Source of the DNA: Ignavibacteriales bacterium
Lineage (GTDB): Bacteria > Bacteroidota > Ignavibacteria > Ignavibacteriales > Melioribacteraceae
NCBI GenBank assembly: GCA_021740915.1
Contig: JAIOYW010000011.1
Span: 1-64,000, forward strand
Direction: 5' to 3'
Length of the DNA stretch: 64,000 nucleotides
Positions 1-64,000 of the stretch are shown here, piece after piece. The notes under the pieces are model-generated. The model ran no database searches. It was not told where the DNA came from and saw only the letters and a list, made by a program, of their open reading frames with translations. Made by a program: the position numbers and the translations under genes. Numbering within the stretch: the stretch's first letter is position 1; each line of letters starts with the position of its first letter.

Positions 1-126
1 TTCTGCGAGCGCTGTTCCGATGTGACGGACTATTCTCTGGCTTACTTTCTTGCCGGTTCTCGTCGAGTGCACTATTTGCACTGATTTCTTTGGGCTGTTC
101 GGGGTTTCTTTTATTCGTACAAACAT
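1..126 (-). CDS. IS1634/IS4-like transposase, N-terminal 42 codons, cut by window edge
   Basis: An ATG at 126 opens a minus-strand frame that stays open to base 1, giving 42 codons. The protein starts MFVRIKETPNSPKKSVQIV and continues with GKKVSQRIVRHIG. From memory of the family this is the usual start of IS1634-like (IS4 superfamily) DDE transposases: a short basic β-strand segment before the catalytic core. The catalytic residues lie outside the window, so whether the element is intact cannot be judged. A good promoter sits directly before the ATG, which suggests the left-hand gene is expressed and not a remnant. I did not find a convincing terminal inverted repeat in the bases upstream of the ATG. 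Confidence 0.72.
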   Translation of the reverse strand, partial: MFVRIKETPNSPKKSVQIVHSTRTGKKVSQRIVRHIGTALAE

Positions 127-429
127 ATGGCAAATATAAGGAATATTATAATCAATGTCAAGTAACCAGACGCATTAGGCACTACAGAGGCGCTTTTTCT
201 CCACCCCCTTTGTTTTTTAATGACTTACAATCTTTTTTCTTCTATTTTTAACCATTTATCTTGGAAGTCAGGACTAATCCGTCAATGATCAGATTTCATA
301 GTATTATCCGCACTGTCTTTAGCATCAAACGGCTATGTCTGGCACAGTAGCATTGCAATTCCCGGCTTTCGCTTTTACTGGTTACAATACTTTCAATCCG
401 AAAACTTAGTCATTATCAGCTTTGTGTTT
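127..429. other. Non-coding stretch between transposase and first T9SS operon end
   Basis: About 300 AT-rich bases with no open frame of note. Apart from the transposase promoter at 131–161 I see no RNA gene, repeat or clear insertion-sequence end. The terminal inverted repeat of the element should lie in here but I cannot identify it by eye. Confidence 0.5.
131..161 (-). promoter_or_regulatory. Candidate promoter of the transposase, apparently leaderless
   Basis: On the minus strand TTGACA (161–156) is followed after exactly 17 bases by TATATTTG (138–131). This fits both the sigma-70 spacing and the Bacteroidota −7 box TAnnTTTG. The box ends only four bases before the ATG at 126, so transcription would begin at or next to the start codon and leave no room for a ribosome binding site. 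Confidence 0.55.
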
Positions 430-462
430 AAAAAACAAAAGCCCCGCAGAACGGGGCTTTTG
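430..462 (-). terminator. Intrinsic terminator after the 483–2852 gene
   Basis: A perfect 11-base-pair stem (436–446 with 452–462, loop CAGAA) has a GCCCCG core. On the minus strand it is followed by six T (435–430). It lies 21 bases after the stop codon of the T9SS gene and closes the long minus-strand operon. Confidence 0.9.
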
Positions 463-482
463 AATCAGAAACAGAAAGTCTC

Positions 483-2852
483 TTATTTGATAAGAAGCAT
501 TTTTTTGCTTGATACGAAGTTACCAGCCTGGATTGTATAAACATACATTCCTGAGGTAAGATCTGAAGCATTGAAGTTAACTTCATAAGCGCCTCTGTTG
601 AGGTTGTCGCTGATGAGTGTTGCAACTTCCTGTCCAAGCAGGTCAAATACTTTTACAGAAACAAATCCGGCTTCTTTAACGCTGAAACGAATAATCGTTG
701 TCGGGTTAAATGGGTTCGGATAGTTCTGGTCAAGGCTGTACTCATTCGGTAATCCCGGAATTTCTTCAAGACCGGTAATAATGTCGGTAAGGTCAGCCGG
801 TGACATATCCTGCCATACATCAAGTGTGCGGCATGATACATAATTGTGTTCAAGAACGATGCTGTGGTCAACACCAGTTGATGATTCATTATCGTTGGTA
901 CCGTTGTTTGAAGGAAGACCCCAGTTAGCGCCGTATTTATAGAAGAACTGAAGCAGAGAATACTGCGGGAACTCAAGAGAAACTGACCAGATCTGATCTG
1001 CTGCTGTTAAGTCGCCATTTGTACCAAGGTCATTCAAGTGATGAACGAGATTTGAATCAGCTGTCGGCCAGCCGCCCTGTGGCCATGCCAATGGAGCAAT
1101 TGCGCCAGCAATGATAACGTTTTCGATGCTTGTGAACGGAACTCCGCCTGCATCTTTGGCGCCTGTCATATCAACTGAGAAGGTGATTTCACAAGGCTGA
1201 GCAAGAACACTGCTGAGTGAGGCATCATTGAATGCACGTGAAATTGTTGCATATCCCTGATTAATGTGATCCTGGGTAATTGTAAAGTGTCTGTCACTTC
1301 CATTTTCCCATGATGTTCCGCCTGCACCAAGGTCATAAGCGAATTTGTAGGCTAAGTCATCATTAGGTTCAGCAGCATACATAACTGTTACAGTATAAAT
1401 ATCTGGATTTCCAACTGAAGGAGCCATAACATCTGTATTTCCCCATCCGTTGAAACTTCCTCTTGCTGTTAAAACGTCAGTTGAAGGATTGAATCTTCCG
1501 GAAACTCTTTCAAGTTCCATATCACATTCGAATACAAGAGCGATATCAATACCACCGCCAAGATCGTTATCAAAATAAGCTTCAAACTGATTGCCAGCAG
1601 TTCCGGCAATATACTGGCGGTCAGAAATTGTTTCCCAGCCATCAGCATTTTTTACGAATTTGAAGAATTGTCTTTCTCCGGGAGCAAGTCCGGTAACAGT
1701 TGCTTCCCAGATATTATTTCCTGCATCGGTCATCGGTGTAGCGCTTGTTGACCAGCCGTTAAAGCTGCCGGCAATGTTCATTACATCTGTTCCAGGGGTA
1801 AATTGTCCAAGATTAACCTGAACTGTCATATTTACTCTGAAGGTAACATCAACAGGTGTTACGTCGCGTGTGACTTTCTGAAGAAGATCGACCGAGGCTC
1901 CAAATACACCCACATAGGCTATATCACCATCAGGGCTGAAACCAATACCTCTTGGTCTTTCTGCCGGATTGTCCGGAGTAACGAATGTCCATTTTAATGA
2001 ATCAAGAACCTGTCCTGAATAGAAATCATATCCATACCATGTGTTTGGTGAATAATTCGTGGTAACACCAGGATATCTGTTCGGCAGATCGTTGAAAGAA
2101 CCGGCTGAAGCCCAGAGCATACCGTCTTTCGGGTTCCAGTCGAGAGATTCGCAATCAAATCCTTCGAGAACAACTCCGACTGAGTCAAATGAAGAGAATT
2201 CATCCGGTCTCTGATATACATAAAGTGCATGGTTGGTGTATCCAGCCCAGTAGATAGTATTTCCATCACCTGAAACTGTCATTGTTCTTGAGAAACCAAC
2301 CGTTGCATCAACAGCATTTCCTAGATAATTAAACTGTTTGTCGAAGATTTTGATCGGATTTCCGGGAACAACAGGTCCTACGAAAATTGTACCGTCATCA
2401 GCAACACCAGGAGAGATAGGGGAAGTGCCGAGTGCGAGAGCAACTTTATCCATACCTTCACCGGTCTGATAGTTGATCCTGTACATATTCTGAGCACCTT
2501 CAACGTAAATCATATTTCCATCATCATCTGCGCGAAGACCGCGGCTTGAATTGATGAGTGTATCGGTAACACCGCCGACTGTGAGCATTTTGATAGGCGC
2601 CCATGCAGGTGTGGTGCCATCAGGATTATAAACCCTGATAGTTCTTACAGATACTTTTGTTCCCTGAGCATTAAATACTGAGTCGTCTGCTGCAAAGTTG
2701 ACAACCCATACTTTACCATCAGGATCTACAGCAATACCATGTGCCTGACCAACTCTGGCATCGGGCCAGACTCCCTGATTGGTCCACTGGGCGAATGAAT
2801 ATGTACCCAGTAAGGCGACAAAGGTAAAAATGGTTAAGAGTTTTTTTAACAT
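483..2852 (-). CDS. T9SS-sorted secreted protein: β-propeller plus starch-binding-like (E-set) domains
   Basis: 789 residues, predicted to be exported and anchored or released at the cell surface by T9SS. A signal peptide (MLKKLLTIFTFVALLGTYSFAQ) is followed by a propeller-like region (about 25–330) with DPDGKVWVV, ADDDGNMIYV and SPDGDIAYVG blades. Three tandem β-sandwich modules (about 335–670) follow; the first two carry the GSFNGW motif of CBM48/CBM20-like glycogen- or starch-binding domains. The last roughly 85 residues are a type A sorting domain with NYPNPFNPTT and terminal KKMLLIK. The start is supported by GGAG five bases upstream of the ATG. It is the last gene of its operon, 33 bases after the lipoprotein gene. 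No catalytic motif is visible, so a binding or structural surface role is an inference. Confidence 0.85.
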   Translation of the reverse strand: MLKKLLTIFTFVALLGTYSFAQWTNQGVWPDARVGQAHGIAVDPDGKVWVVNFAADDSVFNAQGTKVSVRTIRVYNPDGTTPAWAPIKMLTVGGVTDTLINSSRGLRADDDGNMIYVEGAQNMYRINYQTGEGMDKVALALGTSPISPGVADDGTIFVGPVVPGNPIKIFDKQFNYLGNAVDATVGFSRTMTVSGDGNTIYWAGYTNHALYVYQRPDEFSSFDSVGVVLEGFDCESLDWNPKDGMLWASAGSFNDLPNRYPGVTTNYSPNTWYGYDFYSGQVLDSLKWTFVTPDNPAERPRGIGFSPDGDIAYVGVFGASVDLLQKVTRDVTPVDVTFRVNMTVQVNLGQFTPGTDVMNIAGSFNGWSTSATPMTDAGNNIWEATVTGLAPGERQFFKFVKNADGWETISDRQYIAGTAGNQFEAYFDNDLGGGIDIALVFECDMELERVSGRFNPSTDVLTARGSFNGWGNTDVMAPSVGNPDIYTVTVMYAAEPNDDLAYKFAYDLGAGGTSWENGSDRHFTITQDHINQGYATISRAFNDASLSSVLAQPCEITFSVDMTGAKDAGGVPFTSIENVIIAGAIAPLAWPQGGWPTADSNLVHHLNDLGTNGDLTAADQIWSVSLEFPQYSLLQFFYKYGANWGLPSNNGTNDNESSTGVDHSIVLEHNYVSCRTLDVWQDMSPADLTDIITGLEEIPGLPNEYSLDQNYPNPFNPTTIIRFSVKEAGFVSVKVFDLLGQEVATLISDNLNRGAYEVNFNASDLTSGMYVYTIQAGNFVSSKKMLLIK

Positions 2853-2885
2853 AGATACTCCATTTTATTAGTGGTTAATTAATTA

Positions 2886-4145
2886 TTACAGATCTCCTCT
2901 ACCGTAGTAAGGAGCAGATTGTTTACCGGTATAAACCTTTATGATCTCTCTGTATTCATCATCAGCATCCGAGGACTTTTTAACGAAGTACATCTCATCG
3001 CTGATTCCCCAGGTAATATTCTGTGCTTCCGGCGTGAAAACTACACCAGCAGTCAGATCAGGATACAAAGGACTGAAACTTTTATCAACTGCAACCATAT
3101 ATACAGGATATTCACCATCGTTGGCAATAAAAAGAGTGCCGTCATCGGCAAAGTTAATTCCCTTTATTTCAGGCGGAAATGTCGTAAATTGGGCATCAAA
3201 ATCAAAATAAATTTCTTCGGCTCCAAGCTGATCAGCAGATATTATAGGAAAACGGAAAATTTTTCCTGAACCGTCTCTCTTAGCCGCAACATACAAATAA
3301 TCGTCATAAACTCTAATTGCAGAAACTTCCCCGGTAAAAGGAAAACCTTTGACTGTTTTATCGGGTTTCATGCTGTAGAGGGAATTCATAGCTGTACCGC
3401 TTGTCCAGATATTCAGATTTTTATCGAAATCCAAATCAGTAAGAATTCCAGCCGGTACTGTGGCAAAAGTTTTGGATGCCTGTCCGGCTTCAATCTGGAA
3501 TAAAGCGCGCACACCGCGTGTACCGTAAAGTATTCCGGATGGACCCATTTTTAACGAGGCAAACAGACCTGGCTGGTTTGGTGCAAAATCTGTAACAACT
3601 TTACCAGCGTCAATTTTTTTGATGCCGAGGTTTTTATCGCTTTTCTTCTCAGTCATCTGTGCATAAATATTTCCCAGTTGATCTGTACAAATTCCCCACC
3701 ACCGGTTATTTGTTTTTCTGTCTGTGGCAATTTCTTCGACAGCAGCTTTAAGCCTGTATTTAACAGGAAGACTGTAGCCGGGCGATTTAAGAGTTGTGAC
3801 TTTCAGAGTGTCTTCGACAAATCCTGAATCGGCGGGAATTGTTACTACCGGAGCTTTTATAACTAATTGAGTAGTGGAAGCTGAAAGTATTGTTGCTCTG
3901 GCAGCGCCAAAATAGACGAAATTCTCTGCAGAATTTGCAGAAAAATTAGTCCCGCTGATTGTGATATCCGTCACGCCGGAATACGCCTCCAAACTTGGAG
4001 CAACACCTGTGATCGTTGGAACAGGAACATTGCCTCCAATAAGACTATCGAGACTTGGTTCTCCTTCCTCGGCGCACCCCGCGAATATTAGTATTGCGGT
4101 GAAGGCAAGCGCTGTAAAAACCTTAACTGTAGTTTTATTTTTCAT
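2886..4145 (-). CDS. IPT/TIG-domain surface or periplasmic lipoprotein with propeller-like C-terminus
   Basis: 419 residues from the ATG at 4145; a TTG at 4151 would add only two residues. The N-terminus has a lysine-rich start, a hydrophobic core and a lipobox ending FAGC, so it is a lipoprotein with the lipidated Cys near residue 23. Residues about 45–135 resemble an IPT/TIG immunoglobulin-like domain (PTITGVAPSLEAYSG…DITISGTNFS). The rest has short repeats such as DQLGNIYAQ, DKNLNIWTSG and DDGTLFIANDGE, typical of NHL/SMP-30-like propellers. It sits between the PorV-like gene and the terminal T9SS cargo gene in one operon. I cannot assign a ligand. Conservation of lipoprotein + TonB receptor + PorV genes suggests a shared surface function. 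Confidence 0.78.
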   Translation of the reverse strand: MKNKTTVKVFTALAFTAILIFAGCAEEGEPSLDSLIGGNVPVPTITGVAPSLEAYSGVTDITISGTNFSANSAENFVYFGAARATILSASTTQLVIKAPVVTIPADSGFVEDTLKVTTLKSPGYSLPVKYRLKAAVEEIATDRKTNNRWWGICTDQLGNIYAQMTEKKSDKNLGIKKIDAGKVVTDFAPNQPGLFASLKMGPSGILYGTRGVRALFQIEAGQASKTFATVPAGILTDLDFDKNLNIWTSGTAMNSLYSMKPDKTVKGFPFTGEVSAIRVYDDYLYVAAKRDGSGKIFRFPIISADQLGAEEIYFDFDAQFTTFPPEIKGINFADDGTLFIANDGEYPVYMVAVDKSFSPLYPDLTAGVVFTPEAQNITWGISDEMYFVKKSSDADDEYREIIKVYTGKQSAPYYGRGDL

Positions 4146-4204
4146 AATCAAACCGCTAAAATATAAAATATTTTATTTAAATGTTTTTAGCAAAAATTTG
4201 TGAC

Positions 4205-5236
4205 CTAATAACCTATATTAACTGAAAACCTGTGAACGTTATCAAAAAGCCCGAAAGGCGCATATGCGTAATCAACTCCCATCCTTACACCAGCGATTTC
4301 CTGGTTAATTCCAACGCCTGCAGAGGTGCCTCTTTCATCCTGCGGAAATGAATAACCAAACCTCAGAGAAAACATATCCATAAAAGTATATTCACCTCCA
4401 AGGAAAACCTGTTCAGCAAAATCTCTGGGGTGCGCAGCATCTACGCTTATAAGCAATGAGTGCATCCCGCGGTCTATTTGTTCGAAGAAATCAAACGCAT
4501 TGACAGAAGCGCCTAATCTGAAAGTAAGCGGAAGTTCGAAATTTTCTTCAATATAACCAACTTCTCTCGAAAAATTCCTGATACTCATACCAATGTTAAA
4601 ACTCTTGTATCCGGTCTTATAAATAATACCAAAATCAAAAGCCATAACATCTGCATTATATTTTCCTTCATTAATATCACCGGAATTAGTAAAACCGATA
4701 ATCGCTGTGCCGAGTGACTGGCTGACATACTTTATATTTCCGCCAATTGCAAATTTTTCAGAAAGCGAACGGGCATAACCAATACCAAATGCAAAAGCTT
4801 TCGGGGAAAATGTCCCGACATCGAGATAGCCCTGCTCATTGTTTGCCTTGATTGTTCCGCGGAAATCACCATAATCAACCGCAATAACAGAAATCCCTAT
4901 TACTCCGTAGTAGTCATCCTGGAACGGCTGAAAAGCCGCACCTGCATGTAGATAATTGATATCTGCGATCCATGATGTATGACCAAAAGTGAAATCTGCC
5001 ATACGATCCAGATTTGCCATTCCGGCGGGATTATAAAACATGGCGCTTGCTGATCCATGAATTGAAGTCAGAGCTTCGCCCATTGCACTTGCCCGTGCAT
5101 CGGTTGACACGCTGAGGAATTTCATACCGGTCTGAGCAAGTTTGACCTGTTGTCCGTATGCATTATTCAGGGAGAAAAGAAATAACCCTGAGATAAAGAA
5201 AATTAAAAACTTATTTTTTTTCATTTTTTTACCCAT
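4205..5236 (-). CDS. PorV/PorQ-family outer membrane protein
   Basis: 343 residues: signal peptide (KFLIFFISGLFLFSLNNAYGQ), then the hallmark N-terminal block of the PorV/UPF0164 family, with KFLSVSTDARASAMGEA followed by SAMFYNPAGMA. The rest is an alternating aromatic β-barrel pattern ending in a terminal aromatic strand (FSVNIGY). In Porphyromonas and Flavobacterium, PorV is the outer-membrane partner that shuttles T9SS cargo from the translocon. Paralogues placed next to cargo genes, as here, are common in Ignavibacteria, and cargo-specific use is an inference. An in-frame ATG at 5224 preceded by GGATGGGT could be the true start and would remove four residues. It lies 10 bases after the 688-residue gene. 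Confidence 0.88.
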   Translation of the reverse strand: MGKKMKKNKFLIFFISGLFLFSLNNAYGQQVKLAQTGMKFLSVSTDARASAMGEALTSIHGSASAMFYNPAGMANLDRMADFTFGHTSWIADINYLHAGAAFQPFQDDYYGVIGISVIAVDYGDFRGTIKANNEQGYLDVGTFSPKAFAFGIGYARSLSEKFAIGGNIKYVSQSLGTAIIGFTNSGDINEGKYNADVMAFDFGIIYKTGYKSFNIGMSIRNFSREVGYIEENFELPLTFRLGASVNAFDFFEQIDRGMHSLLISVDAAHPRDFAEQVFLGGEYTFMDMFSLRFGYSFPQDERGTSAGVGINQEIAGVRMGVDYAYAPFGLFDNVHRFSVNIGY

Positions 5237-5246
5237 CCGATATTTA

Positions 5247-7313
5247 TTATCTGATCACGGCAAATTTTTCAATTGCCCTTTCACCGGTAGTCTTATCTGT
5301 AATCACAGCAATATATATCCCGGATACAACAACCTGATTCGAAGAAGTGACACAATTCCAGTAAGCATCGCCGCTTCCGTCGCTGTGTTCAAGTTCATAA
5401 ATCAATTCTCCGACCTCAGTATAAATCTGTATGGTACAAACACCCGGAATATTAAAAAATGCAAGTTTATCCGGTTCATCAGGGAATCTCAGACGGTCTG
5501 AATCGGATCCAAGTACAAACGGATTTGGCACAATCCTAATCTGACTAAGCGAATTTCCTGCAGGTCTTTTAAGATTTGCCGGATCATACGTCTGAGTTGC
5601 ATACCTGCTGCTTCTCAGTTTACCCAGGGGAGTATTACCAACACCGTTGTTTTCGGTTGCATCACCCACAGAAACAATGTAATAATAATAATTTACTCCT
5701 CTGAGAAGATCTTTATCGTCATAGCTTGTTTCGTCGGCACCTGCCTGATAAATCAGGTAATATGTGCTGTCATACTGCCCGGTTGCACGGTAAATTTCGA
5801 AACCGGTAACGGTGGGACCTGCTTCCGGATAAAGCTCCCAGCTCAGAGAAATTCTGTCTCCGCCGGAATTAACATTGAAAAATTTCGGCGGATAAGGAGC
5901 TTTTGGAATTGAATATCCGCTCTTGTAATTATTCACTGCACGGCGGAATGATTTAAACAAAGAATCTTTGCCAGTCAGAACATATTGATTTTTCTGCAGG
6001 GCATTGATTGATCCTCTTTTATACTGCTTTCCATAAAGAATATTCTTTTCCCAGCTCAAACCGCTTACCGCTTCAGCCCAGACAACTGTAACACTCTGTC
6101 CAAAATCCAGATCGTAAGGACCATAACCGTTAGCAGCGGAAAAACCTCCGGAAGTGCCGAGAGACGGGTCAGCGGTCGGCGCTGCAAAATTACCTGATGG
6201 TTCAACTTTATCTGCATGACGGGGATTTGCGTGACCTTTGCTCATCCAGTCATACTCCGCCTGCATTTTAGTCTCGTTGTATGAATCATTATTTGAAGTA
6301 TTGGGATGATCAGAATCTTCAAAAGATGTAGTCATTGGCTGAAGAACATCGTCCGTCATATCAAGCGGCGAGGTGTCAGCATGAAGAGTAACAACACCGG
6401 CAAACTGTGAAGCGCCCAACCTGCCGACGGTATCGCCTGCATTCGTATAAACGGTTCCGTCAGGATTCCAGATCGGACCTCCGATATTATCATAAGCTAC
6501 GAAAGGAGGATATTTACCATGCCATACATACTGTGCACGGAAGTCGGCATCTGCATCATTTTTAACGCCGTCGCCTCTTGTATCCACCATAGTGTTTATA
6601 CCCCAGCCGGTAGCATTGCCAATTACATATCTTGAATTTGCACTAACAGCAAGGCGGTAATGATAATAGATATATACTCCCTTGAGATTCTGATTAGGAA
6701 GTTCTATATCTGCATCCCCGTCAGTATTACCTGTGTTTGTGACAGTCACTTCATGAATAATGTAATTATCGTGAAAAGGCTGACTGAATGCAATTATTTT
6801 CCTCTCATAAGTGAGCCCGAGGATAGTATTGACCTTATTATATATAACCCTGTCATAAGGGAGATTAATATCAGGCTCCTCAGTATTATCAACGCTTAAC
6901 TGGTATGAGGCAACACCATCCACCGAAACAGTCGGGGTTTCAAGTTTGCTCTGCATAGTGAACTCAACCGGAAAGAACTCATTTGCACCCGATACTCTGG
7001 GACCAACATGGGCAACTCTTCTTGACCAAAGTTTACCTGTCTCATCAGTGAATTCCTTTACACCCAGCCATAATCCTTTAGCCGCCTGAATATCCTGATT
7101 CCTGTAAATAGCTGGCCAGCGAAGTCCGTACTGTTGTCTTTTAACAAGTCCTTCCTCAATCTCACAGCCAATTTCGGAGTACCAGTTGTGTAATGATCCT
7201 ACAGCCATCCATTTCGTCTGATACTGTGCTTTTACTGAAACTGATAAAAGCAGAAATAGAAGGAATGCGGAGAGGATCTTAACAAATTGTCCCGAATTAA
7301 TATTGTATTTCAT
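5247..7313 (-). CDS. Large exported protein with fibronectin type III domain and variant T9SS-like C-terminus
   Basis: 688 residues with a clear signal peptide (FVKILSAFLLFLLLSVSVKAQ). Most of the protein (about 30–460) matches no family I recognise. About residues 480–575 look like fibronectin type III: PYPPKFFNVNSGGDRISLSW, later GFEIYRA and YYYIVSVGD. The C-terminal roughly 90 residues have RIVPNPFV and end GIYIAVITDKTTGERAIEKFAVIR-like, a FlgD-Ig/T9SS sorting-like fold lacking the usual NYPNPFNP form. GAGG seven bases before the ATG supports the start. It has the same operon position as the 1205-residue protein at 14984–18601, between a TonB receptor and a PorV-like gene, and the two share this C-terminal design. 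Confidence 0.75.
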   Translation of the reverse strand: MKYNINSGQFVKILSAFLLFLLLSVSVKAQYQTKWMAVGSLHNWYSEIGCEIEEGLVKRQQYGLRWPAIYRNQDIQAAKGLWLGVKEFTDETGKLWSRRVAHVGPRVSGANEFFPVEFTMQSKLETPTVSVDGVASYQLSVDNTEEPDINLPYDRVIYNKVNTILGLTYERKIIAFSQPFHDNYIIHEVTVTNTGNTDGDADIELPNQNLKGVYIYYHYRLAVSANSRYVIGNATGWGINTMVDTRGDGVKNDADADFRAQYVWHGKYPPFVAYDNIGGPIWNPDGTVYTNAGDTVGRLGASQFAGVVTLHADTSPLDMTDDVLQPMTTSFEDSDHPNTSNNDSYNETKMQAEYDWMSKGHANPRHADKVEPSGNFAAPTADPSLGTSGGFSAANGYGPYDLDFGQSVTVVWAEAVSGLSWEKNILYGKQYKRGSINALQKNQYVLTGKDSLFKSFRRAVNNYKSGYSIPKAPYPPKFFNVNSGGDRISLSWELYPEAGPTVTGFEIYRATGQYDSTYYLIYQAGADETSYDDKDLLRGVNYYYYIVSVGDATENNGVGNTPLGKLRSSRYATQTYDPANLKRPAGNSLSQIRIVPNPFVLGSDSDRLRFPDEPDKLAFFNIPGVCTIQIYTEVGELIYELEHSDGSGDAYWNCVTSSNQVVVSGIYIAVITDKTTGERAIEKFAVIR

Positions 7314-7346
7314 TTTTTCCTCAATAATTCTTTTTTACCTTACGGT

Positions 7347-10300
7347 TTATCTTAATTCAAATGATAATTTTAATCCCCAGTTAATATCTCTCAGCCCAAG
7401 GAATGTGAAATAATTCTGATTCGGCATATCGATATATTGTTTGTTGTCAAGGATATCATCGATTCTGCCCTGATCAACCTGAACCCATGCATCGTTCTTA
7501 TACTGCATATATTTTCCTGACTGAGAAATATAATAAATAGCGGCCGTGGATGGAGTTGTAATTTCCGTAGTTGTCGGAGATGAAAGCATTGGAGTGAATT
7601 CACCTCTTATGCGGTAATCACCTGGTCTGTCCTCACCGGGAATATTTCCGTATTTAAGCGGATCGCCTATTTCAGCAGGAAGATGCAGCGACTTCATATA
7701 TGCTTCATAGTCCTTGCCGTCAATAAATCCGTATTGGGTCATATACTTATAGTTCAGGAGATTGCTGACGTCCATAAAGAACTCAAGATTAAGTGAACCA
7801 AATTTAAATGCTTTACTCAATCTCAGATCAACGTTAAAATAGTCATTCCACTGAACGTTATTAATAATACCCGGGATTGAACCACCGCCGGTCCATGTGA
7901 GATAATAACCGCTGGTCCATTCTCCAAGTAATGTGAGGCGCCAGTCGGCGAGAGGATAAAGACCTTCATAAACCGGACCGTAATCTGATGGTGTGAAGAA
8001 ATTCACATTCGCTCTTGCAAAAGGACGCGGAACAGGTTTTTCCTGATACTGGTCGCGGGCTTCTCTTTCATATTGTCTCTGCGCTGCCAGATTCTCATAA
8101 TACTGTGCAAATCCGAATCTGCCTGATGTAGTTACCTGGTAAGTATAATTTACAAATCCCTGAACCCAGTTTCCTCTGTTTTTGGTAAGAGTGAACTCAA
8201 ATCCCCTGATATCGGCGTAGGAATTCGGCTGTGAAACCGAATAGTTTACAGAATTGTCTCTGTTTGTAAAAGTTACCAGAGCCGGCTGCTGCGATACATC
8301 TTTGTAATAACCTGCAAGTCTTAAAAGGAATTGGTCAAATAAATTATGTTCGTAGCCAAGTTCATACTGTATTGTTTTTTCAAGCGGGTTATTTGGATTT
8401 GCCAGACGTGTAACAGCATTATTATCACTGTATCTTCTTAGTAGATAAAGGTTTTCCGGTGTAGGAATAGAACGCTGATGCCCGTAATTAAAGAATAATT
8501 TACTGTCAACCGTGATCGGGAATGCAATACCGATTCGGGGGCTGACTGTCAATTGTTTTGCAGTCGCTTCTTTCGGCAATAGTGTGTCAATACCAAGTGA
8601 ATTTCTTGAGGAGAAGGCATTGTTAAATGGATCATAAACGTACCATTCACCGCTTGGATCAAGATAATCTATCCTGATGCCGACATTGGCGATCATACCT
8701 TCAAATTCGAGTTTATCCTGAAAATAGAGTCCGCCCCTGATCGGAGTAGTTTCCCATTTTGACTGCGATCTGCCTGACTGCAGGAATTTATCGACTGAAG
8801 CATAATTTGTTCTGTTATCTGTATAATTTATTTCAAAGCCGGCTTTAACCTGATTGTATTTATTCAACTGGCTTATAATATCAAATTTTGCTGTATAGAC
8901 TGCAATAAAACTGGAATCACGCGAATTGCTCATTCCAACTCCCATCCTCATTCCGGAGCCAATTCCTGTTGAAGGAGCTTCCTGCCAGCCGAATGGTGAT
9001 TCATCAACCCAGTAATTATTACCAAACCGTGCAATATAGGTTGTATCATTCCTGGGTCTGCCCGGGTTTGTATTATAATCTGAAGCGAACCGGGAGATAA
9101 TGGCTTCATAAAAAGTAGTCGGATTAAGTACATGAGTAAATTTTAAACCGGTGCTCATTCTTAATACGTTTGTCGGCGCCCAGTAATCTGTTCCAAAAAT
9201 ACGAGCATCAATATAACTAACGCTCGTCAGTGAAGAAGCAATACTGGAGTTGGAGCGGAATATACCCGGCAAGCCTGAATTATTGTTGTTGGTTCCCGAC
9301 TGTTCACCATAAAGACCGTCGAACATTAACTTTTTGCCTTCGCCGAGGTCAGCAGTCAATTTTAAAGTCGCCGCATAATCCTGATAACTGTCAGTTGAGA
9401 GCGGGATAAGATACATTTCCCTTTCGCGTCTGTATGATGCAAAGAACCTTAGATTACCGAGGTCTTTTCCGATTACCGGAACCGGACCGCCGAAACTCAT
9501 GTCAACTTCGTAATCAGGTTTTTTAATATCAAGATTCCTGCGATGCTGCCAAAGAAAAAGTTCCTGGGCGGCACGCGGTGAAAGATCATTATTCGGATCA
9601 TCATCGTTTAATAATTTCTCTGAAACCGATAACCATCCCTCAAACTCCTGATACTGTTTTTGGGTGAATTCATTCCACGACCCGTTTTTTGTGCCGGTCC
9701 ATGCGACTGCGTCGTCAATATAAGGGCGGATCCAATAACTATCCGGTGAATGAACGCTTCCGCCAAAGTTTTTGGGGCCGGCAGGGCGATATCTTGTAAC
9801 AAGACTGAATGTATATTTATCTTTACTTCCTTCTTTTGTTACAACATTAACGATACCCGAACGAATATTTCCAAATTCTGCGTTAAAACCGCCTGTCTGA
9901 ACCTGAATATCCTCTACTGCAGTTAGACTCAAAGTAGTATAAGGTGTATTGTCACGCTCATCTCTCAATGTAAGACCATTTACAATATACGCAGTCTGAT
10001 TAGCAGCGCCGCCGCGGATAATAGGACCGTCAGCGCCAAACTGAATACCAGCCTGAAGCGATATAGCACGGTTCGCATCGGTTGTAGGCAATACTTCAAT
10101 TTCGGCAGCGCTGATATTCGCGCGGCTCGAAGATACGTCCTGCTGAACTACCGGTGCAGATGCAACGATAATAACTTCGCCCATCTGAATGTTTTCTTCA
10201 TCTAACTGAACGTCAACAATTGTTGTCTGATCAATATTAATTCGGATACCGACAATTTTTGAAGACTGGTAGCCGATATAGGTAGCTTTCATATTATAGC

Positions 10301-10511
10301 TGCCTGGAGGAACGTTCAGAATAACGTAATATCCCTCGAGATTCGTTGCGGCGCCAAAACTGGTGCCTTCGAGTAATACGTTAACTCCGATAAGAGGTTC
10401 TCCCGTTTTCTTATCGGTAATTGTTCCGGCAATTTTTCCTGTAGTCGAAGCTTTTGCAGGAGCGAGGAAAACAAATAAAATCATTATTGCAAGGAATAAA
10501 AACTTCCTCAT
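7347..10511 (-). CDS. TonB-dependent receptor with carboxypeptidase-regulatory-like domain
   Basis: 1054 residues, outer membrane, probably importing or exposing an unidentified substrate with TonB energy. After a signal peptide (FLFLAIMILFVFLAPAKAS), residues about 24–110 form a CarboxypepD_reg-like β-sandwich (GKIAGTITDKKTGEPLIGVNV, NLEGYYVILNVPPGSY). The plug domain follows (about 115–225, ANRAISLQAG, PIIRGGAANQTAYIVNGL, GGFNAEFGNIRSGIVNVVTK) and then the β-barrel, ending in a terminal aromatic/charged strand (LKLSFELR). AGGAG seven bases upstream fixes the start. No SusD-like partner is adjacent. The neighbours are a lipoprotein upstream and exported/PorV-like genes downstream. This is the same arrangement as the paralogous receptor at 18616–21447. 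Confidence 0.92.
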   Translation of the reverse strand: MRKFLFLAIMILFVFLAPAKASTTGKIAGTITDKKTGEPLIGVNVLLEGTSFGAATNLEGYYVILNVPPGSYNMKATYIGYQSSKIVGIRINIDQTTIVDVQLDEENIQMGEVIIVASAPVVQQDVSSSRANISAAEIEVLPTTDANRAISLQAGIQFGADGPIIRGGAANQTAYIVNGLTLRDERDNTPYTTLSLTAVEDIQVQTGGFNAEFGNIRSGIVNVVTKEGSKDKYTFSLVTRYRPAGPKNFGGSVHSPDSYWIRPYIDDAVAWTGTKNGSWNEFTQKQYQEFEGWLSVSEKLLNDDDPNNDLSPRAAQELFLWQHRRNLDIKKPDYEVDMSFGGPVPVIGKDLGNLRFFASYRREREMYLIPLSTDSYQDYAATLKLTADLGEGKKLMFDGLYGEQSGTNNNNSGLPGIFRSNSSIASSLTSVSYIDARIFGTDYWAPTNVLRMSTGLKFTHVLNPTTFYEAIISRFASDYNTNPGRPRNDTTYIARFGNNYWVDESPFGWQEAPSTGIGSGMRMGVGMSNSRDSSFIAVYTAKFDIISQLNKYNQVKAGFEINYTDNRTNYASVDKFLQSGRSQSKWETTPIRGGLYFQDKLEFEGMIANVGIRIDYLDPSGEWYVYDPFNNAFSSRNSLGIDTLLPKEATAKQLTVSPRIGIAFPITVDSKLFFNYGHQRSIPTPENLYLLRRYSDNNAVTRLANPNNPLEKTIQYELGYEHNLFDQFLLRLAGYYKDVSQQPALVTFTNRDNSVNYSVSQPNSYADIRGFEFTLTKNRGNWVQGFVNYTYQVTTSGRFGFAQYYENLAAQRQYEREARDQYQEKPVPRPFARANVNFFTPSDYGPVYEGLYPLADWRLTLLGEWTSGYYLTWTGGGSIPGIINNVQWNDYFNVDLRLSKAFKFGSLNLEFFMDVSNLLNYKYMTQYGFIDGKDYEAYMKSLHLPAEIGDPLKYGNIPGEDRPGDYRIRGEFTPMLSSPTTTEITTPSTAAIYYISQSGKYMQYKNDAWVQVDQGRIDDILDNKQYIDMPNQNYFTFLGLRDINWGLKLSFELR

Positions 10512-10557
10512 ATCAAATCTCCTAGATTAAACTTTCGTAAGTTCATTAGCCCTGGCA

Positions 10558-11463
10558 TCAGATATCCAGTTTTATTTTTGCAGTCCCCGAAGGAATCACA
10601 GTATTCTTTGTCATATTATAAGAGGGTCCTGAAACCGCATCTGAAGGAATTGTGGCTTCAAAAACTCTGACAAAGAACGGTTCAACTTCGGTTTTGACCG
10701 AAGGCTGCAAGGTGATATAAACTTTCAGTCCTTTTAAGTCGAGCGGGAAAGAAACCCCGGAGGGTGCGTTAAGCAGAAAATCTTCTCCGGGAGCAGAATA
10801 TCCTGGGGCTTGGGTGTCGGAATAATCTGCGCGGTCATCGGCAGATGTAATTGAAGTGAAAGCACCCACCGGCAGTTTTTCTGCGCCGGTCTCAACCCAA
10901 GCAAAATATTTCCAGCCGGTTGAAAGTGTCGGCAGTTTAAGTCCGGCAATTGGTCCGCCGGTTCTGCCAAGCGAATCAACAAACCATATACCTGAAGTCT
11001 CGTTTACCCCTGCACCATCGGTTGGAGTGGATAAACTGTATTTTGCCGTCGATTCAGTGAAATCACCTGCCGCCGAATTCAGCGTGACAGGAGCATCGTT
11101 ACCCTGGAATGTTCCTGCAAGTATAGATGGCCCCTTTGGTTTAACTGAATCCATAAGAGCCGTTTTTTCAAGGGAAACGACAACCTTTTGAGCTGTATGG
11201 AGGTTGGTGAATGATGCATCGAGGCTGATATCAAGAGAACCGTTGGCCGATGGCTGCAATTGTGAAACAAATCTGTACACGGTGCGGTCTATATCAACGT
11301 AGCTAAGCCATAACACATATTCCAGAGAATCGGCGGCAGGAATCAGGTTCCTTACACTGATTGTAATCTGGGAGATATTGGCTTCATCTTTGACTTCAAC
11401 CATATCGCAGCCAGCGATCAACAGTATCGAAAAAATTGTGAGCAGCTTGTAAATTTTTTTCAT
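10558..11463 (-). CDS. Lipoprotein of unknown function at the head of the TonB–PorV operon
   Basis: 301 residues. The start MKKIYKLLTIFSILLIAGCDM has a typical lipobox with the lipidated Cys at about residue 19. The remainder is β-rich with repeated short sandwich-like segments (SLEYVLWLSYVDID, KVVVSLEKTALMD, GWKYFAWVETGAEKLPVGAF, KVYITLQPSVKTEVEPFFVRVFEATIP). The pattern resembles anti-sigma-like or adhesin-like lipoproteins, but I do not recognise a family. It begins the operon 46 bases upstream of the TonB receptor gene and could be its surface partner, in the way SusD or other lipoproteins serve other receptors. That is inference from position only. Confidence 0.7.
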   Translation of the reverse strand: MKKIYKLLTIFSILLIAGCDMVEVKDEANISQITISVRNLIPAADSLEYVLWLSYVDIDRTVYRFVSQLQPSANGSLDISLDASFTNLHTAQKVVVSLEKTALMDSVKPKGPSILAGTFQGNDAPVTLNSAAGDFTESTAKYSLSTPTDGAGVNETSGIWFVDSLGRTGGPIAGLKLPTLSTGWKYFAWVETGAEKLPVGAFTSITSADDRADYSDTQAPGYSAPGEDFLLNAPSGVSFPLDLKGLKVYITLQPSVKTEVEPFFVRVFEATIPSDAVSGPSYNMTKNTVIPSGTAKIKLDI

Positions 11464-11583
11464 TTAATTGATCCCCGGATTAAAATTAAGATGTTAATTT
11501 CATCTTTCTGACAAAGATTTTAATATTGCTATTTTATAATACTAAACTATGTCAAATTACGATTTAAATCTAATATGAGCAAT

Positions 11584-11614
11584 AAGATGCTCCTTATTTA
11601 ATAAGGAGCATCTT
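11584..11614 (-). terminator. Hairpin overlapping the stop codon of the GHL10-like gene
   Basis: A perfect 14-base-pair stem (11584–11597 with 11601–11614) has a 3-base loop. The right arm encodes the last sense codons of the upstream gene (KMLLI) and the TAA at 11596–11594 lies in the loop and left arm. On the minus strand it is followed by ATTGCTCATATT, which is only weakly T-rich. It may act as terminator or as a 3' mRNA-stabilising hairpin. Confidence 0.6.
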
Positions 11615-13945
11615 GCCTGATAAAACTTTATTTTTTGCCGTTAAAACATAATAATACATCCCTGAAGGAAGTCCGAAAGCTTCAAACACGGTTCTATGAT
11701 AACCGGCTTTAATGTTTTCATCGACTAAAAGTCTTATTCTTTCACCGATAAGGTTAAATACTTCAAGACGCACATGACTTTCTTCCGGAAGACCGAAAGT
11801 GATTGACGTAGATGGATTAAAGGGATTAGGATAATTTGGATTCAGTACAAATTTATCAGGAATATTATCCGATTCTACCTCTAAACCGGTGAGAACGGTC
11901 TTGAATGTAAATACCTCAGACCAGTTACTCGAACCAAGATTGTTTAGTGCTTTTACTCTCCAAAAATGGAATGAATTTATCGCCAGACCATTAATGAGTG
12001 CAGTAGTGTCTGTCAATCCTTCAATATTTGCAACCATTGAAGCTTCCGTAAAATCTCTGCTGCGGGCAACCTGTAAATTATACGAATCTGCAGCAAAGGA
12101 TTTCTGCCAGTAAAAGTCAACATCTATACCGATTCCGGAAGAATTATTCGCCGGATACTGCAAACCAGGCGACACAGGGAATCCGGTGGTAAATGAAAAC
12201 GGAGCCGAAAGTGTGCTGCTGCCGGATGGATTGACTGATGCCATTCTCCACCAGTATGATTTCTGCCCTTCAAGACCTGTCATAATATAAGTGGTATCAT
12301 CGATACCTGAAATATCAGCTATTATTGTTGAAAAGGAACTGTTATCCGATAATTGTATTCTATACGAAGCCGCGGCGTCAGCGTAATTCCACCTGAGTGC
12401 AATACTATCGGACAAACCTGGTTCACCATTTGCGGGTGAAATCAATTGAGGATGAACAGGAGGTGCTATTTCAACAACATTTGAAATATCGCTTTCATTC
12501 CAGTTCCTGTCCAGTGATGTAACTCCGTAGAAATGCGCCCCGCCTGTATTGGTTGAAGGATTAAATTGCAATTTATCCGTCACGGCATCCATATTGGCAG
12601 GATCATCAATATCGGTTTGTGAAATCTGCGGCTGATCAAAATTATATACGACAAACCGGGAAGCAATATCGCCATCGCCGGCGGGAATAGAATTTTCCCA
12701 CTGAAGGGCAGCAATTCCTTTACCGGGAATACGACCAAATACAAGATTCTGCGGTATATTTGGTTTAACTGAATCAATCCAGTTCATTGAAGGAATCAAG
12801 GACAAATACCGGTAGTAATCGTTTTTTAAGGAATCCAGAAAACCTTTGTCATTTGCCTGCAATAAAGCAGCCCGGAACCAGAAATTACCCGATGATTTGC
12901 CATATTCTCTTGAGAGTGTCAATTGTCTTGGCAATTCACGGTTATTATAGCTTGCATTAAAAATATGTCCGGGATAATAATGTCTTCCGTAAAAAACTGT
13001 TGAATCCGCCCACCAGGGCATTAATTTCGAGAAGTCCTGACCTCCTCCTATCTGCCAGTAGAGCTGGGGCGTGAGATAATCCACACTCCCGACATGCAGC
13101 CAGTTCATTGGATCGGCGTAAATCACATTATAGGCATCCATCCCTGATATTCCGGGAGGAACCCCGTTTTTCCAGATTCCAAAAGGACTGATTCCAAATC
13201 TTACCCAGGGTTTTTCTGCCTTAATACTATCCTGAAGCATCTTCATAAGCATATTGACGTTATTTCTTCGCCAGTCACCTATATTGGTAAAGCCATTCGG
13301 ATACTGCTGAAAAGTGGCATTGTCCTGATTAGTGATCTGATTCGGAGGATACGGGTAGAAATAATCATCCAGATGAACACCGTCGATATCATACCGCCTG
13401 ACAACATCCATAACAACTGAAGTGATATAATCCCTGACAGCCGGAATCCCCGGATTTAGAATTTTTAAGGTCGTAAAGTCAAGAATCCACTCCGGGTGTT
13501 TATTGACTACGTGCTCCGGAGAAGTGCCGTAATACCCCACTGTTCGCTCAGCCCTGTATGGATTGAACCACGCCTGAAGTTCAAGTCCTCTTTTATGAGC
13601 CTCTTCAACAGCCATTTCCAACGGATCATAAAAGGGATCGGGGGCTCTGCCCTGCTGACCGGTAAGCCAGTAAGACCAAGGTTCGATATTGGACTGGTAA
13701 AGTGCGTCACATTCCGGACGAATCTGAAAAATGATCGAGTTAAGGTTTCCGGACTTAAAATCATCCAGATATGAGATAAGTTTTTGCTTCTGAGCTTCAA
13801 CACTCAGGCTTGGGGAACCTGGCCAGTCAAGATTTGCCACGGATGCAACCCAAACCGCCCTGAGCTCACGCTTGGGCGGGTCGGATTGTCCTAAAACCAG
13901 AATGTTGAGAACTATTAAAGAAAGTGCTAATAATTTCTTCGACAT
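11594..13945 (-). CDS. GHL10 (DUF187)-type glycosidase-like protein with Fn3-like domains and T9SS sorting domain
   Basis: 783 residues. A signal peptide is followed by a GHL10 TIM-barrel-like domain (about 25–400). It opens with RELRAVWVASVANLDWPG and carries IIFQIRPECDALYQS, ELQAWFNPYRAE and DGVHLDDYFYPYP. The GHL10 family (PF02638) is found in secreted enzymes thought to act on peptidoglycan or polysaccharide. Two fibronectin-like modules (about 500–690) follow, with ISPANGEPGLSDSIALRW and QYPANNSSGIGIDVDFYW. The sorting domain begins NYPNPFNPSTSITF and ends GKMLLIK. It is the last gene of the locus, 20 bases after the PorV-like gene. Its substrate is unknown. Confidence 0.88.
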   Translation of the reverse strand: MSKKLLALSLIVLNILVLGQSDPPKRELRAVWVASVANLDWPGSPSLSVEAQKQKLISYLDDFKSGNLNSIIFQIRPECDALYQSNIEPWSYWLTGQQGRAPDPFYDPLEMAVEEAHKRGLELQAWFNPYRAERTVGYYGTSPEHVVNKHPEWILDFTTLKILNPGIPAVRDYITSVVMDVVRRYDIDGVHLDDYFYPYPPNQITNQDNATFQQYPNGFTNIGDWRRNNVNMLMKMLQDSIKAEKPWVRFGISPFGIWKNGVPPGISGMDAYNVIYADPMNWLHVGSVDYLTPQLYWQIGGGQDFSKLMPWWADSTVFYGRHYYPGHIFNASYNNRELPRQLTLSREYGKSSGNFWFRAALLQANDKGFLDSLKNDYYRYLSLIPSMNWIDSVKPNIPQNLVFGRIPGKGIAALQWENSIPAGDGDIASRFVVYNFDQPQISQTDIDDPANMDAVTDKLQFNPSTNTGGAHFYGVTSLDRNWNESDISNVVEIAPPVHPQLISPANGEPGLSDSIALRWNYADAAASYRIQLSDNSSFSTIIADISGIDDTTYIMTGLEGQKSYWWRMASVNPSGSSTLSAPFSFTTGFPVSPGLQYPANNSSGIGIDVDFYWQKSFAADSYNLQVARSRDFTEASMVANIEGLTDTTALINGLAINSFHFWRVKALNNLGSSNWSEVFTFKTVLTGLEVESDNIPDKFVLNPNYPNPFNPSTSITFGLPEESHVRLEVFNLIGERIRLLVDENIKAGYHRTVFEAFGLPSGMYYYVLTAKNKVLSGKMLLIK

Positions 13946-13964
13946 TTATTCTTATTTAATTAGT

Positions 13965-14969
13965 TTAGAATTTCACTCCCAATGAAAAGTGCTGGGTATT
14001 ATCAAGTATTCCGAAATCCTGATAAGCATAGTCCACCTGAAGCCCGAATCCCGGCATCAGATCATATGAAATACCGAATCCGAGTGTCAGACCTTCTTCG
14101 CTGTTATCGAGGAACAGAGATTTATAACCAGCCCTCAGACTCACAGTCCTGAATATATTATATTCAGCGCCGATATTCAATGATTCATCGTTATCGTTCG
14201 GGTGAAGTGCATCAACCCCGATTGTGAATAAATGATCTTCATAGTTCAGCAGATCCATTGCAATACCAACACGGAACGTAAGTGGAATCGGATACTTATC
14301 GGTGTTAAGTTTCGCAAGTATCTCATCATTATTACCGCTTTGCTGTGGATCGATATCATGCTGAACGTAAAGGTCTTTTCCGTCAATCTGCATATCGGAG
14401 CCGAAATTGGTAATTGATGATCCGATTCTTAAGCCATAGATATCTGACTGGAATAACACGCCAATATCCAATGCGACAGAACTTGCAGACGAATTCCATA
14501 TTGTCTGCCTGATATATTTCACATTTCCACCGATTGCAAACCGGTCTGTGAGATTATAGGCGTAAGTGAACGCAAGCGACAGATCTGAAGGATTATAGAA
14601 CTCTCCTGTTCCATCCTGAGCCGCGAGAGTTGTAACTTCGATATCGCCATAGTCAAGATAAGTAAGACTCAATCCCATCGTTCCCAGGTCGCCTAACTGG
14701 AAAACAAGCCCTGCCCAGTTATAAGCTATATCAACAAACCATTGCGAGTGAGAAAAATAAACGGAATTTCCATTTAATCTTGCAGCACCTGCAGGGTTCC
14801 AATAAAGACTTGTTGCATCATTAGCAGTGGCAACAAAAGCTCCGCCCATACTTACAGCCCGCGGACCAATACCGATATTCAGAAAAGGCGCCGCCGTTGA
14901 GCCGACTTTACTCTGCCCAAAGACTGCAGCACTGAATATTATCATAAGTAAAATTATTTTCTTTTTCAT
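13965..14969 (-). CDS. PorV/PorQ-family outer membrane protein (second copy)
   Basis: 334 residues from the ATG at 14969, chosen because GGAG lies 11 bases upstream. An ATG at 14984 overlapping the previous stop codon (TAATG) has no ribosome binding site and would break the signal peptide MKKKIILLMIIFSAAVFGQ. The family hallmark block is present: APFLNIGIGPRAVSMGGAF then ATSLYWNPAGAARL. The β-barrel repeats end FSLGVKF. It is a paralogue of the 4205–5236 gene with the same context, after a large exported protein and before a T9SS cargo gene. A role as outer-membrane carrier or attachment factor for T9SS cargo is inferred from PorV. Confidence 0.88.
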   Translation of the reverse strand: MKKKIILLMIIFSAAVFGQSKVGSTAAPFLNIGIGPRAVSMGGAFVATANDATSLYWNPAGAARLNGNSVYFSHSQWFVDIAYNWAGLVFQLGDLGTMGLSLTYLDYGDIEVTTLAAQDGTGEFYNPSDLSLAFTYAYNLTDRFAIGGNVKYIRQTIWNSSASSVALDIGVLFQSDIYGLRIGSSITNFGSDMQIDGKDLYVQHDIDPQQSGNNDEILAKLNTDKYPIPLTFRVGIAMDLLNYEDHLFTIGVDALHPNDNDESLNIGAEYNIFRTVSLRAGYKSLFLDNSEEGLTLGFGISYDLMPGFGLQVDYAYQDFGILDNTQHFSLGVKF

Positions 14970-14983
14970 TTTCCGTGTCTCCA

Positions 14984-17900
14984 TTACTTAATGAGGGAGA
15001 ATTTACCGGACTTTGTTCCAATGCCCGGAGCTTCAACAACATACACATACACGCCGAAGGCAACGTCAAGATTCTCTTCGGTTCTGAGATTCCAGAAGAC
15101 GTCTCCCACATAAAGATCATCATGGTAAAGAGTTTTTATCAACTCACCCCTGACAGTAAATATGGATATTTTCGACCCCGGGGGAATTTTTGTAAACCGT
15201 ATCTCGCGTTCGCCTCTTCCTGACTGCTGGAATGGTCTGATAAGTCCGGCCTCTGTAGCCGAAGCAACAACATAAGGATTAGGAACAACTTTAATGTCCT
15301 TGAGTCCATCGCCTGCTTTAGCTTTATTAATTGAGGCGCCCTGCATCTCAAAAGTAAGGTTATCGTATCTGGAGAAAGGTTTTAAGGTCTTTGCAGTCAA
15401 TGTACCCTGTGTCTCGAGATCTTTGTTCGGGGTCGTGTAGGAAATATTAAAACGCCACGTCCTCTTATACTGACCCTGAACGCCTTCCTTAATCCATATA
15501 CTATGAACAGTTGACACTGTTCCTGTCCGGACATAAACGAAATCGACATATTTATTCGTAGTCAGGTTTTTAACTTTGAATTTTACTTCCTTTGCCGGGA
15601 AAATATTTGTAGGAATCGGGGGATACAGAGTATCGGCAACAGAAGTGTCAACGATAGAATCAAAAAATTCAATTTGATAATCGTTTGGTATTCCAACTCC
15701 GTTTTTAGCCTTCAAAAGCGCCGGAGTATTGCCTGCAAAGAAAACAAGGAAATTCACTGAAGGTTCTTCAAGTGTATTATCGAAAATGGCTGTGTCCAGT
15801 TTTACTGTCCAGTCATTAACAATCTGCATCCTGAAACCGTCATAAATAGGAGTGTTTTCAGTGAAATTCGTAGAATTATTTACGAGCGTATCGTATGGAG
15901 CAGTATAAGTCAGCCCGTTCGATTTAATCTTCAGCCCGTTTACGAGAATCGTATCGGAACCGGCTGGCAATGTCAATGTTTCCAGCGGATTCAGAACATA
16001 AGTTTCGTTTACCAGAGGAACATAGACTGTATCGGGTCTCTGTAAATCGAGCAAAGACCAGCTTGAGGTCAGGTTAGTAAGCGAAGTGTCTGCAAATTCC
16101 ATTCTATAGCTGTAGCCGTCTTCAACTGCGGCGTCATCAATAACCTCAACATAAACACTTCCAGTTGCCCTGAAACCATCGGATTTTGCAAATTCCATAT
16201 TTGAAGCTGGAGTATATCCGGCTGGTCTGTACCCGGGAGTTATTACAATTGAGTTAATATCCGTAATATACTGTCCGTTCCTGTAATCAATAAGCCTGTC
16301 GTTAATTTCCGGGAAAATATCGAGAGAATCATCGCCGGAGTCATAAGCACAAACAGCATAAAAATAGGTCTGTCCTTTAATTGCTGTGGTGTCAACCCAC
16401 TTATTTACAAGGCCGGTATTGCCTCCAAGGTAAAATGTTGTTCCCTTAACGCTTGAGAGCAATTCCTTTGAGGGATAGAAAAATCCGGAGATATCGTCAT
16501 CTTTATCGAACTCTGCTATCGGCTTATCAAATGAGAGATTACCAACTGCATTTGTTATTGAGCGGGCATCATTAAAGCCAAAATCTGAAGCGCGGAAAAT
16601 TTTATAACCCTGGAAATCATTTTTCTTGGTAATAAAATCTCTTGAGTTTTCAGATCTTTCACCATCCCAGTAAAGAACAACTTTACCGTCTTCCTGCGAA
16701 GCTGAGACAGTCGGTTTGGGCGGCGGCTGCGGGAATTTATATCCTGCATTATAAATCTGCTGAACAATAAGTTTATTACCGAGAATGTCATTATAATCTT
16801 CGCCAAAAAGCAAAGAGACAGAGAACCTCTCAATACCGGTGATGCCGCTGGCAGTGTTAGCTGCGAGCAGAGGAAAATATCCGGATGAATAAATAAAATC
16901 ACCATCCTGGGGTCTTGAAGGAACAACATCAAACCTACCGGGTATCATCCTGGCCCAGAGCAGGGAGTCATTAGTCATATCGGGGGATAAGGACTGATTG
17001 AAGAAGTTAAATCCTGTTAAACCGATCTGATCAGATTCATCCGGGTCAGTGCGACCAAAATTTGGTTCGCCCTGTGTCGGGACACCATCGCCTTCGCCGA
17101 AATCCGGTCCGGGATACCCGTCATCGCCGGGTCCTTTACCATCAACACCAAGGTCGTCATAGAGAATACCCCAGTCGCCGTCTTCGTCAATCGCATTATC
17201 TCTTTTCTCATCAATAAGCAGATCGCCGAGACCGAGATTATTAATATAATCTTTATATGCAACACCCTGGGTACCTACTACCTGTCCCTGATCATTAATA
17301 ACCCTGGCTCTCCAGTGCACAACATAATTCTCGTCAATTAAGCCGTCAAGATCGTTATCGTAACCATCAAGAGCGCTTGGAGCGGGGATAAAAATCTGAT
17401 TGGAACTTCCGGACTGAGTATTTATTGTGGCTTCACCTTCAATAAATTTAGTAACCCCTGGAGTAATAGTAAATAATTTACCCATTGATGAAACAGTCTC
17501 AGTAGTATTGCCTAAAACATGAGTGGTTCTTTCATAAGTTGTCGGATCAATAAGCACTATTTTGTCGCCGGCATTATATACAACCGAATCAAAATCGGCA
17601 GAAACAAAACGGGGAGAAGATAGAGTCCGGGAATCATTGTCGTTATCAATTCCATCGTAGGGGTTGCCCGGTGATTCAAGGAATGCGTATCCGACATAAC
17701 CTACTTCCTGTCCTCTGTTTCCGCTATTATCACTATCCCATGAATATGTTATCCAGTCGTTGGCATCAAAGAATCCAAGATCATCTCCGCTATCGCCATC
17801 ACCGCCGGCAAGGGTTCCCACAACAGTTCCGAAGTCTGCTTTCCTGTATGTTGTAGTACCTTCATTTTTAATATCATAAAGCCAGAAAATTACGTCTTCC

Positions 17901-18601
17901 GCAAGAAAACTCGCCCACTGAAAACCTCTCTGACGCAGCTGAAGTCCCATACCATGCCGAAGGGCATTGGTTGAGTCAGGAATAAACATTGTTGCATAGC
18001 CGTTAGCATCGAGTCCGTTGAATTCATCATCAGACTGATCGAAAGCTATGAAAAAACTTTCCTGTGTGGCGTTTTTGATTCCACGGCCAAAATAGCCCCA
18101 CCATTCTGTCTGCCCCTTATCATCAACATAATTTTTCACTTCAGGAAACTCGCCCGGATCAGCCCAGCCGCCAAGCGGATATGTATTAGGCAGATGGCTC
18201 ATAGCCACAGATTGTTCGTTAGGATTTAGAAAACCTGCCATTGCATTCCATCCCCAGAAATATCCTTCTACGGGATGTTTTTCTTCAAGATTCCTGTTAC
18301 GTGGTCCCCTTGAGATTGTAACCGATCTCAATGTATCGTTATTCACGTTTACAAATTCAACTCCGATGAGCGGAATGAGATCTCCTATATAATTCTCACC
18401 TGAACCCCTTGGCCATTCACCGCGGATATCTGTACCAATGTTAAAACCGGCGATTTGTCCGTCATTATAAAATGATATCGCTGCCCTGTTGCCAGTATGA
18501 AAACCGATTCTTCTCAGACTCTTGTCAACACCAATCTGAGCTTCGGCGAATCCGGCAATTAACAGGAACACGATGAAAAACTTAAATATTGTGCTTTTCA
18601 T
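14984..18601 (-). CDS. Very large exported protein with Asp-rich, Ca-binding-like stretches and variant T9SS-like C-terminus
   Basis: 1205 residues with a signal peptide (FKFFIVFLLIAGFAEAQ). The middle (about 290–540) holds several Asp/Gly-rich runs such as GIDNDNDS, DGYDNDLDGLIDE, DEDGDWG and DPDESDQIG, which resemble thrombospondin type 3 or EF-hand-like calcium sites. A fibronectin-like segment follows (about 650–780, PPPKPTVSASQEDGKVVLYW, GYKIFRASDFGF). The end has KVVPNPYVVAS, ISIFTVRGELIKTLYHD and the terminal KSGKFSLIK, a FlgD-like Ig/T9SS-like domain. It overlaps nothing upstream: 15 bases separate it from the TonB receptor gene, and its stop overlaps a non-preferred start of the PorV-like gene. 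It is the counterpart of the 688-residue protein. Function unknown, probably a surface protein. Confidence 0.78.
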   Translation of the reverse strand: MKSTIFKFFIVFLLIAGFAEAQIGVDKSLRRIGFHTGNRAAISFYNDGQIAGFNIGTDIRGEWPRGSGENYIGDLIPLIGVEFVNVNNDTLRSVTISRGPRNRNLEEKHPVEGYFWGWNAMAGFLNPNEQSVAMSHLPNTYPLGGWADPGEFPEVKNYVDDKGQTEWWGYFGRGIKNATQESFFIAFDQSDDEFNGLDANGYATMFIPDSTNALRHGMGLQLRQRGFQWASFLAEDVIFWLYDIKNEGTTTYRKADFGTVVGTLAGGDGDSGDDLGFFDANDWITYSWDSDNSGNRGQEVGYVGYAFLESPGNPYDGIDNDNDSRTLSSPRFVSADFDSVVYNAGDKIVLIDPTTYERTTHVLGNTTETVSSMGKLFTITPGVTKFIEGEATINTQSGSSNQIFIPAPSALDGYDNDLDGLIDENYVVHWRARVINDQGQVVGTQGVAYKDYINNLGLGDLLIDEKRDNAIDEDGDWGILYDDLGVDGKGPGDDGYPGPDFGEGDGVPTQGEPNFGRTDPDESDQIGLTGFNFFNQSLSPDMTNDSLLWARMIPGRFDVVPSRPQDGDFIYSSGYFPLLAANTASGITGIERFSVSLLFGEDYNDILGNKLIVQQIYNAGYKFPQPPPKPTVSASQEDGKVVLYWDGERSENSRDFITKKNDFQGYKIFRASDFGFNDARSITNAVGNLSFDKPIAEFDKDDDISGFFYPSKELLSSVKGTTFYLGGNTGLVNKWVDTTAIKGQTYFYAVCAYDSGDDSLDIFPEINDRLIDYRNGQYITDINSIVITPGYRPAGYTPASNMEFAKSDGFRATGSVYVEVIDDAAVEDGYSYRMEFADTSLTNLTSSWSLLDLQRPDTVYVPLVNETYVLNPLETLTLPAGSDTILVNGLKIKSNGLTYTAPYDTLVNNSTNFTENTPIYDGFRMQIVNDWTVKLDTAIFDNTLEEPSVNFLVFFAGNTPALLKAKNGVGIPNDYQIEFFDSIVDTSVADTLYPPIPTNIFPAKEVKFKVKNLTTNKYVDFVYVRTGTVSTVHSIWIKEGVQGQYKRTWRFNISYTTPNKDLETQGTLTAKTLKPFSRYDNLTFEMQGASINKAKAGDGLKDIKVVPNPYVVASATEAGLIRPFQQSGRGEREIRFTKIPPGSKISIFTVRGELIKTLYHDDLYVGDVFWNLRTEENLDVAFGVYVYVVEAPGIGTKSGKFSLIK

Positions 18602-18615
18602 AATTATTTCCCGAA

Positions 18616-21447
18616 TTAAAAGTTATACGATAAGCCGAGTTCAACTCTCCTCGGTTCCGAGAAAAACCCCGGATTAGTATAGAGATCGTCAAGACTGTTG
18701 TTGAAGAGTCTCGGGTTGATCTGCTCTGCATCATATTTGGCGAAAGTGAAGAAAGGATCGCCAGTTTCAGAGTATATACCCGTTGGATTTTCAAGATCGA
18801 GCAGGTTAAATACTTTCATGAATACTGAAATATTATTTCCGAATATGTCGAAGTCTTTGTAAATCCTGACATCTATATTATATATACTTGGTTTCCCATC
18901 GCTGTTTCTTGGGAAAGCATTCTGTGTAACTCTGGTATTCCTGTTAACAGCCGGAGTATATGGCTGTCCGGAATAGAAATTCGAGATCACAGAAACGCCG
19001 AAATTACCCGGCTGTGTATATGTGAAAGACACATTAAGTGTATGTGACTGGTCCCAATCCAATGGTGCAATAAATGTTTCCGGGATCGCTCCTCCTGCAA
19101 CTGCATTTCTCGCATCGGCAGGATTGGAAGCATTTCCTTTTGTCACAGAATAGGTATAATCCAGATTCATTGCCAGTCCATCGGTAAGCCTCTGGGAAAG
19201 TTTGAAGATAAATCCCTTTGAAAAACCGAAGTCGGAGTTTGCATATCTGCTGTAAGTTCTTTCTCCGCCGAAAACCTGAATTTCGTCAGACTGAGTACCG
19301 GTGAGATTTCTGAAGTCTTCGAAGAAAACTGTCAAATCAACAGCCATATTTTCTCCAATCTGCTGCTGGAGGCCAATTTCGCCCTTAACTGTTTTCTGAG
19401 GTTCGAGATCAGCATTTCCAAAAATTCCCTGATTACCTGATCCTATACCAAGTTCAAAATCAGGATTGGTATATAATAATTCATAGCGCGGTAACTGGAA
19501 AAAATGGCCATAAGAAAAGTGGATGACTCCCCTGTCCGAGATAGGGAACGCTAAGCCAAGTCTGGGACTAAGCTGGGTTTTGATTTTAGCATCTTCAAAC
19601 CAGTATGTCATCCTGTCACTGACGGTTTTCTGAGTTTCACCCAAATCCGGCTCATAAATGCCATTTCCGTTAGTATCAAAATACTGATTTGAAGGCTTGA
19701 TCGGATTGATTATATTAGGATCGCTTGGGTCACTGAGAATCTGACCATCCGGGTTGAAAATATCAAAACGAACGCCTGCGTTGAAAATAAGATTAAATGC
19801 TTCAAATTTTGTCTGCACATAAAAAGCGCCTTCCTGTGGACGTTTTGTGTACATATCGTTGTCCTGTGTGGAGAGCGGCGGGATATCAACACTGAACGGA
19901 TAAACCTCCTGATTGTTCGCATCACGTTTCGGAACGAGATTAATATTGTGATAGAACAGTCTGTGCTGTTTAGCCTCGCCTCCAAACTGGAGATTTATTT
20001 CCTGAGTCAACTGAGTTACCCAGTCAACTTTTCCAATAAAAGTCTCGGAATTCCTTTCAAAACGATTGTAATTTGTTCCGCCTATAGCAAAGCTGTATGG
20101 AGGAGTCTGACCTAACCTGTTATCAACGTATTGAGTTGGTTTGGTAGGATCGCCGGTATAAAGGTCTTCAAAAAGATAGTGGTAATACTCTTTATAAAAA
20201 TAGCTGAAACTCAGAGTGTAGAAACTAGAGTTCGAAACAGCATGATTCATTGTAAGAATATTTGTGTAGGAGTTCGCAAACCTGTCAAGATTATTATCCG
20301 GAGTTAATTTATTGTTGTGATCGTAATCTTTATAATTTCGTCTTTCTCCTATAGAGTTAAAACTAAGATTAAGACCAGGTAACATCCTGAAAGAAAATTT
20401 GCCCTGTCCAAAAATTCTCTGACTCGGATTCATTGCGACAAATTCACCATCACCGCTCCCATTTCCTTCGGGACCTGATATGAGGAATTCCCCGGGGTTA
20501 ATTGGTGATTCACTTGCCCGGTCAGTTGTGAGAAAATCCCGGCGGCCGTAAAAGTATCCGGTGTTATAGAAGTATCTCCAGTTTCCAAAGTAAAATAATT
20601 TATCCTTTAAAATTGGACCGCTTAAACTTGCTTCAACATTTCTTATCGCAACCGGATTTATAGAGTTTATGTTCCAAAATATATCTGAATTGCTAGATAC
20701 ATAATCACCGATGTAAGCACTAATACTCCCGGCAAAATTATTACTTCCATCTTTAGTTACAAGGTTAACAATACCTGACATCGCCTGTCCGTATTCAGCA
20801 TTGAATGCACCTGAAATAACCTGCAATTCTTTGACGGCTGAAGTATTAATGTCAACAACCGATCCGCCATCATAAGCATCGGTTACCGGGACGCCGTCAA
20901 TCTGGTATCCGATCTGACCCGAACGTCCTCCGCGCACGTGAATTCCGCCGCCGGAACCAACAACAATACCCGCCTGAAGCGCAAGCACATCGCCAATCTC
21001 AGTAACCGGTAATTCTTTGATAAGTTCATCGCCGACAATCGCAGTACTGGCTGTCTGGTCTTTGGTCACCATTGGTTTGGTAGCTACGACAACTATTTCC
21101 TCTTTCAACTGGATGCTCGTATCTGAAAGTTGAAAATCGATGCTTGTTGTCAGATCGATTGATACTTTTGCATTTTTGACTGTCGAGGAATTGTATCCGA
21201 TAGCCGAAGCTTTCACGCTATACGTCCCCGGTGGAATGTTAATTATGGAAAAATAGCCGTCAATATCGGAAGCTGCTCCGAGTGACGTACCTTCAATAAT
21301 GATGTTAACGAATGGTAAAGCTTCACCGGTAGTTGCATCGGTAACTCTTCCGGCAATTTTACCAGTAGTACCAAGTTTACCATAAACAGACCCTGAAGCC
21401 ATTATTAAAATTAGCAGCGAAAGCAGGGTTTTGGTAATTATTTTCAT
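18616..21447 (-). CDS. TonB-dependent receptor with carboxypeptidase-regulatory-like domain
   Basis: 943 residues, first gene of its operon. The signal peptide (LSLLILIMASGSVYG) is followed by a CarboxypepD_reg-like domain (about 27–112, GKIAGRVTDATTGEALPFVN, DIDGYFSIINIPPGTYSVKA). Next come the plug (about 120–225, IVGDELIKELPVTEIGDVL, GIHVRGGRSGQIGYQIDGVP, AFNAEYGQAMSGIVNLVTKDG) and a 22-strand-type barrel ending RRVELGLSYNF. GGGGAGG six bases before the ATG is a strong ribosome binding site, unusual in this window. The substrate is unknown. It shares order and architecture with the 1054-residue receptor at 7347–10511. Confidence 0.92.
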   Translation of the reverse strand: MKIITKTLLSLLILIMASGSVYGKLGTTGKIAGRVTDATTGEALPFVNIIIEGTSLGAASDIDGYFSIINIPPGTYSVKASAIGYNSSTVKNAKVSIDLTTSIDFQLSDTSIQLKEEIVVVATKPMVTKDQTASTAIVGDELIKELPVTEIGDVLALQAGIVVGSGGGIHVRGGRSGQIGYQIDGVPVTDAYDGGSVVDINTSAVKELQVISGAFNAEYGQAMSGIVNLVTKDGSNNFAGSISAYIGDYVSSNSDIFWNINSINPVAIRNVEASLSGPILKDKLFYFGNWRYFYNTGYFYGRRDFLTTDRASESPINPGEFLISGPEGNGSGDGEFVAMNPSQRIFGQGKFSFRMLPGLNLSFNSIGERRNYKDYDHNNKLTPDNNLDRFANSYTNILTMNHAVSNSSFYTLSFSYFYKEYYHYLFEDLYTGDPTKPTQYVDNRLGQTPPYSFAIGGTNYNRFERNSETFIGKVDWVTQLTQEINLQFGGEAKQHRLFYHNINLVPKRDANNQEVYPFSVDIPPLSTQDNDMYTKRPQEGAFYVQTKFEAFNLIFNAGVRFDIFNPDGQILSDPSDPNIINPIKPSNQYFDTNGNGIYEPDLGETQKTVSDRMTYWFEDAKIKTQLSPRLGLAFPISDRGVIHFSYGHFFQLPRYELLYTNPDFELGIGSGNQGIFGNADLEPQKTVKGEIGLQQQIGENMAVDLTVFFEDFRNLTGTQSDEIQVFGGERTYSRYANSDFGFSKGFIFKLSQRLTDGLAMNLDYTYSVTKGNASNPADARNAVAGGAIPETFIAPLDWDQSHTLNVSFTYTQPGNFGVSVISNFYSGQPYTPAVNRNTRVTQNAFPRNSDGKPSIYNIDVRIYKDFDIFGNNISVFMKVFNLLDLENPTGIYSETGDPFFTFAKYDAEQINPRLFNNSLDDLYTNPGFFSEPRRVELGLSYNF

Positions 21448-21559
21448 AGAACCTCCCCTTGAGGAAAGTATTGATGTTAGTTTACAAGATTTATTCAGGT
21501 AAAGTTAATAAAACTACTCATTTTGTAAAAGCAAATAACCAATCTTATCTTGTTTTCCC

Positions 21560-21590
21560 TTGACATAGTATCGAATTATTATTAGTATTG
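21560..21590 (+). promoter_or_regulatory. Candidate promoter for rnhC–pfkA
   Basis: TTGACA (21560–21565) and TAGTATTG (21583–21590) are separated by 17 bases. The downstream box differs at one position from the Bacteroidota TAnnTTTG box. It lies 48 bases before the rnhC start codon in the divergent gap with the TonB receptor gene. Confidence 0.5.
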
Positions 21591-21637
21591 AATTGTATTC
21601 TAATTCAATCTGATCAAATTGGGCTATTCTGAATTTA

Positions 21638-22573
21638 ATGATAAGCAAAAAAGATGTCTTTACTGAGATAAATTCTCTTAAATCAAGATTAATCGATGAA
21701 AATTTAGTTTGCGGGGATATTATTCTCCGGGATTATAACTATGAATTTGAAGTAGCTTCTCAGAAGGACAGATTGAAAATTCAGTATTATTTCGGGAAAA
21801 AAGGGCTGAAAAAAGTTGTTCAGGGCAAACTGGAAGGTTTTGTTTACAATCAGGTTTCATCCATTATGGGGCTGAAAAAACCGGAGGGGTTTTCATTGGA
21901 GGATAATACTTCTGATACACCGGATTTATATATCGGCTCAGATGAAGCCGGTAAAGGAGATTTTTTCGGGCCTCTTGTTGTTTGCGCTTTTTTGTATGAC
22001 AACCGTGCGGCTGATATTTTTACAGGGCTGGGAATAAGGGACTCAAAAGAGCTAACTGATCAAAAAATAAACCAACTGGCAATTATTCTTGAAAATTCTC
22101 ACGCTGATCATTTTGAAACGGTACTTATCGGACCGGAAAAATACAATGAGCTTTACAGTAAATTCAAGAATCTGAATTATATGCTCAATTGGGCTCATTC
22201 CAGAGCCGTGACTTTGCTTCTGGAAAAAAGTAATACTACAGGGGCGGCGGTAATTGTTGATAAGTTTTCCAGTCTGAAACTGAATATTGATAAAACAATA
22301 TTTCCTGCGATAAATGTTATTTATGAAACAAAAGCGGAAAAATATCCCGGGGTTGCCGCAGCTTCAATAATTGCACGCAGCCGGTTTAACAAGTGGTTTA
22401 TTCAGAAAGAAAAGGAAGGACTTTCCCTGCCAAAAGGCGCTTCAAACGAGGCAGAAGCAAAAGCAGTAAAACTATATTCAGGGATGACTCACTCTGAGTT
22501 TGTTAAATTATGCAAAACACATTTTAAAACATTTTCGCGAGTAACAACGAGTCTTGGAATTCAGGATTCTTAA
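21638..22573 (+). CDS. rnhC: Ribonuclease HIII
   Basis: 311 residues, the usual length for RNase HIII. This enzyme cuts the RNA strand of RNA–DNA hybrids during replication and repair. Residues 1–90 form the TBP-like substrate-binding N-terminal domain specific to type HIII. The catalytic domain starts with YIGSDEAGKGDFFGPL, with Asp102 and Glu103 as first metal ligands. GIRDSKELTD then provides the third acidic residue, and a later motif (AAASIIARSRFNKW) is typical of the RNase HII/HIII fold. Type HIII is separated from HII by this N-terminal domain. The gene is followed after 46 bases by pfkA on the same strand. Confidence 0.95.
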   Translation: MISKKDVFTEINSLKSRLIDENLVCGDIILRDYNYEFEVASQKDRLKIQYYFGKKGLKKVVQGKLEGFVYNQVSSIMGLKKPEGFSLEDNTSDTPDLYIGSDEAGKGDFFGPLVVCAFLYDNRAADIFTGLGIRDSKELTDQKINQLAIILENSHADHFETVLIGPEKYNELYSKFKNLNYMLNWAHSRAVTLLLEKSNTTGAAVIVDKFSSLKLNIDKTIFPAINVIYETKAEKYPGVAAASIIARSRFNKWFIQKEKEGLSLPKGASNEAEAKAVKLYSGMTHSEFVKLCKTHFKTFSRVTTSLGIQDS

Positions 22574-22619
22574 TTTTTAATTATATTTTCGACATAAATA
22601 ATAATAACCTTAGAAGCTT

Positions 22620-23726
22620 ATGCCAGTTAACAGAAAATTCAAAAGAATTGCCATCCTCACAGGAGGAGGCGACTGCCCCGGACTGAATGCAGTAATCAGG
22701 GGTGTTGCAAAACCAGCTCACGACCATGGACTATCAGTACTTGGTATTACAGATGGGTTCGAGGGTTTCGTCGAGGGAAAGGCACAGGAACTTTATAACC
22801 GCGATGTGTCCGGAATTTTAGCCACTGGCGGTACTATACTCGGATCATCCAATAAAGGCGACCCCTTCCATTGGCCCACCAGAATCGGTGATGAGATACA
22901 GATAATGGACCGCTCCAAAGATGTACTCAGAAATTACGAGGGTTGGAATATCGACTGCGTAATCGCAATCGGGGGTGATGGAACAATGCACATTTCCAAA
23001 AAACTCGCCGAAATGGGAATAAACATCGTCGGAGTACCAAAAACAATTGATAATGACCTGGAAGCAACGGACCAGACATTCGGTCATGACTCGGCTGTAT
23101 GGGTAGTATCTGAAGCGCTGGACAGGCTTCATACCACAGCCTCATCGCACCACAGAGTTATCGCAGTAGAAGTTATGGGCAGATACGCCGGTTGGATTGC
23201 CCTTAACGGAGGACTTGCAGGCGGTGCAGACATTATTCTTCTGCCCGAAATACCTTTTGACTGGGAAGCAGTTTACGATCGTGTTGTTGAACGTAATATG
23301 ATGGGGAAAAGATTTTCCCTTGTCTGCGTTGCTGAAGGAGCAAAACCCATTGGCGGCGAAATGGTCATCAAAGAAAAGGATATTAAACGCACAGATCCAA
23401 TTCAGTTAGGAGGTATTGGCGAGATTGTTTCGAAAAGAATTCAGCAAAGTACCGGACTTGAGTGCCGCTATGTAGTGCTTGGTCACCTCCAGAGAGGAGG
23501 CAGCCCAACACCTTTTGACCGCATTCTCTCAACTAAATTCGGCACCCATGCAATAGACATGGCAATGAATAAGGAATTTGGAAAAATGGTGGCACTTAAA
23601 GGGATGAACATTGACAGCGTGAATATTGAAGATGCTATTTCAAAACAGAAACTCGTCACTCCCGATCATCAGGCAGTACAGGCTGCGAGAGCAGTGGGTG
23701 TTAAATTCGGGACATGGGATCTCTAA
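22620..23726 (+). CDS. pfkA: 6-phosphofructokinase
   Basis: 368 residues, cytoplasmic glycolytic enzyme that phosphorylates fructose 6-phosphate. Motifs in order: the nucleotide/phosphate loop TGGGDCPGLN (14–23), GGDGT (118–122), PKTIDND (140–146, with Asp144 the likely base), EVMGRYAGWIAL and GHLQRGGSPTPFDR. Gly at the fourth position of GGDGT argues for ATP as phosphoryl donor, since PPi-dependent enzymes usually have Asp there. Lys141 in PKTIDND is the residue usual in PPi enzymes and in some ATP-dependent actinobacterial ones. ATP is therefore my preferred donor, not a certainty. It ends at a strong terminator. Confidence 0.93.
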   Translation: MPVNRKFKRIAILTGGGDCPGLNAVIRGVAKPAHDHGLSVLGITDGFEGFVEGKAQELYNRDVSGILATGGTILGSSNKGDPFHWPTRIGDEIQIMDRSKDVLRNYEGWNIDCVIAIGGDGTMHISKKLAEMGINIVGVPKTIDNDLEATDQTFGHDSAVWVVSEALDRLHTTASSHHRVIAVEVMGRYAGWIALNGGLAGGADIILLPEIPFDWEAVYDRVVERNMMGKRFSLVCVAEGAKPIGGEMVIKEKDIKRTDPIQLGGIGEIVSKRIQQSTGLECRYVVLGHLQRGGSPTPFDRILSTKFGTHAIDMAMNKEFGKMVALKGMNIDSVNIEDAISKQKLVTPDHQAVQAARAVGVKFGTWDL

Positions 23727-23742
23727 AAAAATCTGATTATAA

Positions 23743-23766
23743 GGGGGCTTTTCGGAGCCCCTTTTT
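23743..23766 (+). terminator. Intrinsic terminator after pfkA
   Basis: GGGGCT (23744–23749) pairs with AGCCCC (23756–23761) around a short TTTCGG loop. Five T follow at 23762–23766. It lies 17 bases after the pfkA stop codon. Confidence 0.85.
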
Positions 23767-23817
23767 ATTTCTGCCTGCTGATTCCGATTCTAACCCCGAT
23801 TGCTTAATTAAAAATGC

Positions 23818-23841
23818 AAAAAAAATCTGAAATCAATTCAG
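23818..23841 (-). terminator. Likely terminator of the glycan-type cluster
   Basis: On the minus strand CTGAA-TTGAT-TTCAG (23841–23827) is followed by A and eight T (23825–23818). The stem is short (5 base pairs) but the T run is long. It stands just after the stop codon of the glycosyltransferase gene and faces the pfkA terminator. Confidence 0.5.
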
Positions 23842-23855
23842 TGAAAATTGCTGTT

Positions 23856-25073
23856 CTATCCTCCTGAGTCAATGATTACTCTGATAAACGCTTCACTGTA
23901 ATCAATGCTGTTTAAATACTCCAGCCTTCTTTTTCCATGTTCAATATTTTCCTGCAGGAATTTCGGATCAGTTAATGCTTTCCTGATCAGGTTGGCAATA
24001 CTTTCAACATCTGTCGGGTCAAAAATATATTCCGGATTTCTCATCGTGTCCGGCAGTGAAGTAACATTTGAGCATATAACCGGCGCTCCGTACTTAAACG
24101 CCTCAAAAAGAGGACCGGAACCGGCTTCGTAAAGAGTTGGAATGACAACTAATTTAGCTGCCCGATACAATGCAATAAGATCGGATTCATCAATGATACC
24201 AGGAAAAACAACCTGACCATTCAGACCAAGATCATTATAAAGTTTTTCAATTTCACTGTAATATCCGGTTTTATTACCGGTTGAAACAAATCCAATAATA
24301 AGACCCTCTTCTTTAAGCATTTTTATTGCTTTAATAACTGCTGTATGGTTTTTATGCCGCCAGGTAGCTGCGGGTAAAAGCAGAAAATCTCCCCTTATAC
24401 TGTAATTTGCTCTCACTTTATCTTCGTTTGAAATCTCCTCTGACAGGAACCAGCTCAAATTTGCCGGAGGCATACATACACTTATTTTTTCTTCAGCAAT
24501 TTCAAAAAACTTAAGCAGGTCGTTTTTGACGTGGTCAAATGAAACAATAACTCTATCCGAAAGTTCAGCAGCTTTCTTTGTGTTAATAGCGCGGTGCATC
24601 CTCTCCCCGGATGAAAAAAATTCGGGATAATGTAGTTCCTGAACATCGTGAAGGGTTGTAATTACAGGTATTCTCAAATGATAAACAGGACTGAACTGCA
24701 TCGGCACATAAAGTACGTCCGCGGATTTTGTCACCGGCGAAGTGTATGGATTAAAAAGTTTGTGAAATTTTATCAGAATTCGTTTAAGAAAACTCTCACC
24801 AATTTGATCTTGATATATAAAACTTATATCGAGAAAAAAATAGGACAAGCCGAATCTGATTCTGTTAAGCAGTGAATTTCTGTCAATAAGCAGCGGAGTG
24901 ATCTTTGGCTCATTAAAATATGGTGCGAGGTATTCCTTCTGATCGGAAGAATAAATAAGAATAATTTCTTTGATCGAATTTATCTTAACAAACAGCTTCA
25001 GAATCCCGATCGAATATGTAAAAATACCTCCCGCTTTTAGCGCTGTATGATGTAAATAAAATGCAACTCTCAT
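23856..25073 (-). CDS. GT4-family glycosyltransferase
   Basis: 405 residues, two Rossmann-like halves in GT-B arrangement. The N-terminal half begins MRVAFYLHHTALKAGGIFTYS, the glycine-rich acceptor-side loop. The C-terminal half has LLPAATWRHKNHTAVIKAI, VVFPGIIDESDLIALYRAA and an EX7E motif in EAGSGPLFEAF, which binds the nucleotide sugar diphosphate. GT4 enzymes are retaining transferases that build polysaccharide or glycoprotein glycans at the cytoplasmic face of the membrane. Its ATG shares one base with the stop codon of the acetyltransferase gene (TGATG), implying translational coupling. With the aminotransferase and acetyltransferase next door it probably adds a modified amino sugar. 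Confidence 0.88.
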   Translation of the reverse strand: MRVAFYLHHTALKAGGIFTYSIGILKLFVKINSIKEIILIYSSDQKEYLAPYFNEPKITPLLIDRNSLLNRIRFGLSYFFLDISFIYQDQIGESFLKRILIKFHKLFNPYTSPVTKSADVLYVPMQFSPVYHLRIPVITTLHDVQELHYPEFFSSGERMHRAINTKKAAELSDRVIVSFDHVKNDLLKFFEIAEEKISVCMPPANLSWFLSEEISNEDKVRANYSIRGDFLLLPAATWRHKNHTAVIKAIKMLKEEGLIIGFVSTGNKTGYYSEIEKLYNDLGLNGQVVFPGIIDESDLIALYRAAKLVVIPTLYEAGSGPLFEAFKYGAPVICSNVTSLPDTMRNPEYIFDPTDVESIANLIRKALTDPKFLQENIEHGKRRLEYLNSIDYSEAFIRVIIDSGG

Positions 25074-25552
25074 CAGGATCCAAGTTCTTTATAATATACT
25101 TCGTGACCGATTCTTTCATCTAGGTGACTGAAGACAAATCCGGAGGAAGTATAAATATGTTTTGCGCCTGTATTTTCCGGATGTACTTTCAGCATTAATT
25201 TCGAGACGCCATTCAGCCTGCAAACTGAGACGGCATGAAACAAAGTCATTTTTGCAATTCCAAATCCCGAGTATTTTCCTGCAATCCACACTCCGTAAGA
25301 GGGTATTTCATAACCGGCATCGAAACCCCTCAGCATATAATAACCTGCAAGTCTCCCTGCGATAAAGACACCAAAATAAAGATCCATTTTCGCATCGGAT
25401 AATAGTTTTGTTATAGTTGCCTCGTCATATGAAAAGGGGATAAAATAGCGTGAGTAATCATGAGGTTCAGAATTCAGTAATACACTGAGTTCTGCCGCAT
25501 AATCCCGGGTTATCTTCCGTATCTCAATTTCCGCAACATGACTTTTAGGCAT
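25073..25552 (-). CDS. GNAT-family N-acetyltransferase
   Basis: 159 residues from the ATG at 25552, preferred because AAGGG lies 8 bases upstream; an ATG at 25573 has no such site. The GNAT fold is recognisable: IRKITRDYAAELSVLL at the start, FGVFIAGRLAGYYML in the central strands, YSGFGIAKMTLFHAVSVC at the acetyl-CoA binding loop and helix, and SKLMLKVHPENTGAKHIYTSSGF near the end. It overlaps the aminotransferase stop codon by 8 bases and the glycosyltransferase start by one. The position suggests acylation of the amino group made by the aminotransferase, though GNAT substrates cannot be read from sequence. Confidence 0.8.
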   Translation of the reverse strand: MPKSHVAEIEIRKITRDYAAELSVLLNSEPHDYSRYFIPFSYDEATITKLLSDAKMDLYFGVFIAGRLAGYYMLRGFDAGYEIPSYGVWIAGKYSGFGIAKMTLFHAVSVCRLNGVSKLMLKVHPENTGAKHIYTSSGFVFSHLDERIGHEVYYKELGS

Positions 25553-26645
25553 TAAAATAACCCTTAATTGCATCAGTTATGTACAGAATATCCTTTTCAT
25601 TCAAGCCCGGATAACTCGGCAGATTGATTCCCCGCCATCCAAGATACTCAGCAACCGGGAGTTTAACGTATTTGGCTGAGTACATCGGCATTGTATGAAC
25701 CGGGTAAAAAGAAGGCCTTGTTTCGATACCTTTCGCCGCGAGTGATTCTCTGAGCCCATCCCTGGTCTCAGGATCAACAAGCATTATTGTGAACATCCAG
25801 TAGGTGTGAAACACATCGGGAGTCTCCTTTTGGTATTCGACAGGTAAGTTTTGCAGATTCGCGATATATTTTTCAGCAAGTTCTCTTTTCGCTGATATCG
25901 TTGAATCAGCACGTTCAAGCTGCGCCAGACCCAGAGCGGCACAAATGTTTGTCATCCTGTAATTATATCCCAAAACATCATGCCAGTATTCCCGGTATTT
26001 TGCAAGCCCCTGCCCTTTGAAATGAACTGAACGGTCATAAAGGGTTTTATCATTGCTGACTACCATTCCGCCTTCTCCGGTGGTTATAGTTTTATTACCG
26101 AAAAAACTGAATGTCGATATATCACCAAAAGTGCCGACATATTTATCTTTATATTTCGACCCGAATGCTTCTGCACAGTCCTCAATTACAAACAATCCGA
26201 ATTCTTTAGCTATCAACATAATGGCATCCATATCACTCGGATGGCCGTAGAGATGCACAGGCATTATTGCTTTAGTCTTTGGGGTGATTAGTTTTCTAAT
26301 ACCTGATGTATCTATCTGCCAGGTATTTTGGTCCGAATCAGCAAAAACCGGAGTGGCTCCCGTGTAAGCGATTGCGTTAACGGAGGCTATATAGGTGAAT
26401 GAAGGGACAATAACTTCATCACCGGGTCCAATACCCAGAGTAATAAGGGCAAGATGCAGGGCAACTGTCCCGTTTGAAACACTGGCTGCATAGCGCACTC
26501 CGATATAGCCGGCAAATTTTTCTTCAAATTCATTGATAAATTTGCCTTTTGAGGAAATCCATGTCGAATCAAGGCACTCGTTTACATATTTTTTTTCGTT
26601 GCCGCTTAGGTCAGGACGATAAACCGGGTACTTTATTGTGCTCAT
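25545..26645 (-). CDS. DegT/DnrJ/EryC1-type sugar aminotransferase, perosamine-synthase-like
   Basis: 366 residues, PLP-dependent (fold type I). VSNGTVALHLAL (56–67) forms the cofactor phosphate loop. EDCAEAFGS (155–163) carries Asp156, which pairs with the pyridine nitrogen. FSFFGNKTITTGEGGMV holds the PLP-binding Lys185. The GNKTITTGEGG form is characteristic of GDP-perosamine synthases and close relatives that transaminate 4-keto-6-deoxy sugars, so that is the likeliest activity; other 4-keto sugar substrates are possible. It is co-transcribed with the acetyltransferase and glycosyltransferase genes. No sugar dehydratase gene (GMD type) is in the window, so the precursor must come from elsewhere. 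Confidence 0.88.
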   Translation of the reverse strand: MSTIKYPVYRPDLSGNEKKYVNECLDSTWISSKGKFINEFEEKFAGYIGVRYAASVSNGTVALHLALITLGIGPGDEVIVPSFTYIASVNAIAYTGATPVFADSDQNTWQIDTSGIRKLITPKTKAIMPVHLYGHPSDMDAIMLIAKEFGLFVIEDCAEAFGSKYKDKYVGTFGDISTFSFFGNKTITTGEGGMVVSNDKTLYDRSVHFKGQGLAKYREYWHDVLGYNYRMTNICAALGLAQLERADSTISAKRELAEKYIANLQNLPVEYQKETPDVFHTYWMFTIMLVDPETRDGLRESLAAKGIETRPSFYPVHTMPMYSAKYVKLPVAEYLGWRGINLPSYPGLNEKDILYITDAIKGYFNA

Positions 26646-26715
26646 AAATTATTTTCGGACAATTATTTTTAATCGTCAAAATATATTAAAAAATAATGAA
26701 TAGGTTTGGAAAGGA

Positions 26716-27738
26716 TCAGTAATTAAAGGGGACAAAAAATTCTTCGAGGGTATTTACATCAGTTGAGTTTTTGGACATCCCACGAACCCTTACGCTAATT
26801 CCGTCTTTTGCAAGATCAAGTATAAGATAGTTAAAGGGACCAAGCATATTTTGTCTGTCGCTAACCACAGTGTAATATCCTGGTGTGGTTTGGAGTGATT
26901 CCTGTTTTAATGGGCGTCTCGGACTTCCTCCGCCGCTGGAAATAAGAAAATACTTTCCGCTTTCTTCAATTTTTTCGTAACAGGCTCCCGAAGCTGAGAT
27001 AAAAAACAACGCCTTCTGCGATGATACAAATTTTTCCTTGAACGATTCAGACATATAGGACAGATCATAATCCAACTGTGATAAAGTAGTCACAGGATGA
27101 TATGATAACACTACAACACCCCTTACTGAATTATTGCGGTCGTAATAATCCATCATCTCATTGTACCACTGTTTCTGCCGCCTCCAGGATTCGGACTGCA
27201 TCTCATTGATATTAGTGTCGATAATGATGAATGCAACGCCTGAAATTATCTTAGTGTACCATGTGTCATTTTTTAAGAGCGGAAAGCGTACCTGGGCGTG
27301 GCGGAAAAACATGTTATCCCTGCCCCAATATTCATGCTGACCTATTACCGGCATAACATCAATTCCAATTCCGACAAGCGGTCTGATCAAATCATCGAAC
27401 TCTCTCCAGTCCTCTTTTTTCGATCCATTATGGACCATATTACCAAGAATACAAAGGCTGGCAGATTTAGTCTGGACAATATCAAAAAGCAGTCTCTCCC
27501 TCTCAGAGCTGTTATTCTCTTTGGCGATTTCAACACCGCTTCCATTCATAAAATATTCCCATACCAGAAGAGACTTTACGAAAGAGGCTGTTCGGAATTC
27601 GCCCATTATTGCGACCTGATTCTTCCTCAGGGATGCCGCATCGGAACCGGCATCTTTCTTATTGTTCCCGGCAATTAAAAATCCGGCAGAGCAAAAAGCC
27701 AAAATGAATAATCCTGCAATAATCTTAATAATATTCAC
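26716..27738 (-). CDS. Exported calcineurin-like phosphoesterase-fold protein with altered active-site motifs
   Basis: 340 residues from the GTG at 27738, chosen because it gives a proper signal peptide (NIIKIIAGLFILAFCSAGFLIAG). A GTG at 27804 overlapping the previous gene would put 22 extra residues before it. The fold is recognisable but the metal-ligand motifs deviate. The GDxxxxG block reads GNMVHNG (99–105), so the bridging Asp is Asn. GNHE reads GQHEYWG (133–139). Later VVLSYHP keeps a His. Loss of two metal ligands suggests a non-catalytic or altered protein. It lies between the methyltransferase and aminotransferase genes and is probably part of that cluster's envelope work. Its role is unknown. 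Confidence 0.7.
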   Translation of the reverse strand: MNIIKIIAGLFILAFCSAGFLIAGNNKKDAGSDAASLRKNQVAIMGEFRTASFVKSLLVWEYFMNGSGVEIAKENNSSERERLLFDIVQTKSASLCILGNMVHNGSKKEDWREFDDLIRPLVGIGIDVMPVIGQHEYWGRDNMFFRHAQVRFPLLKNDTWYTKIISGVAFIIIDTNINEMQSESWRRQKQWYNEMMDYYDRNNSVRGVVVLSYHPVTTLSQLDYDLSYMSESFKEKFVSSQKALFFISASGACYEKIEESGKYFLISSGGGSPRRPLKQESLQTTPGYYTVVSDRQNMLGPFNYLILDLAKDGISVRVRGMSKNSTDVNTLEEFFVPFNY

Positions 27739-27796
27739 TCTAATAAAATTTTCTCTTAATATATAATAGGACGTAAAAAAAAGTAAAAAGTTGTCC

Positions 27797-28579
27797 TCAA
27801 ACACCTTTCTTTTTATCTTTTATTGTGATCATGTCTCTCAAAGTAAGCGAATCAGGCGCTCCGGGAAGAGCATCAATCAGTCCTGCGCCAGCCAGTTTAA
27901 GTCCTGCTTCAAAAAGTCTTTTATTAATATGTTTTCGGGTAAAGAAATGAAAACTCTTGTGATTTGAATACAAATTCAATCCGAATTTTTCAGCAATATA
28001 TCTTAATGTCTGCTCTGAATAAAGACTTATATGCTGCCCCGATTCGAAACTATAATAATCCCATTTGTCGGGCTGTGGGAAATTTCCCGAATAAAGCTCA
28101 GTTGAAAAAATGATATTATCCGAAAAAGAAAGCAGCCTAATCATCTCATCCATTGGATTTGAAAAATGCTCAAAACACTCAAAGGAGGAAACCGCTTCAA
28201 ATTCTTTTTCGCCATTAAGAGAAAAGTTCAGGGCAAATAGATTCTTTGTATATTTATCATCCCAGAAGAAATTATATCCCTTATCCCGCATGAGACGGAC
28301 AAAAATGCCGTAGCCTCCTCCATAATCCAAAAACTCTGCATCAGCATCCAGATAAAATCTTATTATAAATTCAGTCCTGAGGGAAAACAGAATATTTCTG
28401 GCTAAAATGCCCGTGTCTTCGTCTGCGATCGGATTCTGATATGCCTCATCAAGCCAGTAAGGATTTTCTGTCTGGATCAATCCGCAAGTGGGACATTGGT
28501 AATATTCGACATTGTGCTTCTGAAGAATCCGGCGCTTAAAAATAGGATTAATATCTGTTTTACAAATTCGGCAAGGCAT
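27797..28579 (-). CDS. Zinc-ribbon class I SAM-dependent methyltransferase
   Basis: 260 residues. The N-terminus has a four-cysteine zinc ribbon (Cys3, Cys6, Cys29, Cys32) as in many sugar or glycan C/O-methyltransferases. The SAM-binding motif I is FLDYGGGYGIFVRLM at about residues 82–97. FECFEHFSNPMDEM resembles the post-motif region of Methyltransf_23-type proteins. The gene starts the five-gene minus-strand cluster of sugar-modifying enzymes, so methylation of a surface sugar or its nucleotide precursor is the natural reading. The acceptor cannot be identified from sequence. Confidence 0.82.
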   Translation of the reverse strand: MPCRICKTDINPIFKRRILQKHNVEYYQCPTCGLIQTENPYWLDEAYQNPIADEDTGILARNILFSLRTEFIIRFYLDADAEFLDYGGGYGIFVRLMRDKGYNFFWDDKYTKNLFALNFSLNGEKEFEAVSSFECFEHFSNPMDEMIRLLSFSDNIIFSTELYSGNFPQPDKWDYYSFESGQHISLYSEQTLRYIAEKFGLNLYSNHKSFHFFTRKHINKRLFEAGLKLAGAGLIDALPGAPDSLTLRDMITIKDKKKGV

Positions 28580-28698
28580 TGGCGAGGAATCCTAAAATCT
28601 GTACTCTAAAATACAAAATTTCGAGATACATGGTTTCCGTTCCGGACAAATATTCCCATCCTGATGATATTTCACTGAATTAAATGTAAACTCAGAGA

Positions 28699-29952
28699 TC
28701 AGTCTGAAACAGAACCGGATTCCCTCCTGACGGGCATTGTCATACACCTGCATCCGCCCCCGCCTCTCGAAAGCTCTGAGCCCGGAACTGTGATAACACA
28801 ATCGCCTTTAGGCAGGGTATCTTTTCCTGATAATATATCTTCTGCCCTGAGGATTTCGAAACCTGAATCAGACATTGCCTCAAGGGTATATGAATTCCTT
28901 CTGTAAGCCATAACTTTCCCGGGTTCGATAGCAAAAAAATTGGCGCCGCTATGCCATTGCTCCCTTTCCTGTATATAATCTTCGTTATCGCCGCCGCAAA
29001 TCACAGGCTCCATTTCCATTCCAAGTTTTTTCAAAGCCCGGAGCAGATTTGCTTCTTCTTTAATAGAATGTACTTTGCCGTTATCTACAGTTATATTAAC
29101 TGTCTGAAAAGCATGCTGATTGAGAATTACCTGCTCATAAATGCAGCATTTATGTTCGGAAAGGAAAGTGAAAACCATATCAAGATGAATGAACGATTCC
29201 GGTTTCAGGGGTAATTCCTGAACAAGGATATTCACTCTCTTATTCTGTTGTTTGTAATGATCGACTAAATAATCGATACCCTGAGTTGATGTCCGGGATC
29301 CTGTCCCGACGAGTATAACATCATCCCGTGCTATAAGGATATCTCCTCCCTCCATTCTCACCTTGGCATCAAAAAACGGCATAAAGCGGGGATTAATAAT
29401 GTGGCAGTTAAGATCGGGGTGATTTTTAAAGATCGTCTGCATAATTATTGCTTCACGCTCGCGGACAGCATTCGAAAGATTGCAGATCAGCACTTCATTA
29501 TTTAAAGCAACAGAGGAGTCCCGCGTAAAGAAAAAATTGTGGAGCGGAGAAAGCGAATACCGCTCTTCACTCAGGAATGAAGTCAGGTTGTCAATTTTCA
29601 GTTCCACACCTTCGATAAGCAGATCGGTCAGCTCCCCGGCTTCGAGTGCAATCAGTTCATCTTCAACATTTTCTGCATTCTCATTCCTGCAGATAGTATA
29701 TAACATATCAGTTTTAACTTCTTCATCCATCAAAACATCTGTAAGGAGTTTCTTAATCTCATATACTTTCGTGACAGTTTTAAGAAATGAGCTAAAAACA
29801 GAATATTCCTCTCCGGCAACTGCGAGATTTAAAATATCGCTGTATAGTGCCCTTTCAGCATTTTTGGGTGTCATATTTTCAACTTCATCACCCGGAGTAT
29901 GTATTATTACACCGCCTAATTTTCCGATTTCAGAATTAACAGCAACTTCCAT
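28699..29952 (-). CDS. arcA: Arginine deiminase
   Basis: 417 residues, the normal length. It hydrolyses arginine to citrulline and ammonia in the cytoplasm. Family motifs: SEIGKLGGVIIHTPGDEVE at the start, FFTRDSSVALN, MEGGDILIARDDVILVG with a catalytic Asp, FIHLDMVFT with the catalytic His and Asp, and the C-terminal GGGGCRCMTMP with Cys403 as nucleophile. AGGAG five bases upstream fixes the ATG. The stop codon of the M29 peptidase gene is 8 bases upstream, so the two are co-transcribed. ArcB and ArcC, which complete the ATP-yielding pathway, are not in the window. Confidence 0.95.
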   Translation of the reverse strand: MEVAVNSEIGKLGGVIIHTPGDEVENMTPKNAERALYSDILNLAVAGEEYSVFSSFLKTVTKVYEIKKLLTDVLMDEEVKTDMLYTICRNENAENVEDELIALEAGELTDLLIEGVELKIDNLTSFLSEERYSLSPLHNFFFTRDSSVALNNEVLICNLSNAVREREAIIMQTIFKNHPDLNCHIINPRFMPFFDAKVRMEGGDILIARDDVILVGTGSRTSTQGIDYLVDHYKQQNKRVNILVQELPLKPESFIHLDMVFTFLSEHKCCIYEQVILNQHAFQTVNITVDNGKVHSIKEEANLLRALKKLGMEMEPVICGGDNEDYIQEREQWHSGANFFAIEPGKVMAYRRNSYTLEAMSDSGFEILRAEDILSGKDTLPKGDCVITVPGSELSRGGGGCRCMTMPVRRESGSVSD

Positions 29953-29959
29953 ATTTCTC

Positions 29960-31132
29960 CTAAGGGACTACCCAAATACCGTTTTCGATCTTTAATTTGA
30001 CATCATCAAGATAGACATCATAGCCTGCGCCGCCTTTCCTGAAATCAGCAACAATATCAACATGCTGAGCTGAAATATTCTGTATGCCTCTTGAAATAAG
30101 TTCTGATTTCTGAATTGCCATCGAGTGAAAACACTCAGGGTAACTTGCACCAATTGCAATATGCAGTGTCGCGCCGACTTTTTCAACAAATAACGGATGC
30201 TTAAGAACTTTTGTAATACCATTATTCATGCCTAACGCTACTTCCCCAAGTCTGTGTGATCCTTCATCGGTTTCAATAATTTTGGCGAGCGCTTCATAGC
30301 CGGTTTCCGCGCTGTATTCAATAATTTTACCATTTTCGAATCTCAGGTATATTCCCTGTATTGTTGTACCGCCCTGAAAAACCGGAAGATCGACATAGAT
30401 CTCACCCTCCGTGCTATTTGTAACAGGCGAAGTGAAAACTTCTCCATCCGGGAAATTTCTTTTACCTGTACATTTAACAGCGTCACATCCTTCAATATTA
30501 ACAACGAGTGTAAGTATCTCATCCGATCCGGGCTTTCTGGTTTCGATAGTCACTGTACTCGAATTTTGCATAAGGCTGTAAATATCTTCTTCCACTTCCT
30601 CCAGATAAACCGGATCGACTGTGGATGCAGAAACTATCACATCGGCGTACTGCTCAAGAGACATGCCTTCAATTTCAGCAAAGCCCGAAGTCGGGTAAAG
30701 AGTAAGTACCCAGGGTTTTGCAAGTCTGATGTTTTTTATCGGCTCATCAGCTTTCATAACACTCTGGTGTAATGAAGGATCCATACCTGAAAAATTCTCC
30801 GGATTATCCACTCCGAGTATCTCGATATATTTAGTCATGGTTTCGTATCTCTCAACCATCCAGAGCGGCACTCTGCATATCTGAGCGGCAGTTCCATGCC
30901 GCGCAATGGAAGCTCCCCAAACCTTTCCTCTGTCATTATCGGGAGCAACTATATTTATATCGGCAATACCTCCGGCGGCAAAAATTTTATCCTGCAGAAC
31001 GGAAATCAGAGGCCAGCATATATTTTCACCTTTAACCATAATGATGTCATCCGGCTTTACGCCGTCAAGGGAATAATTAAGTAAATAATCCGCCCAGAGT
31101 TCTAATTTTTCTTTTGGAATCTGTAAATTCAT
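29960..31132 (-). CDS. M29-family metallo-aminopeptidase
   Basis: 390 residues from the ATG at 31132. GGAAAGGAG eight bases upstream is the best ribosome binding site of the region, and a TTG at 31150 is not needed. M29 enzymes (AmpS, PepS, aminopeptidase T) release N-terminal residues using two metal ions. Supporting motifs are EIEGMSLEQYADVIV, TEGEIYVDLPVFQGG, TDEGSHRLGEVALGMN (a metal-ligand Glu and His region), ASYPECFHS and the late HVDIVAD, in which His and Asp are ligands. It is cytoplasmic, with no signal peptide. It is paired with arginine deiminase, which suggests peptide-derived arginine as the common substrate. Confidence 0.9.
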   Translation of the reverse strand: MNLQIPKEKLELWADYLLNYSLDGVKPDDIIMVKGENICWPLISVLQDKIFAAGGIADINIVAPDNDRGKVWGASIARHGTAAQICRVPLWMVERYETMTKYIEILGVDNPENFSGMDPSLHQSVMKADEPIKNIRLAKPWVLTLYPTSGFAEIEGMSLEQYADVIVSASTVDPVYLEEVEEDIYSLMQNSSTVTIETRKPGSDEILTLVVNIEGCDAVKCTGKRNFPDGEVFTSPVTNSTEGEIYVDLPVFQGGTTIQGIYLRFENGKIIEYSAETGYEALAKIIETDEGSHRLGEVALGMNNGITKVLKHPLFVEKVGATLHIAIGASYPECFHSMAIQKSELISRGIQNISAQHVDIVADFRKGGAGYDVYLDDVKLKIENGIWVVP

Positions 31133-31175
31133 TTTCGTTCTCCTTTCCAAAATATTTTTTGCTCTCTCAAAGTTT

Positions 31176-31204
31176 ATAATAGCCTTAAAAATTCAAATTT
31201 CCAA
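31176..31204 (-). promoter_or_regulatory. Candidate promoter for the M29–arcA operon
   Basis: On the minus strand TTGGAA (31204–31199) and TATTAT (31181–31176) are 17 bases apart. The −10 box is 43 bases from the start codon of the aminopeptidase gene. The match is of the general sigma-70 type, without a perfect −35 box. Confidence 0.4.
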
Positions 31205-31531
31205 AAGAATTTGAGATAATATATGAGGGAATTTTTTGATTTGATCTGAAAGCGGCGTTTCTGAAAACAGATTTGATATTTACGCTTAAAAATTGCGGAT
31301 TTATCACAAGTCTCTGATGTGCTGGTTAATTATAATACAAGATGTTGAAGGACAATTCGGAATCATTACACTCAGAAAGAATGGGTATAGGCAGAATAAA
31401 GTCCTTTATATAAGGACAAGATCAAATCACATCTGAAATATCGTTTCTGTGCATAGATATGGGTGAAACTTTCAATTTTCTACTAAAACTGTTCCAACTG
31501 AAAATTCCACACTATTAATGAGTACCCGAAC
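31205..31531. other. Non-coding gap with a small hairpin
   Basis: Over 300 AT-rich bases between the T9SS phosphodiester-glycosidase stop codon and the M29 promoter, with no credible open frame. A 6-base-pair hairpin with loop (31402–31418, GTCCTT/AAGGAC) is followed on the minus strand by TTTATT. It could be a weak terminator for the 31532–33940 gene. Otherwise I see nothing. Confidence 0.4.
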
Positions 31532-33940
31532 CTATTTGATAAGCATTAACTTTCCTGTCCTTATATTCTCCTGATTTTCCATTCTCAGAATATAAAAACC
31601 AGAGGGCAGATTACTTCCGTCAAATTTGATATTATGCGTGCCTGCTGCGAAAATATCTTCTGTAAGTCTCAGAATTTTCTCACCGGTTACGCTGTACAAA
31701 TCGAGGATACATCTGCCTGTCCCGCCCATCACAAAAGAAATTGTTGTCTCAGGATTGAACGGGTTCGGATAATTGGGCAGAAGATAAGACTGCTCAGGAA
31801 TTTCGGCATCGTCCTTCCCGGCAGAGGTTATAAAATCAACTGTCATATCATCAAAATACAATACCCCGTCGTCCTTTTTTGAATCATTTGTTTCCGCCAG
31901 ATAAATCTTTTTCCAGGTAATCGGAAAATCGAGGACGGCATTAGGATTTGACCAGCTTGGAACAGCTTCGCTGAGTCCGACCTGTAAGAATTTCCATTGG
32001 TCAATCCAGTCGATACCGGGGCTTGCAGCTGTGAAATTTATAAGAAATTTTTCATTGTCTTTGTCATTAAACTCACCCCTGAGCCAGTGACCTTTGCCGT
32101 CACCATAAACGAACAAACCGATTTTATCAGGTGTCCCGGAAATAGGGATCGTGCAATTCAGATATAAAGCGCTGGTGCCTCCGGTTGTCAGGCTGTAATT
32201 CATTTTTGCCGACGAAGATGGTGATATAAAAATAGTGTTATCAAGAGTAAGGGAACACTGTGCAAGATTCACAAGTGTTCCGGTCAGATTCATCCCATTC
32301 AGGTCGCTGAAATCCTCAACAATTGCAGATGCTGAAAAACCTACAACAGCATTTACCTCTCCGATAACGCCGTCATACTTCGCGGTAATCGTTCCCTCAC
32401 CAGCCTGAAGTGCATGGAATAGTCCGGTGTTCGAAATTTCACCGATCTCAGTAGAACAGAGCCATTCAAAAGTATCAGGCTGAAGCTGCACAGGATTTCC
32501 CAGATTGTCGAAAGCTTCGGCAGTCATCTGCTGGATTTCACCGGTTTTTAAAATCACCGGATCAGGGGAAAGTATAATACTTGTGAGCCTTGTAACAGTT
32601 ACAAAAACCGAATCATCAATTGCTCCGGTTGTAACAGTAACATAACCGGAGGCAGTATCGGATGCAGCAACAAACTCACCGTCTTCGCCAATGATTCCAA
32701 TTGCCGGGTCGCATGACCATGAAACCGGCGCTGTATTCAGGGGAAGCGGATTATAATATTCATCAAATCTTTGCACATCGAAATTCAGATCTGCGCCTGC
32801 AGCCACAAAAACATCGCGGGGACTTATCCGAAGGTGGGCAAGTGGTCCTGTCGGAGCTGATGAAACAACCAGAAGCGAATTAGCTACGGCTCTTTCGCCG
32901 CCGATATCGGAGGGGCTGTTTTTAATTTCGCCCCGGACAAGCATTGTTGTCGAACCACCGCCATCGAGATTAAGAGCCTGATAAACTCCCCAGCTTTTCA
33001 TATAAGTAGCCAGTTCAACGTATGACATTCCAACGCTGTACCCGGCTTGTCTTCCGTCAACTGTAATAAGATAAAGCATTGTTGAGTCACTGTTAAACCC
33101 TGCCGCCGTCCGGGGATGACGATCTCCTGTACCCACGACAATGTTGCCGTCAACTATCAGTTTTACATTCCCGCCGATAAGTTCATCAAGATATTTAGGC
33201 GCAGGTGAAAAATTCATAACAAGATGAAGTGTATCGCCGATATTCACTTTCGACAAAAACTGTTCTCCCGTACCGTGACCAGAAAGCACAGCTTTACCGG
33301 CAGGGATTGTAATATTGCCGTCGGCGGTCTGCTTTTGCTCAACTACAACCGTTGTTGTATCATTCGCGCTCCAGGATTCAATAGGATTAATTATTACTTC
33401 AGTACCCCATGCATTGGTAGCGGTACTGGATCCAAAGTATGAGTTGTACAATACAAGGAAATTTTCCGCGCGGTCATAATTTACTGAGTTTAAAGTGCCA
33501 TTGCCGCTGTCGCTTATAACGGTTCCCGAAAAACTAACATCTGCAATAAGAGGCTGGTTGGATTTACTGAAACCTATCGTAAACCAATCAAAATCAGTTT
33601 TAAGAATCTCACCATTCGAAACCTGAGCCCCAAGCGGAAGTCCGCTTCCATCATAGAAATCGCCATTAACCGCACCAACTACTCTATGCCCTTCATGATC
33701 GTTCCTGCCCGCCATTGAAGATGTGCGTTCATTGGCTCGCAGTTTGTCATTCGCTTTTACAGTTTTAAGACTAATAAAGGGGTTCGTAAGATCAATTCTC
33801 AGAACATCGAATTGCCACGGTCCGGCCGGATCGTATTCTTCGAAATACCAGACTCCCGGTCCCACCTGAACGCTGTCTCTTTCTCCTGCATAAGAGATCA
33901 GGGTAAACATAAACAAAAATGCGAAAAAATATTTTTTCAT
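31532..33940 (-). CDS. T9SS-sorted phosphodiester glycosidase (NAGPA-like) with bacterial Ig-like domains
   Basis: 802 residues from the ATG at 33940, which starts a clean signal peptide (KKYFFAFLFMFTLISYAG); an upstream ATG at 33970 would add ten residues. Residues about 50–360 match the NAGPA/phosphodiester glycosidase family: RTSSMAGRNDHEGHRVVGAV, NGDFYDGSGLPLGAQVSNGE, the late LYLITVDGRQ and the signature LNLDGGGSTTMLVRG. Human NAGPA removes GlcNAc from phosphodiesters; bacterial members are secreted and poorly defined. Ig-like sheets (about 375–550) and a jelly-roll-like region (about 560–710) follow. The sorting domain has NYPNPFNPETT and ends GKLMLIK. A surface enzyme acting on sugar phosphodiesters, such as wall polymers, is plausible. 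Confidence 0.88.
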   Translation of the reverse strand: MKKYFFAFLFMFTLISYAGERDSVQVGPGVWYFEEYDPAGPWQFDVLRIDLTNPFISLKTVKANDKLRANERTSSMAGRNDHEGHRVVGAVNGDFYDGSGLPLGAQVSNGEILKTDFDWFTIGFSKSNQPLIADVSFSGTVISDSGNGTLNSVNYDRAENFLVLYNSYFGSSTATNAWGTEVIINPIESWSANDTTTVVVEQKQTADGNITIPAGKAVLSGHGTGEQFLSKVNIGDTLHLVMNFSPAPKYLDELIGGNVKLIVDGNIVVGTGDRHPRTAAGFNSDSTMLYLITVDGRQAGYSVGMSYVELATYMKSWGVYQALNLDGGGSTTMLVRGEIKNSPSDIGGERAVANSLLVVSSAPTGPLAHLRISPRDVFVAAGADLNFDVQRFDEYYNPLPLNTAPVSWSCDPAIGIIGEDGEFVAASDTASGYVTVTTGAIDDSVFVTVTRLTSIILSPDPVILKTGEIQQMTAEAFDNLGNPVQLQPDTFEWLCSTEIGEISNTGLFHALQAGEGTITAKYDGVIGEVNAVVGFSASAIVEDFSDLNGMNLTGTLVNLAQCSLTLDNTIFISPSSSAKMNYSLTTGGTSALYLNCTIPISGTPDKIGLFVYGDGKGHWLRGEFNDKDNEKFLINFTAASPGIDWIDQWKFLQVGLSEAVPSWSNPNAVLDFPITWKKIYLAETNDSKKDDGVLYFDDMTVDFITSAGKDDAEIPEQSYLLPNYPNPFNPETTISFVMGGTGRCILDLYSVTGEKILRLTEDIFAAGTHNIKFDGSNLPSGFYILRMENQENIRTGKLMLIK

Positions 33941-33986
33941 ATTATCTATCAGTTTAGTAAGAATTACCATAATGAGACATTCAAAA

Positions 33987-34562
33987 CTATTTCAAATAAC
34001 TTTCCACAATTTCGGAAATATTTTTGAAACGAAGAACTTTAAATTCTCCCGGGCTCAGTTCACCCAGCGTGAAATTACCAATGCTGATCCTAACAAGCCG
34101 GAGAGTAGGAAAGCCGACTGCTGCCGTCATACGCCGAACCTGCCTGTTTCTTCCCTCAAATATTTTCAGACTTAACCAGGAATCGGGGACTGATTTTCTG
34201 AATCTAACCGGAGGAAAACGCTCCCAGAGTTTCGGGGGATTAATAATTTTCACATCAGCCGGCTTAGTTATTCCGTCTGACAGCTCAACTCCCCGGCGCA
34301 GTTTACCTGCTGCATCCTTACCAGGGATCCCTTCAACCTGCACATAGTATGTTTTAGGTAATTTATTTACGGGATTAGAAATAAGAGCCTGAAGTTTTCC
34401 TGAATCTGTGAGGATCAGCAGCCCTTCACTGTCCCTGTCCAGCCTTCCGGCAGGATAAACATTTTTTATTGAAATAAAATCAGCAAGTGTATTACGTTTT
34501 TCAGAATCAGTAAACTGACTCAGCACATCATACGGCTTATTAAAAAGTACAATCCTGATCAT
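33987..34562 (-). CDS. RsuA/RluE-family pseudouridine synthase
   Basis: 191 residues from the ATG at 34562; an upstream start would add a hydrophobic tail of 28 residues unlike the family. The protein has the short form without an S4 domain: VLFNKPYDVLSQF at the start, then the catalytic motif YPAGRLDRDSEGLLILT, with the Asp in RLDRDSEG as nucleophile. Later come PKTYYVQVEG and the family motif EGRNRQVRRM. It isomerises a uridine in 23S or 16S rRNA. The RluE subgroup, which modifies U2457 of E. coli 23S rRNA, has this length and is the best guess. It is 46 bases before the NAGPA-like gene. Confidence 0.88.
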   Translation of the reverse strand: MIRIVLFNKPYDVLSQFTDSEKRNTLADFISIKNVYPAGRLDRDSEGLLILTDSGKLQALISNPVNKLPKTYYVQVEGIPGKDAAGKLRRGVELSDGITKPADVKIINPPKLWERFPPVRFRKSVPDSWLSLKIFEGRNRQVRRMTAAVGFPTLRLVRISIGNFTLGELSPGEFKVLRFKNISEIVESYLK

Positions 34563-34663
34563 CCGGTGAGATTTGCCTGATCTGTTAATAACAATTGAAA
34601 GAGTAAAAAAAACCAGAAAACTCGTTTTATTAAAATAATAAAACACACGGATTGGAAAGGAAG

Positions 34664-35332
34664 CTATTTTCTTATATCCTCAATTCTCCATAGTCCAAGT
34701 GATTTATCACTGAAAACACCATCCATTTCAGTACACTTTTCATTAAGTAAAAATGCCGGAGAAGGAAGATTGAAGGGATCTTTTCCGAGATTTATGGGTC
34801 TCCATCCACCGGTTGGAATATCTTCATTCAATTCCTCATCGGGAAAAGTTGTTGTCATAAAATATTTCGACCTGCTAATGCTCAGATTTTCCAAAGTCCG
34901 GAATATATCGCTGAATGAAAAATGCACCAGACAATCCCGGCAGAAGATAAGGTCGTATTCGCCAATTTTATCGGAGAGCAAATTGAAATGGAAAAAATCG
35001 ATGTTATCAGAGGCATATACTTTTTTATTCCGGCTGACTATTGATTCCACAATATCGCCGCCGGAATACTTAATCCCGGTAAGATCAAGATGCCTGAACC
35101 AGTTGAAATCACCGCAGGGTATATCAAATATTGATCTAATACTGAACTTACTGAATACATCCGGCAGAAGCCTCAGAATTTCTTTTGTCTGAACTGCGGA
35201 AGAGCCTATCCCTGAAACTGATTCAGGCTCCGTCCAGACATTTTCTTTTTCAATCTCACGGAATATTTCTTCAGTCGATTTGCCGATAAATCTGCTGCCG
35301 TCCGAGTATCCATATAATTTTGCGCGCTGCAT
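34664..35332 (-). CDS. Class I SAM-dependent methyltransferase
   Basis: 222 residues. Motif I is SIFDIPCGDFNWFRHLDL at about 69–86. YDLIFCRDCLVHFSFSDIFR at about 125–144 is the motif IV region with the acidic and aromatic residues usual in small-molecule or glycan methyltransferases. There is no signal peptide or membrane segment. AGGA seven bases upstream supports the start. It is about 100 bases upstream of the pseudouridine synthase gene on the same strand, but I see no functional link. The substrate is unknown. Confidence 0.78.
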   Translation of the reverse strand: MQRAKLYGYSDGSRFIGKSTEEIFREIEKENVWTEPESVSGIGSSAVQTKEILRLLPDVFSKFSIRSIFDIPCGDFNWFRHLDLTGIKYSGGDIVESIVSRNKKVYASDNIDFFHFNLLSDKIGEYDLIFCRDCLVHFSFSDIFRTLENLSISRSKYFMTTTFPDEELNEDIPTGGWRPINLGKDPFNLPSPAFLLNEKCTEMDGVFSDKSLGLWRIEDIRK

Positions 35333-35871
35333 ATTTTTCCTGCTGAAATTTCAAGATAAAAAATAATAAATCATTTCCTTCTGAATTATTTGATGCTTTC
35401 TATTGCAGTAATTCGATTTTCCTCATATTAAGCATACACATTCTGAACAGGGTCAAAACCTCTGTGTTTTTTCTTAGTCACTCATATTTTAGACTAATGA
35501 AACGTATAACACCTTTGCCTCAAAGAATTATTGTTCTATTGGAACCCCTTCCACAAAATTATGTCCTCCATGTTTTTATTCTCTTTTTCTGGTTATGATG
35601 AACAAAAAAAGATAAAACTAAAATCGTATTTCATTTGTTCTGAATTAAAGGAAATGTTACTTGCGAGAAAATAAGGAATTAGCATATCACCTGGTCATTG
35701 AAAGTGATTTCAGCACTCTTCACTCTCCACCACACAATTATAGTCCGGCAGACAACGGCGAGAGTTCCCCGTTGCGGGAAAAATCATTACGAAAAATTAA
35801 TTGCGTATTTTTGATAATCTGAGAACAATTTATTAGCAAGGGCAATCGCCGAAAAGACCGAGGTAAATATT
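35333..35871. other. Long divergent intergenic region
   Basis: 539 AT-rich bases between two divergent genes. A short frame of 37 codons (35561–35674) lacks a ribosome binding site and I do not accept it. A 6-base-pair hairpin (CAACGG/CCGTTG) lies near 35754–35775. A TAnnTTTG box, TATTTTTG at 35806–35813, could be the −7 element for the RlmL-like gene but lacks a matching −33 TTG. Nothing else is recognisable. Confidence 0.4.
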
Positions 35872-37062
35872 TTGTACGAATATCAAAAAAATCAGAAATA
35901 CTTCGCACAGGTTCCGGGCTTAATGGAACCGCTTTGTGAAGCGGAATTCAAAGAACTTGGTGCTGTGGAAACCGAAATTACTTACCGTGGCGTGTTTTTT
36001 ACCGCGGGAATACAGGCGTTGTATAATATCAATTATAATTCGAGGCTTTGTTCAAGAGTACTGGCGCCGCTCGTCTCTTTTCCATGCCATACAACAGAAA
36101 TGCTCACAAAAAAAGCCCGTTCAATTAAATGGGAAGATTTTTTATCTGTAGATCAGACTTTTTCAATTACCTGCACAGTATCTAAAAGCCGGATAAATAA
36201 TTCGCTTTACGCTGCCCAATGTCTGAAAGATGGGATTTCCGATCATTTCCGGGATATTTTTTCAAGAAGACCAAGTGTGGATACGGTTTCTCCCGATGTC
36301 CGTTTTAATCTTCATATCGAGAAGGATAAGGCTCTGATTAGTCTTGATACCTCCGGGGAATCCCTTCATAAACGAGGCTACAGGCTTAAGGCCGGAGAAG
36401 CTCCTATGCAGGAAACCCTCGCCGCAGCGCTTGTTAGGATAAGCGGCTGGGATGGGAAAATTCCTTTCTGGGATCCGATGTGCGGTTCCGGTACAATAAT
36501 TGCCGAGGCCTTAATGCATTATTGCAGAATTCCGGCTCAGTATCTCAGAAACAATTTCGGATTTTTCAACATGCCGGATTTTGATGAAGCAGTTTGGGAA
36601 TCAATTAAAAAGGATTCTGACAGCAGGATACGGCCACTTCCAAACGATATGCTTTTAGGCAGTGATAAATCGCAGATTGCAATACGTACAGCCGAAGAAA
36701 ACATTGCTCCCTTGCCCTTTGCAGATTCAATAAGCCTGAAATGCCATCCTTTTGAGCATACTGCCAATTTTGAGAATGGAGTTATCGTTACCAATCCGCC
36801 TTATGGGATCAGGTTAGGCGAAAAGGACGCCGTTCAGAAATTGTACAAGGAACTCGGGGATTATCTGAAAAATAACTGCAAAGGCACAACCGCTTTTGTT
36901 TACACGGGTGACCGTGAACTGGCAAAACATATAGGTTTAAGACCATCAAAAAGAGTAGCTTTGGTTAATGGAAAACTTGAAGGTGTTCTTCTCAGAATTG
37001 ACAGTTACGCAGGCAGCCGCAAAAGTAAATACAATAACCCGGAATCCGAAGCGGGAGAATAA
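35872..37062 (+). CDS. THUMP-domain 23S rRNA (guanine-N2) methyltransferase, RlmL-like
   Basis: 396 residues, starting at a TTG supported by GAGGT seven bases upstream; no ATG is available at this position. The N-terminal ferredoxin-like plus THUMP part (about 5–155) has YFAQVPGLMEPLCEAEFKEL and TEITYRGVFFTA. The Rossmann methyltransferase part has DPMCGSGTIIAEAL for SAM and the catalytic motif TNPPYGIRLG. The length fits the single-domain relatives of the RlmL N-terminal half (m2G2445), without the RlmK half. The plus-strand gene precedes the response regulator block but is 112 bases from it. Confidence 0.9.
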   Translation: MYEYQKNQKYFAQVPGLMEPLCEAEFKELGAVETEITYRGVFFTAGIQALYNINYNSRLCSRVLAPLVSFPCHTTEMLTKKARSIKWEDFLSVDQTFSITCTVSKSRINNSLYAAQCLKDGISDHFRDIFSRRPSVDTVSPDVRFNLHIEKDKALISLDTSGESLHKRGYRLKAGEAPMQETLAAALVRISGWDGKIPFWDPMCGSGTIIAEALMHYCRIPAQYLRNNFGFFNMPDFDEAVWESIKKDSDSRIRPLPNDMLLGSDKSQIAIRTAEENIAPLPFADSISLKCHPFEHTANFENGVIVTNPPYGIRLGEKDAVQKLYKELGDYLKNNCKGTTAFVYTGDRELAKHIGLRPSKRVALVNGKLEGVLLRIDSYAGSRKSKYNNPESEAGE

Positions 37063-37174
37063 TTATTAAGGATAAGACGATTTTCAGCGAAGTGTTTTCA
37101 TAAAGACACCCGGACTTAATATTCGGATTATTTTGCTATTTTATTATATTTATGATGGTTTTTGTCCGGGAAAG

Positions 37175-37867
37175 ATGAAAAAAATTAAAATTTTACTGAT
37201 TGAAGATAACCGGCTTTTACGGGACGGCATTGACCTGCTGCTTAAATCTCAACAAGATATGGAGGTTGTTGCATCAGCGGGTAATGGCGAAACGATATTA
37301 AAATTACTCAAAAAACACAAGGCTGAAATAGTTTTGCTCGACCTTGGTTTGCGCAACAGGAACAGCCTTCAGATTGTAAAGCAAATTAAGAAAAATTTCA
37401 ATTCGGTTAATGTAATTGTAATGGACCTTATTCCGATTGAAACGGATGTCTATGATTTTGTTAAAGCAGGTGTATCCGGCTTTATCCTGAAAGATGCCAA
37501 TATTTCCGATTTTTATTCAACTCTCCGTACCGTTTCCAAAGGCGGACAAGTGTTACCCCCCAATTTAACCTCCACACTTTTTTCACAGATTATCCAACAT
37601 GCCGTTAATGGTTTTGATCCGGAAACAATCATAGAATCGGTTCGAATAACAACACGTGAACGCGAAGTTATTGAGTTAATTTCGGATGGATTCTCGAACA
37701 AAGAGATTGCCCAGAAACTTAATCTGTCACCATATACGATTAAAAGCCATGTTCACAATATTCTTGAAAAACTGGCATTAAATTCCCGCCTTCAGATTGC
37801 AAAACACGCCCATATCTCCAAAGCAATAGAAGCCGCAAAAAATGATACTTCTTTGATCGATGGTTAG
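37175..37867 (+). CDS. Orphan LuxR/NarL-type response regulator (copy 1)
   Basis: 230 residues from the ATG at 37175; a TTG at 37133 would prefix 14 residues of no family value. Receiver domain: acidic pocket Glu10–Asp11 (LLIEDN), phospho-acceptor Asp56 (VLLDLGL) and Lys106 (FILKDA). The switch Thr/Ser is replaced by Asp84 (VIVMDL). After a linker, residues about 165–220 are a LuxR-type helix-turn-helix (TTREREVIELISDGFSNKEIA, KSHVHNILEKL). No histidine kinase lies within the window. The paralogue at 41551–42240 has the same substitution. The switch change suggests altered or phosphorylation-independent signalling. It probably controls nearby genes, but that is inference. Confidence 0.88.
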   Translation: MKKIKILLIEDNRLLRDGIDLLLKSQQDMEVVASAGNGETILKLLKKHKAEIVLLDLGLRNRNSLQIVKQIKKNFNSVNVIVMDLIPIETDVYDFVKAGVSGFILKDANISDFYSTLRTVSKGGQVLPPNLTSTLFSQIIQHAVNGFDPETIIESVRITTREREVIELISDGFSNKEIAQKLNLSPYTIKSHVHNILEKLALNSRLQIAKHAHISKAIEAAKNDTSLIDG

Positions 37868-37895
37868 TTTTACTTAATTATTCTAGCCCAAAAGA

Positions 37896-37916
37896 TCTAA
37901 TCCTTCTTTCATTCTT
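37896..37916 (+). promoter_or_regulatory. Shared 21-bp upstream motif, copy A (before radical SAM gene)
   Basis: The motif TCTAATCC-TTC-TTTCATTCTT is matched at 19 of 21 bases by 40533–40553. Its end is 85 bases before the ATG at 38002. A TATAAT hexamer stands at 37955–37960 between the motif and the gene. It could be a binding site for the flanking response regulators or a specialised promoter element. Confidence 0.4.
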
Positions 37917-38001
37917 CTGTACTATTGATTTAATTCAGATAATAGCTGATACTGTATAATATTTATCGGCACGTGATGTGCGATTTTATATGGAGGTGAT
38001 T

Positions 38002-39483
38002 ATGAATGTACTTCTAATATATCCGGAGTACCCGGACACGTTTTGGAGTTTTAAACATGCCCTGAAATTTGTGTCCCAAAAAGCCAGTTTTCCTCCGCTC
38101 GGATTAATAACTTTGGCAACAATGCTTCCGGAGCGCTGGGATAAAAAACTATTGGATCTGAACGTAAAGAAACTCAGAGAAAAGGATATTATACCAGCCG
38201 ATTTAATCTTCATAAGCGCAATGTCAGTGCAAAGCTCCTCAGTTAAAGAAATTATAAGTTTGTGCAAAAGATTGGATAAAAAAATTGTTGCAGGAGGTCC
38301 TTTATTTACGAGTTCTCCTGAAAATTATCAGATGGTTGACTACCTGGTGCTTAATGAAGCGGAAATTACATTGCCATTATTTATAAAAGATTTCTATTCA
38401 GGCGACCTAAAACATATCTATAGCTCAACAGATTTTGCAGATATAAAAACCACTCCAATCCCACAGTGGAATCTTGTTGAAATGGCCCAGTACACATCGA
38501 TGAATCTTCAATATTCCCGCGGCTGCCCTTTTGACTGCGATTTCTGCGATATTACAGTGCTTTACGGCAGAAAGCCAAGGACAAAAAACAGAGAGCAGGT
38601 TCTTGCTGAATTGGATGCCCTTTTTAATGCCGGTTGGCGCGGTCCCGTGTTTTTTGTCGATGATAACTTTATCGGCAATAAGCCAAAGTTAAAAACTGAA
38701 ATTCTTCCGGCTATTACAGAGTGGATGAAAGCGAAAAAGTATCCGTTCTACCTGAATACCGAAGCTTCTATCAATCTTGCTGATGATGCGATGCTGATGG
38801 ATATGATGATTGAAGCGGGTTTTGAAAGTGTGTTCATTGGAATTGAATCACCAAACGAAAAAAGTCTGGCTGAATGTAATAAAGTTCAGAATCAGAACCG
38901 GAACATGATAGAATCCATAAAAAAAATCCAGCTCTCAGGACTGGAGGTTCAGGGAGGATTTATTGTTGGATTTGATAATGACCACCAGAACATATTTGAA
39001 GACCTGACAAATTTTATTCAGAAGAGCAATATTGTAACTGCAATGGTGGGACTACTCAATGCCCCCAGGGGCACAAAACTTGAAGAAAGATTATTGAGCG
39101 AAGGCAGGATGCTTAAGGATTTCACCGGAAACAATACTGATTTTTCCATTAATTTTATTCCAAAGATGGATTATGACAAACTCCTCTCTGGTTATAAATC
39201 AATCTTAAATACAATTTATTCTCCTAAATATTATTATGAAAGAACTTTGAATTTTATTAAAACTTTCAGCCCGAAACAGAAAAAAGTATTTCATTTTAAC
39301 CCTAATTATACTTCTGCACTGATAAAATCAATTATTAAACTTGGAATAATCGGGGAGGAGCGATTTTATTATTGGAAACTTTTTTTATGGACACTATTCC
39401 GGAAGCCGAAGCTTTTCTCACTTGCTATTTTGTTCAGTATATACGGTTTCCATTTCCGAAAGATTTCAAATGACGTTTATTGA
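38002..39483 (+). CDS. B12-binding radical SAM protein with DUF4070-like C-terminus
   Basis: 493 residues from the ATG at 38002, with GGAGGTGAT ending one base upstream, a near-perfect ribosome binding site; GTG at 37978 and ATG at 37990 are rejected. The N-terminal domain (1–150) is the cobalamin-binding Rossmann-like type (NVLLIYPEYPDTFWSF, SFPPLGLITLATMLP). The radical SAM core carries CPFDCDFC for the 4Fe-4S cluster. It is followed by FVDDNFIGNK, FIGIESPNEKSL and GFIVGFDND. The C-terminal region with RGTKLEERL resembles DUF4070 enzymes such as the hopanoid 2-methylase HpnP. The class as a whole methylates or rearranges unactivated carbons. The substrate is not identifiable. A terminator follows. 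Confidence 0.88.
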   Translation: MNVLLIYPEYPDTFWSFKHALKFVSQKASFPPLGLITLATMLPERWDKKLLDLNVKKLREKDIIPADLIFISAMSVQSSSVKEIISLCKRLDKKIVAGGPLFTSSPENYQMVDYLVLNEAEITLPLFIKDFYSGDLKHIYSSTDFADIKTTPIPQWNLVEMAQYTSMNLQYSRGCPFDCDFCDITVLYGRKPRTKNREQVLAELDALFNAGWRGPVFFVDDNFIGNKPKLKTEILPAITEWMKAKKYPFYLNTEASINLADDAMLMDMMIEAGFESVFIGIESPNEKSLAECNKVQNQNRNMIESIKKIQLSGLEVQGGFIVGFDNDHQNIFEDLTNFIQKSNIVTAMVGLLNAPRGTKLEERLLSEGRMLKDFTGNNTDFSINFIPKMDYDKLLSGYKSILNTIYSPKYYYERTLNFIKTFSPKQKKVFHFNPNYTSALIKSIIKLGIIGEERFYYWKLFLWTLFRKPKLFSLAILFSIYGFHFRKISNDVY

Positions 39484-39510
39484 GCCGGATTTTTCGGTTT
39501 TACAAATAAA

Positions 39511-39544
39511 CTGAGACGGGAATTGCCTGGTCTCAGGATTTTTT
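39511..39544 (+). terminator. Intrinsic terminator after the radical SAM gene
   Basis: CTGAGAC (39511–39517) pairs with GTCTCAG (39530–39536). After GA there are six T (39539–39544). It lies about 30 bases beyond the stop codon. Confidence 0.75.
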
Positions 39545-39589
39545 AATTACTGATCTCCATAGCGGGATTGGTATTATGGAGATAATAAT

Positions 39590-39712
39590 ATGGGAAAAGG
39601 ACAGAACATCAAAAAGAATTCAAAGAAAGAACCGGCTAAAACAAAAAAAGAAAAAAAGGCTGCCAAACGAGAGAAAAACGATGAAAAAAAAGGACAGGGG
39701 CTCCTGAGTTAA
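39590..39712 (+). CDS. Small lysine-rich protein (40 residues)
   Basis: The open frame MGKGQNIKKNSKKEPAKTKK… ends GQGLLS. About 40 percent of residues are Lys, and the N-terminal GKGQN-KK block reminds me of a recurrent class of very small basic proteins in Bacteroidota-related genomes annotated only as hypothetical. GGAG about 8–12 bases upstream is a weak ribosome binding site. It has no hydrophobic segment and should be disordered; RNA, DNA or polyphosphate binding would be reasonable guesses but is unproven. It lies between the radical SAM and LysE-type genes, inside the block bracketed by the two response regulators. Confidence 0.65.
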   Translation: MGKGQNIKKNSKKEPAKTKKEKKAAKREKNDEKKGQGLLS

Positions 39713-39882
39713 TCTCCGTTCCCTCAATAACCTTCAGGCGCTCTGGTCTTTGTTTTTATCATTTTATCCGGGCCCGGGTTGTCTGATAAGCCACCCGGTA
39801 AATTAATCGTCTGTTTTGCACGGCCGGATTAATGATTTCCAGGATAGCAGCCTGAAACGCCTGAAATTATTTGGAAAAAGCT

Positions 39883-40512
39883 ATGATATGCGGTATCACA
39901 GAAATTGCGATTATGTTCCTGGAAGGACTCGCTATTGGATTTGTGATGGCAATGCCGGTTGGTCCGATAGGCTTACTTTGTATCAGAGAGACATTGAATG
40001 AAGGCCTAAAAAGAGGCATAATTGTTGGCGTTGGGGCTGCTACCGCCGACTTCATTTTCAGTTCTGTTGCCGCATTCGGGTTGACAGTTATATCCGAAAC
40101 ACTGGATGATCAAAAATTTATTTTCCGCCTTTCCGGCGGGATACTGATGATTTATATAGCAATAAAAATTTTTCGTTCATCTCCTGCAAATCCTGTAAAA
40201 ATTATTGATGCGCAGCATTTTCTTAAATCATATTTGAAAATAGTTCTCCTTACTCTATCAAATCCATTTACCATCTTTGCTTTTTTGGCCGTGTTTGCAG
40301 CATTAAATCTTGAGAAAAGTTTAGAGCTTTCCTCTGCATCGGCGCTTGTTGCCGGAGTTTTTACCGGGTCAGCATTATGGTTTTTATCGCTTGGGACTTG
40401 CCTGGTAATATTCCGGAAGAAAATTAGAAGCAGCGGCTTTCGGTTTATAAACCGGGTAGCCGGAGTACTGATAGTAATATCTGTTCTTATCACCATTGTT
40501 AGTCTGTTTTGA
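39883..40512 (+). CDS. LysE/RhtB-family amino-acid exporter
   Basis: 209 residues from the ATG at 39883 (GGA 8 bases upstream). ATG at 39913, which begins the conserved MFLEGLAIGFVMAMPVGPIG block directly, or TTG at 39871 are alternatives. The LysE signature is GFVMAMPVGPIGLLCIRETL, followed by about five more hydrophobic helices. LTLSNPFTIFAFLAVFAAL holds the second conserved Asn-Pro block. Family members export amino acids or related small molecules from the inner membrane, driven by the proton gradient. Substrate unknown. It is co-oriented with the small basic protein and SPFH genes. Confidence 0.85.
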   Translation: MICGITEIAIMFLEGLAIGFVMAMPVGPIGLLCIRETLNEGLKRGIIVGVGAATADFIFSSVAAFGLTVISETLDDQKFIFRLSGGILMIYIAIKIFRSSPANPVKIIDAQHFLKSYLKIVLLTLSNPFTIFAFLAVFAALNLEKSLELSSASALVAGVFTGSALWFLSLGTCLVIFRKKIRSSGFRFINRVAGVLIVISVLITIVSLF

Positions 40513-40532
40513 TTTTTATCTGATTATTTAGG

Positions 40533-40553
40533 TCTAATCCCTTTTTCATTCTT
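40533..40553 (+). promoter_or_regulatory. Shared 21-bp upstream motif, copy B (before SPFH gene)
   Basis: TCTAATCC-CTT-TTTCATTCTT differs from copy A (37896–37916) at two of 21 bases. Its end is 77 bases before the ATG of the SPFH gene, close to the 85 bases seen for copy A. I found no third copy in the window by eye. Confidence 0.4.
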
Positions 40554-40630
40554 TCAGCGGATTTATAGCTATCCATATTAAATATATCTTACCTCTATCG
40601 TAGTAAAATAACAAACATAAGGAGTTCACC

Positions 40631-41512
40631 ATGTTATTTCTTCTTTCGTTGTCAGTAACTGTAATAGCGGTATTTATCTGGCTCGGTGCAAAAAAGAAAC
40701 CATCCACAGAAGTCGCTTCAGTTCGAAGAGCAGGTCTTCTGAGTGTAATCGTTTTTGGGTTATTGTCCCTCGTACAATGCTTTTCACAAGTTCCGGCAGG
40801 TCATGTTGGAGTTGTAGATTTTTTTGGAATAGTATCTTCGAGATCTCTTCCGGCAGGAATCAATATTGTAAATCCACTTGCAAACGTGATTAAGTTTTCA
40901 ATTCAAACCAAGGAGCATAAAGAATCCATGCAGGTTCTTTCCCGGGAGGGTTTAACAATCGGGCTTGAAGTCAGCGCTCTTTACAGACTAAATCCGGATT
41001 CTGCTGCGAGAGTTTATAAAACAGTAGCAGGCGGCGACTATGAGACAATAATACTCATCCCGCAATTCCGTTCCATCAGCCGTGCAGTTACCGCCAGTTT
41101 TCAAGCCAGCGCCTTATATTCAACGGAACGGGAAAGACTTGGCTCATCTATACAGGAGGAACTTGCAAAAACAATTGCACCGCGGGGTGTCATTATTGAA
41201 AACACACCTATCAGGAATGTGGCTCTGCCAGTTCAACTCACCGAGGCCATTGAACAGAAACAACGCGCTGACCAGGAAAGTCAGAGAATGGAGTTTATTT
41301 TAACAAAAGAAAAACAGGAAGCGGACAGAAAAAGAATTGAAGCGAAAGGTATTGCAGATTTTCAGACTATCGTTGCCGCTGGAATTAGTGAACAACTGCT
41401 GCGATGGAAAGGGATTGAAGCCACGCTGAAAATTGCTGAATCGAATAATTCAAAAGTAATAATTATCGGCAGCGGAAAAGACGGTTTGCCTGTAATCTTT
41501 GATTCGAAATAA
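40631..41512 (+). CDS. SPFH/prohibitin-family membrane protein
   Basis: 293 residues. Two N-terminal hydrophobic segments (LFLLSLSVTVIAVFIWLGA and LLSVIVFGLLSLVQ, residues 2–50) precede the SPFH domain (about 50–220), with VPAGHVGVVDFFG, LPAGINIVNPLANVIKF and EVSALYRLNPDSA. A charged coiled coil (EQKQRADQESQRMEFILTKE, EADRKRIEAKGIADF) follows, as in prohibitins. AAGGAG eight bases before the ATG supports the start. Prohibitin-like proteins form ring scaffolds in the inner membrane and often respond to stress. It follows the LysE-type gene and precedes response regulator 2 by 38 bases, so it is probably regulated together with them. Confidence 0.88.
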   Translation: MLFLLSLSVTVIAVFIWLGAKKKPSTEVASVRRAGLLSVIVFGLLSLVQCFSQVPAGHVGVVDFFGIVSSRSLPAGINIVNPLANVIKFSIQTKEHKESMQVLSREGLTIGLEVSALYRLNPDSAARVYKTVAGGDYETIILIPQFRSISRAVTASFQASALYSTERERLGSSIQEELAKTIAPRGVIIENTPIRNVALPVQLTEAIEQKQRADQESQRMEFILTKEKQEADRKRIEAKGIADFQTIVAAGISEQLLRWKGIEATLKIAESNNSKVIIIGSGKDGLPVIFDSK

Positions 41513-41550
41513 CGCACATTGGCGCAGCTTAAATAAAAGATGACATTAAA

Positions 41551-42240
41551 ATGAACAAAATCAGGTTATTACTTATCGAAGACAACCGATTGCTCCGGGA
41601 TGGAATTATCTCAATTTTGAATTCTCATAAGGATATTGAAATAGTTGAAGTTTCTGATCCTGTAGGCAATACAATTATCCGCATTCATGAATTAAAACCG
41701 GATATTGTGCTTTTAGATCTGGGATTGAGAAGTCTTAACAGTTTAAATGTTGTCGAAATTATTAAGAAAGAATTTCCGGAAATAAAAATCATAGTAATGG
41801 ATCTTGGTCCGGTTAATGCTGATATTACGCAATATGCCAACTGCGGGGCGAATGGAATAATACTAAAGGATTCATCGCTTGAAAATTTCCTCTCAATAAT
41901 AAGATCAGTTTCGAGAGGAGTATTGTCCCTCCCGGTTCTTGCACCAGATTCGCTTTTTAATAAGATTGTGGAACAGGCTGTTAAAGCTGGTAAACCTGCT
42001 CTAAAAGAGGCTGCTCATCTTACCAAACGAGAATTAGGTATCATCGAATTATTAAGTGAGGGATTGAATAATAAAGAAATTGGTCAGAGATATCACATCT
42101 CCACTTTAAAAGTAAAAAGTCATATCAAGAATATTATTGAAAAGCTTACTCTGCACACACAACTCGAGAATGCAAATTTTTCTTTCACATTTGAAGCATT
42201 AAAAGCCATAGAAAAGGGGGTATCAATAATTAATTCATAA
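41551..42240 (+). CDS. Orphan LuxR/NarL-type response regulator (copy 2)
   Basis: 229 residues, a paralogue of the 37175–37867 gene: LLIEDNRLLRDGI and VLLDLGLR are identical in both. It has receiver pocket Glu10–Asp11, phospho-acceptor Asp56 and Lys106 (IILKDS). Asp84 (IIVMDL) again stands at the Thr/Ser switch position. The LuxR helix-turn-helix lies at about 165–220 (TKRELGIIELLSEGLNNKEIG, KSHIKNIIEKL). There is no partner kinase in the window. The pair brackets four co-oriented genes. The conserved Asp in two diverged copies argues for a real family trait and not a sequencing error. Confidence 0.88.
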   Translation: MNKIRLLLIEDNRLLRDGIISILNSHKDIEIVEVSDPVGNTIIRIHELKPDIVLLDLGLRSLNSLNVVEIIKKEFPEIKIIVMDLGPVNADITQYANCGANGIILKDSSLENFLSIIRSVSRGVLSLPVLAPDSLFNKIVEQAVKAGKPALKEAAHLTKRELGIIELLSEGLNNKEIGQRYHISTLKVKSHIKNIIEKLTLHTQLENANFSFTFEALKAIEKGVSIINS

Positions 42241-42328
42241 AATTTATACTGTTTTCCTTCACGGGAATTCGCCGCTTTAACCGTTTATGAAATTGAATTG
42301 TTCTTGAGGAATAGAAGATGCTAAATAA

Positions 42329-42362
42329 AGCGGAATAATTTCCTGATAAAAATTATTCCGCT
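42329..42362 (-). terminator. Terminator of the C25-like–HEAT gene
   Basis: A perfect 13-base-pair stem (42329–42341 with 42350–42362, AGCGGAATAATTT/AAATTATTCCGCT) has loop CCTGATAA. On the minus strand it is followed by TTTATTTAG. It lies 10 bases after the stop codon at 42372 and also stops plus-strand traffic from response regulator 2 to some degree. Confidence 0.65.
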
Positions 42363-42371
42363 CCGGGAATA

Positions 42372-44597
42372 TTACGGTATCATCACATCGTTTGCGCCGG
42401 TAGCGAGCCGGTTTATAGTTCGAAGAGTTTCCTTCTTCAGATTTTCTGAAGTTGAAGTCTGATTAATAACCTTTTCCAGTGCTTTAATTATTTCAGGTTT
42501 TTTCAATGAAAAACTGAACCATCCTAATGCTTCTGCCATATTTATACGAATCTCATCAGGCATATTTTCATCCTGTAAAATCGAAATGAGTTCCGGTACT
42601 GCTTCAGTAAATTTATAATTTCTGAATGTCCTGACACCCTGTTGTCTTTTTGAAAGTTTAAGACTGTCGTTTTTTATTGAAGTTATAACTTCGTCAAAAA
42701 TCCAGGCTCTGTTTCTTTCGAGTGAAGGAACCAGACTACTCATTATCAGGTCTTTTGAAGCAATTTCAGGAAGATCATTAATCGCCTTTTTTGCTGCCTC
42801 AGCCGAACCGCTTATATCAATAAAGCCCAGCGATGACCTTCCGTTAAAAACAACTCTTTCCGATTCGTCATGAAGAACGGCATCAACGAGCAGGGGCAGA
42901 TATGCTTTATCCCCGACTTCCCCCATCCATTCGGCGGCTTTACGCCTGATAAGTTCGAAAGGATCGTTGATAGCATGGAACAGAACTTTCCGGAATCCAT
43001 CTCCGTCAATTTCCGCAAGTGATTTTAATGCATGGAGACGAACATTGACTGATTTATCTGAGAGATATATCCTTACGAGTTCATCTTCGAATTTATCCTT
43101 CAGATTATAATACATTTCTCTTACAGCAGTCTCTCGCAGAATATCATCGGCGCTCTTAAGCAATTTTTCCCATTTCGCCGCATTGTATCTGTCGAGAACA
43201 AGCATTTTGTTAAGATCAATTTCTGAACTTCCTGTAAAACGGTAAGTCGGATCTCCTATAAGATGTGATTCAAGCAGATTAATTTCTCTATGAACAAGAC
43301 CTGTACGGACACCTTTATCAAGCCAGCCTAAAAACTCGTCCGCCCATTTGTCCTGTAATACATTTACCGAATTAGCCGCACCAACCACAACATTTCCATT
43401 TCCGAAAACATATTCTCCGGCAATGTACTCATCTAAATGAAAAGATCCGTTAAAGCATTGATCGAACATAATAAATTTAGCCTGAGGGCTGATATTCCTT
43501 ACATCGCCAATGTGCATATCAAGTCTGTAGTTCACTATCGAATCAGCGGCAATAAGTGAATCGCCAAAAGTGCCCTCAAACCAAGATGCCGGAACGTCAA
43601 GGTCTTTCATATAATTCTCTTTTACCTGTTCAACCTGCTGGTTCCGCCTTTTTGCAGTTCTCAGTTTACTCCGAAGATACATCTTGACCGATTCAATGTT
43701 TTCGTTAACATTTCTGGGAACTGGAAAACTCAGGAAGAGCTGGATATCCGTATCACCATGAGCATGAAACAAAGCGATGTCAAGTTCTTCTTTCTGAAGT
43801 TCCAGCATTAGAATTTCTTTCATCTCCCGGCTCATTTCATGAAGGAGGTTTTTGATCCTTCCACCGGGCTTAAACAAACCCGGGAACTGTTCCTGCAGCG
43901 ACAACCTTTCATCCGCCCAGGCAGTCAGTGATTCTGAAAGATATCCATGACCCAGAAAAACAAAAGCATTATCAATAACATTTTTTTCTTCTTTTATTTT
44001 TGCAATGCGGTCAAGGTATTTTGAGATAGCAGCATATTTATCAATGTTTACTCCCGATGGTTTTATCCGGGCAGAGTATATTTCACGCTGAATCCTCTGA
44101 GGTGAATCGGGACTCAGGGAATAATAATATGCGAGCGTGTTTACCGTATCCTGCGACAGGTACTCGAATTTCAGATCGAAATCATCATAAAATCTATCGG
44201 ATGGAACTGAAGATCTATACCACGGATATTTATCTTCATCAAGCTTAAAAGCAGATGTCATATGCTGAGCATTTCTGATCATCGGTATTGGGATTTCGCC
44301 GACAAAAACAACCCCTTCGAGCATTGGTTTGGAAGAGTACAGTTTTAATATCTCATTTTTTACTTCTTCGGGAGTTTTCCAGTCACTGTAAACGACATAA
44401 GCTGATAATCCGTCTTTTTCTATTGCATTTTTATAACTATTAATCGCTGGTTTACAATTTTCATAAGTTTTTGAATCAGCAATTATTGCAAAAGCTGTTG
44501 GATGGGTCTGCCCCGGTTCAATAGTCTGAACCTGAGCTGTTTTAACCTGTGACAGGATTATAAAAACTAATAGTACTATTTTTATTTTTCCGGGCAT
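42372..44597 (-). CDS. Exported caspase/gingipain-like (clan CD, C25-type) protein fused to HEAT repeats
   Basis: 741 residues with a signal peptide (KIKIVLLVFIILSQVKTAQ). Residues about 35–450 look like a clan CD caspase-like fold of the gingipain type. FAIIADSKTYENC is followed by the β-strand GVVFVGEIPIP. IALFHAHGDTD carries His280 as candidate catalytic His, and FIMFDQCFNGSFH carries Cys381 as candidate nucleophile. Residues about 455–735 are HEAT-type repeats, with motifs such as VNVRLHALKSLAEIDGD and LIRRKAAEWMGEVGD. There is no T9SS sorting domain, so it is probably periplasmic or an outer-membrane scaffold. It lies 69 bases after the YCF48 T9SS gene. Peptidase activity is inferred; no close relative is known to me. 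Confidence 0.7.
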   Translation of the reverse strand: MPGKIKIVLLVFIILSQVKTAQVQTIEPGQTHPTAFAIIADSKTYENCKPAINSYKNAIEKDGLSAYVVYSDWKTPEEVKNEILKLYSSKPMLEGVVFVGEIPIPMIRNAQHMTSAFKLDEDKYPWYRSSVPSDRFYDDFDLKFEYLSQDTVNTLAYYYSLSPDSPQRIQREIYSARIKPSGVNIDKYAAISKYLDRIAKIKEEKNVIDNAFVFLGHGYLSESLTAWADERLSLQEQFPGLFKPGGRIKNLLHEMSREMKEILMLELQKEELDIALFHAHGDTDIQLFLSFPVPRNVNENIESVKMYLRSKLRTAKRRNQQVEQVKENYMKDLDVPASWFEGTFGDSLIAADSIVNYRLDMHIGDVRNISPQAKFIMFDQCFNGSFHLDEYIAGEYVFGNGNVVVGAANSVNVLQDKWADEFLGWLDKGVRTGLVHREINLLESHLIGDPTYRFTGSSEIDLNKMLVLDRYNAAKWEKLLKSADDILRETAVREMYYNLKDKFEDELVRIYLSDKSVNVRLHALKSLAEIDGDGFRKVLFHAINDPFELIRRKAAEWMGEVGDKAYLPLLVDAVLHDESERVVFNGRSSLGFIDISGSAEAAKKAINDLPEIASKDLIMSSLVPSLERNRAWIFDEVITSIKNDSLKLSKRQQGVRTFRNYKFTEAVPELISILQDENMPDEIRINMAEALGWFSFSLKKPEIIKALEKVINQTSTSENLKKETLRTINRLATGANDVMIP

Positions 44598-44666
44598 ACT
44601 AATTCCTTATTAATTCATTTTCCGAAATTGAAAAATCCAATATGGATGATTCACTGTGTTTTATTC

Positions 44667-46892
44667 TTATTTCATCAATAGCATCTTTTGAACTGAAACA
44701 TAATCGCCTGCCTGCAAACGATAAAAATATATTCCACTCGAAAGAAGCTTATTGTTCAATCCCTTTGAAGCATCAAAAGTAATTCTATGCATACCTGCTT
44801 TTACTTCATTATCCAGTAATACACTCACTTCATTGCCAAGTATATCGAAGACTTTCAAAACTGCATGAACTGAATAAGGCAGTTGAAATTCGATCACAGT
44901 TGAGGGATTAAAAGGATTTGGATAATTTTGTTTAAGACTGAATCCCTGTATTAAATTATGATCGTCCATTTTGACAATTGTTGGTTCACCAATTATATAT
45001 CCGACTGAAGTTCCAAAGAACGCTTTGCCTGTCGGGCTGATAGCCGAGGCATACAGATAATGTTCTCCCCGGAAAGTTGTGTCAGCACTCCAGGTCGTAC
45101 CAAGATCTGTTGTCTTAAGAATTGTTCCATCAAACTGACCAATATACCCGAGAGTATCAGAGGAAAATGCAATCGTATAAAAAGATGAATCGATATCGCT
45201 GATACCATGGTCAAGATACGTCCATTCTCCGCCTTTATCAGTTGTAATACAGATAAATTTATCTCCGATCGCCATTGCAGTATTCTCATTAATTAAGGCG
45301 GCGCCCTCGAAATCCTTCGTGCTGAATTCAGCAGGAAAATTATTCAGCGAAACAGGATTCCATGTGCTTCCTCCGTCAGCAGTTCTCTGTGTCCAGAGAT
45401 CAGGGCCCAGTATGACCGCGGTTAAAGCATCAAATGCAATTATATTGCCTGAAATGTACCCTGGTCCGGCAAAAGATGCCGTCTCAGACCAGGTTTCTCC
45501 TGCATCAGTTGTTTTATAAACATGATACTCGCCATAGTCATTCTGACTGAACCAGGCATAACCATTATTCGGGTCTCCAAAACTTATACCGCCGACAAGA
45601 TTTCTGGATCCAGGATTAACTGGATCTAATACTGTCTGCCAGGAAACTCCACCATCTGTGGTTTTTACTATATGATGATTTTCTTTGAGTACAAAACCGG
45701 TGTTTTCGTTAATAAATGTCATTGCCCCGGCATTGTTTCTGCCTGTGCTTGAATAATAGTTCCAGGTATTTCCCCTGGCATCCTCACTTGCATACAGATC
45801 ACCATTCCGCGTAACGGCGTAGCCTTTACTTTCGGTCATACACATTGCATTTATTGAGGAGGGGGACTTGAATGGAAGTAATTCCCAGCTATCGCCGAAA
45901 TCGGAAGAAGAGATCAAATGTGTTGAGGTTCCAAGTGCAACAAGGTCATCATCTATCCCTGTAATATTCTGGAGCCCAAATGCAAAATCTTCAATTTTGT
46001 TTGTCCAGGTCTCTCCGCCATCGGTCGTGTGAACAACAAATGCCTTGCTGAAACCATCACTTCCGATACCCACGCCGTTTACTGCGTCCTTAAAATAGGC
46101 GTCTTTAACTCTATCGTAAACACCGGCAAAAGATTGATTTTTCTTCACCCATGTTGCACCTCCGTCAGCAGATTTATATGCCGGGACAATTACACCTGAA
46201 AATTCGTTCCCTTCACCGATAGCAATAATGTCTGTTGGACTCAGAAATTTCACGTATTTAAGATCGCGGAAAAAATTATCTGCAATCGGCGCTGAGTAAG
46301 TCCAGGTTTCCCCAAGATCGGATGAGTATTTTTCGATATCTTTTTTATCGCCAACAATCACGCCGGAGTTCCCTGAGAAATCAATATCATACCATCTGCG
46401 GTTTGTTGTCCCAACCAATGAATCCTTTTTTACCCACGTTACTCCGCCGTCAATAGTTTTAAGCAAATATGATTGTTTCAGTTTACCGGTAATAATAAAA
46501 CCTGTATTCTGATCGAAAAATTTCAGCACATCACATAAACTTAGGGTAACATGAGGTATTGCGGATCTGTAGGAATATTCCGACCATGATGCCCCTCCGT
46601 TGGTTGTTTTTAATATTATCCCGTCAAGGGTAGAACACCAGCCTTTTAGGGCATCAACAAAGAACACCTTAACAATGTCGTTCGTAATACCTGAAATTTG
46701 TTCAGACCACTGATGCCCGCCATCCGATGTAAAATAGATCGTCCCATTGTTGCCCACCATCCAGCCTGTGCTGGCATCAACAAAGGCAATATCTCTCATT
46801 GTTTCTTTAAAATCGGGGCTGCTTAGTATCTGCAGACTCTGACTAAAACTAAGTGTGCTCATAATTACGAGTGCAAAAAATATTTTGTACAT
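44667..46892 (-). CDS. T9SS-sorted YCF48/BNR-repeat protein
   Basis: 741 residues, secreted. A signal peptide (FFALVIMSTLSFSQ) is followed by a long chain of YCF48/BNR blades (about 25–640), seen as repeated TTDGG, KTTDGG and TTDKGGEW-type motifs such as FTSDGGHQW, KTTDGGVSWQT and KTTDLGTTWS. The last roughly 80 residues are a type A sorting domain (NYPNPFNPSTVIEFQL, ending VQKMLLMK). YCF48 blades were first seen in photosystem assembly factors, but in this phylum they are common adhesin or scaffold propellers. It closes a four-gene operon behind a DUF6850-like barrel. No ligand is known. The 60925–63129 gene is a paralogue with the same context. Confidence 0.88.
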   Translation of the reverse strand: MYKIFFALVIMSTLSFSQSLQILSSPDFKETMRDIAFVDASTGWMVGNNGTIYFTSDGGHQWSEQISGITNDIVKVFFVDALKGWCSTLDGIILKTTNGGASWSEYSYRSAIPHVTLSLCDVLKFFDQNTGFIITGKLKQSYLLKTIDGGVTWVKKDSLVGTTNRRWYDIDFSGNSGVIVGDKKDIEKYSSDLGETWTYSAPIADNFFRDLKYVKFLSPTDIIAIGEGNEFSGVIVPAYKSADGGATWVKKNQSFAGVYDRVKDAYFKDAVNGVGIGSDGFSKAFVVHTTDGGETWTNKIEDFAFGLQNITGIDDDLVALGTSTHLISSSDFGDSWELLPFKSPSSINAMCMTESKGYAVTRNGDLYASEDARGNTWNYYSSTGRNNAGAMTFINENTGFVLKENHHIVKTTDGGVSWQTVLDPVNPGSRNLVGGISFGDPNNGYAWFSQNDYGEYHVYKTTDAGETWSETASFAGPGYISGNIIAFDALTAVILGPDLWTQRTADGGSTWNPVSLNNFPAEFSTKDFEGAALINENTAMAIGDKFICITTDKGGEWTYLDHGISDIDSSFYTIAFSSDTLGYIGQFDGTILKTTDLGTTWSADTTFRGEHYLYASAISPTGKAFFGTSVGYIIGEPTIVKMDDHNLIQGFSLKQNYPNPFNPSTVIEFQLPYSVHAVLKVFDILGNEVSVLLDNEVKAGMHRITFDASKGLNNKLLSSGIYFYRLQAGDYVSVQKMLLMK

Positions 46893-46909
46893 ATCAGGAT
46901 CCCTGAATA

Positions 46910-48427
46910 TTAGAAAACTTTTATTCTGTATTCCAATGCTGAATCAAACGAATTACGTTTCTTTCCGCTAAAGTAAGAATCGGCATCTGCGGTTGCTATT
47001 CCATAGTTGAGATAGACCAGCAAAGAGCCATCGAAAATTTCATCTATCTGCATTGCCACAGAAAATTTATGATTGGAAAATTCTGACTGCTGGTAAAGTA
47101 AATCATACTGCCGGTAATTAATAAAGTATCCGGAAGCCATTCCGGATAACCTTTGGCCTTCATTCAGATTTTTTACGAAATAACTATAACCAAAAAGTGC
47201 GGAAATATTTTGATTCAAAGCGAACTCGGAACCAAGAGTAAAATGGATGCAGTTAAATTTTGTATAAGAGAAAACATCCGAATAATGATCATTCTCTGTG
47301 ATTGGAGTAAATGAAATACCTCCTTCAATTCCAATCGATAAAGAATTGCTTAATGTCTGCTGCAGTGCAGCCGTAAAAGAATTCTCGCTAAATTCTCTCT
47401 CATAATATAAAACATCAAACGCCGGATTTTTTGCCCAACCATTTTCAGAATGAAATAAATATTGAAAGTCGATCCTCGTGTCAGATAATTTTGTTGAAAT
47501 TCTCACCCCGGCATCAATCAGATCGTTTTTCCAAAAACCTACCGCCTCGGGATTGATTGCATCATCTTTTATATTATTCTTCTCAAATCCAATGTGCAGG
47601 AATCCGGCAGCGTTAAATATATTTTCCGGACAATAAGAAAATGTTAAGCCGGTTTTATACATATTTGTATAGGAATACCTTGTCTCTGTTTTTTTTCTGA
47701 ATACATTGGGGAAATCGTACCCTTTGAATTTTAGTATTATTGTTTCATTTGTAAGACTTCCCTCATCTTCCCGATACGCGATATGTTCATTTTTATCAGT
47801 TACATAAAAAACAAGCCCTGTATTCAGACCACTAGTGAAAGAATAGTTCATTCCGAATTTTACGTCTATATCACGGTGTTCGGATGTGGGGCGTGGCGAA
47901 ATCTGTTTAAGAGCTTCATCAACAGCATATTCGAGGCTAATGCCTGCTGAGATAGAATTAGTGATTTGAATTGCATATTCCGCATCCATTGCAATCCCAT
48001 TGATTCGCGTGTTACCGGTTGTACTGTCACCAATAAGAAATGGGTTTCCTGAATCATAATCCTTTGTGAAAATCCAATTCCAGTTCCTTCGTTCAAGCCG
48101 CTGAAAGGCAAAACTTCCCCTGAATTTTTGGGTGCTGTCAATTGATTTTTTTCCGGAAGCCCTCAGTTGATAAAAACGATTATTTTCGGGTTCGATGAAT
48201 TGTCTGAATTGACCCCTGTCATCATCTAAATCAGTTCTGATAGAAAGCACTTCATCCGATCTGCGGAAATTGAGCAATGCCGGATTGCCGCCGAAATAAT
48301 ATGGATTTGTTTTTTCTGGGAAGCCAAAGATAAGGGAAAATCCGGTCGGGAATTCATAAAAAGTCTGTCCGGATAATTCCGGGACAGTTAAAAATACGAA
48401 CAGCAGTATAATAAAAATTCTATTCAT
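46910..48427 (-). CDS. Outer-membrane β-barrel protein, DUF6850-like
   Basis: 505 residues. A signal peptide (FIILLFVFLTVPELSGQ) is followed by GGNPALLNFR, RQFIEPENNRFYQLRA, SGNPFLIGD and other alternating aromatic segments. The terminal strand is LEYRIKVF, ending in Phe as expected for barrel insertion. Family recognition as DUF6850 is from memory of the SGNPFLIGDS-type motif and operon context, not from a search. It follows the DUF4876-like lipoprotein gene by 16 bases and precedes the YCF48 cargo gene by 17. The neighbours and the TonB receptor suggest one surface complex of unknown ligand. Confidence 0.75.
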   Translation of the reverse strand: MNRIFIILLFVFLTVPELSGQTFYEFPTGFSLIFGFPEKTNPYYFGGNPALLNFRRSDEVLSIRTDLDDDRGQFRQFIEPENNRFYQLRASGKKSIDSTQKFRGSFAFQRLERRNWNWIFTKDYDSGNPFLIGDSTTGNTRINGIAMDAEYAIQITNSISAGISLEYAVDEALKQISPRPTSEHRDIDVKFGMNYSFTSGLNTGLVFYVTDKNEHIAYREDEGSLTNETIILKFKGYDFPNVFRKKTETRYSYTNMYKTGLTFSYCPENIFNAAGFLHIGFEKNNIKDDAINPEAVGFWKNDLIDAGVRISTKLSDTRIDFQYLFHSENGWAKNPAFDVLYYEREFSENSFTAALQQTLSNSLSIGIEGGISFTPITENDHYSDVFSYTKFNCIHFTLGSEFALNQNISALFGYSYFVKNLNEGQRLSGMASGYFINYRQYDLLYQQSEFSNHKFSVAMQIDEIFDGSLLVYLNYGIATADADSYFSGKKRNSFDSALEYRIKVF

Positions 48428-48443
48428 CGGATATCAGTTCGCG

Positions 48444-49637
48444 CTAATGAAAAGTTTGTGGTGTTGGTCGTTCGATGATCACAAAATCAACCGAAGAATT
48501 ATTTTCATCTTTCAGAATTTTCCTTCCGGCATCTGAAATCAGAATTCTTTCCATTGATTTTCCGGTATAAAACTGTATTCCACCCGTTGCTCCTGCATCA
48601 ATTGATTGATTCAGGATTTTAATATCAAGTTTCGTCGGATCGTCAAGATATTCAACTCCGTCAAGAATTGTTCGGTAAGGAATAAGGAACTGGTCATCGA
48701 ATGAAATCAATGAATCAGATGAAAACCGGGCAATTATCAACGAACCTTTTTCTCCGCCGATCAGCCAGTCATTTCCCGAAGGCTGATAGATACGGATCAT
48801 ATTTGGCACAGCCGGATTATCAACATCGGGAGCATCATCCTTATAAAACTCAAATTTCGAATTTGAAAGATCAACACTATTTGGTGCATTTATTCTGTGA
48901 TCAATTGCATCTTCAGCACAAACGACAAATTCACCGGGCTGGATTGGGAAATCCTGACCGCTGCCCGGAAAAATCCATATACTTTTTGAATGGACATAGG
49001 TTGGATCATCTCTATAATTCAATCCGAGATATGAACTTGCATAAACAACTGCTATCATCAGATTATCAAGATATTGAACCGAATCGGACTGATTGAAAAT
49101 CTCAACATACTTATCATGATAATACAAGCCTGAGCCTTCTGGTCCGCTGCCATAAATTTCACTTATAATCAGTGGTGATGAGCCAATAACAACTTCCATG
49201 TTAACTTCTAATGGTTCACTTATTGCGGCATTGAGCTCGATAATTCTCTCATTCTTATTTGTAAGTTTAACATTTGAAGCATCAGAACCACTGATAACCA
49301 ACATTTCCTCCGGAGTCATAAAACGATTTGCAGTCACAAGATATTTATCCGAAAGTATGCCGCTAATACTCACAACACCATTAGAGTCGGAGAATAGAGT
49401 GTATTCTGTTCCGAGAAGATTTGATTTCAGAGTGACTTCTGCGCCCCTAACTCTTGAATTCCCATACAGGGTTTCCATAAAACCGGAATTATCCTTAAGC
49501 ACCAGACTGAAAGTAATATTTCTTTCAACTTTTTCCGGTTTTGATTCTGTGCTAAGAAAATCACTGCAACTGAATAGAATAATTACAGAAATTGCTGCGA
49601 AAGAAATTTTAATGATTTTCGATTTCCATTTTTTCAT
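48444..49637 (-). CDS. DUF4876-like lipoprotein
   Basis: 397 residues. The start KWKSKIIKISFAAISVIILFSC gives a lipobox Cys at about residue 24. After an Ig-like N-terminal part (about 40–150), residues about 155–395 carry LIISEIYGSGPEGSGLYYHD, EIFNQSDSVQYLDNL and FVVCAEDAIDHRINAPNSVD. This is the lamin-tail-like pattern of DUF4876 proteins, which in other Bacteroidota are found beside TonB receptors. That association is from family knowledge. It is located 5 bases after the TonB receptor gene and 16 before the barrel gene. It is probably displayed on the outer membrane as receptor partner; the ligand is unknown. Confidence 0.8.
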   Translation of the reverse strand: MKKWKSKIIKISFAAISVIILFSCSDFLSTESKPEKVERNITFSLVLKDNSGFMETLYGNSRVRGAEVTLKSNLLGTEYTLFSDSNGVVSISGILSDKYLVTANRFMTPEEMLVISGSDASNVKLTNKNERIIELNAAISEPLEVNMEVVIGSSPLIISEIYGSGPEGSGLYYHDKYVEIFNQSDSVQYLDNLMIAVVYASSYLGLNYRDDPTYVHSKSIWIFPGSGQDFPIQPGEFVVCAEDAIDHRINAPNSVDLSNSKFEFYKDDAPDVDNPAVPNMIRIYQPSGNDWLIGGEKGSLIIARFSSDSLISFDDQFLIPYRTILDGVEYLDDPTKLDIKILNQSIDAGATGGIQFYTGKSMERILISDAGRKILKDENNSSVDFVIIERPTPQTFH

Positions 49638-49642
49638 ATTTA

Positions 49643-52312
49643 TCAGTTAAAATTTAATGTTGTACTGAAATCTATTCCGTAAAAGATATCCGGATTCCTT
49701 CTTTCATATGATGGTGCTGCCGATGAACTTCTTTGCAATTTGTACAATGGTCGGTTATTAAAAAAGTTATTCACATAAAATGAGACCGCCGCTCCTTTCC
49801 AGAGTGATTTACTTACTTTAAGATTAAAAAGCCATTTGTTTGGTCTGTCTTCCTCGAGCAGTTCAAAGGACTGAACAGTGCGGCGCAGGGCTGAATATTT
49901 CACATCAATACGCTCTTCCATCGGAATATAAGTCAAAATCCCATCGGGTGAAAAATACCCGATCGCCAATGTATCATCGTACCGCGTCCGTCCATCAATT
50001 TCAAATAGTTTTTGCTGAATATGCAGGGTTAACCAGAGACCAAGTGTTTTTGCCTGTACTTCAAATCTGTAATTGATCAGCAAATCCTTGCTGTAATACT
50101 CGTAGGAGTTGTACATCGGCATCACTTCCATATTCATAGCGGGAACAAATCTGGATGAAGAAAAATAATAACCGTTTTCGGTTCCACTTTCATTATAGAC
50201 ATAAGCCGCATCAATTTTTAATACTGTATTTATAACAGGTATTCTCTTTGTGCTAACCGATGCCTCAATTCCATTTACATTCTGCCATCCATTATTTGCA
50301 TTCTGTAAATATGTGTCAATATAGGTGTGGGAAATAAAGGCACCATCCTCATCGGGCCAGTTTGGGAACGAACGCTTGTAATATGTTGTCGGTATCGTAA
50401 TACCTTTGAACATTCCTGTAGTTCTATTCATATAACCGGTCACCGAAAAGCCCCAGAAATCAAACTGCTGATCAAAACTTGCTTCATATTTGGTCTGCTT
50501 ATATCCTTTGATATTATCATTAGACTGCCGACGGATAAAAGTTGAGACAATTGCGAAATTGCTGTCGGGATACTGTGGATTAACCACTGACACAGTATCT
50601 ATTATATCGTAATACTTATCCTGTGCGAAAATCATCCCCAGAGGAGGAGACTTCGATGTGACGCCATATCCAAGCCTGAATTGCGAATTGTCACTCAGAT
50701 TCATAGAAAAAGTAATTCTGGGGTTTAAAAAACTTCCATTATGTGATTCTATAAAATCCGCCTGACCAATCAGCCCCTTAAGATTGATCCCTGTTGGTCT
50801 GTATGTCTCATATCTGACGCCAACCTGTAATGTAAAGGGTCTCCAGATATTACCGGTAATTTTATCCTCGGCGTAAAGGCTGAATATCGGATAATCCGGT
50901 ATATCACTGTATGTCCTTAATCTTGGAGTTGTTGTCGAAACACTTGGCGGGAAAAGGGGATCGAATACAATTCCCTCTCCTTTATTAAAATCGTTGCGAT
51001 ATGTTCCGCCGAAGACCCATCCGTGAAGCAGTTCTCCGGTAAAAAATTTATAATAATAATTCAGATCGGCATAGATGTTCCAAACATCCCCGTTGATATA
51101 TTTTTTACCCAGATACGATCCAAACACTATACGCCCGGGCTGTGTGCCTTCAGTAAGCCGGTCGGAGATAACTATATTATCCCTCGAAACCAATTGCTGA
51201 ATAAATGAATTTTGCCGTGTGTAAGAAACGGATACTCTCGAAGAAAGTTTGTTGAAAGAATCGTAATACTTTGAAAAATTTCCTGTGTATTTGAAATTAA
51301 GATCCCTGTTATACCATGCTTCCCTTAAAGCATAACCCGGTTTTTCCTTATACTCATCAAATGCGCGGGTAAAACTGATTATGTTTTTTATATTATAATC
51401 GTCATTATCCCGTTCAAGAGAAAGCTGCGTAGCAATCCTTGTATAACCATCCCCCTGTATCCTGATATCTCTTTCTGAAGAAGCAAGATTAAAATTTCCA
51501 TTGAGTATCCAGTTTCCTAAATTGAATCCTCCGCTCAGATTCAATTCATAAAGTTGAGGATTGTATTTAATTTTGGCAATTGACATTTCGGCAGCCGCTT
51601 TGGTCCTGACAATCATTAAACCATCTGTCAGATCGCCATAAACAGCCGAAGGTATTCCGCGAATAATCTCAACTTCTTTAATATTCTCGGCAGGAATTGA
51701 ACGGAGGTCTATTCCGCTGTTGGCTGTTGAATAACCAACACCCACCTGCATATTGGCATTATTAGAGACAGGAACTCCATCGAGTACGATCTGTGTACCG
51801 AGAGCATCGCCACTTCTAATTTGGGCTTTTTCCGATGTGTTGAGTGTCGGGTTCGTAACCTCAACACCAGGGGTAAGTTTTAGCACATCGTTAAGACTTG
51901 CTGCCTGCATATGCTCAATCTCATTTGATGAGACCACCGTTTTTGTTTCAGGCGTAATCGGCAGGAATTCTGACTGGACTGTCACTTCAATCGTACCGAT
52001 CTCGAATGAGGTGCTTTTTAACGTAAAATTTTTTTCAATAGTCCTGTCAGAGATTACCTGAATTTTCTGAAGCACTTTATCATAACCGATATAGGATACT
52101 TCAATAGTAAAAGTGCCGGGATGTGAAATTAGTTTATATCTTCCTCTCTGATCAGCAGCTGTCCCGGTATTATTCTCTTTAATAATCAGATTTGTGAAAG
52201 GCAGAGGATTACCTTTTTCATCGGTAACAATACCGGTAATTCCTCCAGGGTTGGTTTGTGCAAAGACCTGGAAGAAAATTGAAGAAAATAAGATAAAAGC
52301 CAGAATTTTCAT
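49643..52312 (-). CDS. TonB-dependent receptor with carboxypeptidase-regulatory-like domain (third copy)
   Basis: 889 residues from the ATG at 52312, which begins a signal peptide (KILAFILFSSIFFQVFAQ); an ATG at 52351 lies inside a terminator hairpin and is rejected. It has the CarboxypepD_reg-like domain (about 22–105, GGITGIVTDEKGNPLPFTNL, DQRGRYKLISHPGTFTIEV). The plug follows (about 115–220, LNDVLKLTPGVEVTNP, LGTQIVLDGVPVSN, IPSAVYGDLTDGLMIVRTKA), then the barrel ending DFSTTLNFN. Unlike the other two receptors, it is followed by DUF4876 and DUF6850 genes instead of PorV genes. No ribosome binding site precedes the ATG. Only 28 bases separate it from the hairpin, so its promoter is unclear. 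Substrate unknown. Confidence 0.9.
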   Translation of the reverse strand: MKILAFILFSSIFFQVFAQTNPGGITGIVTDEKGNPLPFTNLIIKENNTGTAADQRGRYKLISHPGTFTIEVSYIGYDKVLQKIQVISDRTIEKNFTLKSTSFEIGTIEVTVQSEFLPITPETKTVVSSNEIEHMQAASLNDVLKLTPGVEVTNPTLNTSEKAQIRSGDALGTQIVLDGVPVSNNANMQVGVGYSTANSGIDLRSIPAENIKEVEIIRGIPSAVYGDLTDGLMIVRTKAAAEMSIAKIKYNPQLYELNLSGGFNLGNWILNGNFNLASSERDIRIQGDGYTRIATQLSLERDNDDYNIKNIISFTRAFDEYKEKPGYALREAWYNRDLNFKYTGNFSKYYDSFNKLSSRVSVSYTRQNSFIQQLVSRDNIVISDRLTEGTQPGRIVFGSYLGKKYINGDVWNIYADLNYYYKFFTGELLHGWVFGGTYRNDFNKGEGIVFDPLFPPSVSTTTPRLRTYSDIPDYPIFSLYAEDKITGNIWRPFTLQVGVRYETYRPTGINLKGLIGQADFIESHNGSFLNPRITFSMNLSDNSQFRLGYGVTSKSPPLGMIFAQDKYYDIIDTVSVVNPQYPDSNFAIVSTFIRRQSNDNIKGYKQTKYEASFDQQFDFWGFSVTGYMNRTTGMFKGITIPTTYYKRSFPNWPDEDGAFISHTYIDTYLQNANNGWQNVNGIEASVSTKRIPVINTVLKIDAAYVYNESGTENGYYFSSSRFVPAMNMEVMPMYNSYEYYSKDLLINYRFEVQAKTLGLWLTLHIQQKLFEIDGRTRYDDTLAIGYFSPDGILTYIPMEERIDVKYSALRRTVQSFELLEEDRPNKWLFNLKVSKSLWKGAAVSFYVNNFFNNRPLYKLQRSSSAAPSYERRNPDIFYGIDFSTTLNFN

Positions 52313-52335
52313 AAAAACTTTAAGTAAATTATAAT

Positions 52336-52362
52336 AAAAACAGAGCGGCATCAGCCGCTCTG
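52336..52362 (-). terminator. Terminator between YCF48 T9SS gene and TonB receptor gene
   Basis: A perfect 9-base-pair stem (CAGAGCGGC 52341–52349 with GCCGCTCTG 52354–52362, loop ATCA). On the minus strand five T follow at 52340–52336. It lies 11 bases after the stop codon at 52374. Confidence 0.88.
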
Positions 52363-52373
52363 TTCAGCTAAGA

Positions 52374-54803
52374 TTACTTGAGTAAGATCATTTTCTTTTG
52401 ATCAGTGAAATTACCCGCTTTAATTGTATAGAAATAGACACCGCTTGCAAGCTCGCTTGCATTAAAGTCAACCTGATAAGTTCCGGCATCCTTCACCTCA
52501 TTAACAAGAGTTGCAACTTCAGCGCCAACAAGGTTGAATATTTTTAATTCCACATTAGATTTTACCGCAACCTGATAATTAATAGTGGTTGCCGGGTTAA
52601 AAGGATTAGGATAATTCTGTGAAAGCGAGAAAGAAACAGGGGCTGAAAAATCAACCATAACAATTTCTGAATATTCGAAAGAACCATCAAAATCGGTCTG
52701 TTTCAATCTGTAATAAACTGCTCCGTTGAATGAAACATTGTCCTTAAATAAATAGTGACTGACTTCGGTTGTAGTACCATTGCCCTGAACAATGCCGATA
52801 TTTGTCCATTCCGCTGTACCCAGTTTTCTTTCAACCTGGAAACTTTCATTGTTAACTTCTGTAGCGGTCACCCAGTTCAATGTAACTTGTGAGCCATTGA
52901 CCGAAGCATTAAAAGAAGTAAGTTCAACAGGGATCTGAGGATTGCTGTAACCCTTCAGTATCGTTCCGCCACTTCCGCCGGTCCAGAGGTCATTTCCAAC
53001 TATAGCAACACTGTACAAGCCATTATTGTTGATTTTTTTCGCTCTGACCCAGTTAGTTCCACCATCCTCGGTGTAGAGTATATTGCCGTTAATATCAACT
53101 GTCCATGTAATATTTTCGTCCTTGCAACCAATACCCCAGATACTTCCATAATTATCGAATTCCGATGGGAATACAACTGCATTCCACGTCAGACCGCCAT
53201 CAGTAGTTTTGGAAAGAACCGGTGAGGGTGAGTTGTATCCGCCAATATAACCGGTGAAGTCATCGAGAAAGCCGATTGCAAAAAAGCTTCCCGGAATATT
53301 TGTTACAAGAGCAGTCCAGTTATCACCGCCATCGGTGGTCATAAATGCTTTTGCAGATCCGCCGACAGCAATTACTTTCTGAGCATTGAATACTTTCAGT
53401 CCATAAACAGTTGTGGTTCCGAATGGAGTATTTGTCAATGTCCAGGTGGTTCCGCCGTCAACAGTTTTTAAAATATTTCCGGTCGAACTTGCTGCATAGC
53501 CTGTAAGTTCATCTGCAAATCCCATGTCGTAAAAATCAGCTGATGTGCTGCTTATCGGATTAGTTTGCTGTGTAAAAGTTGCACCGGCATCAGTGGTTTT
53601 AAACAACTTATTATTTCCTGTTCCGGCATACCATGTTTCCATGGTCGGCATTGCGAATGAATATACCTGAAGTGTGAAGTTGTATCCTACATCATTCCAG
53701 GTTGCTCCGCCATCAGTGGTTTTAAGCAGGAAGCCGAGATTATCTGCGGTAGTTGTAGAGCCGCCAGCGGCAAGACCGAATGTACCGGTTTTGAATCTGA
53801 TCTGCCTGAGAGTTTCGGTCGTAATTGTCGGGACCAGAGATGTCCAGCTATCCCCGGCATCCGTACTCTTATACAATGCGCCATATTTACCTGCCGCATA
53901 GTAAACAGAACCAAATTTTGTCAAACCATACATAGGCTCAGGACCTGAAGCAACACCTGTCCAAGAGAGTCCGCCATCTGTTGTTTTATATATATCACCA
54001 TTATTGTTATTAGTGATAAAACCGGTTGTAAGACTTTCAAAGTAAACAAAATTTGGAACAATTAGTCCATTGGAAACAGTGCTGTTCCATGTTGCTCCGC
54101 CATCTGTTGTATAATAAATCTTACCGCCGTCCTGTGAAGCAAACCAGCCATGATCAGCATCAACAAAAGAAATACCCCAGATTGTTTTAGTAAATCCTGT
54201 TGGGGTAACATCAACCCAGGTTGCACCGTAATCTGTTGAACGGCTGAGATACTGGACAGCGCTGCTTGAGGCAGTTCCAATATAAATATTGTCAGCAGAT
54301 ACTACTTCAAGAGCATAAATTGAATTGGTAATAGGTGAACTTAAACTGACCCATGTTGCTCCGCCATCAGTAGTTTTGATAATTGTACCGCTGGCGCCGA
54401 CAGCATATACTGTGTCTGCATCAACATAATCAATTGCGTATAGCTTTGTAGTCACACCGGTGACAAGGGTTTCGCCGCTCGCACCGCCATCGGTAGTTTT
54501 GATAACAACTCCGAGATCACCGCAAACGTAGCCGATCAAAGAGGTTGGCCAGGCTGAAGCTTTTAATTCCCGACCTTCGGGCTGATCGACATATAGTGTG
54601 TTAAGTGTAGTCCCCCCGTCATTTGAGTTCAAATAAACTCCGGACTGACCGAAAGCAAGCACAACATCTTCGCTGAGAGCCTTAACCGTGTTCAGAGTAT
54701 TTCCCTGCGGTTTAGGGTTCTGCCATTCCCATTCGAATGACTGTGCAATTGTCATCGAAGTTATTATAAGAACTCCGAGAAGAAGTGTAACATATTTTTT
54801 CAT
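52374..54803 (-). CDS. T9SS-sorted YCF48-repeat protein with fibronectin-like domain
   Basis: 809 residues from the ATG at 54803, preceded by GAGGTG at 5–10 bases; the GTG at 54815 is part of that site. A signal peptide (KYVTLLLGVLIITSMTIAQ) is followed by YCF48/BNR blades with about ten TTDGG or TDAGDSW-type motifs (residues about 25–620). Next is a fibronectin-like cargo module (about 630–720, PVELTSFNASVNGSQVTLNW, AVYYRLKQTDFDG) usual in T9SS proteins of this phylum. The sorting domain has NYPNPFNPATTINY and ends KKMILLK. It is a single-gene unit closed by the 52336–52362 terminator. Role: surface propeller, possibly adhesion; ligand unknown. Confidence 0.9.
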   Translation of the reverse strand: MKKYVTLLLGVLIITSMTIAQSFEWEWQNPKPQGNTLNTVKALSEDVVLAFGQSGVYLNSNDGGTTLNTLYVDQPEGRELKASAWPTSLIGYVCGDLGVVIKTTDGGASGETLVTGVTTKLYAIDYVDADTVYAVGASGTIIKTTDGGATWVSLSSPITNSIYALEVVSADNIYIGTASSSAVQYLSRSTDYGATWVDVTPTGFTKTIWGISFVDADHGWFASQDGGKIYYTTDGGATWNSTVSNGLIVPNFVYFESLTTGFITNNNNGDIYKTTDGGLSWTGVASGPEPMYGLTKFGSVYYAAGKYGALYKSTDAGDSWTSLVPTITTETLRQIRFKTGTFGLAAGGSTTTADNLGFLLKTTDGGATWNDVGYNFTLQVYSFAMPTMETWYAGTGNNKLFKTTDAGATFTQQTNPISSTSADFYDMGFADELTGYAASSTGNILKTVDGGTTWTLTNTPFGTTTVYGLKVFNAQKVIAVGGSAKAFMTTDGGDNWTALVTNIPGSFFAIGFLDDFTGYIGGYNSPSPVLSKTTDGGLTWNAVVFPSEFDNYGSIWGIGCKDENITWTVDINGNILYTEDGGTNWVRAKKINNNGLYSVAIVGNDLWTGGSGGTILKGYSNPQIPVELTSFNASVNGSQVTLNWVTATEVNNESFQVERKLGTAEWTNIGIVQGNGTTTEVSHYLFKDNVSFNGAVYYRLKQTDFDGSFEYSEIVMVDFSAPVSFSLSQNYPNPFNPATTINYQVAVKSNVELKIFNLVGAEVATLVNEVKDAGTYQVDFNASELASGVYFYTIKAGNFTDQKKMILLK

Positions 54804-54860
54804 TAAGCACCTCACAGATTTGTTAAGTAGTTAGTTAAAAATATCTCTTAAAACCTGGCA

Positions 54861-54891
54861 GAGTTTCCCATGAAATTCAACAAGGAAACTC
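54861..54891 (-). repeat. Inverted repeat in the leader of the 52374–54803 gene
   Basis: GAGTTTCC (54861–54868) and GGAAACTC (54884–54891) flank a 15-base loop. It lies about 60 bases upstream of the start codon and about 115 bases beyond the stop codon of the 4Fe-4S gene. No T run follows on the minus strand, so it reads more as leader structure or operator than as terminator. Confidence 0.35.
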
Positions 54892-55006
54892 CCGCCATTA
54901 AAAGTTTTTTGTGATAACTGTTTATTAACAATCACCATTTAATTTGTCTTATCGTTTTGCACTTTTTCAACCTAATCAATAAATCAGTTTAATATTTATT
55001 TATGAT

Positions 55007-56965
55007 TTAGTCAATCTCATCCGGGTCGATTTTCACATCAACAGCACTAGTCACCGTACCATCAGGTTTAATCTTAAACGGATTTTTCATATCCTTTGTG
55101 GTAGTCTGAGTGGTAAAGACTGTCAGATTTGGTCTCACAAGTGCTTCTTTAATTTTCTCAACTGTTGTTTTTGAATTATGGAAATATATGTATGCCGTTG
55201 GTCTCTCCTCCCATCTTGTAGATAACCGGACGATTCCAGAATCGGCAGAAAGATGACTTGATAATGAATTAAAATATCGACGGAAGGCAGGTATTCCGGC
55301 TTCGGGCATCGCGAAAGAAAGCACACTTAATTCTTCCGGCTGTAAATCAGCATATCCATTGAACATTCTGTCATATTCCCGGAAAATAACCTTTCTGTAC
55401 TCAGACAGAGAAAGGTAGCCCAAAATTTCACCATCACCGTCAACGTTAAAATCAAGTTCGATTTCTTCTTCAACATTATTCGGTTTCTTTACTGTGATCA
55501 AATCTCTTTCAATAGCAGTTTTAATATCCTTGATATTGGTCTGAGATGCATCGAAATAGATTGATGTGATAACCGGCTCCCCGTAATTTGTTTTGAAACC
55601 ATAAACCGCCGGGTTGTCGCGAAGTGTATAGAAAAGATTATTAAAATCGATAAGGTCGAACATACCGTAAATTCCTACCCGCCACTCTGCAAGAGATTCT
55701 ACGCTGCCGGGTTTCGGAATATGAACCTGGACTTTTGTAGGTGAGAACAGCGATTCTTTCGCTTTTCTCTCAGTTAATATTTTGGGATCATAATAAATAA
55801 CGGCGGTATGAGAAGCTGCGTATGTATCAAGTCCGATAACACCTTCAACTTTTTCCAATGCTCCTTTTAGCGACATCGAACTGCCGAAACATTTAATGCT
55901 CTTAATCCCGGACTGCTCATAAACTGCATAATCTTTATCCGGATCAAAACTACCCCAGCGTTCACTGATTGTTTTGAACTCAACCTGTGTTGCAGCTCCA
56001 AGACTTAATAGAATCAGAACAATCACTGAAACAGGAGCCAGATATTTGCTGCTCTTTTTCTTGCCAATTGAAAGCGTATTGCTGAACGGACAGTGATAAA
56101 CGCAGTCGGTACAGAGATTGCAGTCAATATGATTTACTTTTGAATATTCTGAAACCTTTATTCCCTGTGGACAATGAAGATCGCATATTCCGCAGCTGGT
56201 ACATTTACTTGCATCCCGGGTAACCTTCGGCAGAGGCAAAAGAAAACTGCGCATAAAACCAAGTTCGGTAACAAGTCCAAGAAGAACCAGTGCACCAAGC
56301 AGCCAGATATAGCTTATTTCTGCACCCAATGCATTAATTATTACAAAGAGCAGAATAATGATTGCAGCCGGAACAATATTCAGGAAAATATTACTTATTG
56401 CTCCAAGCGGACATAGATATTTGCACCAAAACAGCCGGAAAAATATTGAACCTAAAATAGTGATTGCAAAAGCAGCAACAGCATATCCGATAACTATGTC
56501 CGAATTACTGAATAAGTTCACTGAAGCAAAGTAAGGTTCGAACTCTTTGCAGAAGAGTTCACTTGAAGTCATCGTATAATACAAAGTGATAAATAAAAGT
56601 ACATACTTCAGTGATCTTAATGGTCTGTCAAGAACTTTCGGCATCTCCATTCTTACTTTTAATTTTGCCCCGAGTGAACCGAGCCATTCAGTAATGGCGC
56701 CGATCGGACAAATATAACTGCAGAATAATTTTCCGATGATAATTACACCTACTAACAAACCAATTCCCATCATCAGTTGAACTTCACTCATCTGACAGGA
56801 CATTGTACCCAGGTTAAGTTTGCTGCCAATCGAAGCTAATCCGCCAAAGGGACAGTAAGATTCAAAATCAGCAATATATGAAGGATCAAAAACAGGCCGA
56901 ATGGCTACATAGCCAATCAAACCAAGAATTATTAACTGAATGGTTAATCGTATCTTATTTTTCAT
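55007..56965 (-). CDS. Membrane 4Fe-4S protein (NapH/NosR-like) with HMA-like C-terminal domains
   Basis: 652 residues. Around six membrane helices (residues about 10–235) carry paired Cys motifs CSYICP (82–87) and CKYLCP (181–186), as in NapH, NosR and CcoG-type inner-membrane electron carriers. A two-cluster ferredoxin domain follows, with Cys255, 258, 261 and 265 and Cys282, 285, 288 and 292. One more helix (about 310–328) is followed by a roughly 320-residue extracytoplasmic tail. Its first part (about 345–420) has the HMA-like pattern IKSIKCFGSSMSLKGALEKV and YYDPKILTERKAKESL. The usual CxxC metal pair is reduced to one Cys. Electron transfer across the membrane to a metal-related or quinone-linked partner is plausible; the partner is unknown. 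Confidence 0.82.
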   Translation of the reverse strand: MKNKIRLTIQLIILGLIGYVAIRPVFDPSYIADFESYCPFGGLASIGSKLNLGTMSCQMSEVQLMMGIGLLVGVIIIGKLFCSYICPIGAITEWLGSLGAKLKVRMEMPKVLDRPLRSLKYVLLFITLYYTMTSSELFCKEFEPYFASVNLFSNSDIVIGYAVAAFAITILGSIFFRLFWCKYLCPLGAISNIFLNIVPAAIIILLFVIINALGAEISYIWLLGALVLLGLVTELGFMRSFLLPLPKVTRDASKCTSCGICDLHCPQGIKVSEYSKVNHIDCNLCTDCVYHCPFSNTLSIGKKKSSKYLAPVSVIVLILLSLGAATQVEFKTISERWGSFDPDKDYAVYEQSGIKSIKCFGSSMSLKGALEKVEGVIGLDTYAASHTAVIYYDPKILTERKAKESLFSPTKVQVHIPKPGSVESLAEWRVGIYGMFDLIDFNNLFYTLRDNPAVYGFKTNYGEPVITSIYFDASQTNIKDIKTAIERDLITVKKPNNVEEEIELDFNVDGDGEILGYLSLSEYRKVIFREYDRMFNGYADLQPEELSVLSFAMPEAGIPAFRRYFNSLSSHLSADSGIVRLSTRWEERPTAYIYFHNSKTTVEKIKEALVRPNLTVFTTQTTTKDMKNPFKIKPDGTVTSAVDVKIDPDEID

Positions 56966-57016
56966 TGCAGAACCTTAAAATTAATTACGGCTCCCCAGGT
57001 AAATTTTATAAATCCA

Positions 57017-57045
57017 TGGAGGAATCCAAACAATGAATTCCTCCA
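57017..57045 (-). terminator. Candidate terminator after the SBBP-repeat T9SS gene
   Basis: TGGAGGAAT (57017–57025) pairs with ATTCCTCCA (57037–57045) around 11 bases. The minus-strand tail ATTTATAAAATTT is only moderately T-rich. It is about 40 bases after the stop codon at 57086 and just ahead of the 4Fe-4S gene, so it could also act in that gene's leader. Confidence 0.45.
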
Positions 57046-57085
57046 GGTTTGACCAAATTAGCTACGTGGGTACTGCCAAAATTGC

Positions 57086-59053
57086 TTATCTGACAAGTGT
57101 CATTTTTTTAGTTGATGAATATGTTTCACCATTTCTGCCTGCAGCATCTAACTTATAGAAATAGATTCCGCTTGAGAGCAGAGATGCGTTAAAATTGTAC
57201 TGATGGCGACCGGGGGCTAATGTTCCTTTATTTATTCTGAACATTTCTTCACCAATCGCGCTAAAAATTGTTATTGTTACATTCGATTCGACCGGAAGAT
57301 CAAAACTGATTATTGTCGAAGGGTTAAAAGGATTCGGGTAATTCTGACCCAGAGAGAAAACATCAGGCTGAATGATCTCTGCCTGAACATTATCCGAATA
57401 TTCAAAAGCACCGCTGAAATCAATTTGTTTCAGGCGATAATAGTATTTTCCGGCTGCCAGATTCTCATCAGCGTAAGTATATGCCGAAGGCTCTGCAATT
57501 GTCCCGTTCCCCGAAATAAAAGCGATCCGGCGGAAATTCCCGCCTTCAGTTTTTCTTTCGATTTCAAATCCGGAGTTATTGGTCTCTGTGGCGGTAAACC
57601 ATTTTAATTCAACAGTAGAACCGTTAACCGAGGAATTAAAAGACTCAAGTTCGACCGGCACGATATTGTCGCCGATTTTCGTAATATAAATGTCTTCAGA
57701 TCCGGCGGAAGTAAGCTGTGTGCCTCCGAAAGTTGCAACCTGCTGGAAATACCCCGTTGCAAGGTAGTTTCCCGCAAGATCACAGGCAACGCCGTATCCC
57801 TTTTCAGTACCAGCTCCGCCGGCAGAAAGCATCCATTCGAGATTCATGGATGCGTCAGTTTTAAGCATTACTACATCATCACCGCCTGCACTTGTTATCT
57901 GCACTCCGCCCAGAACCACAACATCCTCAAATTCTCCGATCAGATAAAGGTTACCGTCTGCATCTGCGACAACATCTTCACCGTTATCATCACCAATACC
58001 GCCAAAGCTCACCGCTTCGACAACCGTACCATTAGGATCGATTTTCAACAAAAAGAAATCCTGATCGCCATTGGTGAGACTATTTGTCTGAAGGTTAAAA
58101 GAGCCGAAAGTTGCTGCGCTATCGAAGTAACCAGTAACATAAACAAAACCGTTTGAATAAGTAATTCCCTGGGCTTCATCCAGTAAGCCGCCGCCGCCGT
58201 TAATCGCCCATTGAAAATTTCCATCCGCATCAAGTTTTGTAACGAAGATATCCGTTCCGCCAAAGCTCGTCAGGTTGGTTGAACCAAAAGTGGCTTCAGT
58301 ATTGAACATACCCGTTACATAAATATTATTCTGCGGGTCGATACATATGTCATTGCTTTCTTCACCGGAGTTCACTCCGCCCATATTCTTAGCCCAGAGC
58401 GCTGTCCCATCGGGGCTGTATTTAACTACTGCGGCATCTCTGTTCCCATAGGAAGTAAGTGTAATATCCCCGAAGGTAGCGGTCAAAACAGTTGATGAAC
58501 CAAAATAACAAGCCACTGCGCTGTTTCCGGCAGCATCAACCGCAATCCCGTATGAGGAAAGCTGTGAGGTACTGAATCCCTGTTTAATCCACAGGAGATT
58601 TCCGGCAGTATCGTATTTGGCGGTAAACATATCAAGATTACCGGCACTCGTTAATGTTGAATCACTAAATGTTGCTGTACCGAACAGATGTCCGGTCACC
58701 AGAATATTGCCATCCGGAGCAAGGACAACCGACTGTCCTCTATCGGTAAGCGTTCCACCGCCGCCGCGAGCCCAGATCGCATTACCATACTTATCGTATT
58801 TTGCGAGGTAGAAATCGTAATTTCCAAAACTTGTAAGAGTTACACCATTACCGAAATCGCCGGTATTTTGATAATATCCTGTGGTGTAAATGTTACCGTC
58901 CTGATCAACCACCAGAGCACGTCCATAATCTTTACCAGTACCGCTGATTGGTTTAGTCCAGTCAAATTCCGGAGCTACCTGCGAGTAGGCAAGCGTTGCT
59001 GAAAGCAGTATAATTGACGCTATGAGTCGAGTTTTTTTTGTAAGCATACTCAT
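57086..59053 (-). CDS. T9SS-sorted SBBP-repeat β-propeller protein
   Basis: 655 residues. A signal peptide (TRLIASIILLSATLAYSQ) is followed by about eight SBBP-type blades (residues 30–470). Each is about 48 residues, with the pattern GNIYTTGYYQNTGDFG, then FYLAKYDKYGNAIWARGGGG and a later DNNGED or DSN block. Fibronectin-like residues about 475–565 follow (PVELESFNSSVNGSTVELKW, YYYRLKQIDFSGAFEYSD). The type A sorting domain has NYPNPFNPSTIISF and ends KKMTLVR. The ATG at 59053 is supported by AAGGA nine bases upstream; a second ATG at 59047 is possible. It is a separate transcription unit from the M28 gene, 131 bases upstream. Function unknown, probably a structural or binding propeller. Confidence 0.88.
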   Translation of the reverse strand: MSMLTKKTRLIASIILLSATLAYSQVAPEFDWTKPISGTGKDYGRALVVDQDGNIYTTGYYQNTGDFGNGVTLTSFGNYDFYLAKYDKYGNAIWARGGGGTLTDRGQSVVLAPDGNILVTGHLFGTATFSDSTLTSAGNLDMFTAKYDTAGNLLWIKQGFSTSQLSSYGIAVDAAGNSAVACYFGSSTVLTATFGDITLTSYGNRDAAVVKYSPDGTALWAKNMGGVNSGEESNDICIDPQNNIYVTGMFNTEATFGSTNLTSFGGTDIFVTKLDADGNFQWAINGGGGLLDEAQGITYSNGFVYVTGYFDSAATFGSFNLQTNSLTNGDQDFFLLKIDPNGTVVEAVSFGGIGDDNGEDVVADADGNLYLIGEFEDVVVLGGVQITSAGGDDVVMLKTDASMNLEWMLSAGGAGTEKGYGVACDLAGNYLATGYFQQVATFGGTQLTSAGSEDIYITKIGDNIVPVELESFNSSVNGSTVELKWFTATETNNSGFEIERKTEGGNFRRIAFISGNGTIAEPSAYTYADENLAAGKYYYRLKQIDFSGAFEYSDNVQAEIIQPDVFSLGQNYPNPFNPSTIISFDLPVESNVTITIFSAIGEEMFRINKGTLAPGRHQYNFNASLLSSGIYFYKLDAAGRNGETYSSTKKMTLVR

Positions 59054-59184
59054 ATACTCATCCTTTTTTTATGAATAAAGAATTAATTAACATAGAACTT
59101 TAATTTCATCTTCTTAATTATTCTCATTTTATTCTAAAACAAACAATTCCGAAAAGCGGTGATACAAAGAATCCGCTCTAATAA

Positions 59185-60912
59185 TCATTCAGTTTCCTCT
59201 TCATTGTCACTATATTTATGCTGACGTTCCAATGATTCTTTAACCAGATTGGTTTTTTCTTCCATTTTCAGCGGTTCATATTTTGGATAGATTTTCTGAT
59301 CCACTACACTGAGCGCTGAAAGGTAAGCCAATTTTGTTACATTTTCAATTTTTTTTGTATCTAATTTATCCACATCGTCAGTCGGTCTGTGATAATCATC
59401 ATGTAATCCGGCAAAGAAAAATATTGCGGGGATCTCTTTGCGAAGGAAAGGACCCTGATCACTTGCAAAATTTAATAAACCGACATTATAAAACAACTCA
59501 AACCCGATTGATTTATTCGCTTCCTCAACTATAGCTTTCACATCTTTTCCATAGAAAGGACCGCCAACCCAGATTTGCTTCGGGTCATTTCTCCCTATCA
59601 TATCAAGATTGATCATCGCAACCGTCTTTTCCAGCGGTTTGATCGATTCAATATTTGTATAATATCGTGAACCGAGAAGACCATTTTCTTCCCCATTGAA
59701 TGCAATGAAGAGAATGCTCCTTTTCGGCTTAGCTTTCGAAAAGGCTTCGGCAAGTTCAATTATTCCGCTTGTTCCCGAAGCATTATCATCTGCACCATTA
59801 TAGATTTGTCCTTTATCTTCTCGGTTTCTTGCTCCGTACTCGCCAAAACCCACATGATCAAAATGCGCTCCGATTACTATCAATTCATCTTTCATTTCAG
59901 GATCGGTTCCTTCAAGATAACCAGCCACATTTTGAGTCTGAATAAGTTCTTCATCGAAATTAATTTCGATAGTCACCTTTTTATCAGGTAAAGGTAACGA
60001 TTGCGGAACATACTTTTCGTTGATCAGAGAGATTTTCTCTTTAAGATCGATACCAGAACCCTCAAACAGATCGATTGCTGCAGCTTTCGAGATGTAGAGA
60101 ACAGGCATACTTTCTCTTTCGACTTCAGGCAGCTGATATAAAACTCTCTCGAAAGAACGCATCAGCTTCTGATACTTAATTGTCATTGGCGGATCGGTTT
60201 TTAAAGGCGAACTTATTACAAGAACAGCCGCGGCGCCTTTTTCATGTGCGGCTTCACCTTTCGCGCGAGTATTCAAATATGCTGAATTTCTTTTTTTGTT
60301 AAATACAGAAGCGGGATCGTCCTCGCCCGGATAACTATCGGCTATAACAACGACTTTATTTTTGACATCTACATTTTTAAAATCGTCGTATCCATCAGGT
60401 CCATCAGTTATACCGAAGCCGACGAAAACAACAGGTGCTGTTATTTTAATGTTTTTCGCACCGAAATAATGCACTAAGAAATCCACACCAAACTTATAAT
60501 TGATTGTTTTCTCAATGCCATCTTCCGACTCATAAATTGAAAAATAATTTTTTTCGCTTAAAGATGATTTTTTAATGTTGAATTTTTGAAAATATTCATC
60601 GTAAACAAATGAATTTGTAACGTCGAGTTTCTCAGTAAGCAGATTTTTACTGAGTTTAGATGTTCTTGGATCAGGAAAAACGGGAGTGAGTCCGTAACTG
60701 TAAAATTGCCGGGCAATAAACATAGAAGCAATCATATTTTCATCACTGCCGGCAGCTCTTCCTTTAAGGCTGTCCGAAGCCAGGAAAGAAACATTTCTCA
60801 GTATCTCATCTGCCGAGATTGAATTAAATGCGTTTTGCTGCTCATCAGTAAGTACTGTCTGTGTAAAACTTACTGATGTACAAACCAGGAATAGGAGAAT
60901 TATTCTTTTCAT
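59185..60912 (-). CDS. M28-family zinc aminopeptidase with PA domain
   Basis: 575 residues with signal peptide (KRIILLFLVCTSVSFTQ). A protease-associated (PA) domain is inserted at about 150–330, with APVVFVGFGITDGPDGYDDF and ARAKGEAAHEKGAAAVL-like text. The M28 core has GAHFDHVGFG (His and Asp ligands), NGADDNASGTSG (bridging Asp), FNGEENGLLGSRYY (catalytic Glu and ligand Glu), NLDMIGR (Asp) and DDYHRPTDD (His). All zinc ligands are present, so it should be active on peptides. With no T9SS sorting domain it is periplasmic or lipid-bound. It lies 13 bases after the YCF48 T9SS gene, so one operon with the barrel gene upstream. Confidence 0.93.
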   Translation of the reverse strand: MKRIILLFLVCTSVSFTQTVLTDEQQNAFNSISADEILRNVSFLASDSLKGRAAGSDENMIASMFIARQFYSYGLTPVFPDPRTSKLSKNLLTEKLDVTNSFVYDEYFQKFNIKKSSLSEKNYFSIYESEDGIEKTINYKFGVDFLVHYFGAKNIKITAPVVFVGFGITDGPDGYDDFKNVDVKNKVVVIADSYPGEDDPASVFNKKRNSAYLNTRAKGEAAHEKGAAAVLVISSPLKTDPPMTIKYQKLMRSFERVLYQLPEVERESMPVLYISKAAAIDLFEGSGIDLKEKISLINEKYVPQSLPLPDKKVTIEINFDEELIQTQNVAGYLEGTDPEMKDELIVIGAHFDHVGFGEYGARNREDKGQIYNGADDNASGTSGIIELAEAFSKAKPKRSILFIAFNGEENGLLGSRYYTNIESIKPLEKTVAMINLDMIGRNDPKQIWVGGPFYGKDVKAIVEEANKSIGFELFYNVGLLNFASDQGPFLRKEIPAIFFFAGLHDDYHRPTDDVDKLDTKKIENVTKLAYLSALSVVDQKIYPKYEPLKMEEKTNLVKESLERQHKYSDNEEETE

Positions 60913-60924
60913 ATAACCTTATTA

Positions 60925-63129
60925 TTACTTGATCAACATCATTTTTTTACTAATACTTTCACCACCCGATGTGAGATGATAAAAATAAACACCGCTCGTG
61001 AGCGAGGAGGCATCAAACCTGACGCTGTGCGTTCCTGCTCCCATAGTGCCGTTTACAAGTTCAGCCACGACTTCTCCGAGCATATCAAAGACTTTTAAAG
61101 ATGTATGTGCGCTTTTATTCAGATTGAATTTGATATTTGTAACCGGATTGAATGGATTCGGATAATTCTGGGATAATTCAAATGACTCAACCAAAGGAGA
61201 GTTTTCAATCACAGAAACAAGAGGGTAATTCGTGAAAACAGTACTTTGGCTGGATACTATCCAGACATAGCCTTCAGGATCAACTTCGACATCGTTGAGC
61301 GAATAGCCACCAAAAACATTTGTATCGGCAATATTTGTCCATGTTTTTCCGGCATCAGTTGTTTCAAGGAAATACTTATCTCCGACTGCATATCCATGAG
61401 TTGCATTAACGAACGCAACATTTTTTATATCCTTATCCAGCCAGGGAAGATCGACATAATCCCAGGCTGCTCCCCCATTTGTTGTTGTGAAAATCATTTT
61501 CTGACCGACGAGAACGCCATTGGCGCCGTCAGAAAATTTTGCAGCCAGAAAATCATTCGTTGAAAAACCGGCAGGGACATTATTTAATGTGGATTGATTC
61601 CAGGTTGCACCGCCGTCAGTTGTATAACCTGCGGCAAGATCCTCTCCGAGCACAACGCCGTTATTCGCATCATAAAATCTGATTCCAAAAAGATCTTTAA
61701 AAAAGAAATTGCCGGTTTCGGAGTAGGTTACCCCTCCATCTGTTGTTTTATAAATAACATCGGTATTATTCGCAACTCTTCCTGCAATAAAGCCATAGTT
61801 TTCATCTATAAAATAGAGCCCTTCATTGCTTGGTCCGGTCATCATTGTATCGGACATGATCGGGAACCAGGTCTCACCCATATTCGTAGTCTTGGATACT
61901 CCACGGTATGAACGGACATTATAGCCTACATTCTCATTCACGAAATACATTTCCTTTATTGAAGGACATGATTTGGTGTTGTAAGCGTATTGCGAACTCC
62001 ATGTGACACCATGGTCGGTGCTGCGCATAACCAGTCCATCATATCCTGCCGCATAAACCGAATTTCCCTTTGCCGTAATTGTATATAAACTCGTTCCGGG
62101 GATATGTGTAAGCTGCTCCCAGGTATTCCCGAAATCAGAAGAATAGGCGGTTGTGCCACCATTCAATGAAACCCATACCCTATCTCCGATTCCATAAACG
62201 GAATTACATGTGCCTCCGAATGGGGCATGAGTGGGTATCCAGTTCTGTCCACCATCGGTGGTCCTTACAATAACGCTTCCGTCATAAGCTGCGCCGCCAA
62301 CTGAGATACCACTCATAGCGTCTCTCATATACATCGCGTTAAGATTCACATAAGTCCTGTTTTCTTCAGTCTGAGTGAGGAAAGTCCAGGTCGCACCGCT
62401 ATCGGTTGATTTTAAATGGATTGACGGCTGAAGTCCGACAGAAGATCCCCATCCCGAAATATACACTGTGCTGGCATCTGCAAATCTGATAGCGCGGGCA
62501 TCAGAGCGTGTATAATTAAATCCGCCAAGTGGCGGAACAGGGGCTTTTGCCCAAGTTGTACCATCGCTTGTAAACCAGAGATCAACAACGCCGACACCTC
62601 CGCCACAGGCAACGCCATGGGAAGCATCATAAAAATCCATGTCTTCAAGATCGCTTGTAGTATTTGTAAATGCTAAAACCCAGGTTGAACCGCCATCGGT
62701 AGTTTTATGAACTGTGGATGAACTCGAACTTGAGGAAAGCACCCATCCGGTATTCTCATCAATAAATTGAATGGCTTTAATATTTCCTAAAGCATCTGCA
62801 ATTGTACTAACCTCCCAATTACCTCCGCCATTGGTGGTTTTAAGGATTGTAGCATTAGTGCCGCCCACAAAACCCAAATTCTCATTCACAAAGAAAACAG
62901 CCGAAAAAGAATAAGAAATATCCTGATACTGATAATTAATACTCCAGGTGCGGGCTCCATCTGAGGTTTGAAAAACACTGCCGCTGCTTCCTACCTGCCA
63001 GCCATTGTTTTCATCAAGCATAAAATTGGCTGAAATTGAAGTGTTTGTCTGATGAACCGCGACACGCCACTGCGCAGAAGCTGTAATTGTAACAAATAAA
63101 AGAAACGATAACGTAAATAATCTTTTCAT
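60925..63129 (-). CDS. T9SS-sorted YCF48-repeat protein, paralogue of the 44667–46892 gene
   Basis: 734 residues from the ATG at 63129, with GGGAG five bases upstream; the ATG at 63141 lies just upstream of that site. A signal peptide (RLFTLSFLLFVTITASAQ) is followed by YCF48 blades over about 25–640, with FQTSDGARTWS, KTTNGGGNWEV, KTTDGGSTWVL and TTDAGKTWTNI. The sorting domain has NYPNPFNPVTNIKF and ends SKKMMLIK. It shares the local phrase GFSTNDF with EFSTKDF of the 44667–46892 protein. Both follow an outer-membrane barrel gene by about 15 bases, and both are followed by a peptidase-like gene. Ligand unknown. Confidence 0.9.
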   Translation of the reverse strand: MKRLFTLSFLLFVTITASAQWRVAVHQTNTSISANFMLDENNGWQVGSSGSVFQTSDGARTWSINYQYQDISYSFSAVFFVNENLGFVGGTNATILKTTNGGGNWEVSTIADALGNIKAIQFIDENTGWVLSSSSSSSTVHKTTDGGSTWVLAFTNTTSDLEDMDFYDASHGVACGGGVGVVDLWFTSDGTTWAKAPVPPLGGFNYTRSDARAIRFADASTVYISGWGSSVGLQPSIHLKSTDSGATWTFLTQTEENRTYVNLNAMYMRDAMSGISVGGAAYDGSVIVRTTDGGQNWIPTHAPFGGTCNSVYGIGDRVWVSLNGGTTAYSSDFGNTWEQLTHIPGTSLYTITAKGNSVYAAGYDGLVMRSTDHGVTWSSQYAYNTKSCPSIKEMYFVNENVGYNVRSYRGVSKTTNMGETWFPIMSDTMMTGPSNEGLYFIDENYGFIAGRVANNTDVIYKTTDGGVTYSETGNFFFKDLFGIRFYDANNGVVLGEDLAAGYTTDGGATWNQSTLNNVPAGFSTNDFLAAKFSDGANGVLVGQKMIFTTTNGGAAWDYVDLPWLDKDIKNVAFVNATHGYAVGDKYFLETTDAGKTWTNIADTNVFGGYSLNDVEVDPEGYVWIVSSQSTVFTNYPLVSVIENSPLVESFELSQNYPNPFNPVTNIKFNLNKSAHTSLKVFDMLGEVVAELVNGTMGAGTHSVRFDASSLTSGVYFYHLTSGGESISKKMMLIK

Positions 63130-63155
63130 GACTACTCCCATGTATTTCTACTATA

Positions 63156-64000
63156 TTAAAAATTCAAAACTTTCAGAGCAAAAACAATATCGAACCATTC
63201 ACGGTTAATTGATCCTGATGATGGTTTTAAGCTGCTGAAACTGGAATAAAATTCTAGGTCATAACCATCCAGAATTTCGATTGATGCACCCACCGAGAAT
63301 AAATTAAATGTTGCATCCTTTCCCCCAAAAACAAAATCGTTTTCGATTTTCGAGAAATTATACCCGCATCTAACTGATATCCTCCTGCTTATTTCATACT
63401 CTGCACCGAATTTGAAATTATGATCGAAAGAGGTTGCAGAATAATAGCGGCTGTCGATATATTTGGAGGAATCACCGCTAAGCGATGCAATATTATAATC
63501 AGCCGAGAACAGCATGTCTGATGTAACATTATAAGACATACCCAATCCGGCAGTTAACTGATTAATATCCCACTCCCACAGAAGCAGATTTCGATAAGGG
63601 TTTTTTGACCATGATTTATTAAGCGCATATTCAGTATTCAGACCGAGAGTCAAATCCTGATAGGCATAATACTTAGCTGATGCACGCAGATCATAATGAT
63701 AAAGTCTGACTTCACCTTCCTCAAACTCCTTGAAGGATTGATTATCTTTGACATAAGGAATCAATATCATTTCAACTGCATTTCTAAGTGTTCCGGAAGC
63801 GGCAATTTCAAGTTTCTCAAAAGGAATTGCATGGAGCTGAAGACTGTAATGATCAATATCCCTTTGGATCTTATCGCTCACACTTCCCGATCTTTTCATG
63901 ATGGAATAAGTATCCCCGCGGTAATAAAAATTTTCAACATCAAGCAGATCTTCACTTTCCGCCACAATTTTTTCCTGGTAATCGATCAAGGCATAATTTG
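63156..64000 (-). CDS. Outer-membrane β-barrel protein, C-terminal 281 residues, start beyond window
   Basis: The frame is open to base 64000: the codons above the TTG at 63989 continue as sense, so this is the 3' part of a longer gene. Alternating aromatic barrel strands (YHYDLRASAKYYAYQDLTLG, YEISRRISVRCGYNFS, FDIVFALKVLNF) end in Phe, as usual for outer-membrane insertion. Barrel position and downstream YCF48 gene match the DUF6850-like gene at 46910–48427, and the ends of the two proteins look similar, so a paralogue is likely. I cannot confirm it without the missing N-terminus. Confidence 0.7.
   Translation of the reverse strand, partial: NYALIDYQEKIVAESEDLLDVENFYYRGDTYSIMKRSGSVSDKIQRDIDHYSLQLHAIPFEKLEIAASGTLRNAVEMILIPYVKDNQSFKEFEEGEVRLYHYDLRASAKYYAYQDLTLGLNTEYALNKSWSKNPYRNLLLWEWDINQLTAGLGMSYNVTSDMLFSADYNIASLSGDSSKYIDSRYYSATSFDHNFKFGAEYEISRRISVRCGYNFSKIENDFVFGGKDATFNLFSVGASIEILDGYDLEFYSSFSSLKPSSGSINREWFDIVFALKVLNF

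Follow-up and report, generated by a model that had tools for sequence, protein, structure and literature searches.

Two neighbouring loci in the window, meaning the whole 64,000-nucleotide stretch analysed here (positions 1 to 64,000 of contig JAIOYW010000011.1, Ignavibacteriales assembly GCA_021740915.1), carry a three-gene module whose existence and wide distribution are nearly certain: a TonB-dependent receptor gene, one for a large exported protein that matches no Pfam family, labelled BIG, and one for a PorV-family β-barrel, following each other in this order on the minus strand, like all other genes of the two loci, with gaps of −1 to 33 bp (Table 1). Judging from sequence comparisons, there is a slightly better than even chance that each locus encodes an outer-membrane uptake unit, in which BIG, exported by the type IX secretion system (T9SS), would be kept on its own barrel and serve the receptor in the manner of SusD. 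The first-pass annotation had described two parallel loci, and their gene lengths and order are as it reported, the last two genes of locus 2 lying outside the interval it gave.

Table 1. Genes and C-terminal domains (CTDs) of the two loci, in window coordinates.
Feature	Position	Strand	Description
TonB-dependent receptor 1, locus 1	18616-21447	-	943 aa; CarboxypepD_reg + Plug
BIG1, locus 1	14984-18601	-	1205 aa, exported; VPNPYV tail; signal peptide read by eye; BIG family
BIG-type CTD of BIG1	14987-15310	-	VPNPYV ... KFSLIK
PorV-family β-barrel 1 (PORV1), locus 1	13965-14984	-	339 aa; shares one base with the BIG1 gene end
GHL10 glycoside-hydrolase-like cargo, locus 1	11594-13945	-	783 aa; type A T9SS tail
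Lipoprotein, first gene of locus 2	10558-11463	-	301 aa
TonB-dependent receptor 2, locus 2	7347-10511	-	1054 aa; CarboxypepD_reg + Plug
BIG2, locus 2	5247-7313	-	688 aa, exported; VPNPFV tail; BIG-type CTD
BIG-type CTD of BIG2	5250-5555	-	VPNPFV ... KFAVIR; PorZ model matches last 63 residues only
PorV-family β-barrel 2 (PORV2), locus 2	4205-5236	-	343 aa
TIG-domain lipoprotein, locus 2	2886-4151	-	421 aa
CBM48/CBM20-like cargo, locus 2	483-2852	-	789 aa; type A T9SS tail

That the two loci arose by recent duplication was considered and ruled out, since the gene sets are too divergent, with barrels 29% identical and a BLAST match between BIG1 and BIG2 near the C-terminus only (34%). The arrangement is more than a chance event, because ten receptor–BIG–barrel triples occur in the window genome and the same order recurs at 118 of 123 BIG genes in the fetched loci, counting those with intact flanks and a BIG-type CTD. 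This conserved adjacency, the check set beforehand for the annotation's proposal, holds equally on both sides of BIG (receptor directly upstream in 120/123, barrel directly downstream in 120/123), with a median BIG–barrel gap of 7 bp over 121 triples. No barrel was found beside BIG in loci L154 and L162, and in L022 a BIG2-like gene, left out of the count by the flank rule, lies three genes away from a receptor–barrel pair. BIG was found in 45 of the 99 genomes that make up the phylum sample, spread over 33 of its 59 genera, and the module is present in records titled Calditrichaeota, Kryptonium, KSB1, Marinimicrobia, Delongbacteria and Rhodothermaceae, as well as in that of the cultured Stygiobacter electus (L191). 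All 45 sampled genomes with BIG also encode SprA, and BIG occurs in none of the 22 genomes lacking SprA, 21 of which belong to one family. That the three genes encode co-regulated surface proteins of one utilisation locus, without pairwise contacts, is very improbable: linkage alone would account for the tree agreement described below, and the covariation signal is weak, but the fixed order, close spacing and identity of the three partners persist at those 118 genes while the surrounding genes vary between loci.

None of the eight BIGs scanned has a Pfam match at E 0.01, and a lipobox-like signal, sought with a crude pattern, is absent from 120 of 121 BIGs and present in one. BIG1 and BIG2 have no type A CTD match (TIGR04183 / PF18962) at E 0.01; among type B models, CHU_C (PF13585) gives BIG2 17.7 bits, under the Pfam cut-off of 27, and the NCBIfam search gave no type B match (TIGR04131) for the BIG tails. 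The PorZ model (NF052228, full-length cut-off 260 bits) scores BIG2 at 25.1 bits, and in the PDB the BIG profile has a single match below E 0.01, to the C-terminal end of 5m11 (E = 0.0011), which we take to be PorZ. On models built here, the 137 CTDs classed as BIG-type by a score of 60 or more on the BIG-CTD model score 63–150 on that model and 0–30 on the type A model, and the CTDs of the window genome's PorU and PorZ score closer to the latter. The BIG-type CTD is a distinct class, outside the type A and type B models.

The presence of a barrel tracks the type of CTD. Seven BIG relatives carry a type A CTD, and none of them has a barrel (Fisher p = 1.1e-9 against BIGs with the BIG-type CTD, kinship being ignored) or a receptor directly upstream, one having a receptor within 3 kb. 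The control consisted of 211 further proteins with a type A tail encoded in the loci; a barrel lies directly downstream of one, namely PorU beside PorV. A subtilase with a BIG-type CTD in locus L101 was found with no barrel beside its gene. It is likely, given these gene arrangements, that the BIG CTD and the neighbouring barrel form a cognate pair. The barrels could instead be additional PorV copies exporting local type A enzymes, with BIG as ordinary cargo, and type A cargo is indeed often encoded 3' of the barrel (63 of the 211 control proteins are encoded immediately after a barrel, 23 of the 48 genes that come first downstream have Por_Secre_tail, and in window locus 1 the GHL10 gene holds this place). 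This is unlikely, however, as ordinary type A tails directly precede a barrel only in the PorU case, type A-tailed BIG relatives are devoid of barrels, and a separate canonical PorV is present in the window genome.

Both window barrels belong to the PorV/PorQ family (NF033709, subfamily cut-off 90 bits), PORV1 with 240.7 and PORV2 with 210.1 bits, and fall well below the equivalog cut-offs for canonical PorV (NF033710, 250 bits; 89.7 and 88.4 bits) and PorQ (NF033711, 220 bits; 113 and 99.6 bits). The window genome holds 16 PorV-family matches above cut-off; its own PorV (265 bits, adjoining PorU), PorQ (247.8 bits) and true PorZ (C8:69272-71467, 353 bits), as well as SprA, are encoded apart from the ten triples. 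The predicted PORV1 structure (pLDDT 89) has a PorV fold, its best PDB match being PorV in a complex with a cargo CTD (8gl6 chain F, E = 5.4e-18). A role for the barrels as channels of the FadL type, passing hydrophobic compounds next to the receptor, is hardly credible, even though CymD, FadL and TodX are among the structural matches of the model and PorV itself is described as a FadL homologue in the available part of one report (PMC12578637): the PorV matches (E 5e-18 and 3e-13) surpass those to channels (9e-10 or weaker), both barrels pass the PorV/PorQ family model at 210–241 bits, and the scanned neighbours suggest sugars and peptides or cell-wall pieces as substrates rather than hydrophobics.

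Barrel and receptor trees agree closely (r = 0.93 over 118 triples; r = 0.75 inside the window genome, permutation p = 0.0002), and receptor–barrel is the pair with the strongest partial tree correlation (0.70), that of CTD and barrel, with the rest of BIG and the receptor held fixed, being −0.04 for a short and noisy CTD. Module barrels were not seen to group with canonical PorV in the barrel tree, which comprises 50 of 121 module barrels and seven others, the non-module barrels forming long branches and the base lacking resolution. The first-pass annotation had expected barrels that co-vary with the receptors and stand apart from the universal PorV; the scores below the cut-offs and the tree agreement are in keeping with this, but operon linkage would explain the co-phylogeny just as well as a complex would, and the base of the barrel tree is poorly resolved, so that co-phylogeny does not amount to proof of a complex. 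Covariation between the CTD and the extracellular barrel loops, assigned by hand from the PORV1 model, accounted for 48% of the 100 strongest pairs; 33 control windows averaged 37%, and one of them reached as high a value, so that the signal is weakly above controls; an earlier run without control windows had given 38% vs 26–27%.

These data also bear upon a doubtful, though not negligible, alternative in which BIG serves as an adhesin or as a scaffold for enzymes and has the barrel as its dedicated shuttle and anchor, with no receptor complex, and in which BIG and receptor share an operon because both serve one nutrient. Such a pair would likewise make barrel presence follow the CTD type, linkage alone predicts BIG–receptor co-phylogeny, and adhesin-anchoring pairs of CTD and barrel are known for type B CTDs (PMC12618676; abstract of PMC9143113). 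Set against it, the receptor is found upstream as frequently as the barrel downstream, across varied record titles and neighbours, and the type A-tailed BIG relatives have neither a receptor directly upstream nor a barrel. Of the annotation's proposal that the paralogues are receptor-specific export or assembly partners, the pairing of CTD protein and barrel is the better supported part, and receptor-specific export the lesser. The proposal also needs correcting on another point: barrels of the PorV family with a cognate CTD protein have precedents, in principle, in PorQ:PorZ and PorV:PorU as well as in PorP/SprF, which goes with type B cargo.

For the uptake unit we prefer, the following path may be envisaged. 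A signal peptide would take BIG across the inner membrane, the T9SS would take it across the outer one, and within the SprA translocon its CTD would be taken up by the PorV-family barrel encoded directly downstream. The CTD would then stay uncleaved and docked, as published for PorU on PorV and PorZ on PorQ (PMC5562754; PMC10202324), and because this barrel both picks up the CTD and keeps it, it would be a private carrier and anchor rather than a shared shuttle. BIG itself, anchored via the T9SS, would act as the surface substrate-binding subunit of the upstream-encoded receptor and so take the place of the lipoprotein SusD. We infer all four steps, namely export, docking without cleavage, receptor contact and substrate binding; the SusD-like role is plausible.

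Two SusD models found no match in the window genome, BIG2 has none to the SusD Pfam models PF14322 and PF07980, and the window receptors score 55 and 77 bits on SusC/RagA (TIGR04056, cut-off 368 bits). BIG and SusD counts are inversely related across the 77 SprA genomes (rho = −0.58) and all 99 genomes (rho = −0.26), some SusD being present in 20 of the 45 BIG genomes; a value of −0.75 was set aside, as it derives from genomes with either family only, a subset favouring a negative value. Glycan-uptake genes (GH16, GH3, GH94, GH2, a sodium symporter) neighbour several module loci, and for five of the ten window-genome triples no glycoside-active gene was seen among scanned neighbours. Neither the polysaccharide-utilisation context nor the lack of SusD figured in the first-pass annotation. 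The consulted sections of a paddy-soil survey describe susCD as 'scarcely detected' in the carbohydrate gene clusters of the Ignavibacteriales surveyed and as absent from all the Ca. Kapabacteria surveyed (PMC10576277), which leaves the route of oligosaccharide import a question to which the module offers a concrete, testable answer. If the proposal is true, the T9SS gains another class of cognate CTD and barrel, the 16 PorV-family matches find an explanation, and the module provides a test of the suggestion that cognate barrels shield CTDs from cleavage (PMC10202324). BIG is also a candidate marker gene by which utilisation loci of these lineages could be annotated. More broadly, and with chances evenly balanced, the module may represent a second, SusD-independent TonB uptake architecture in the Fibrobacterota–Chlorobiota–Bacteroidota group, in which a giant T9SS-exported lid or binding subunit of a new family is held permanently by a receptor-specific PorV paralogue via a further kind of CTD, uniting T9SS export and TonB uptake in one three-part complex.

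Several known systems invite comparison. For BamG:BamH of the Bacteroidota BAM complex, whose BamH is a BAM-bound lipoprotein, we know of no T9SS CTD and no TonB receptor operon. It resembles the module in that a FadL-family barrel is the pillar for a surface protein, according to the portions available of two reports (PMC12611786; PMC12578637). SusCD and RagAB likewise combine a TonB receptor with a large surface protein, and several module loci lie amid glycoside hydrolases and sugar importers, but BIG has neither a SusD Pfam match nor, with one exception, a lipobox-like signal, the window receptors are far under the SusC cut-off, and the module adds a barrel. In SprB:SprF and PG1035:PorP, with type B CTDs, a cognate barrel carries and anchors the CTD protein and is often encoded directly downstream of it (PMC12618676; abstract of PMC9143113). 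The module differs in having a barrel of the PorV/PorQ family, a CTD without a type B match above cut-off, and a TonB receptor upstream. A likeness to PorZ may be seen in 5m11 as the best PDB match of the BIG CTD profile, and PorU is the single case here of a gene with a type A tail that is immediately followed by a barrel. In both PorZ:PorQ and PorU:PorV a barrel of the PorV/PorQ family holds a protein with a retained CTD (PMC5562754; PMC10202324), whereas the window barrels lie under both equivalog cut-offs, BIG is neither PorZ nor PorU, and, with the genome's PorU, PorV, PorQ and PorZ all located elsewhere, the module is present there in ten copies, each with its own TonB receptor.

Both window loci bear out the gene order described by the first-pass annotation, with every open reading frame on one strand: a TonB receptor, a large exported protein without a Pfam family (BIG; BIG1, 1205 aa, and BIG2, 688 aa), and a PorV-family β-barrel (PORV1, 339 aa, and PORV2, 343 aa). 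The two barrels score 240.7 and 210.1 bits on the PorV/PorQ family against a cut-off of 90. By ORF coordinates, the receptor–BIG gap measures 14 bp in locus 1 and 33 bp in locus 2, and the BIG–barrel gap −1 bp and 10 bp, respectively. Elsewhere in the window (46910–52351, minus strand) a further TonB receptor (902 aa) precedes DUF4876 and DUF6850 genes, a receptor set built differently. Another DUF6850-like protein, this one matching a barrel, starts at 63156 (L039:8157–9620).

Genes of the two window loci, and BIG relatives with a type A C-terminal domain (CTD) and no adjoining PorV-family barrel
Feature	Position	Strand	Match
TonB receptor, locus 1	18616–21447	minus	receptor domains by Pfam and NCBIfam
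BIG1, locus 1	14984–18601	minus	no Pfam match
PorV-family barrel (PORV1), locus 1	13965–14984	minus	PorV/PorQ family
GHL10 cargo, locus 1	11594–13945	minus	type A tail by Pfam and NCBIfam
Lipoprotein, locus 2	10558–11463	minus	
TonB receptor, locus 2	7347–10511	minus	receptor domains by Pfam and NCBIfam
BIG2, locus 2	5247–7313	minus	weak Pfam/NCBIfam match, tail only
PorV-family barrel (PORV2), locus 2	4205–5236	minus	PorV/PorQ family
TIG lipoprotein, locus 2	2886–4151	minus	
CBM-type cargo (CBM48/20), locus 2	483–2852	minus	type A tail by Pfam and NCBIfam
BIG relative	L099:7002–9833		type A CTD
BIG relative	L100:6830–9655		type A CTD
BIG relative	L100:10037–12862		type A CTD
BIG relative	L160:6201–7982		type A CTD
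BIG relative	L161:4166–6181		type A CTD
BIG relative	L161:6183–8249		type A CTD
BIG relative	L236:6986–10093		type A CTD

Ten such triples occur in the window genome, which spans 4.35 Mb in 35 contigs. A PorV-family search gave 24 match rows, 16 above cut-off, and eight of 19 regions of ~20 kb taken around matches outside both window loci contained a triple, the window loci supplying the other two. Since these regions had been picked by barrel, the genome was searched again with the BIG alignment alone: all eight full-length matches lay in triples, CTD matches above 60 bits outside that set were BIG2, the L029 triple, L022 and a 1391 aa subtilase of L101, and weaker tail matches included PorU. 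Ten of the 12 BIG-type CTD proteins found by this search belong to triples. At L022 a receptor–barrel pair sits three genes downstream of the BIG2-like gene, and the L101 protein (7797–11972), a subtilase that combines FG-GAP repeats with a BIG-type CTD, is an orphan with no barrel nearby that may borrow the barrel of another locus. Three BIG relatives of this genome carry type A tails (one in L099, two in L100); none adjoins a barrel or lies directly downstream of a receptor. Canonical PorU and PorV (940 and 265 bits) adjoin each other away from the triples, and PorQ (247.8 bits), PorZ (353) and SprA (172.6) also lie elsewhere. At L033:8767–12919 two PorV-family barrels flank a lipoprotein beside a CTD protein of 528 aa; no adjoining TonB receptor was seen, and the set is possibly another CTD–barrel pair. 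At L034:2212–10385 a 2390 aa protein is directly followed by a PorV-family member (93 bits) whose start is lipobox-like.

BIG (E 1e-60 or better) occurs in 45 of 99 phylum-sample genomes and 33 of 59 genera. Sixty regions, picked by BIG rows alone and at least one for each of the 44 other genomes, were taken from the BIG matches listed. A tighter BIG alignment run against named genomes gave 229 related stretches, the best 80 of which were used; their record titles include Melioribacter roseus, Stygiobacter electus, Calditrichota, Candidatus Kryptonium, candidate division KSB1, Candidatus Delongbacteria, Candidatus Marinimicrobia, Balneolaceae and Rhodothermaceae. Complete triples were confirmed by locus in records titled Calditrichaeota (L206, L211), Kryptonium (L217), Delongbacteria (L219), KSB1 (L230), Marinimicrobia (L234), Rhodothermaceae (L242) and Stygiobacter electus (L191). 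Duplicate removal left 147 BIG relatives (profile E <1e-20), among which distant and type A-tailed ones are under-sampled because eight triples of the window genome supplied the profile; in 131, the flanks exceeded 2.5 kb upstream and 1.2 kb downstream. A BIG-type CTD (at least 60 bits on a BIG CTD model built in this analysis) is present in 123 of these and a type A CTD in seven, the single unclassified relative being a broken frame (L177).

A receptor lies directly upstream of 120 of the 123 BIG-type proteins, a barrel directly downstream of 120, and both of 118 (window genome 10/10, phylum 54/58, named 54/55), so that the adjacency of the three families proposed by the first-pass annotation holds in related genomes. 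The L116 barrel is a gene-calling miss recovered by tblastn, which brings barrels to 121/123; no barrel adjoins BIG in L154 and L162, and L101, just outside the profile threshold (7e-20), would count as a further miss if included. One of the 16 short-flank rows (the BIG2-like gene of L022) goes against the pattern, and the others show the partner where the contig reaches. Loci L144–L150 (e.g. L148:452–9790) hold a receptor–BIG–barrel set that appears, among the matches listed, once per genome in many genomes (profile match ~308 to 1007). A gene for a parvulin-type prolyl isomerase precedes it in L148, as do genes of similar length in the other loci, and the set may serve a housekeeping substrate.

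Barrel adjacency follows the tail. None of the seven type A-tailed relatives has an adjoining barrel, and none a receptor directly upstream (one has a receptor within 3 kb), giving Fisher p = 1.1e-9 for barrel presence with genes treated as independent, though they are not; these relatives amount to natural tail swaps. The BIG-type CTD forms a class of its own: on models built here, 137 such CTDs score 63–150 bits on the BIG model and 0–30 on the type A model, and no type A tail among the 211 exceeds 35 on the BIG model. For BIG1 and BIG2 no curated type A model matched, and no type B model did so above cut-off. In the PDB, the BIG profile best matches the C-terminal end of 5m11 (E = 0.0011), an entry named 84 kD antigen that we take to be PorZ; however, the CTDs of the window genome's PorU and PorZ score nearer the type A model, which counts against a simple identity with PorZ. 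Among 211 non-BIG control proteins with type A tails in the same loci, a barrel lies directly upstream of 63 and directly downstream of one, PorU, the barrel being PorV. Genes of ordinary cargo thus almost never sit immediately ahead of a barrel gene, whereas those of BIG-type proteins and PorU do, and these counts strengthen the CTD–barrel pairing.

Across 121 triples, defined by gaps below ~600 bp, the median receptor–BIG gap is 15 bp (117 under 50 bp) and the median BIG–barrel gap 7 bp (115 under 50 bp), with BIG–barrel overlaps in 37, a number overstated by longest-ORF starts. A crude pattern finds a lipobox-like signal in 1/121 BIGs, which are therefore unlike a SusD-type lipoprotein in appearance; a DxDxDGxxDE-like motif, resembling calcium-binding loops, occurs in 98/121. 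Tree distances over the 118 triples divisible into BIG body and CTD correlate at 0.93 for receptor–barrel, 0.90 for receptor–BIG body, 0.85 for BIG body–barrel and 0.78 for CTD–barrel. Within the ten window-genome paralogues the values are 0.75 for receptor–barrel (permutation p = 0.0002), 0.50 for CTD–barrel (p = 0.02) and 0.39 for receptor–CTD (p = 0.06). Barrel and receptor phylogenies thus agree, but shared inheritance of one operon would produce equal agreement. As to whether the barrels group with universal PorV, canonical PorV and PorQ fall outside any supported module clade, but the tree base lacks resolution.

Judged by the neighbouring genes scanned, five of the ten window-genome triples look carbohydrate-linked: L023 (CBM9, GH16-malectin, GH3, sodium symporter, GH16), L030 (glycoamylase, GH2), L029 (GH94, GHL10) and window loci 1 (GHL10) and 2 (CBM48/20). 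Three are perhaps peptide- or cell-wall-linked, namely L024 (amidase), L026 (racemase, formylglutamate amidohydrolase-like, TRAP genes) and L027 (enolase-superfamily, RpiR-SIS, DcuC genes); nothing telling was seen among the neighbours scanned for L025 and L031. In named triples, a sample leaning to one orthologous group, the first gene past the barrel met gap and length criteria in 48 of 57 and encodes GH16 (21), a solute-binding protein (11), GH9 (3), GH3 (3) or GH130 (1).

A BIG docked on its own barrel may act as a SusD-like partner of the adjoining receptor. SusD-like_3 was found in 47/99 phylum-sample genomes and not in 11 of 12 of the window's family, window genome included, where PF07980 was not found either. 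BIG and SusD counts give rho = −0.26 (99 genomes), −0.58 (77 with SprA) and −0.75 over 72 genomes with either family, a selection biased towards negative values. SusD is present in 20/45 SprA genomes with BIG versus 26/32 without (Fisher p = 0.002), all 15 genomes with at least eight SusD lack BIG at the threshold used, and 17 of 21 with at least four BIG lack SusD, four having both; these statistics take genomes without regard to ancestry and score at most the best 8 BIG and 29 SusD candidates per genome. The counts over all 99 and over the 77 SprA genomes weaken the SusD argument. SprA occurs in 77/99 genomes, among them all 45 with BIG, and none of the 22 without SprA, 21 of them from one family, has BIG. 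Published work describes a single SusCDE operon in Melioribacter roseus (PMC3534657), and susCD as scarcely detected in Ignavibacteriales clusters of paddy soil (PMC10576277).

An open-access-weighted search, mostly of titles and abstracts, found no title or abstract describing a TonB receptor–BIG–PorV operon and no paper combining PorV, TonB-dependent receptor and Ignavibacteri; the part types of the module are known, and their combination and role were not found described in the literature searched. The PORV1 model (mean pLDDT 89, pTM 0.82, 14 long strands) has its best PDB match in the PorV chain of the translocon with substrate bound (8gl6_F, E = 5.4e-18, TM 0.72), followed by PorV alone and, further down, FadL-type channels and BamG. 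In a published structure, the area that a cargo CTD buries is ~850 square angstroms on the loops of PorV and 1000 on SprA (PMC10994853). For type B CTDs, cognate PorP/SprF barrels are required for secretion of the tested substrates, with some crosstalk, and help decide their destination (PMC12618676). PorV anchors PorU and PorQ anchors PorZ (PMC5562754); both clients retain their CTDs, which, in the suggestion of a review, the cognate PorV-like barrels shield from cleavage (PMC10202324). PorU, like BIG, is encoded directly before its barrel, and on that barrel it stays docked.
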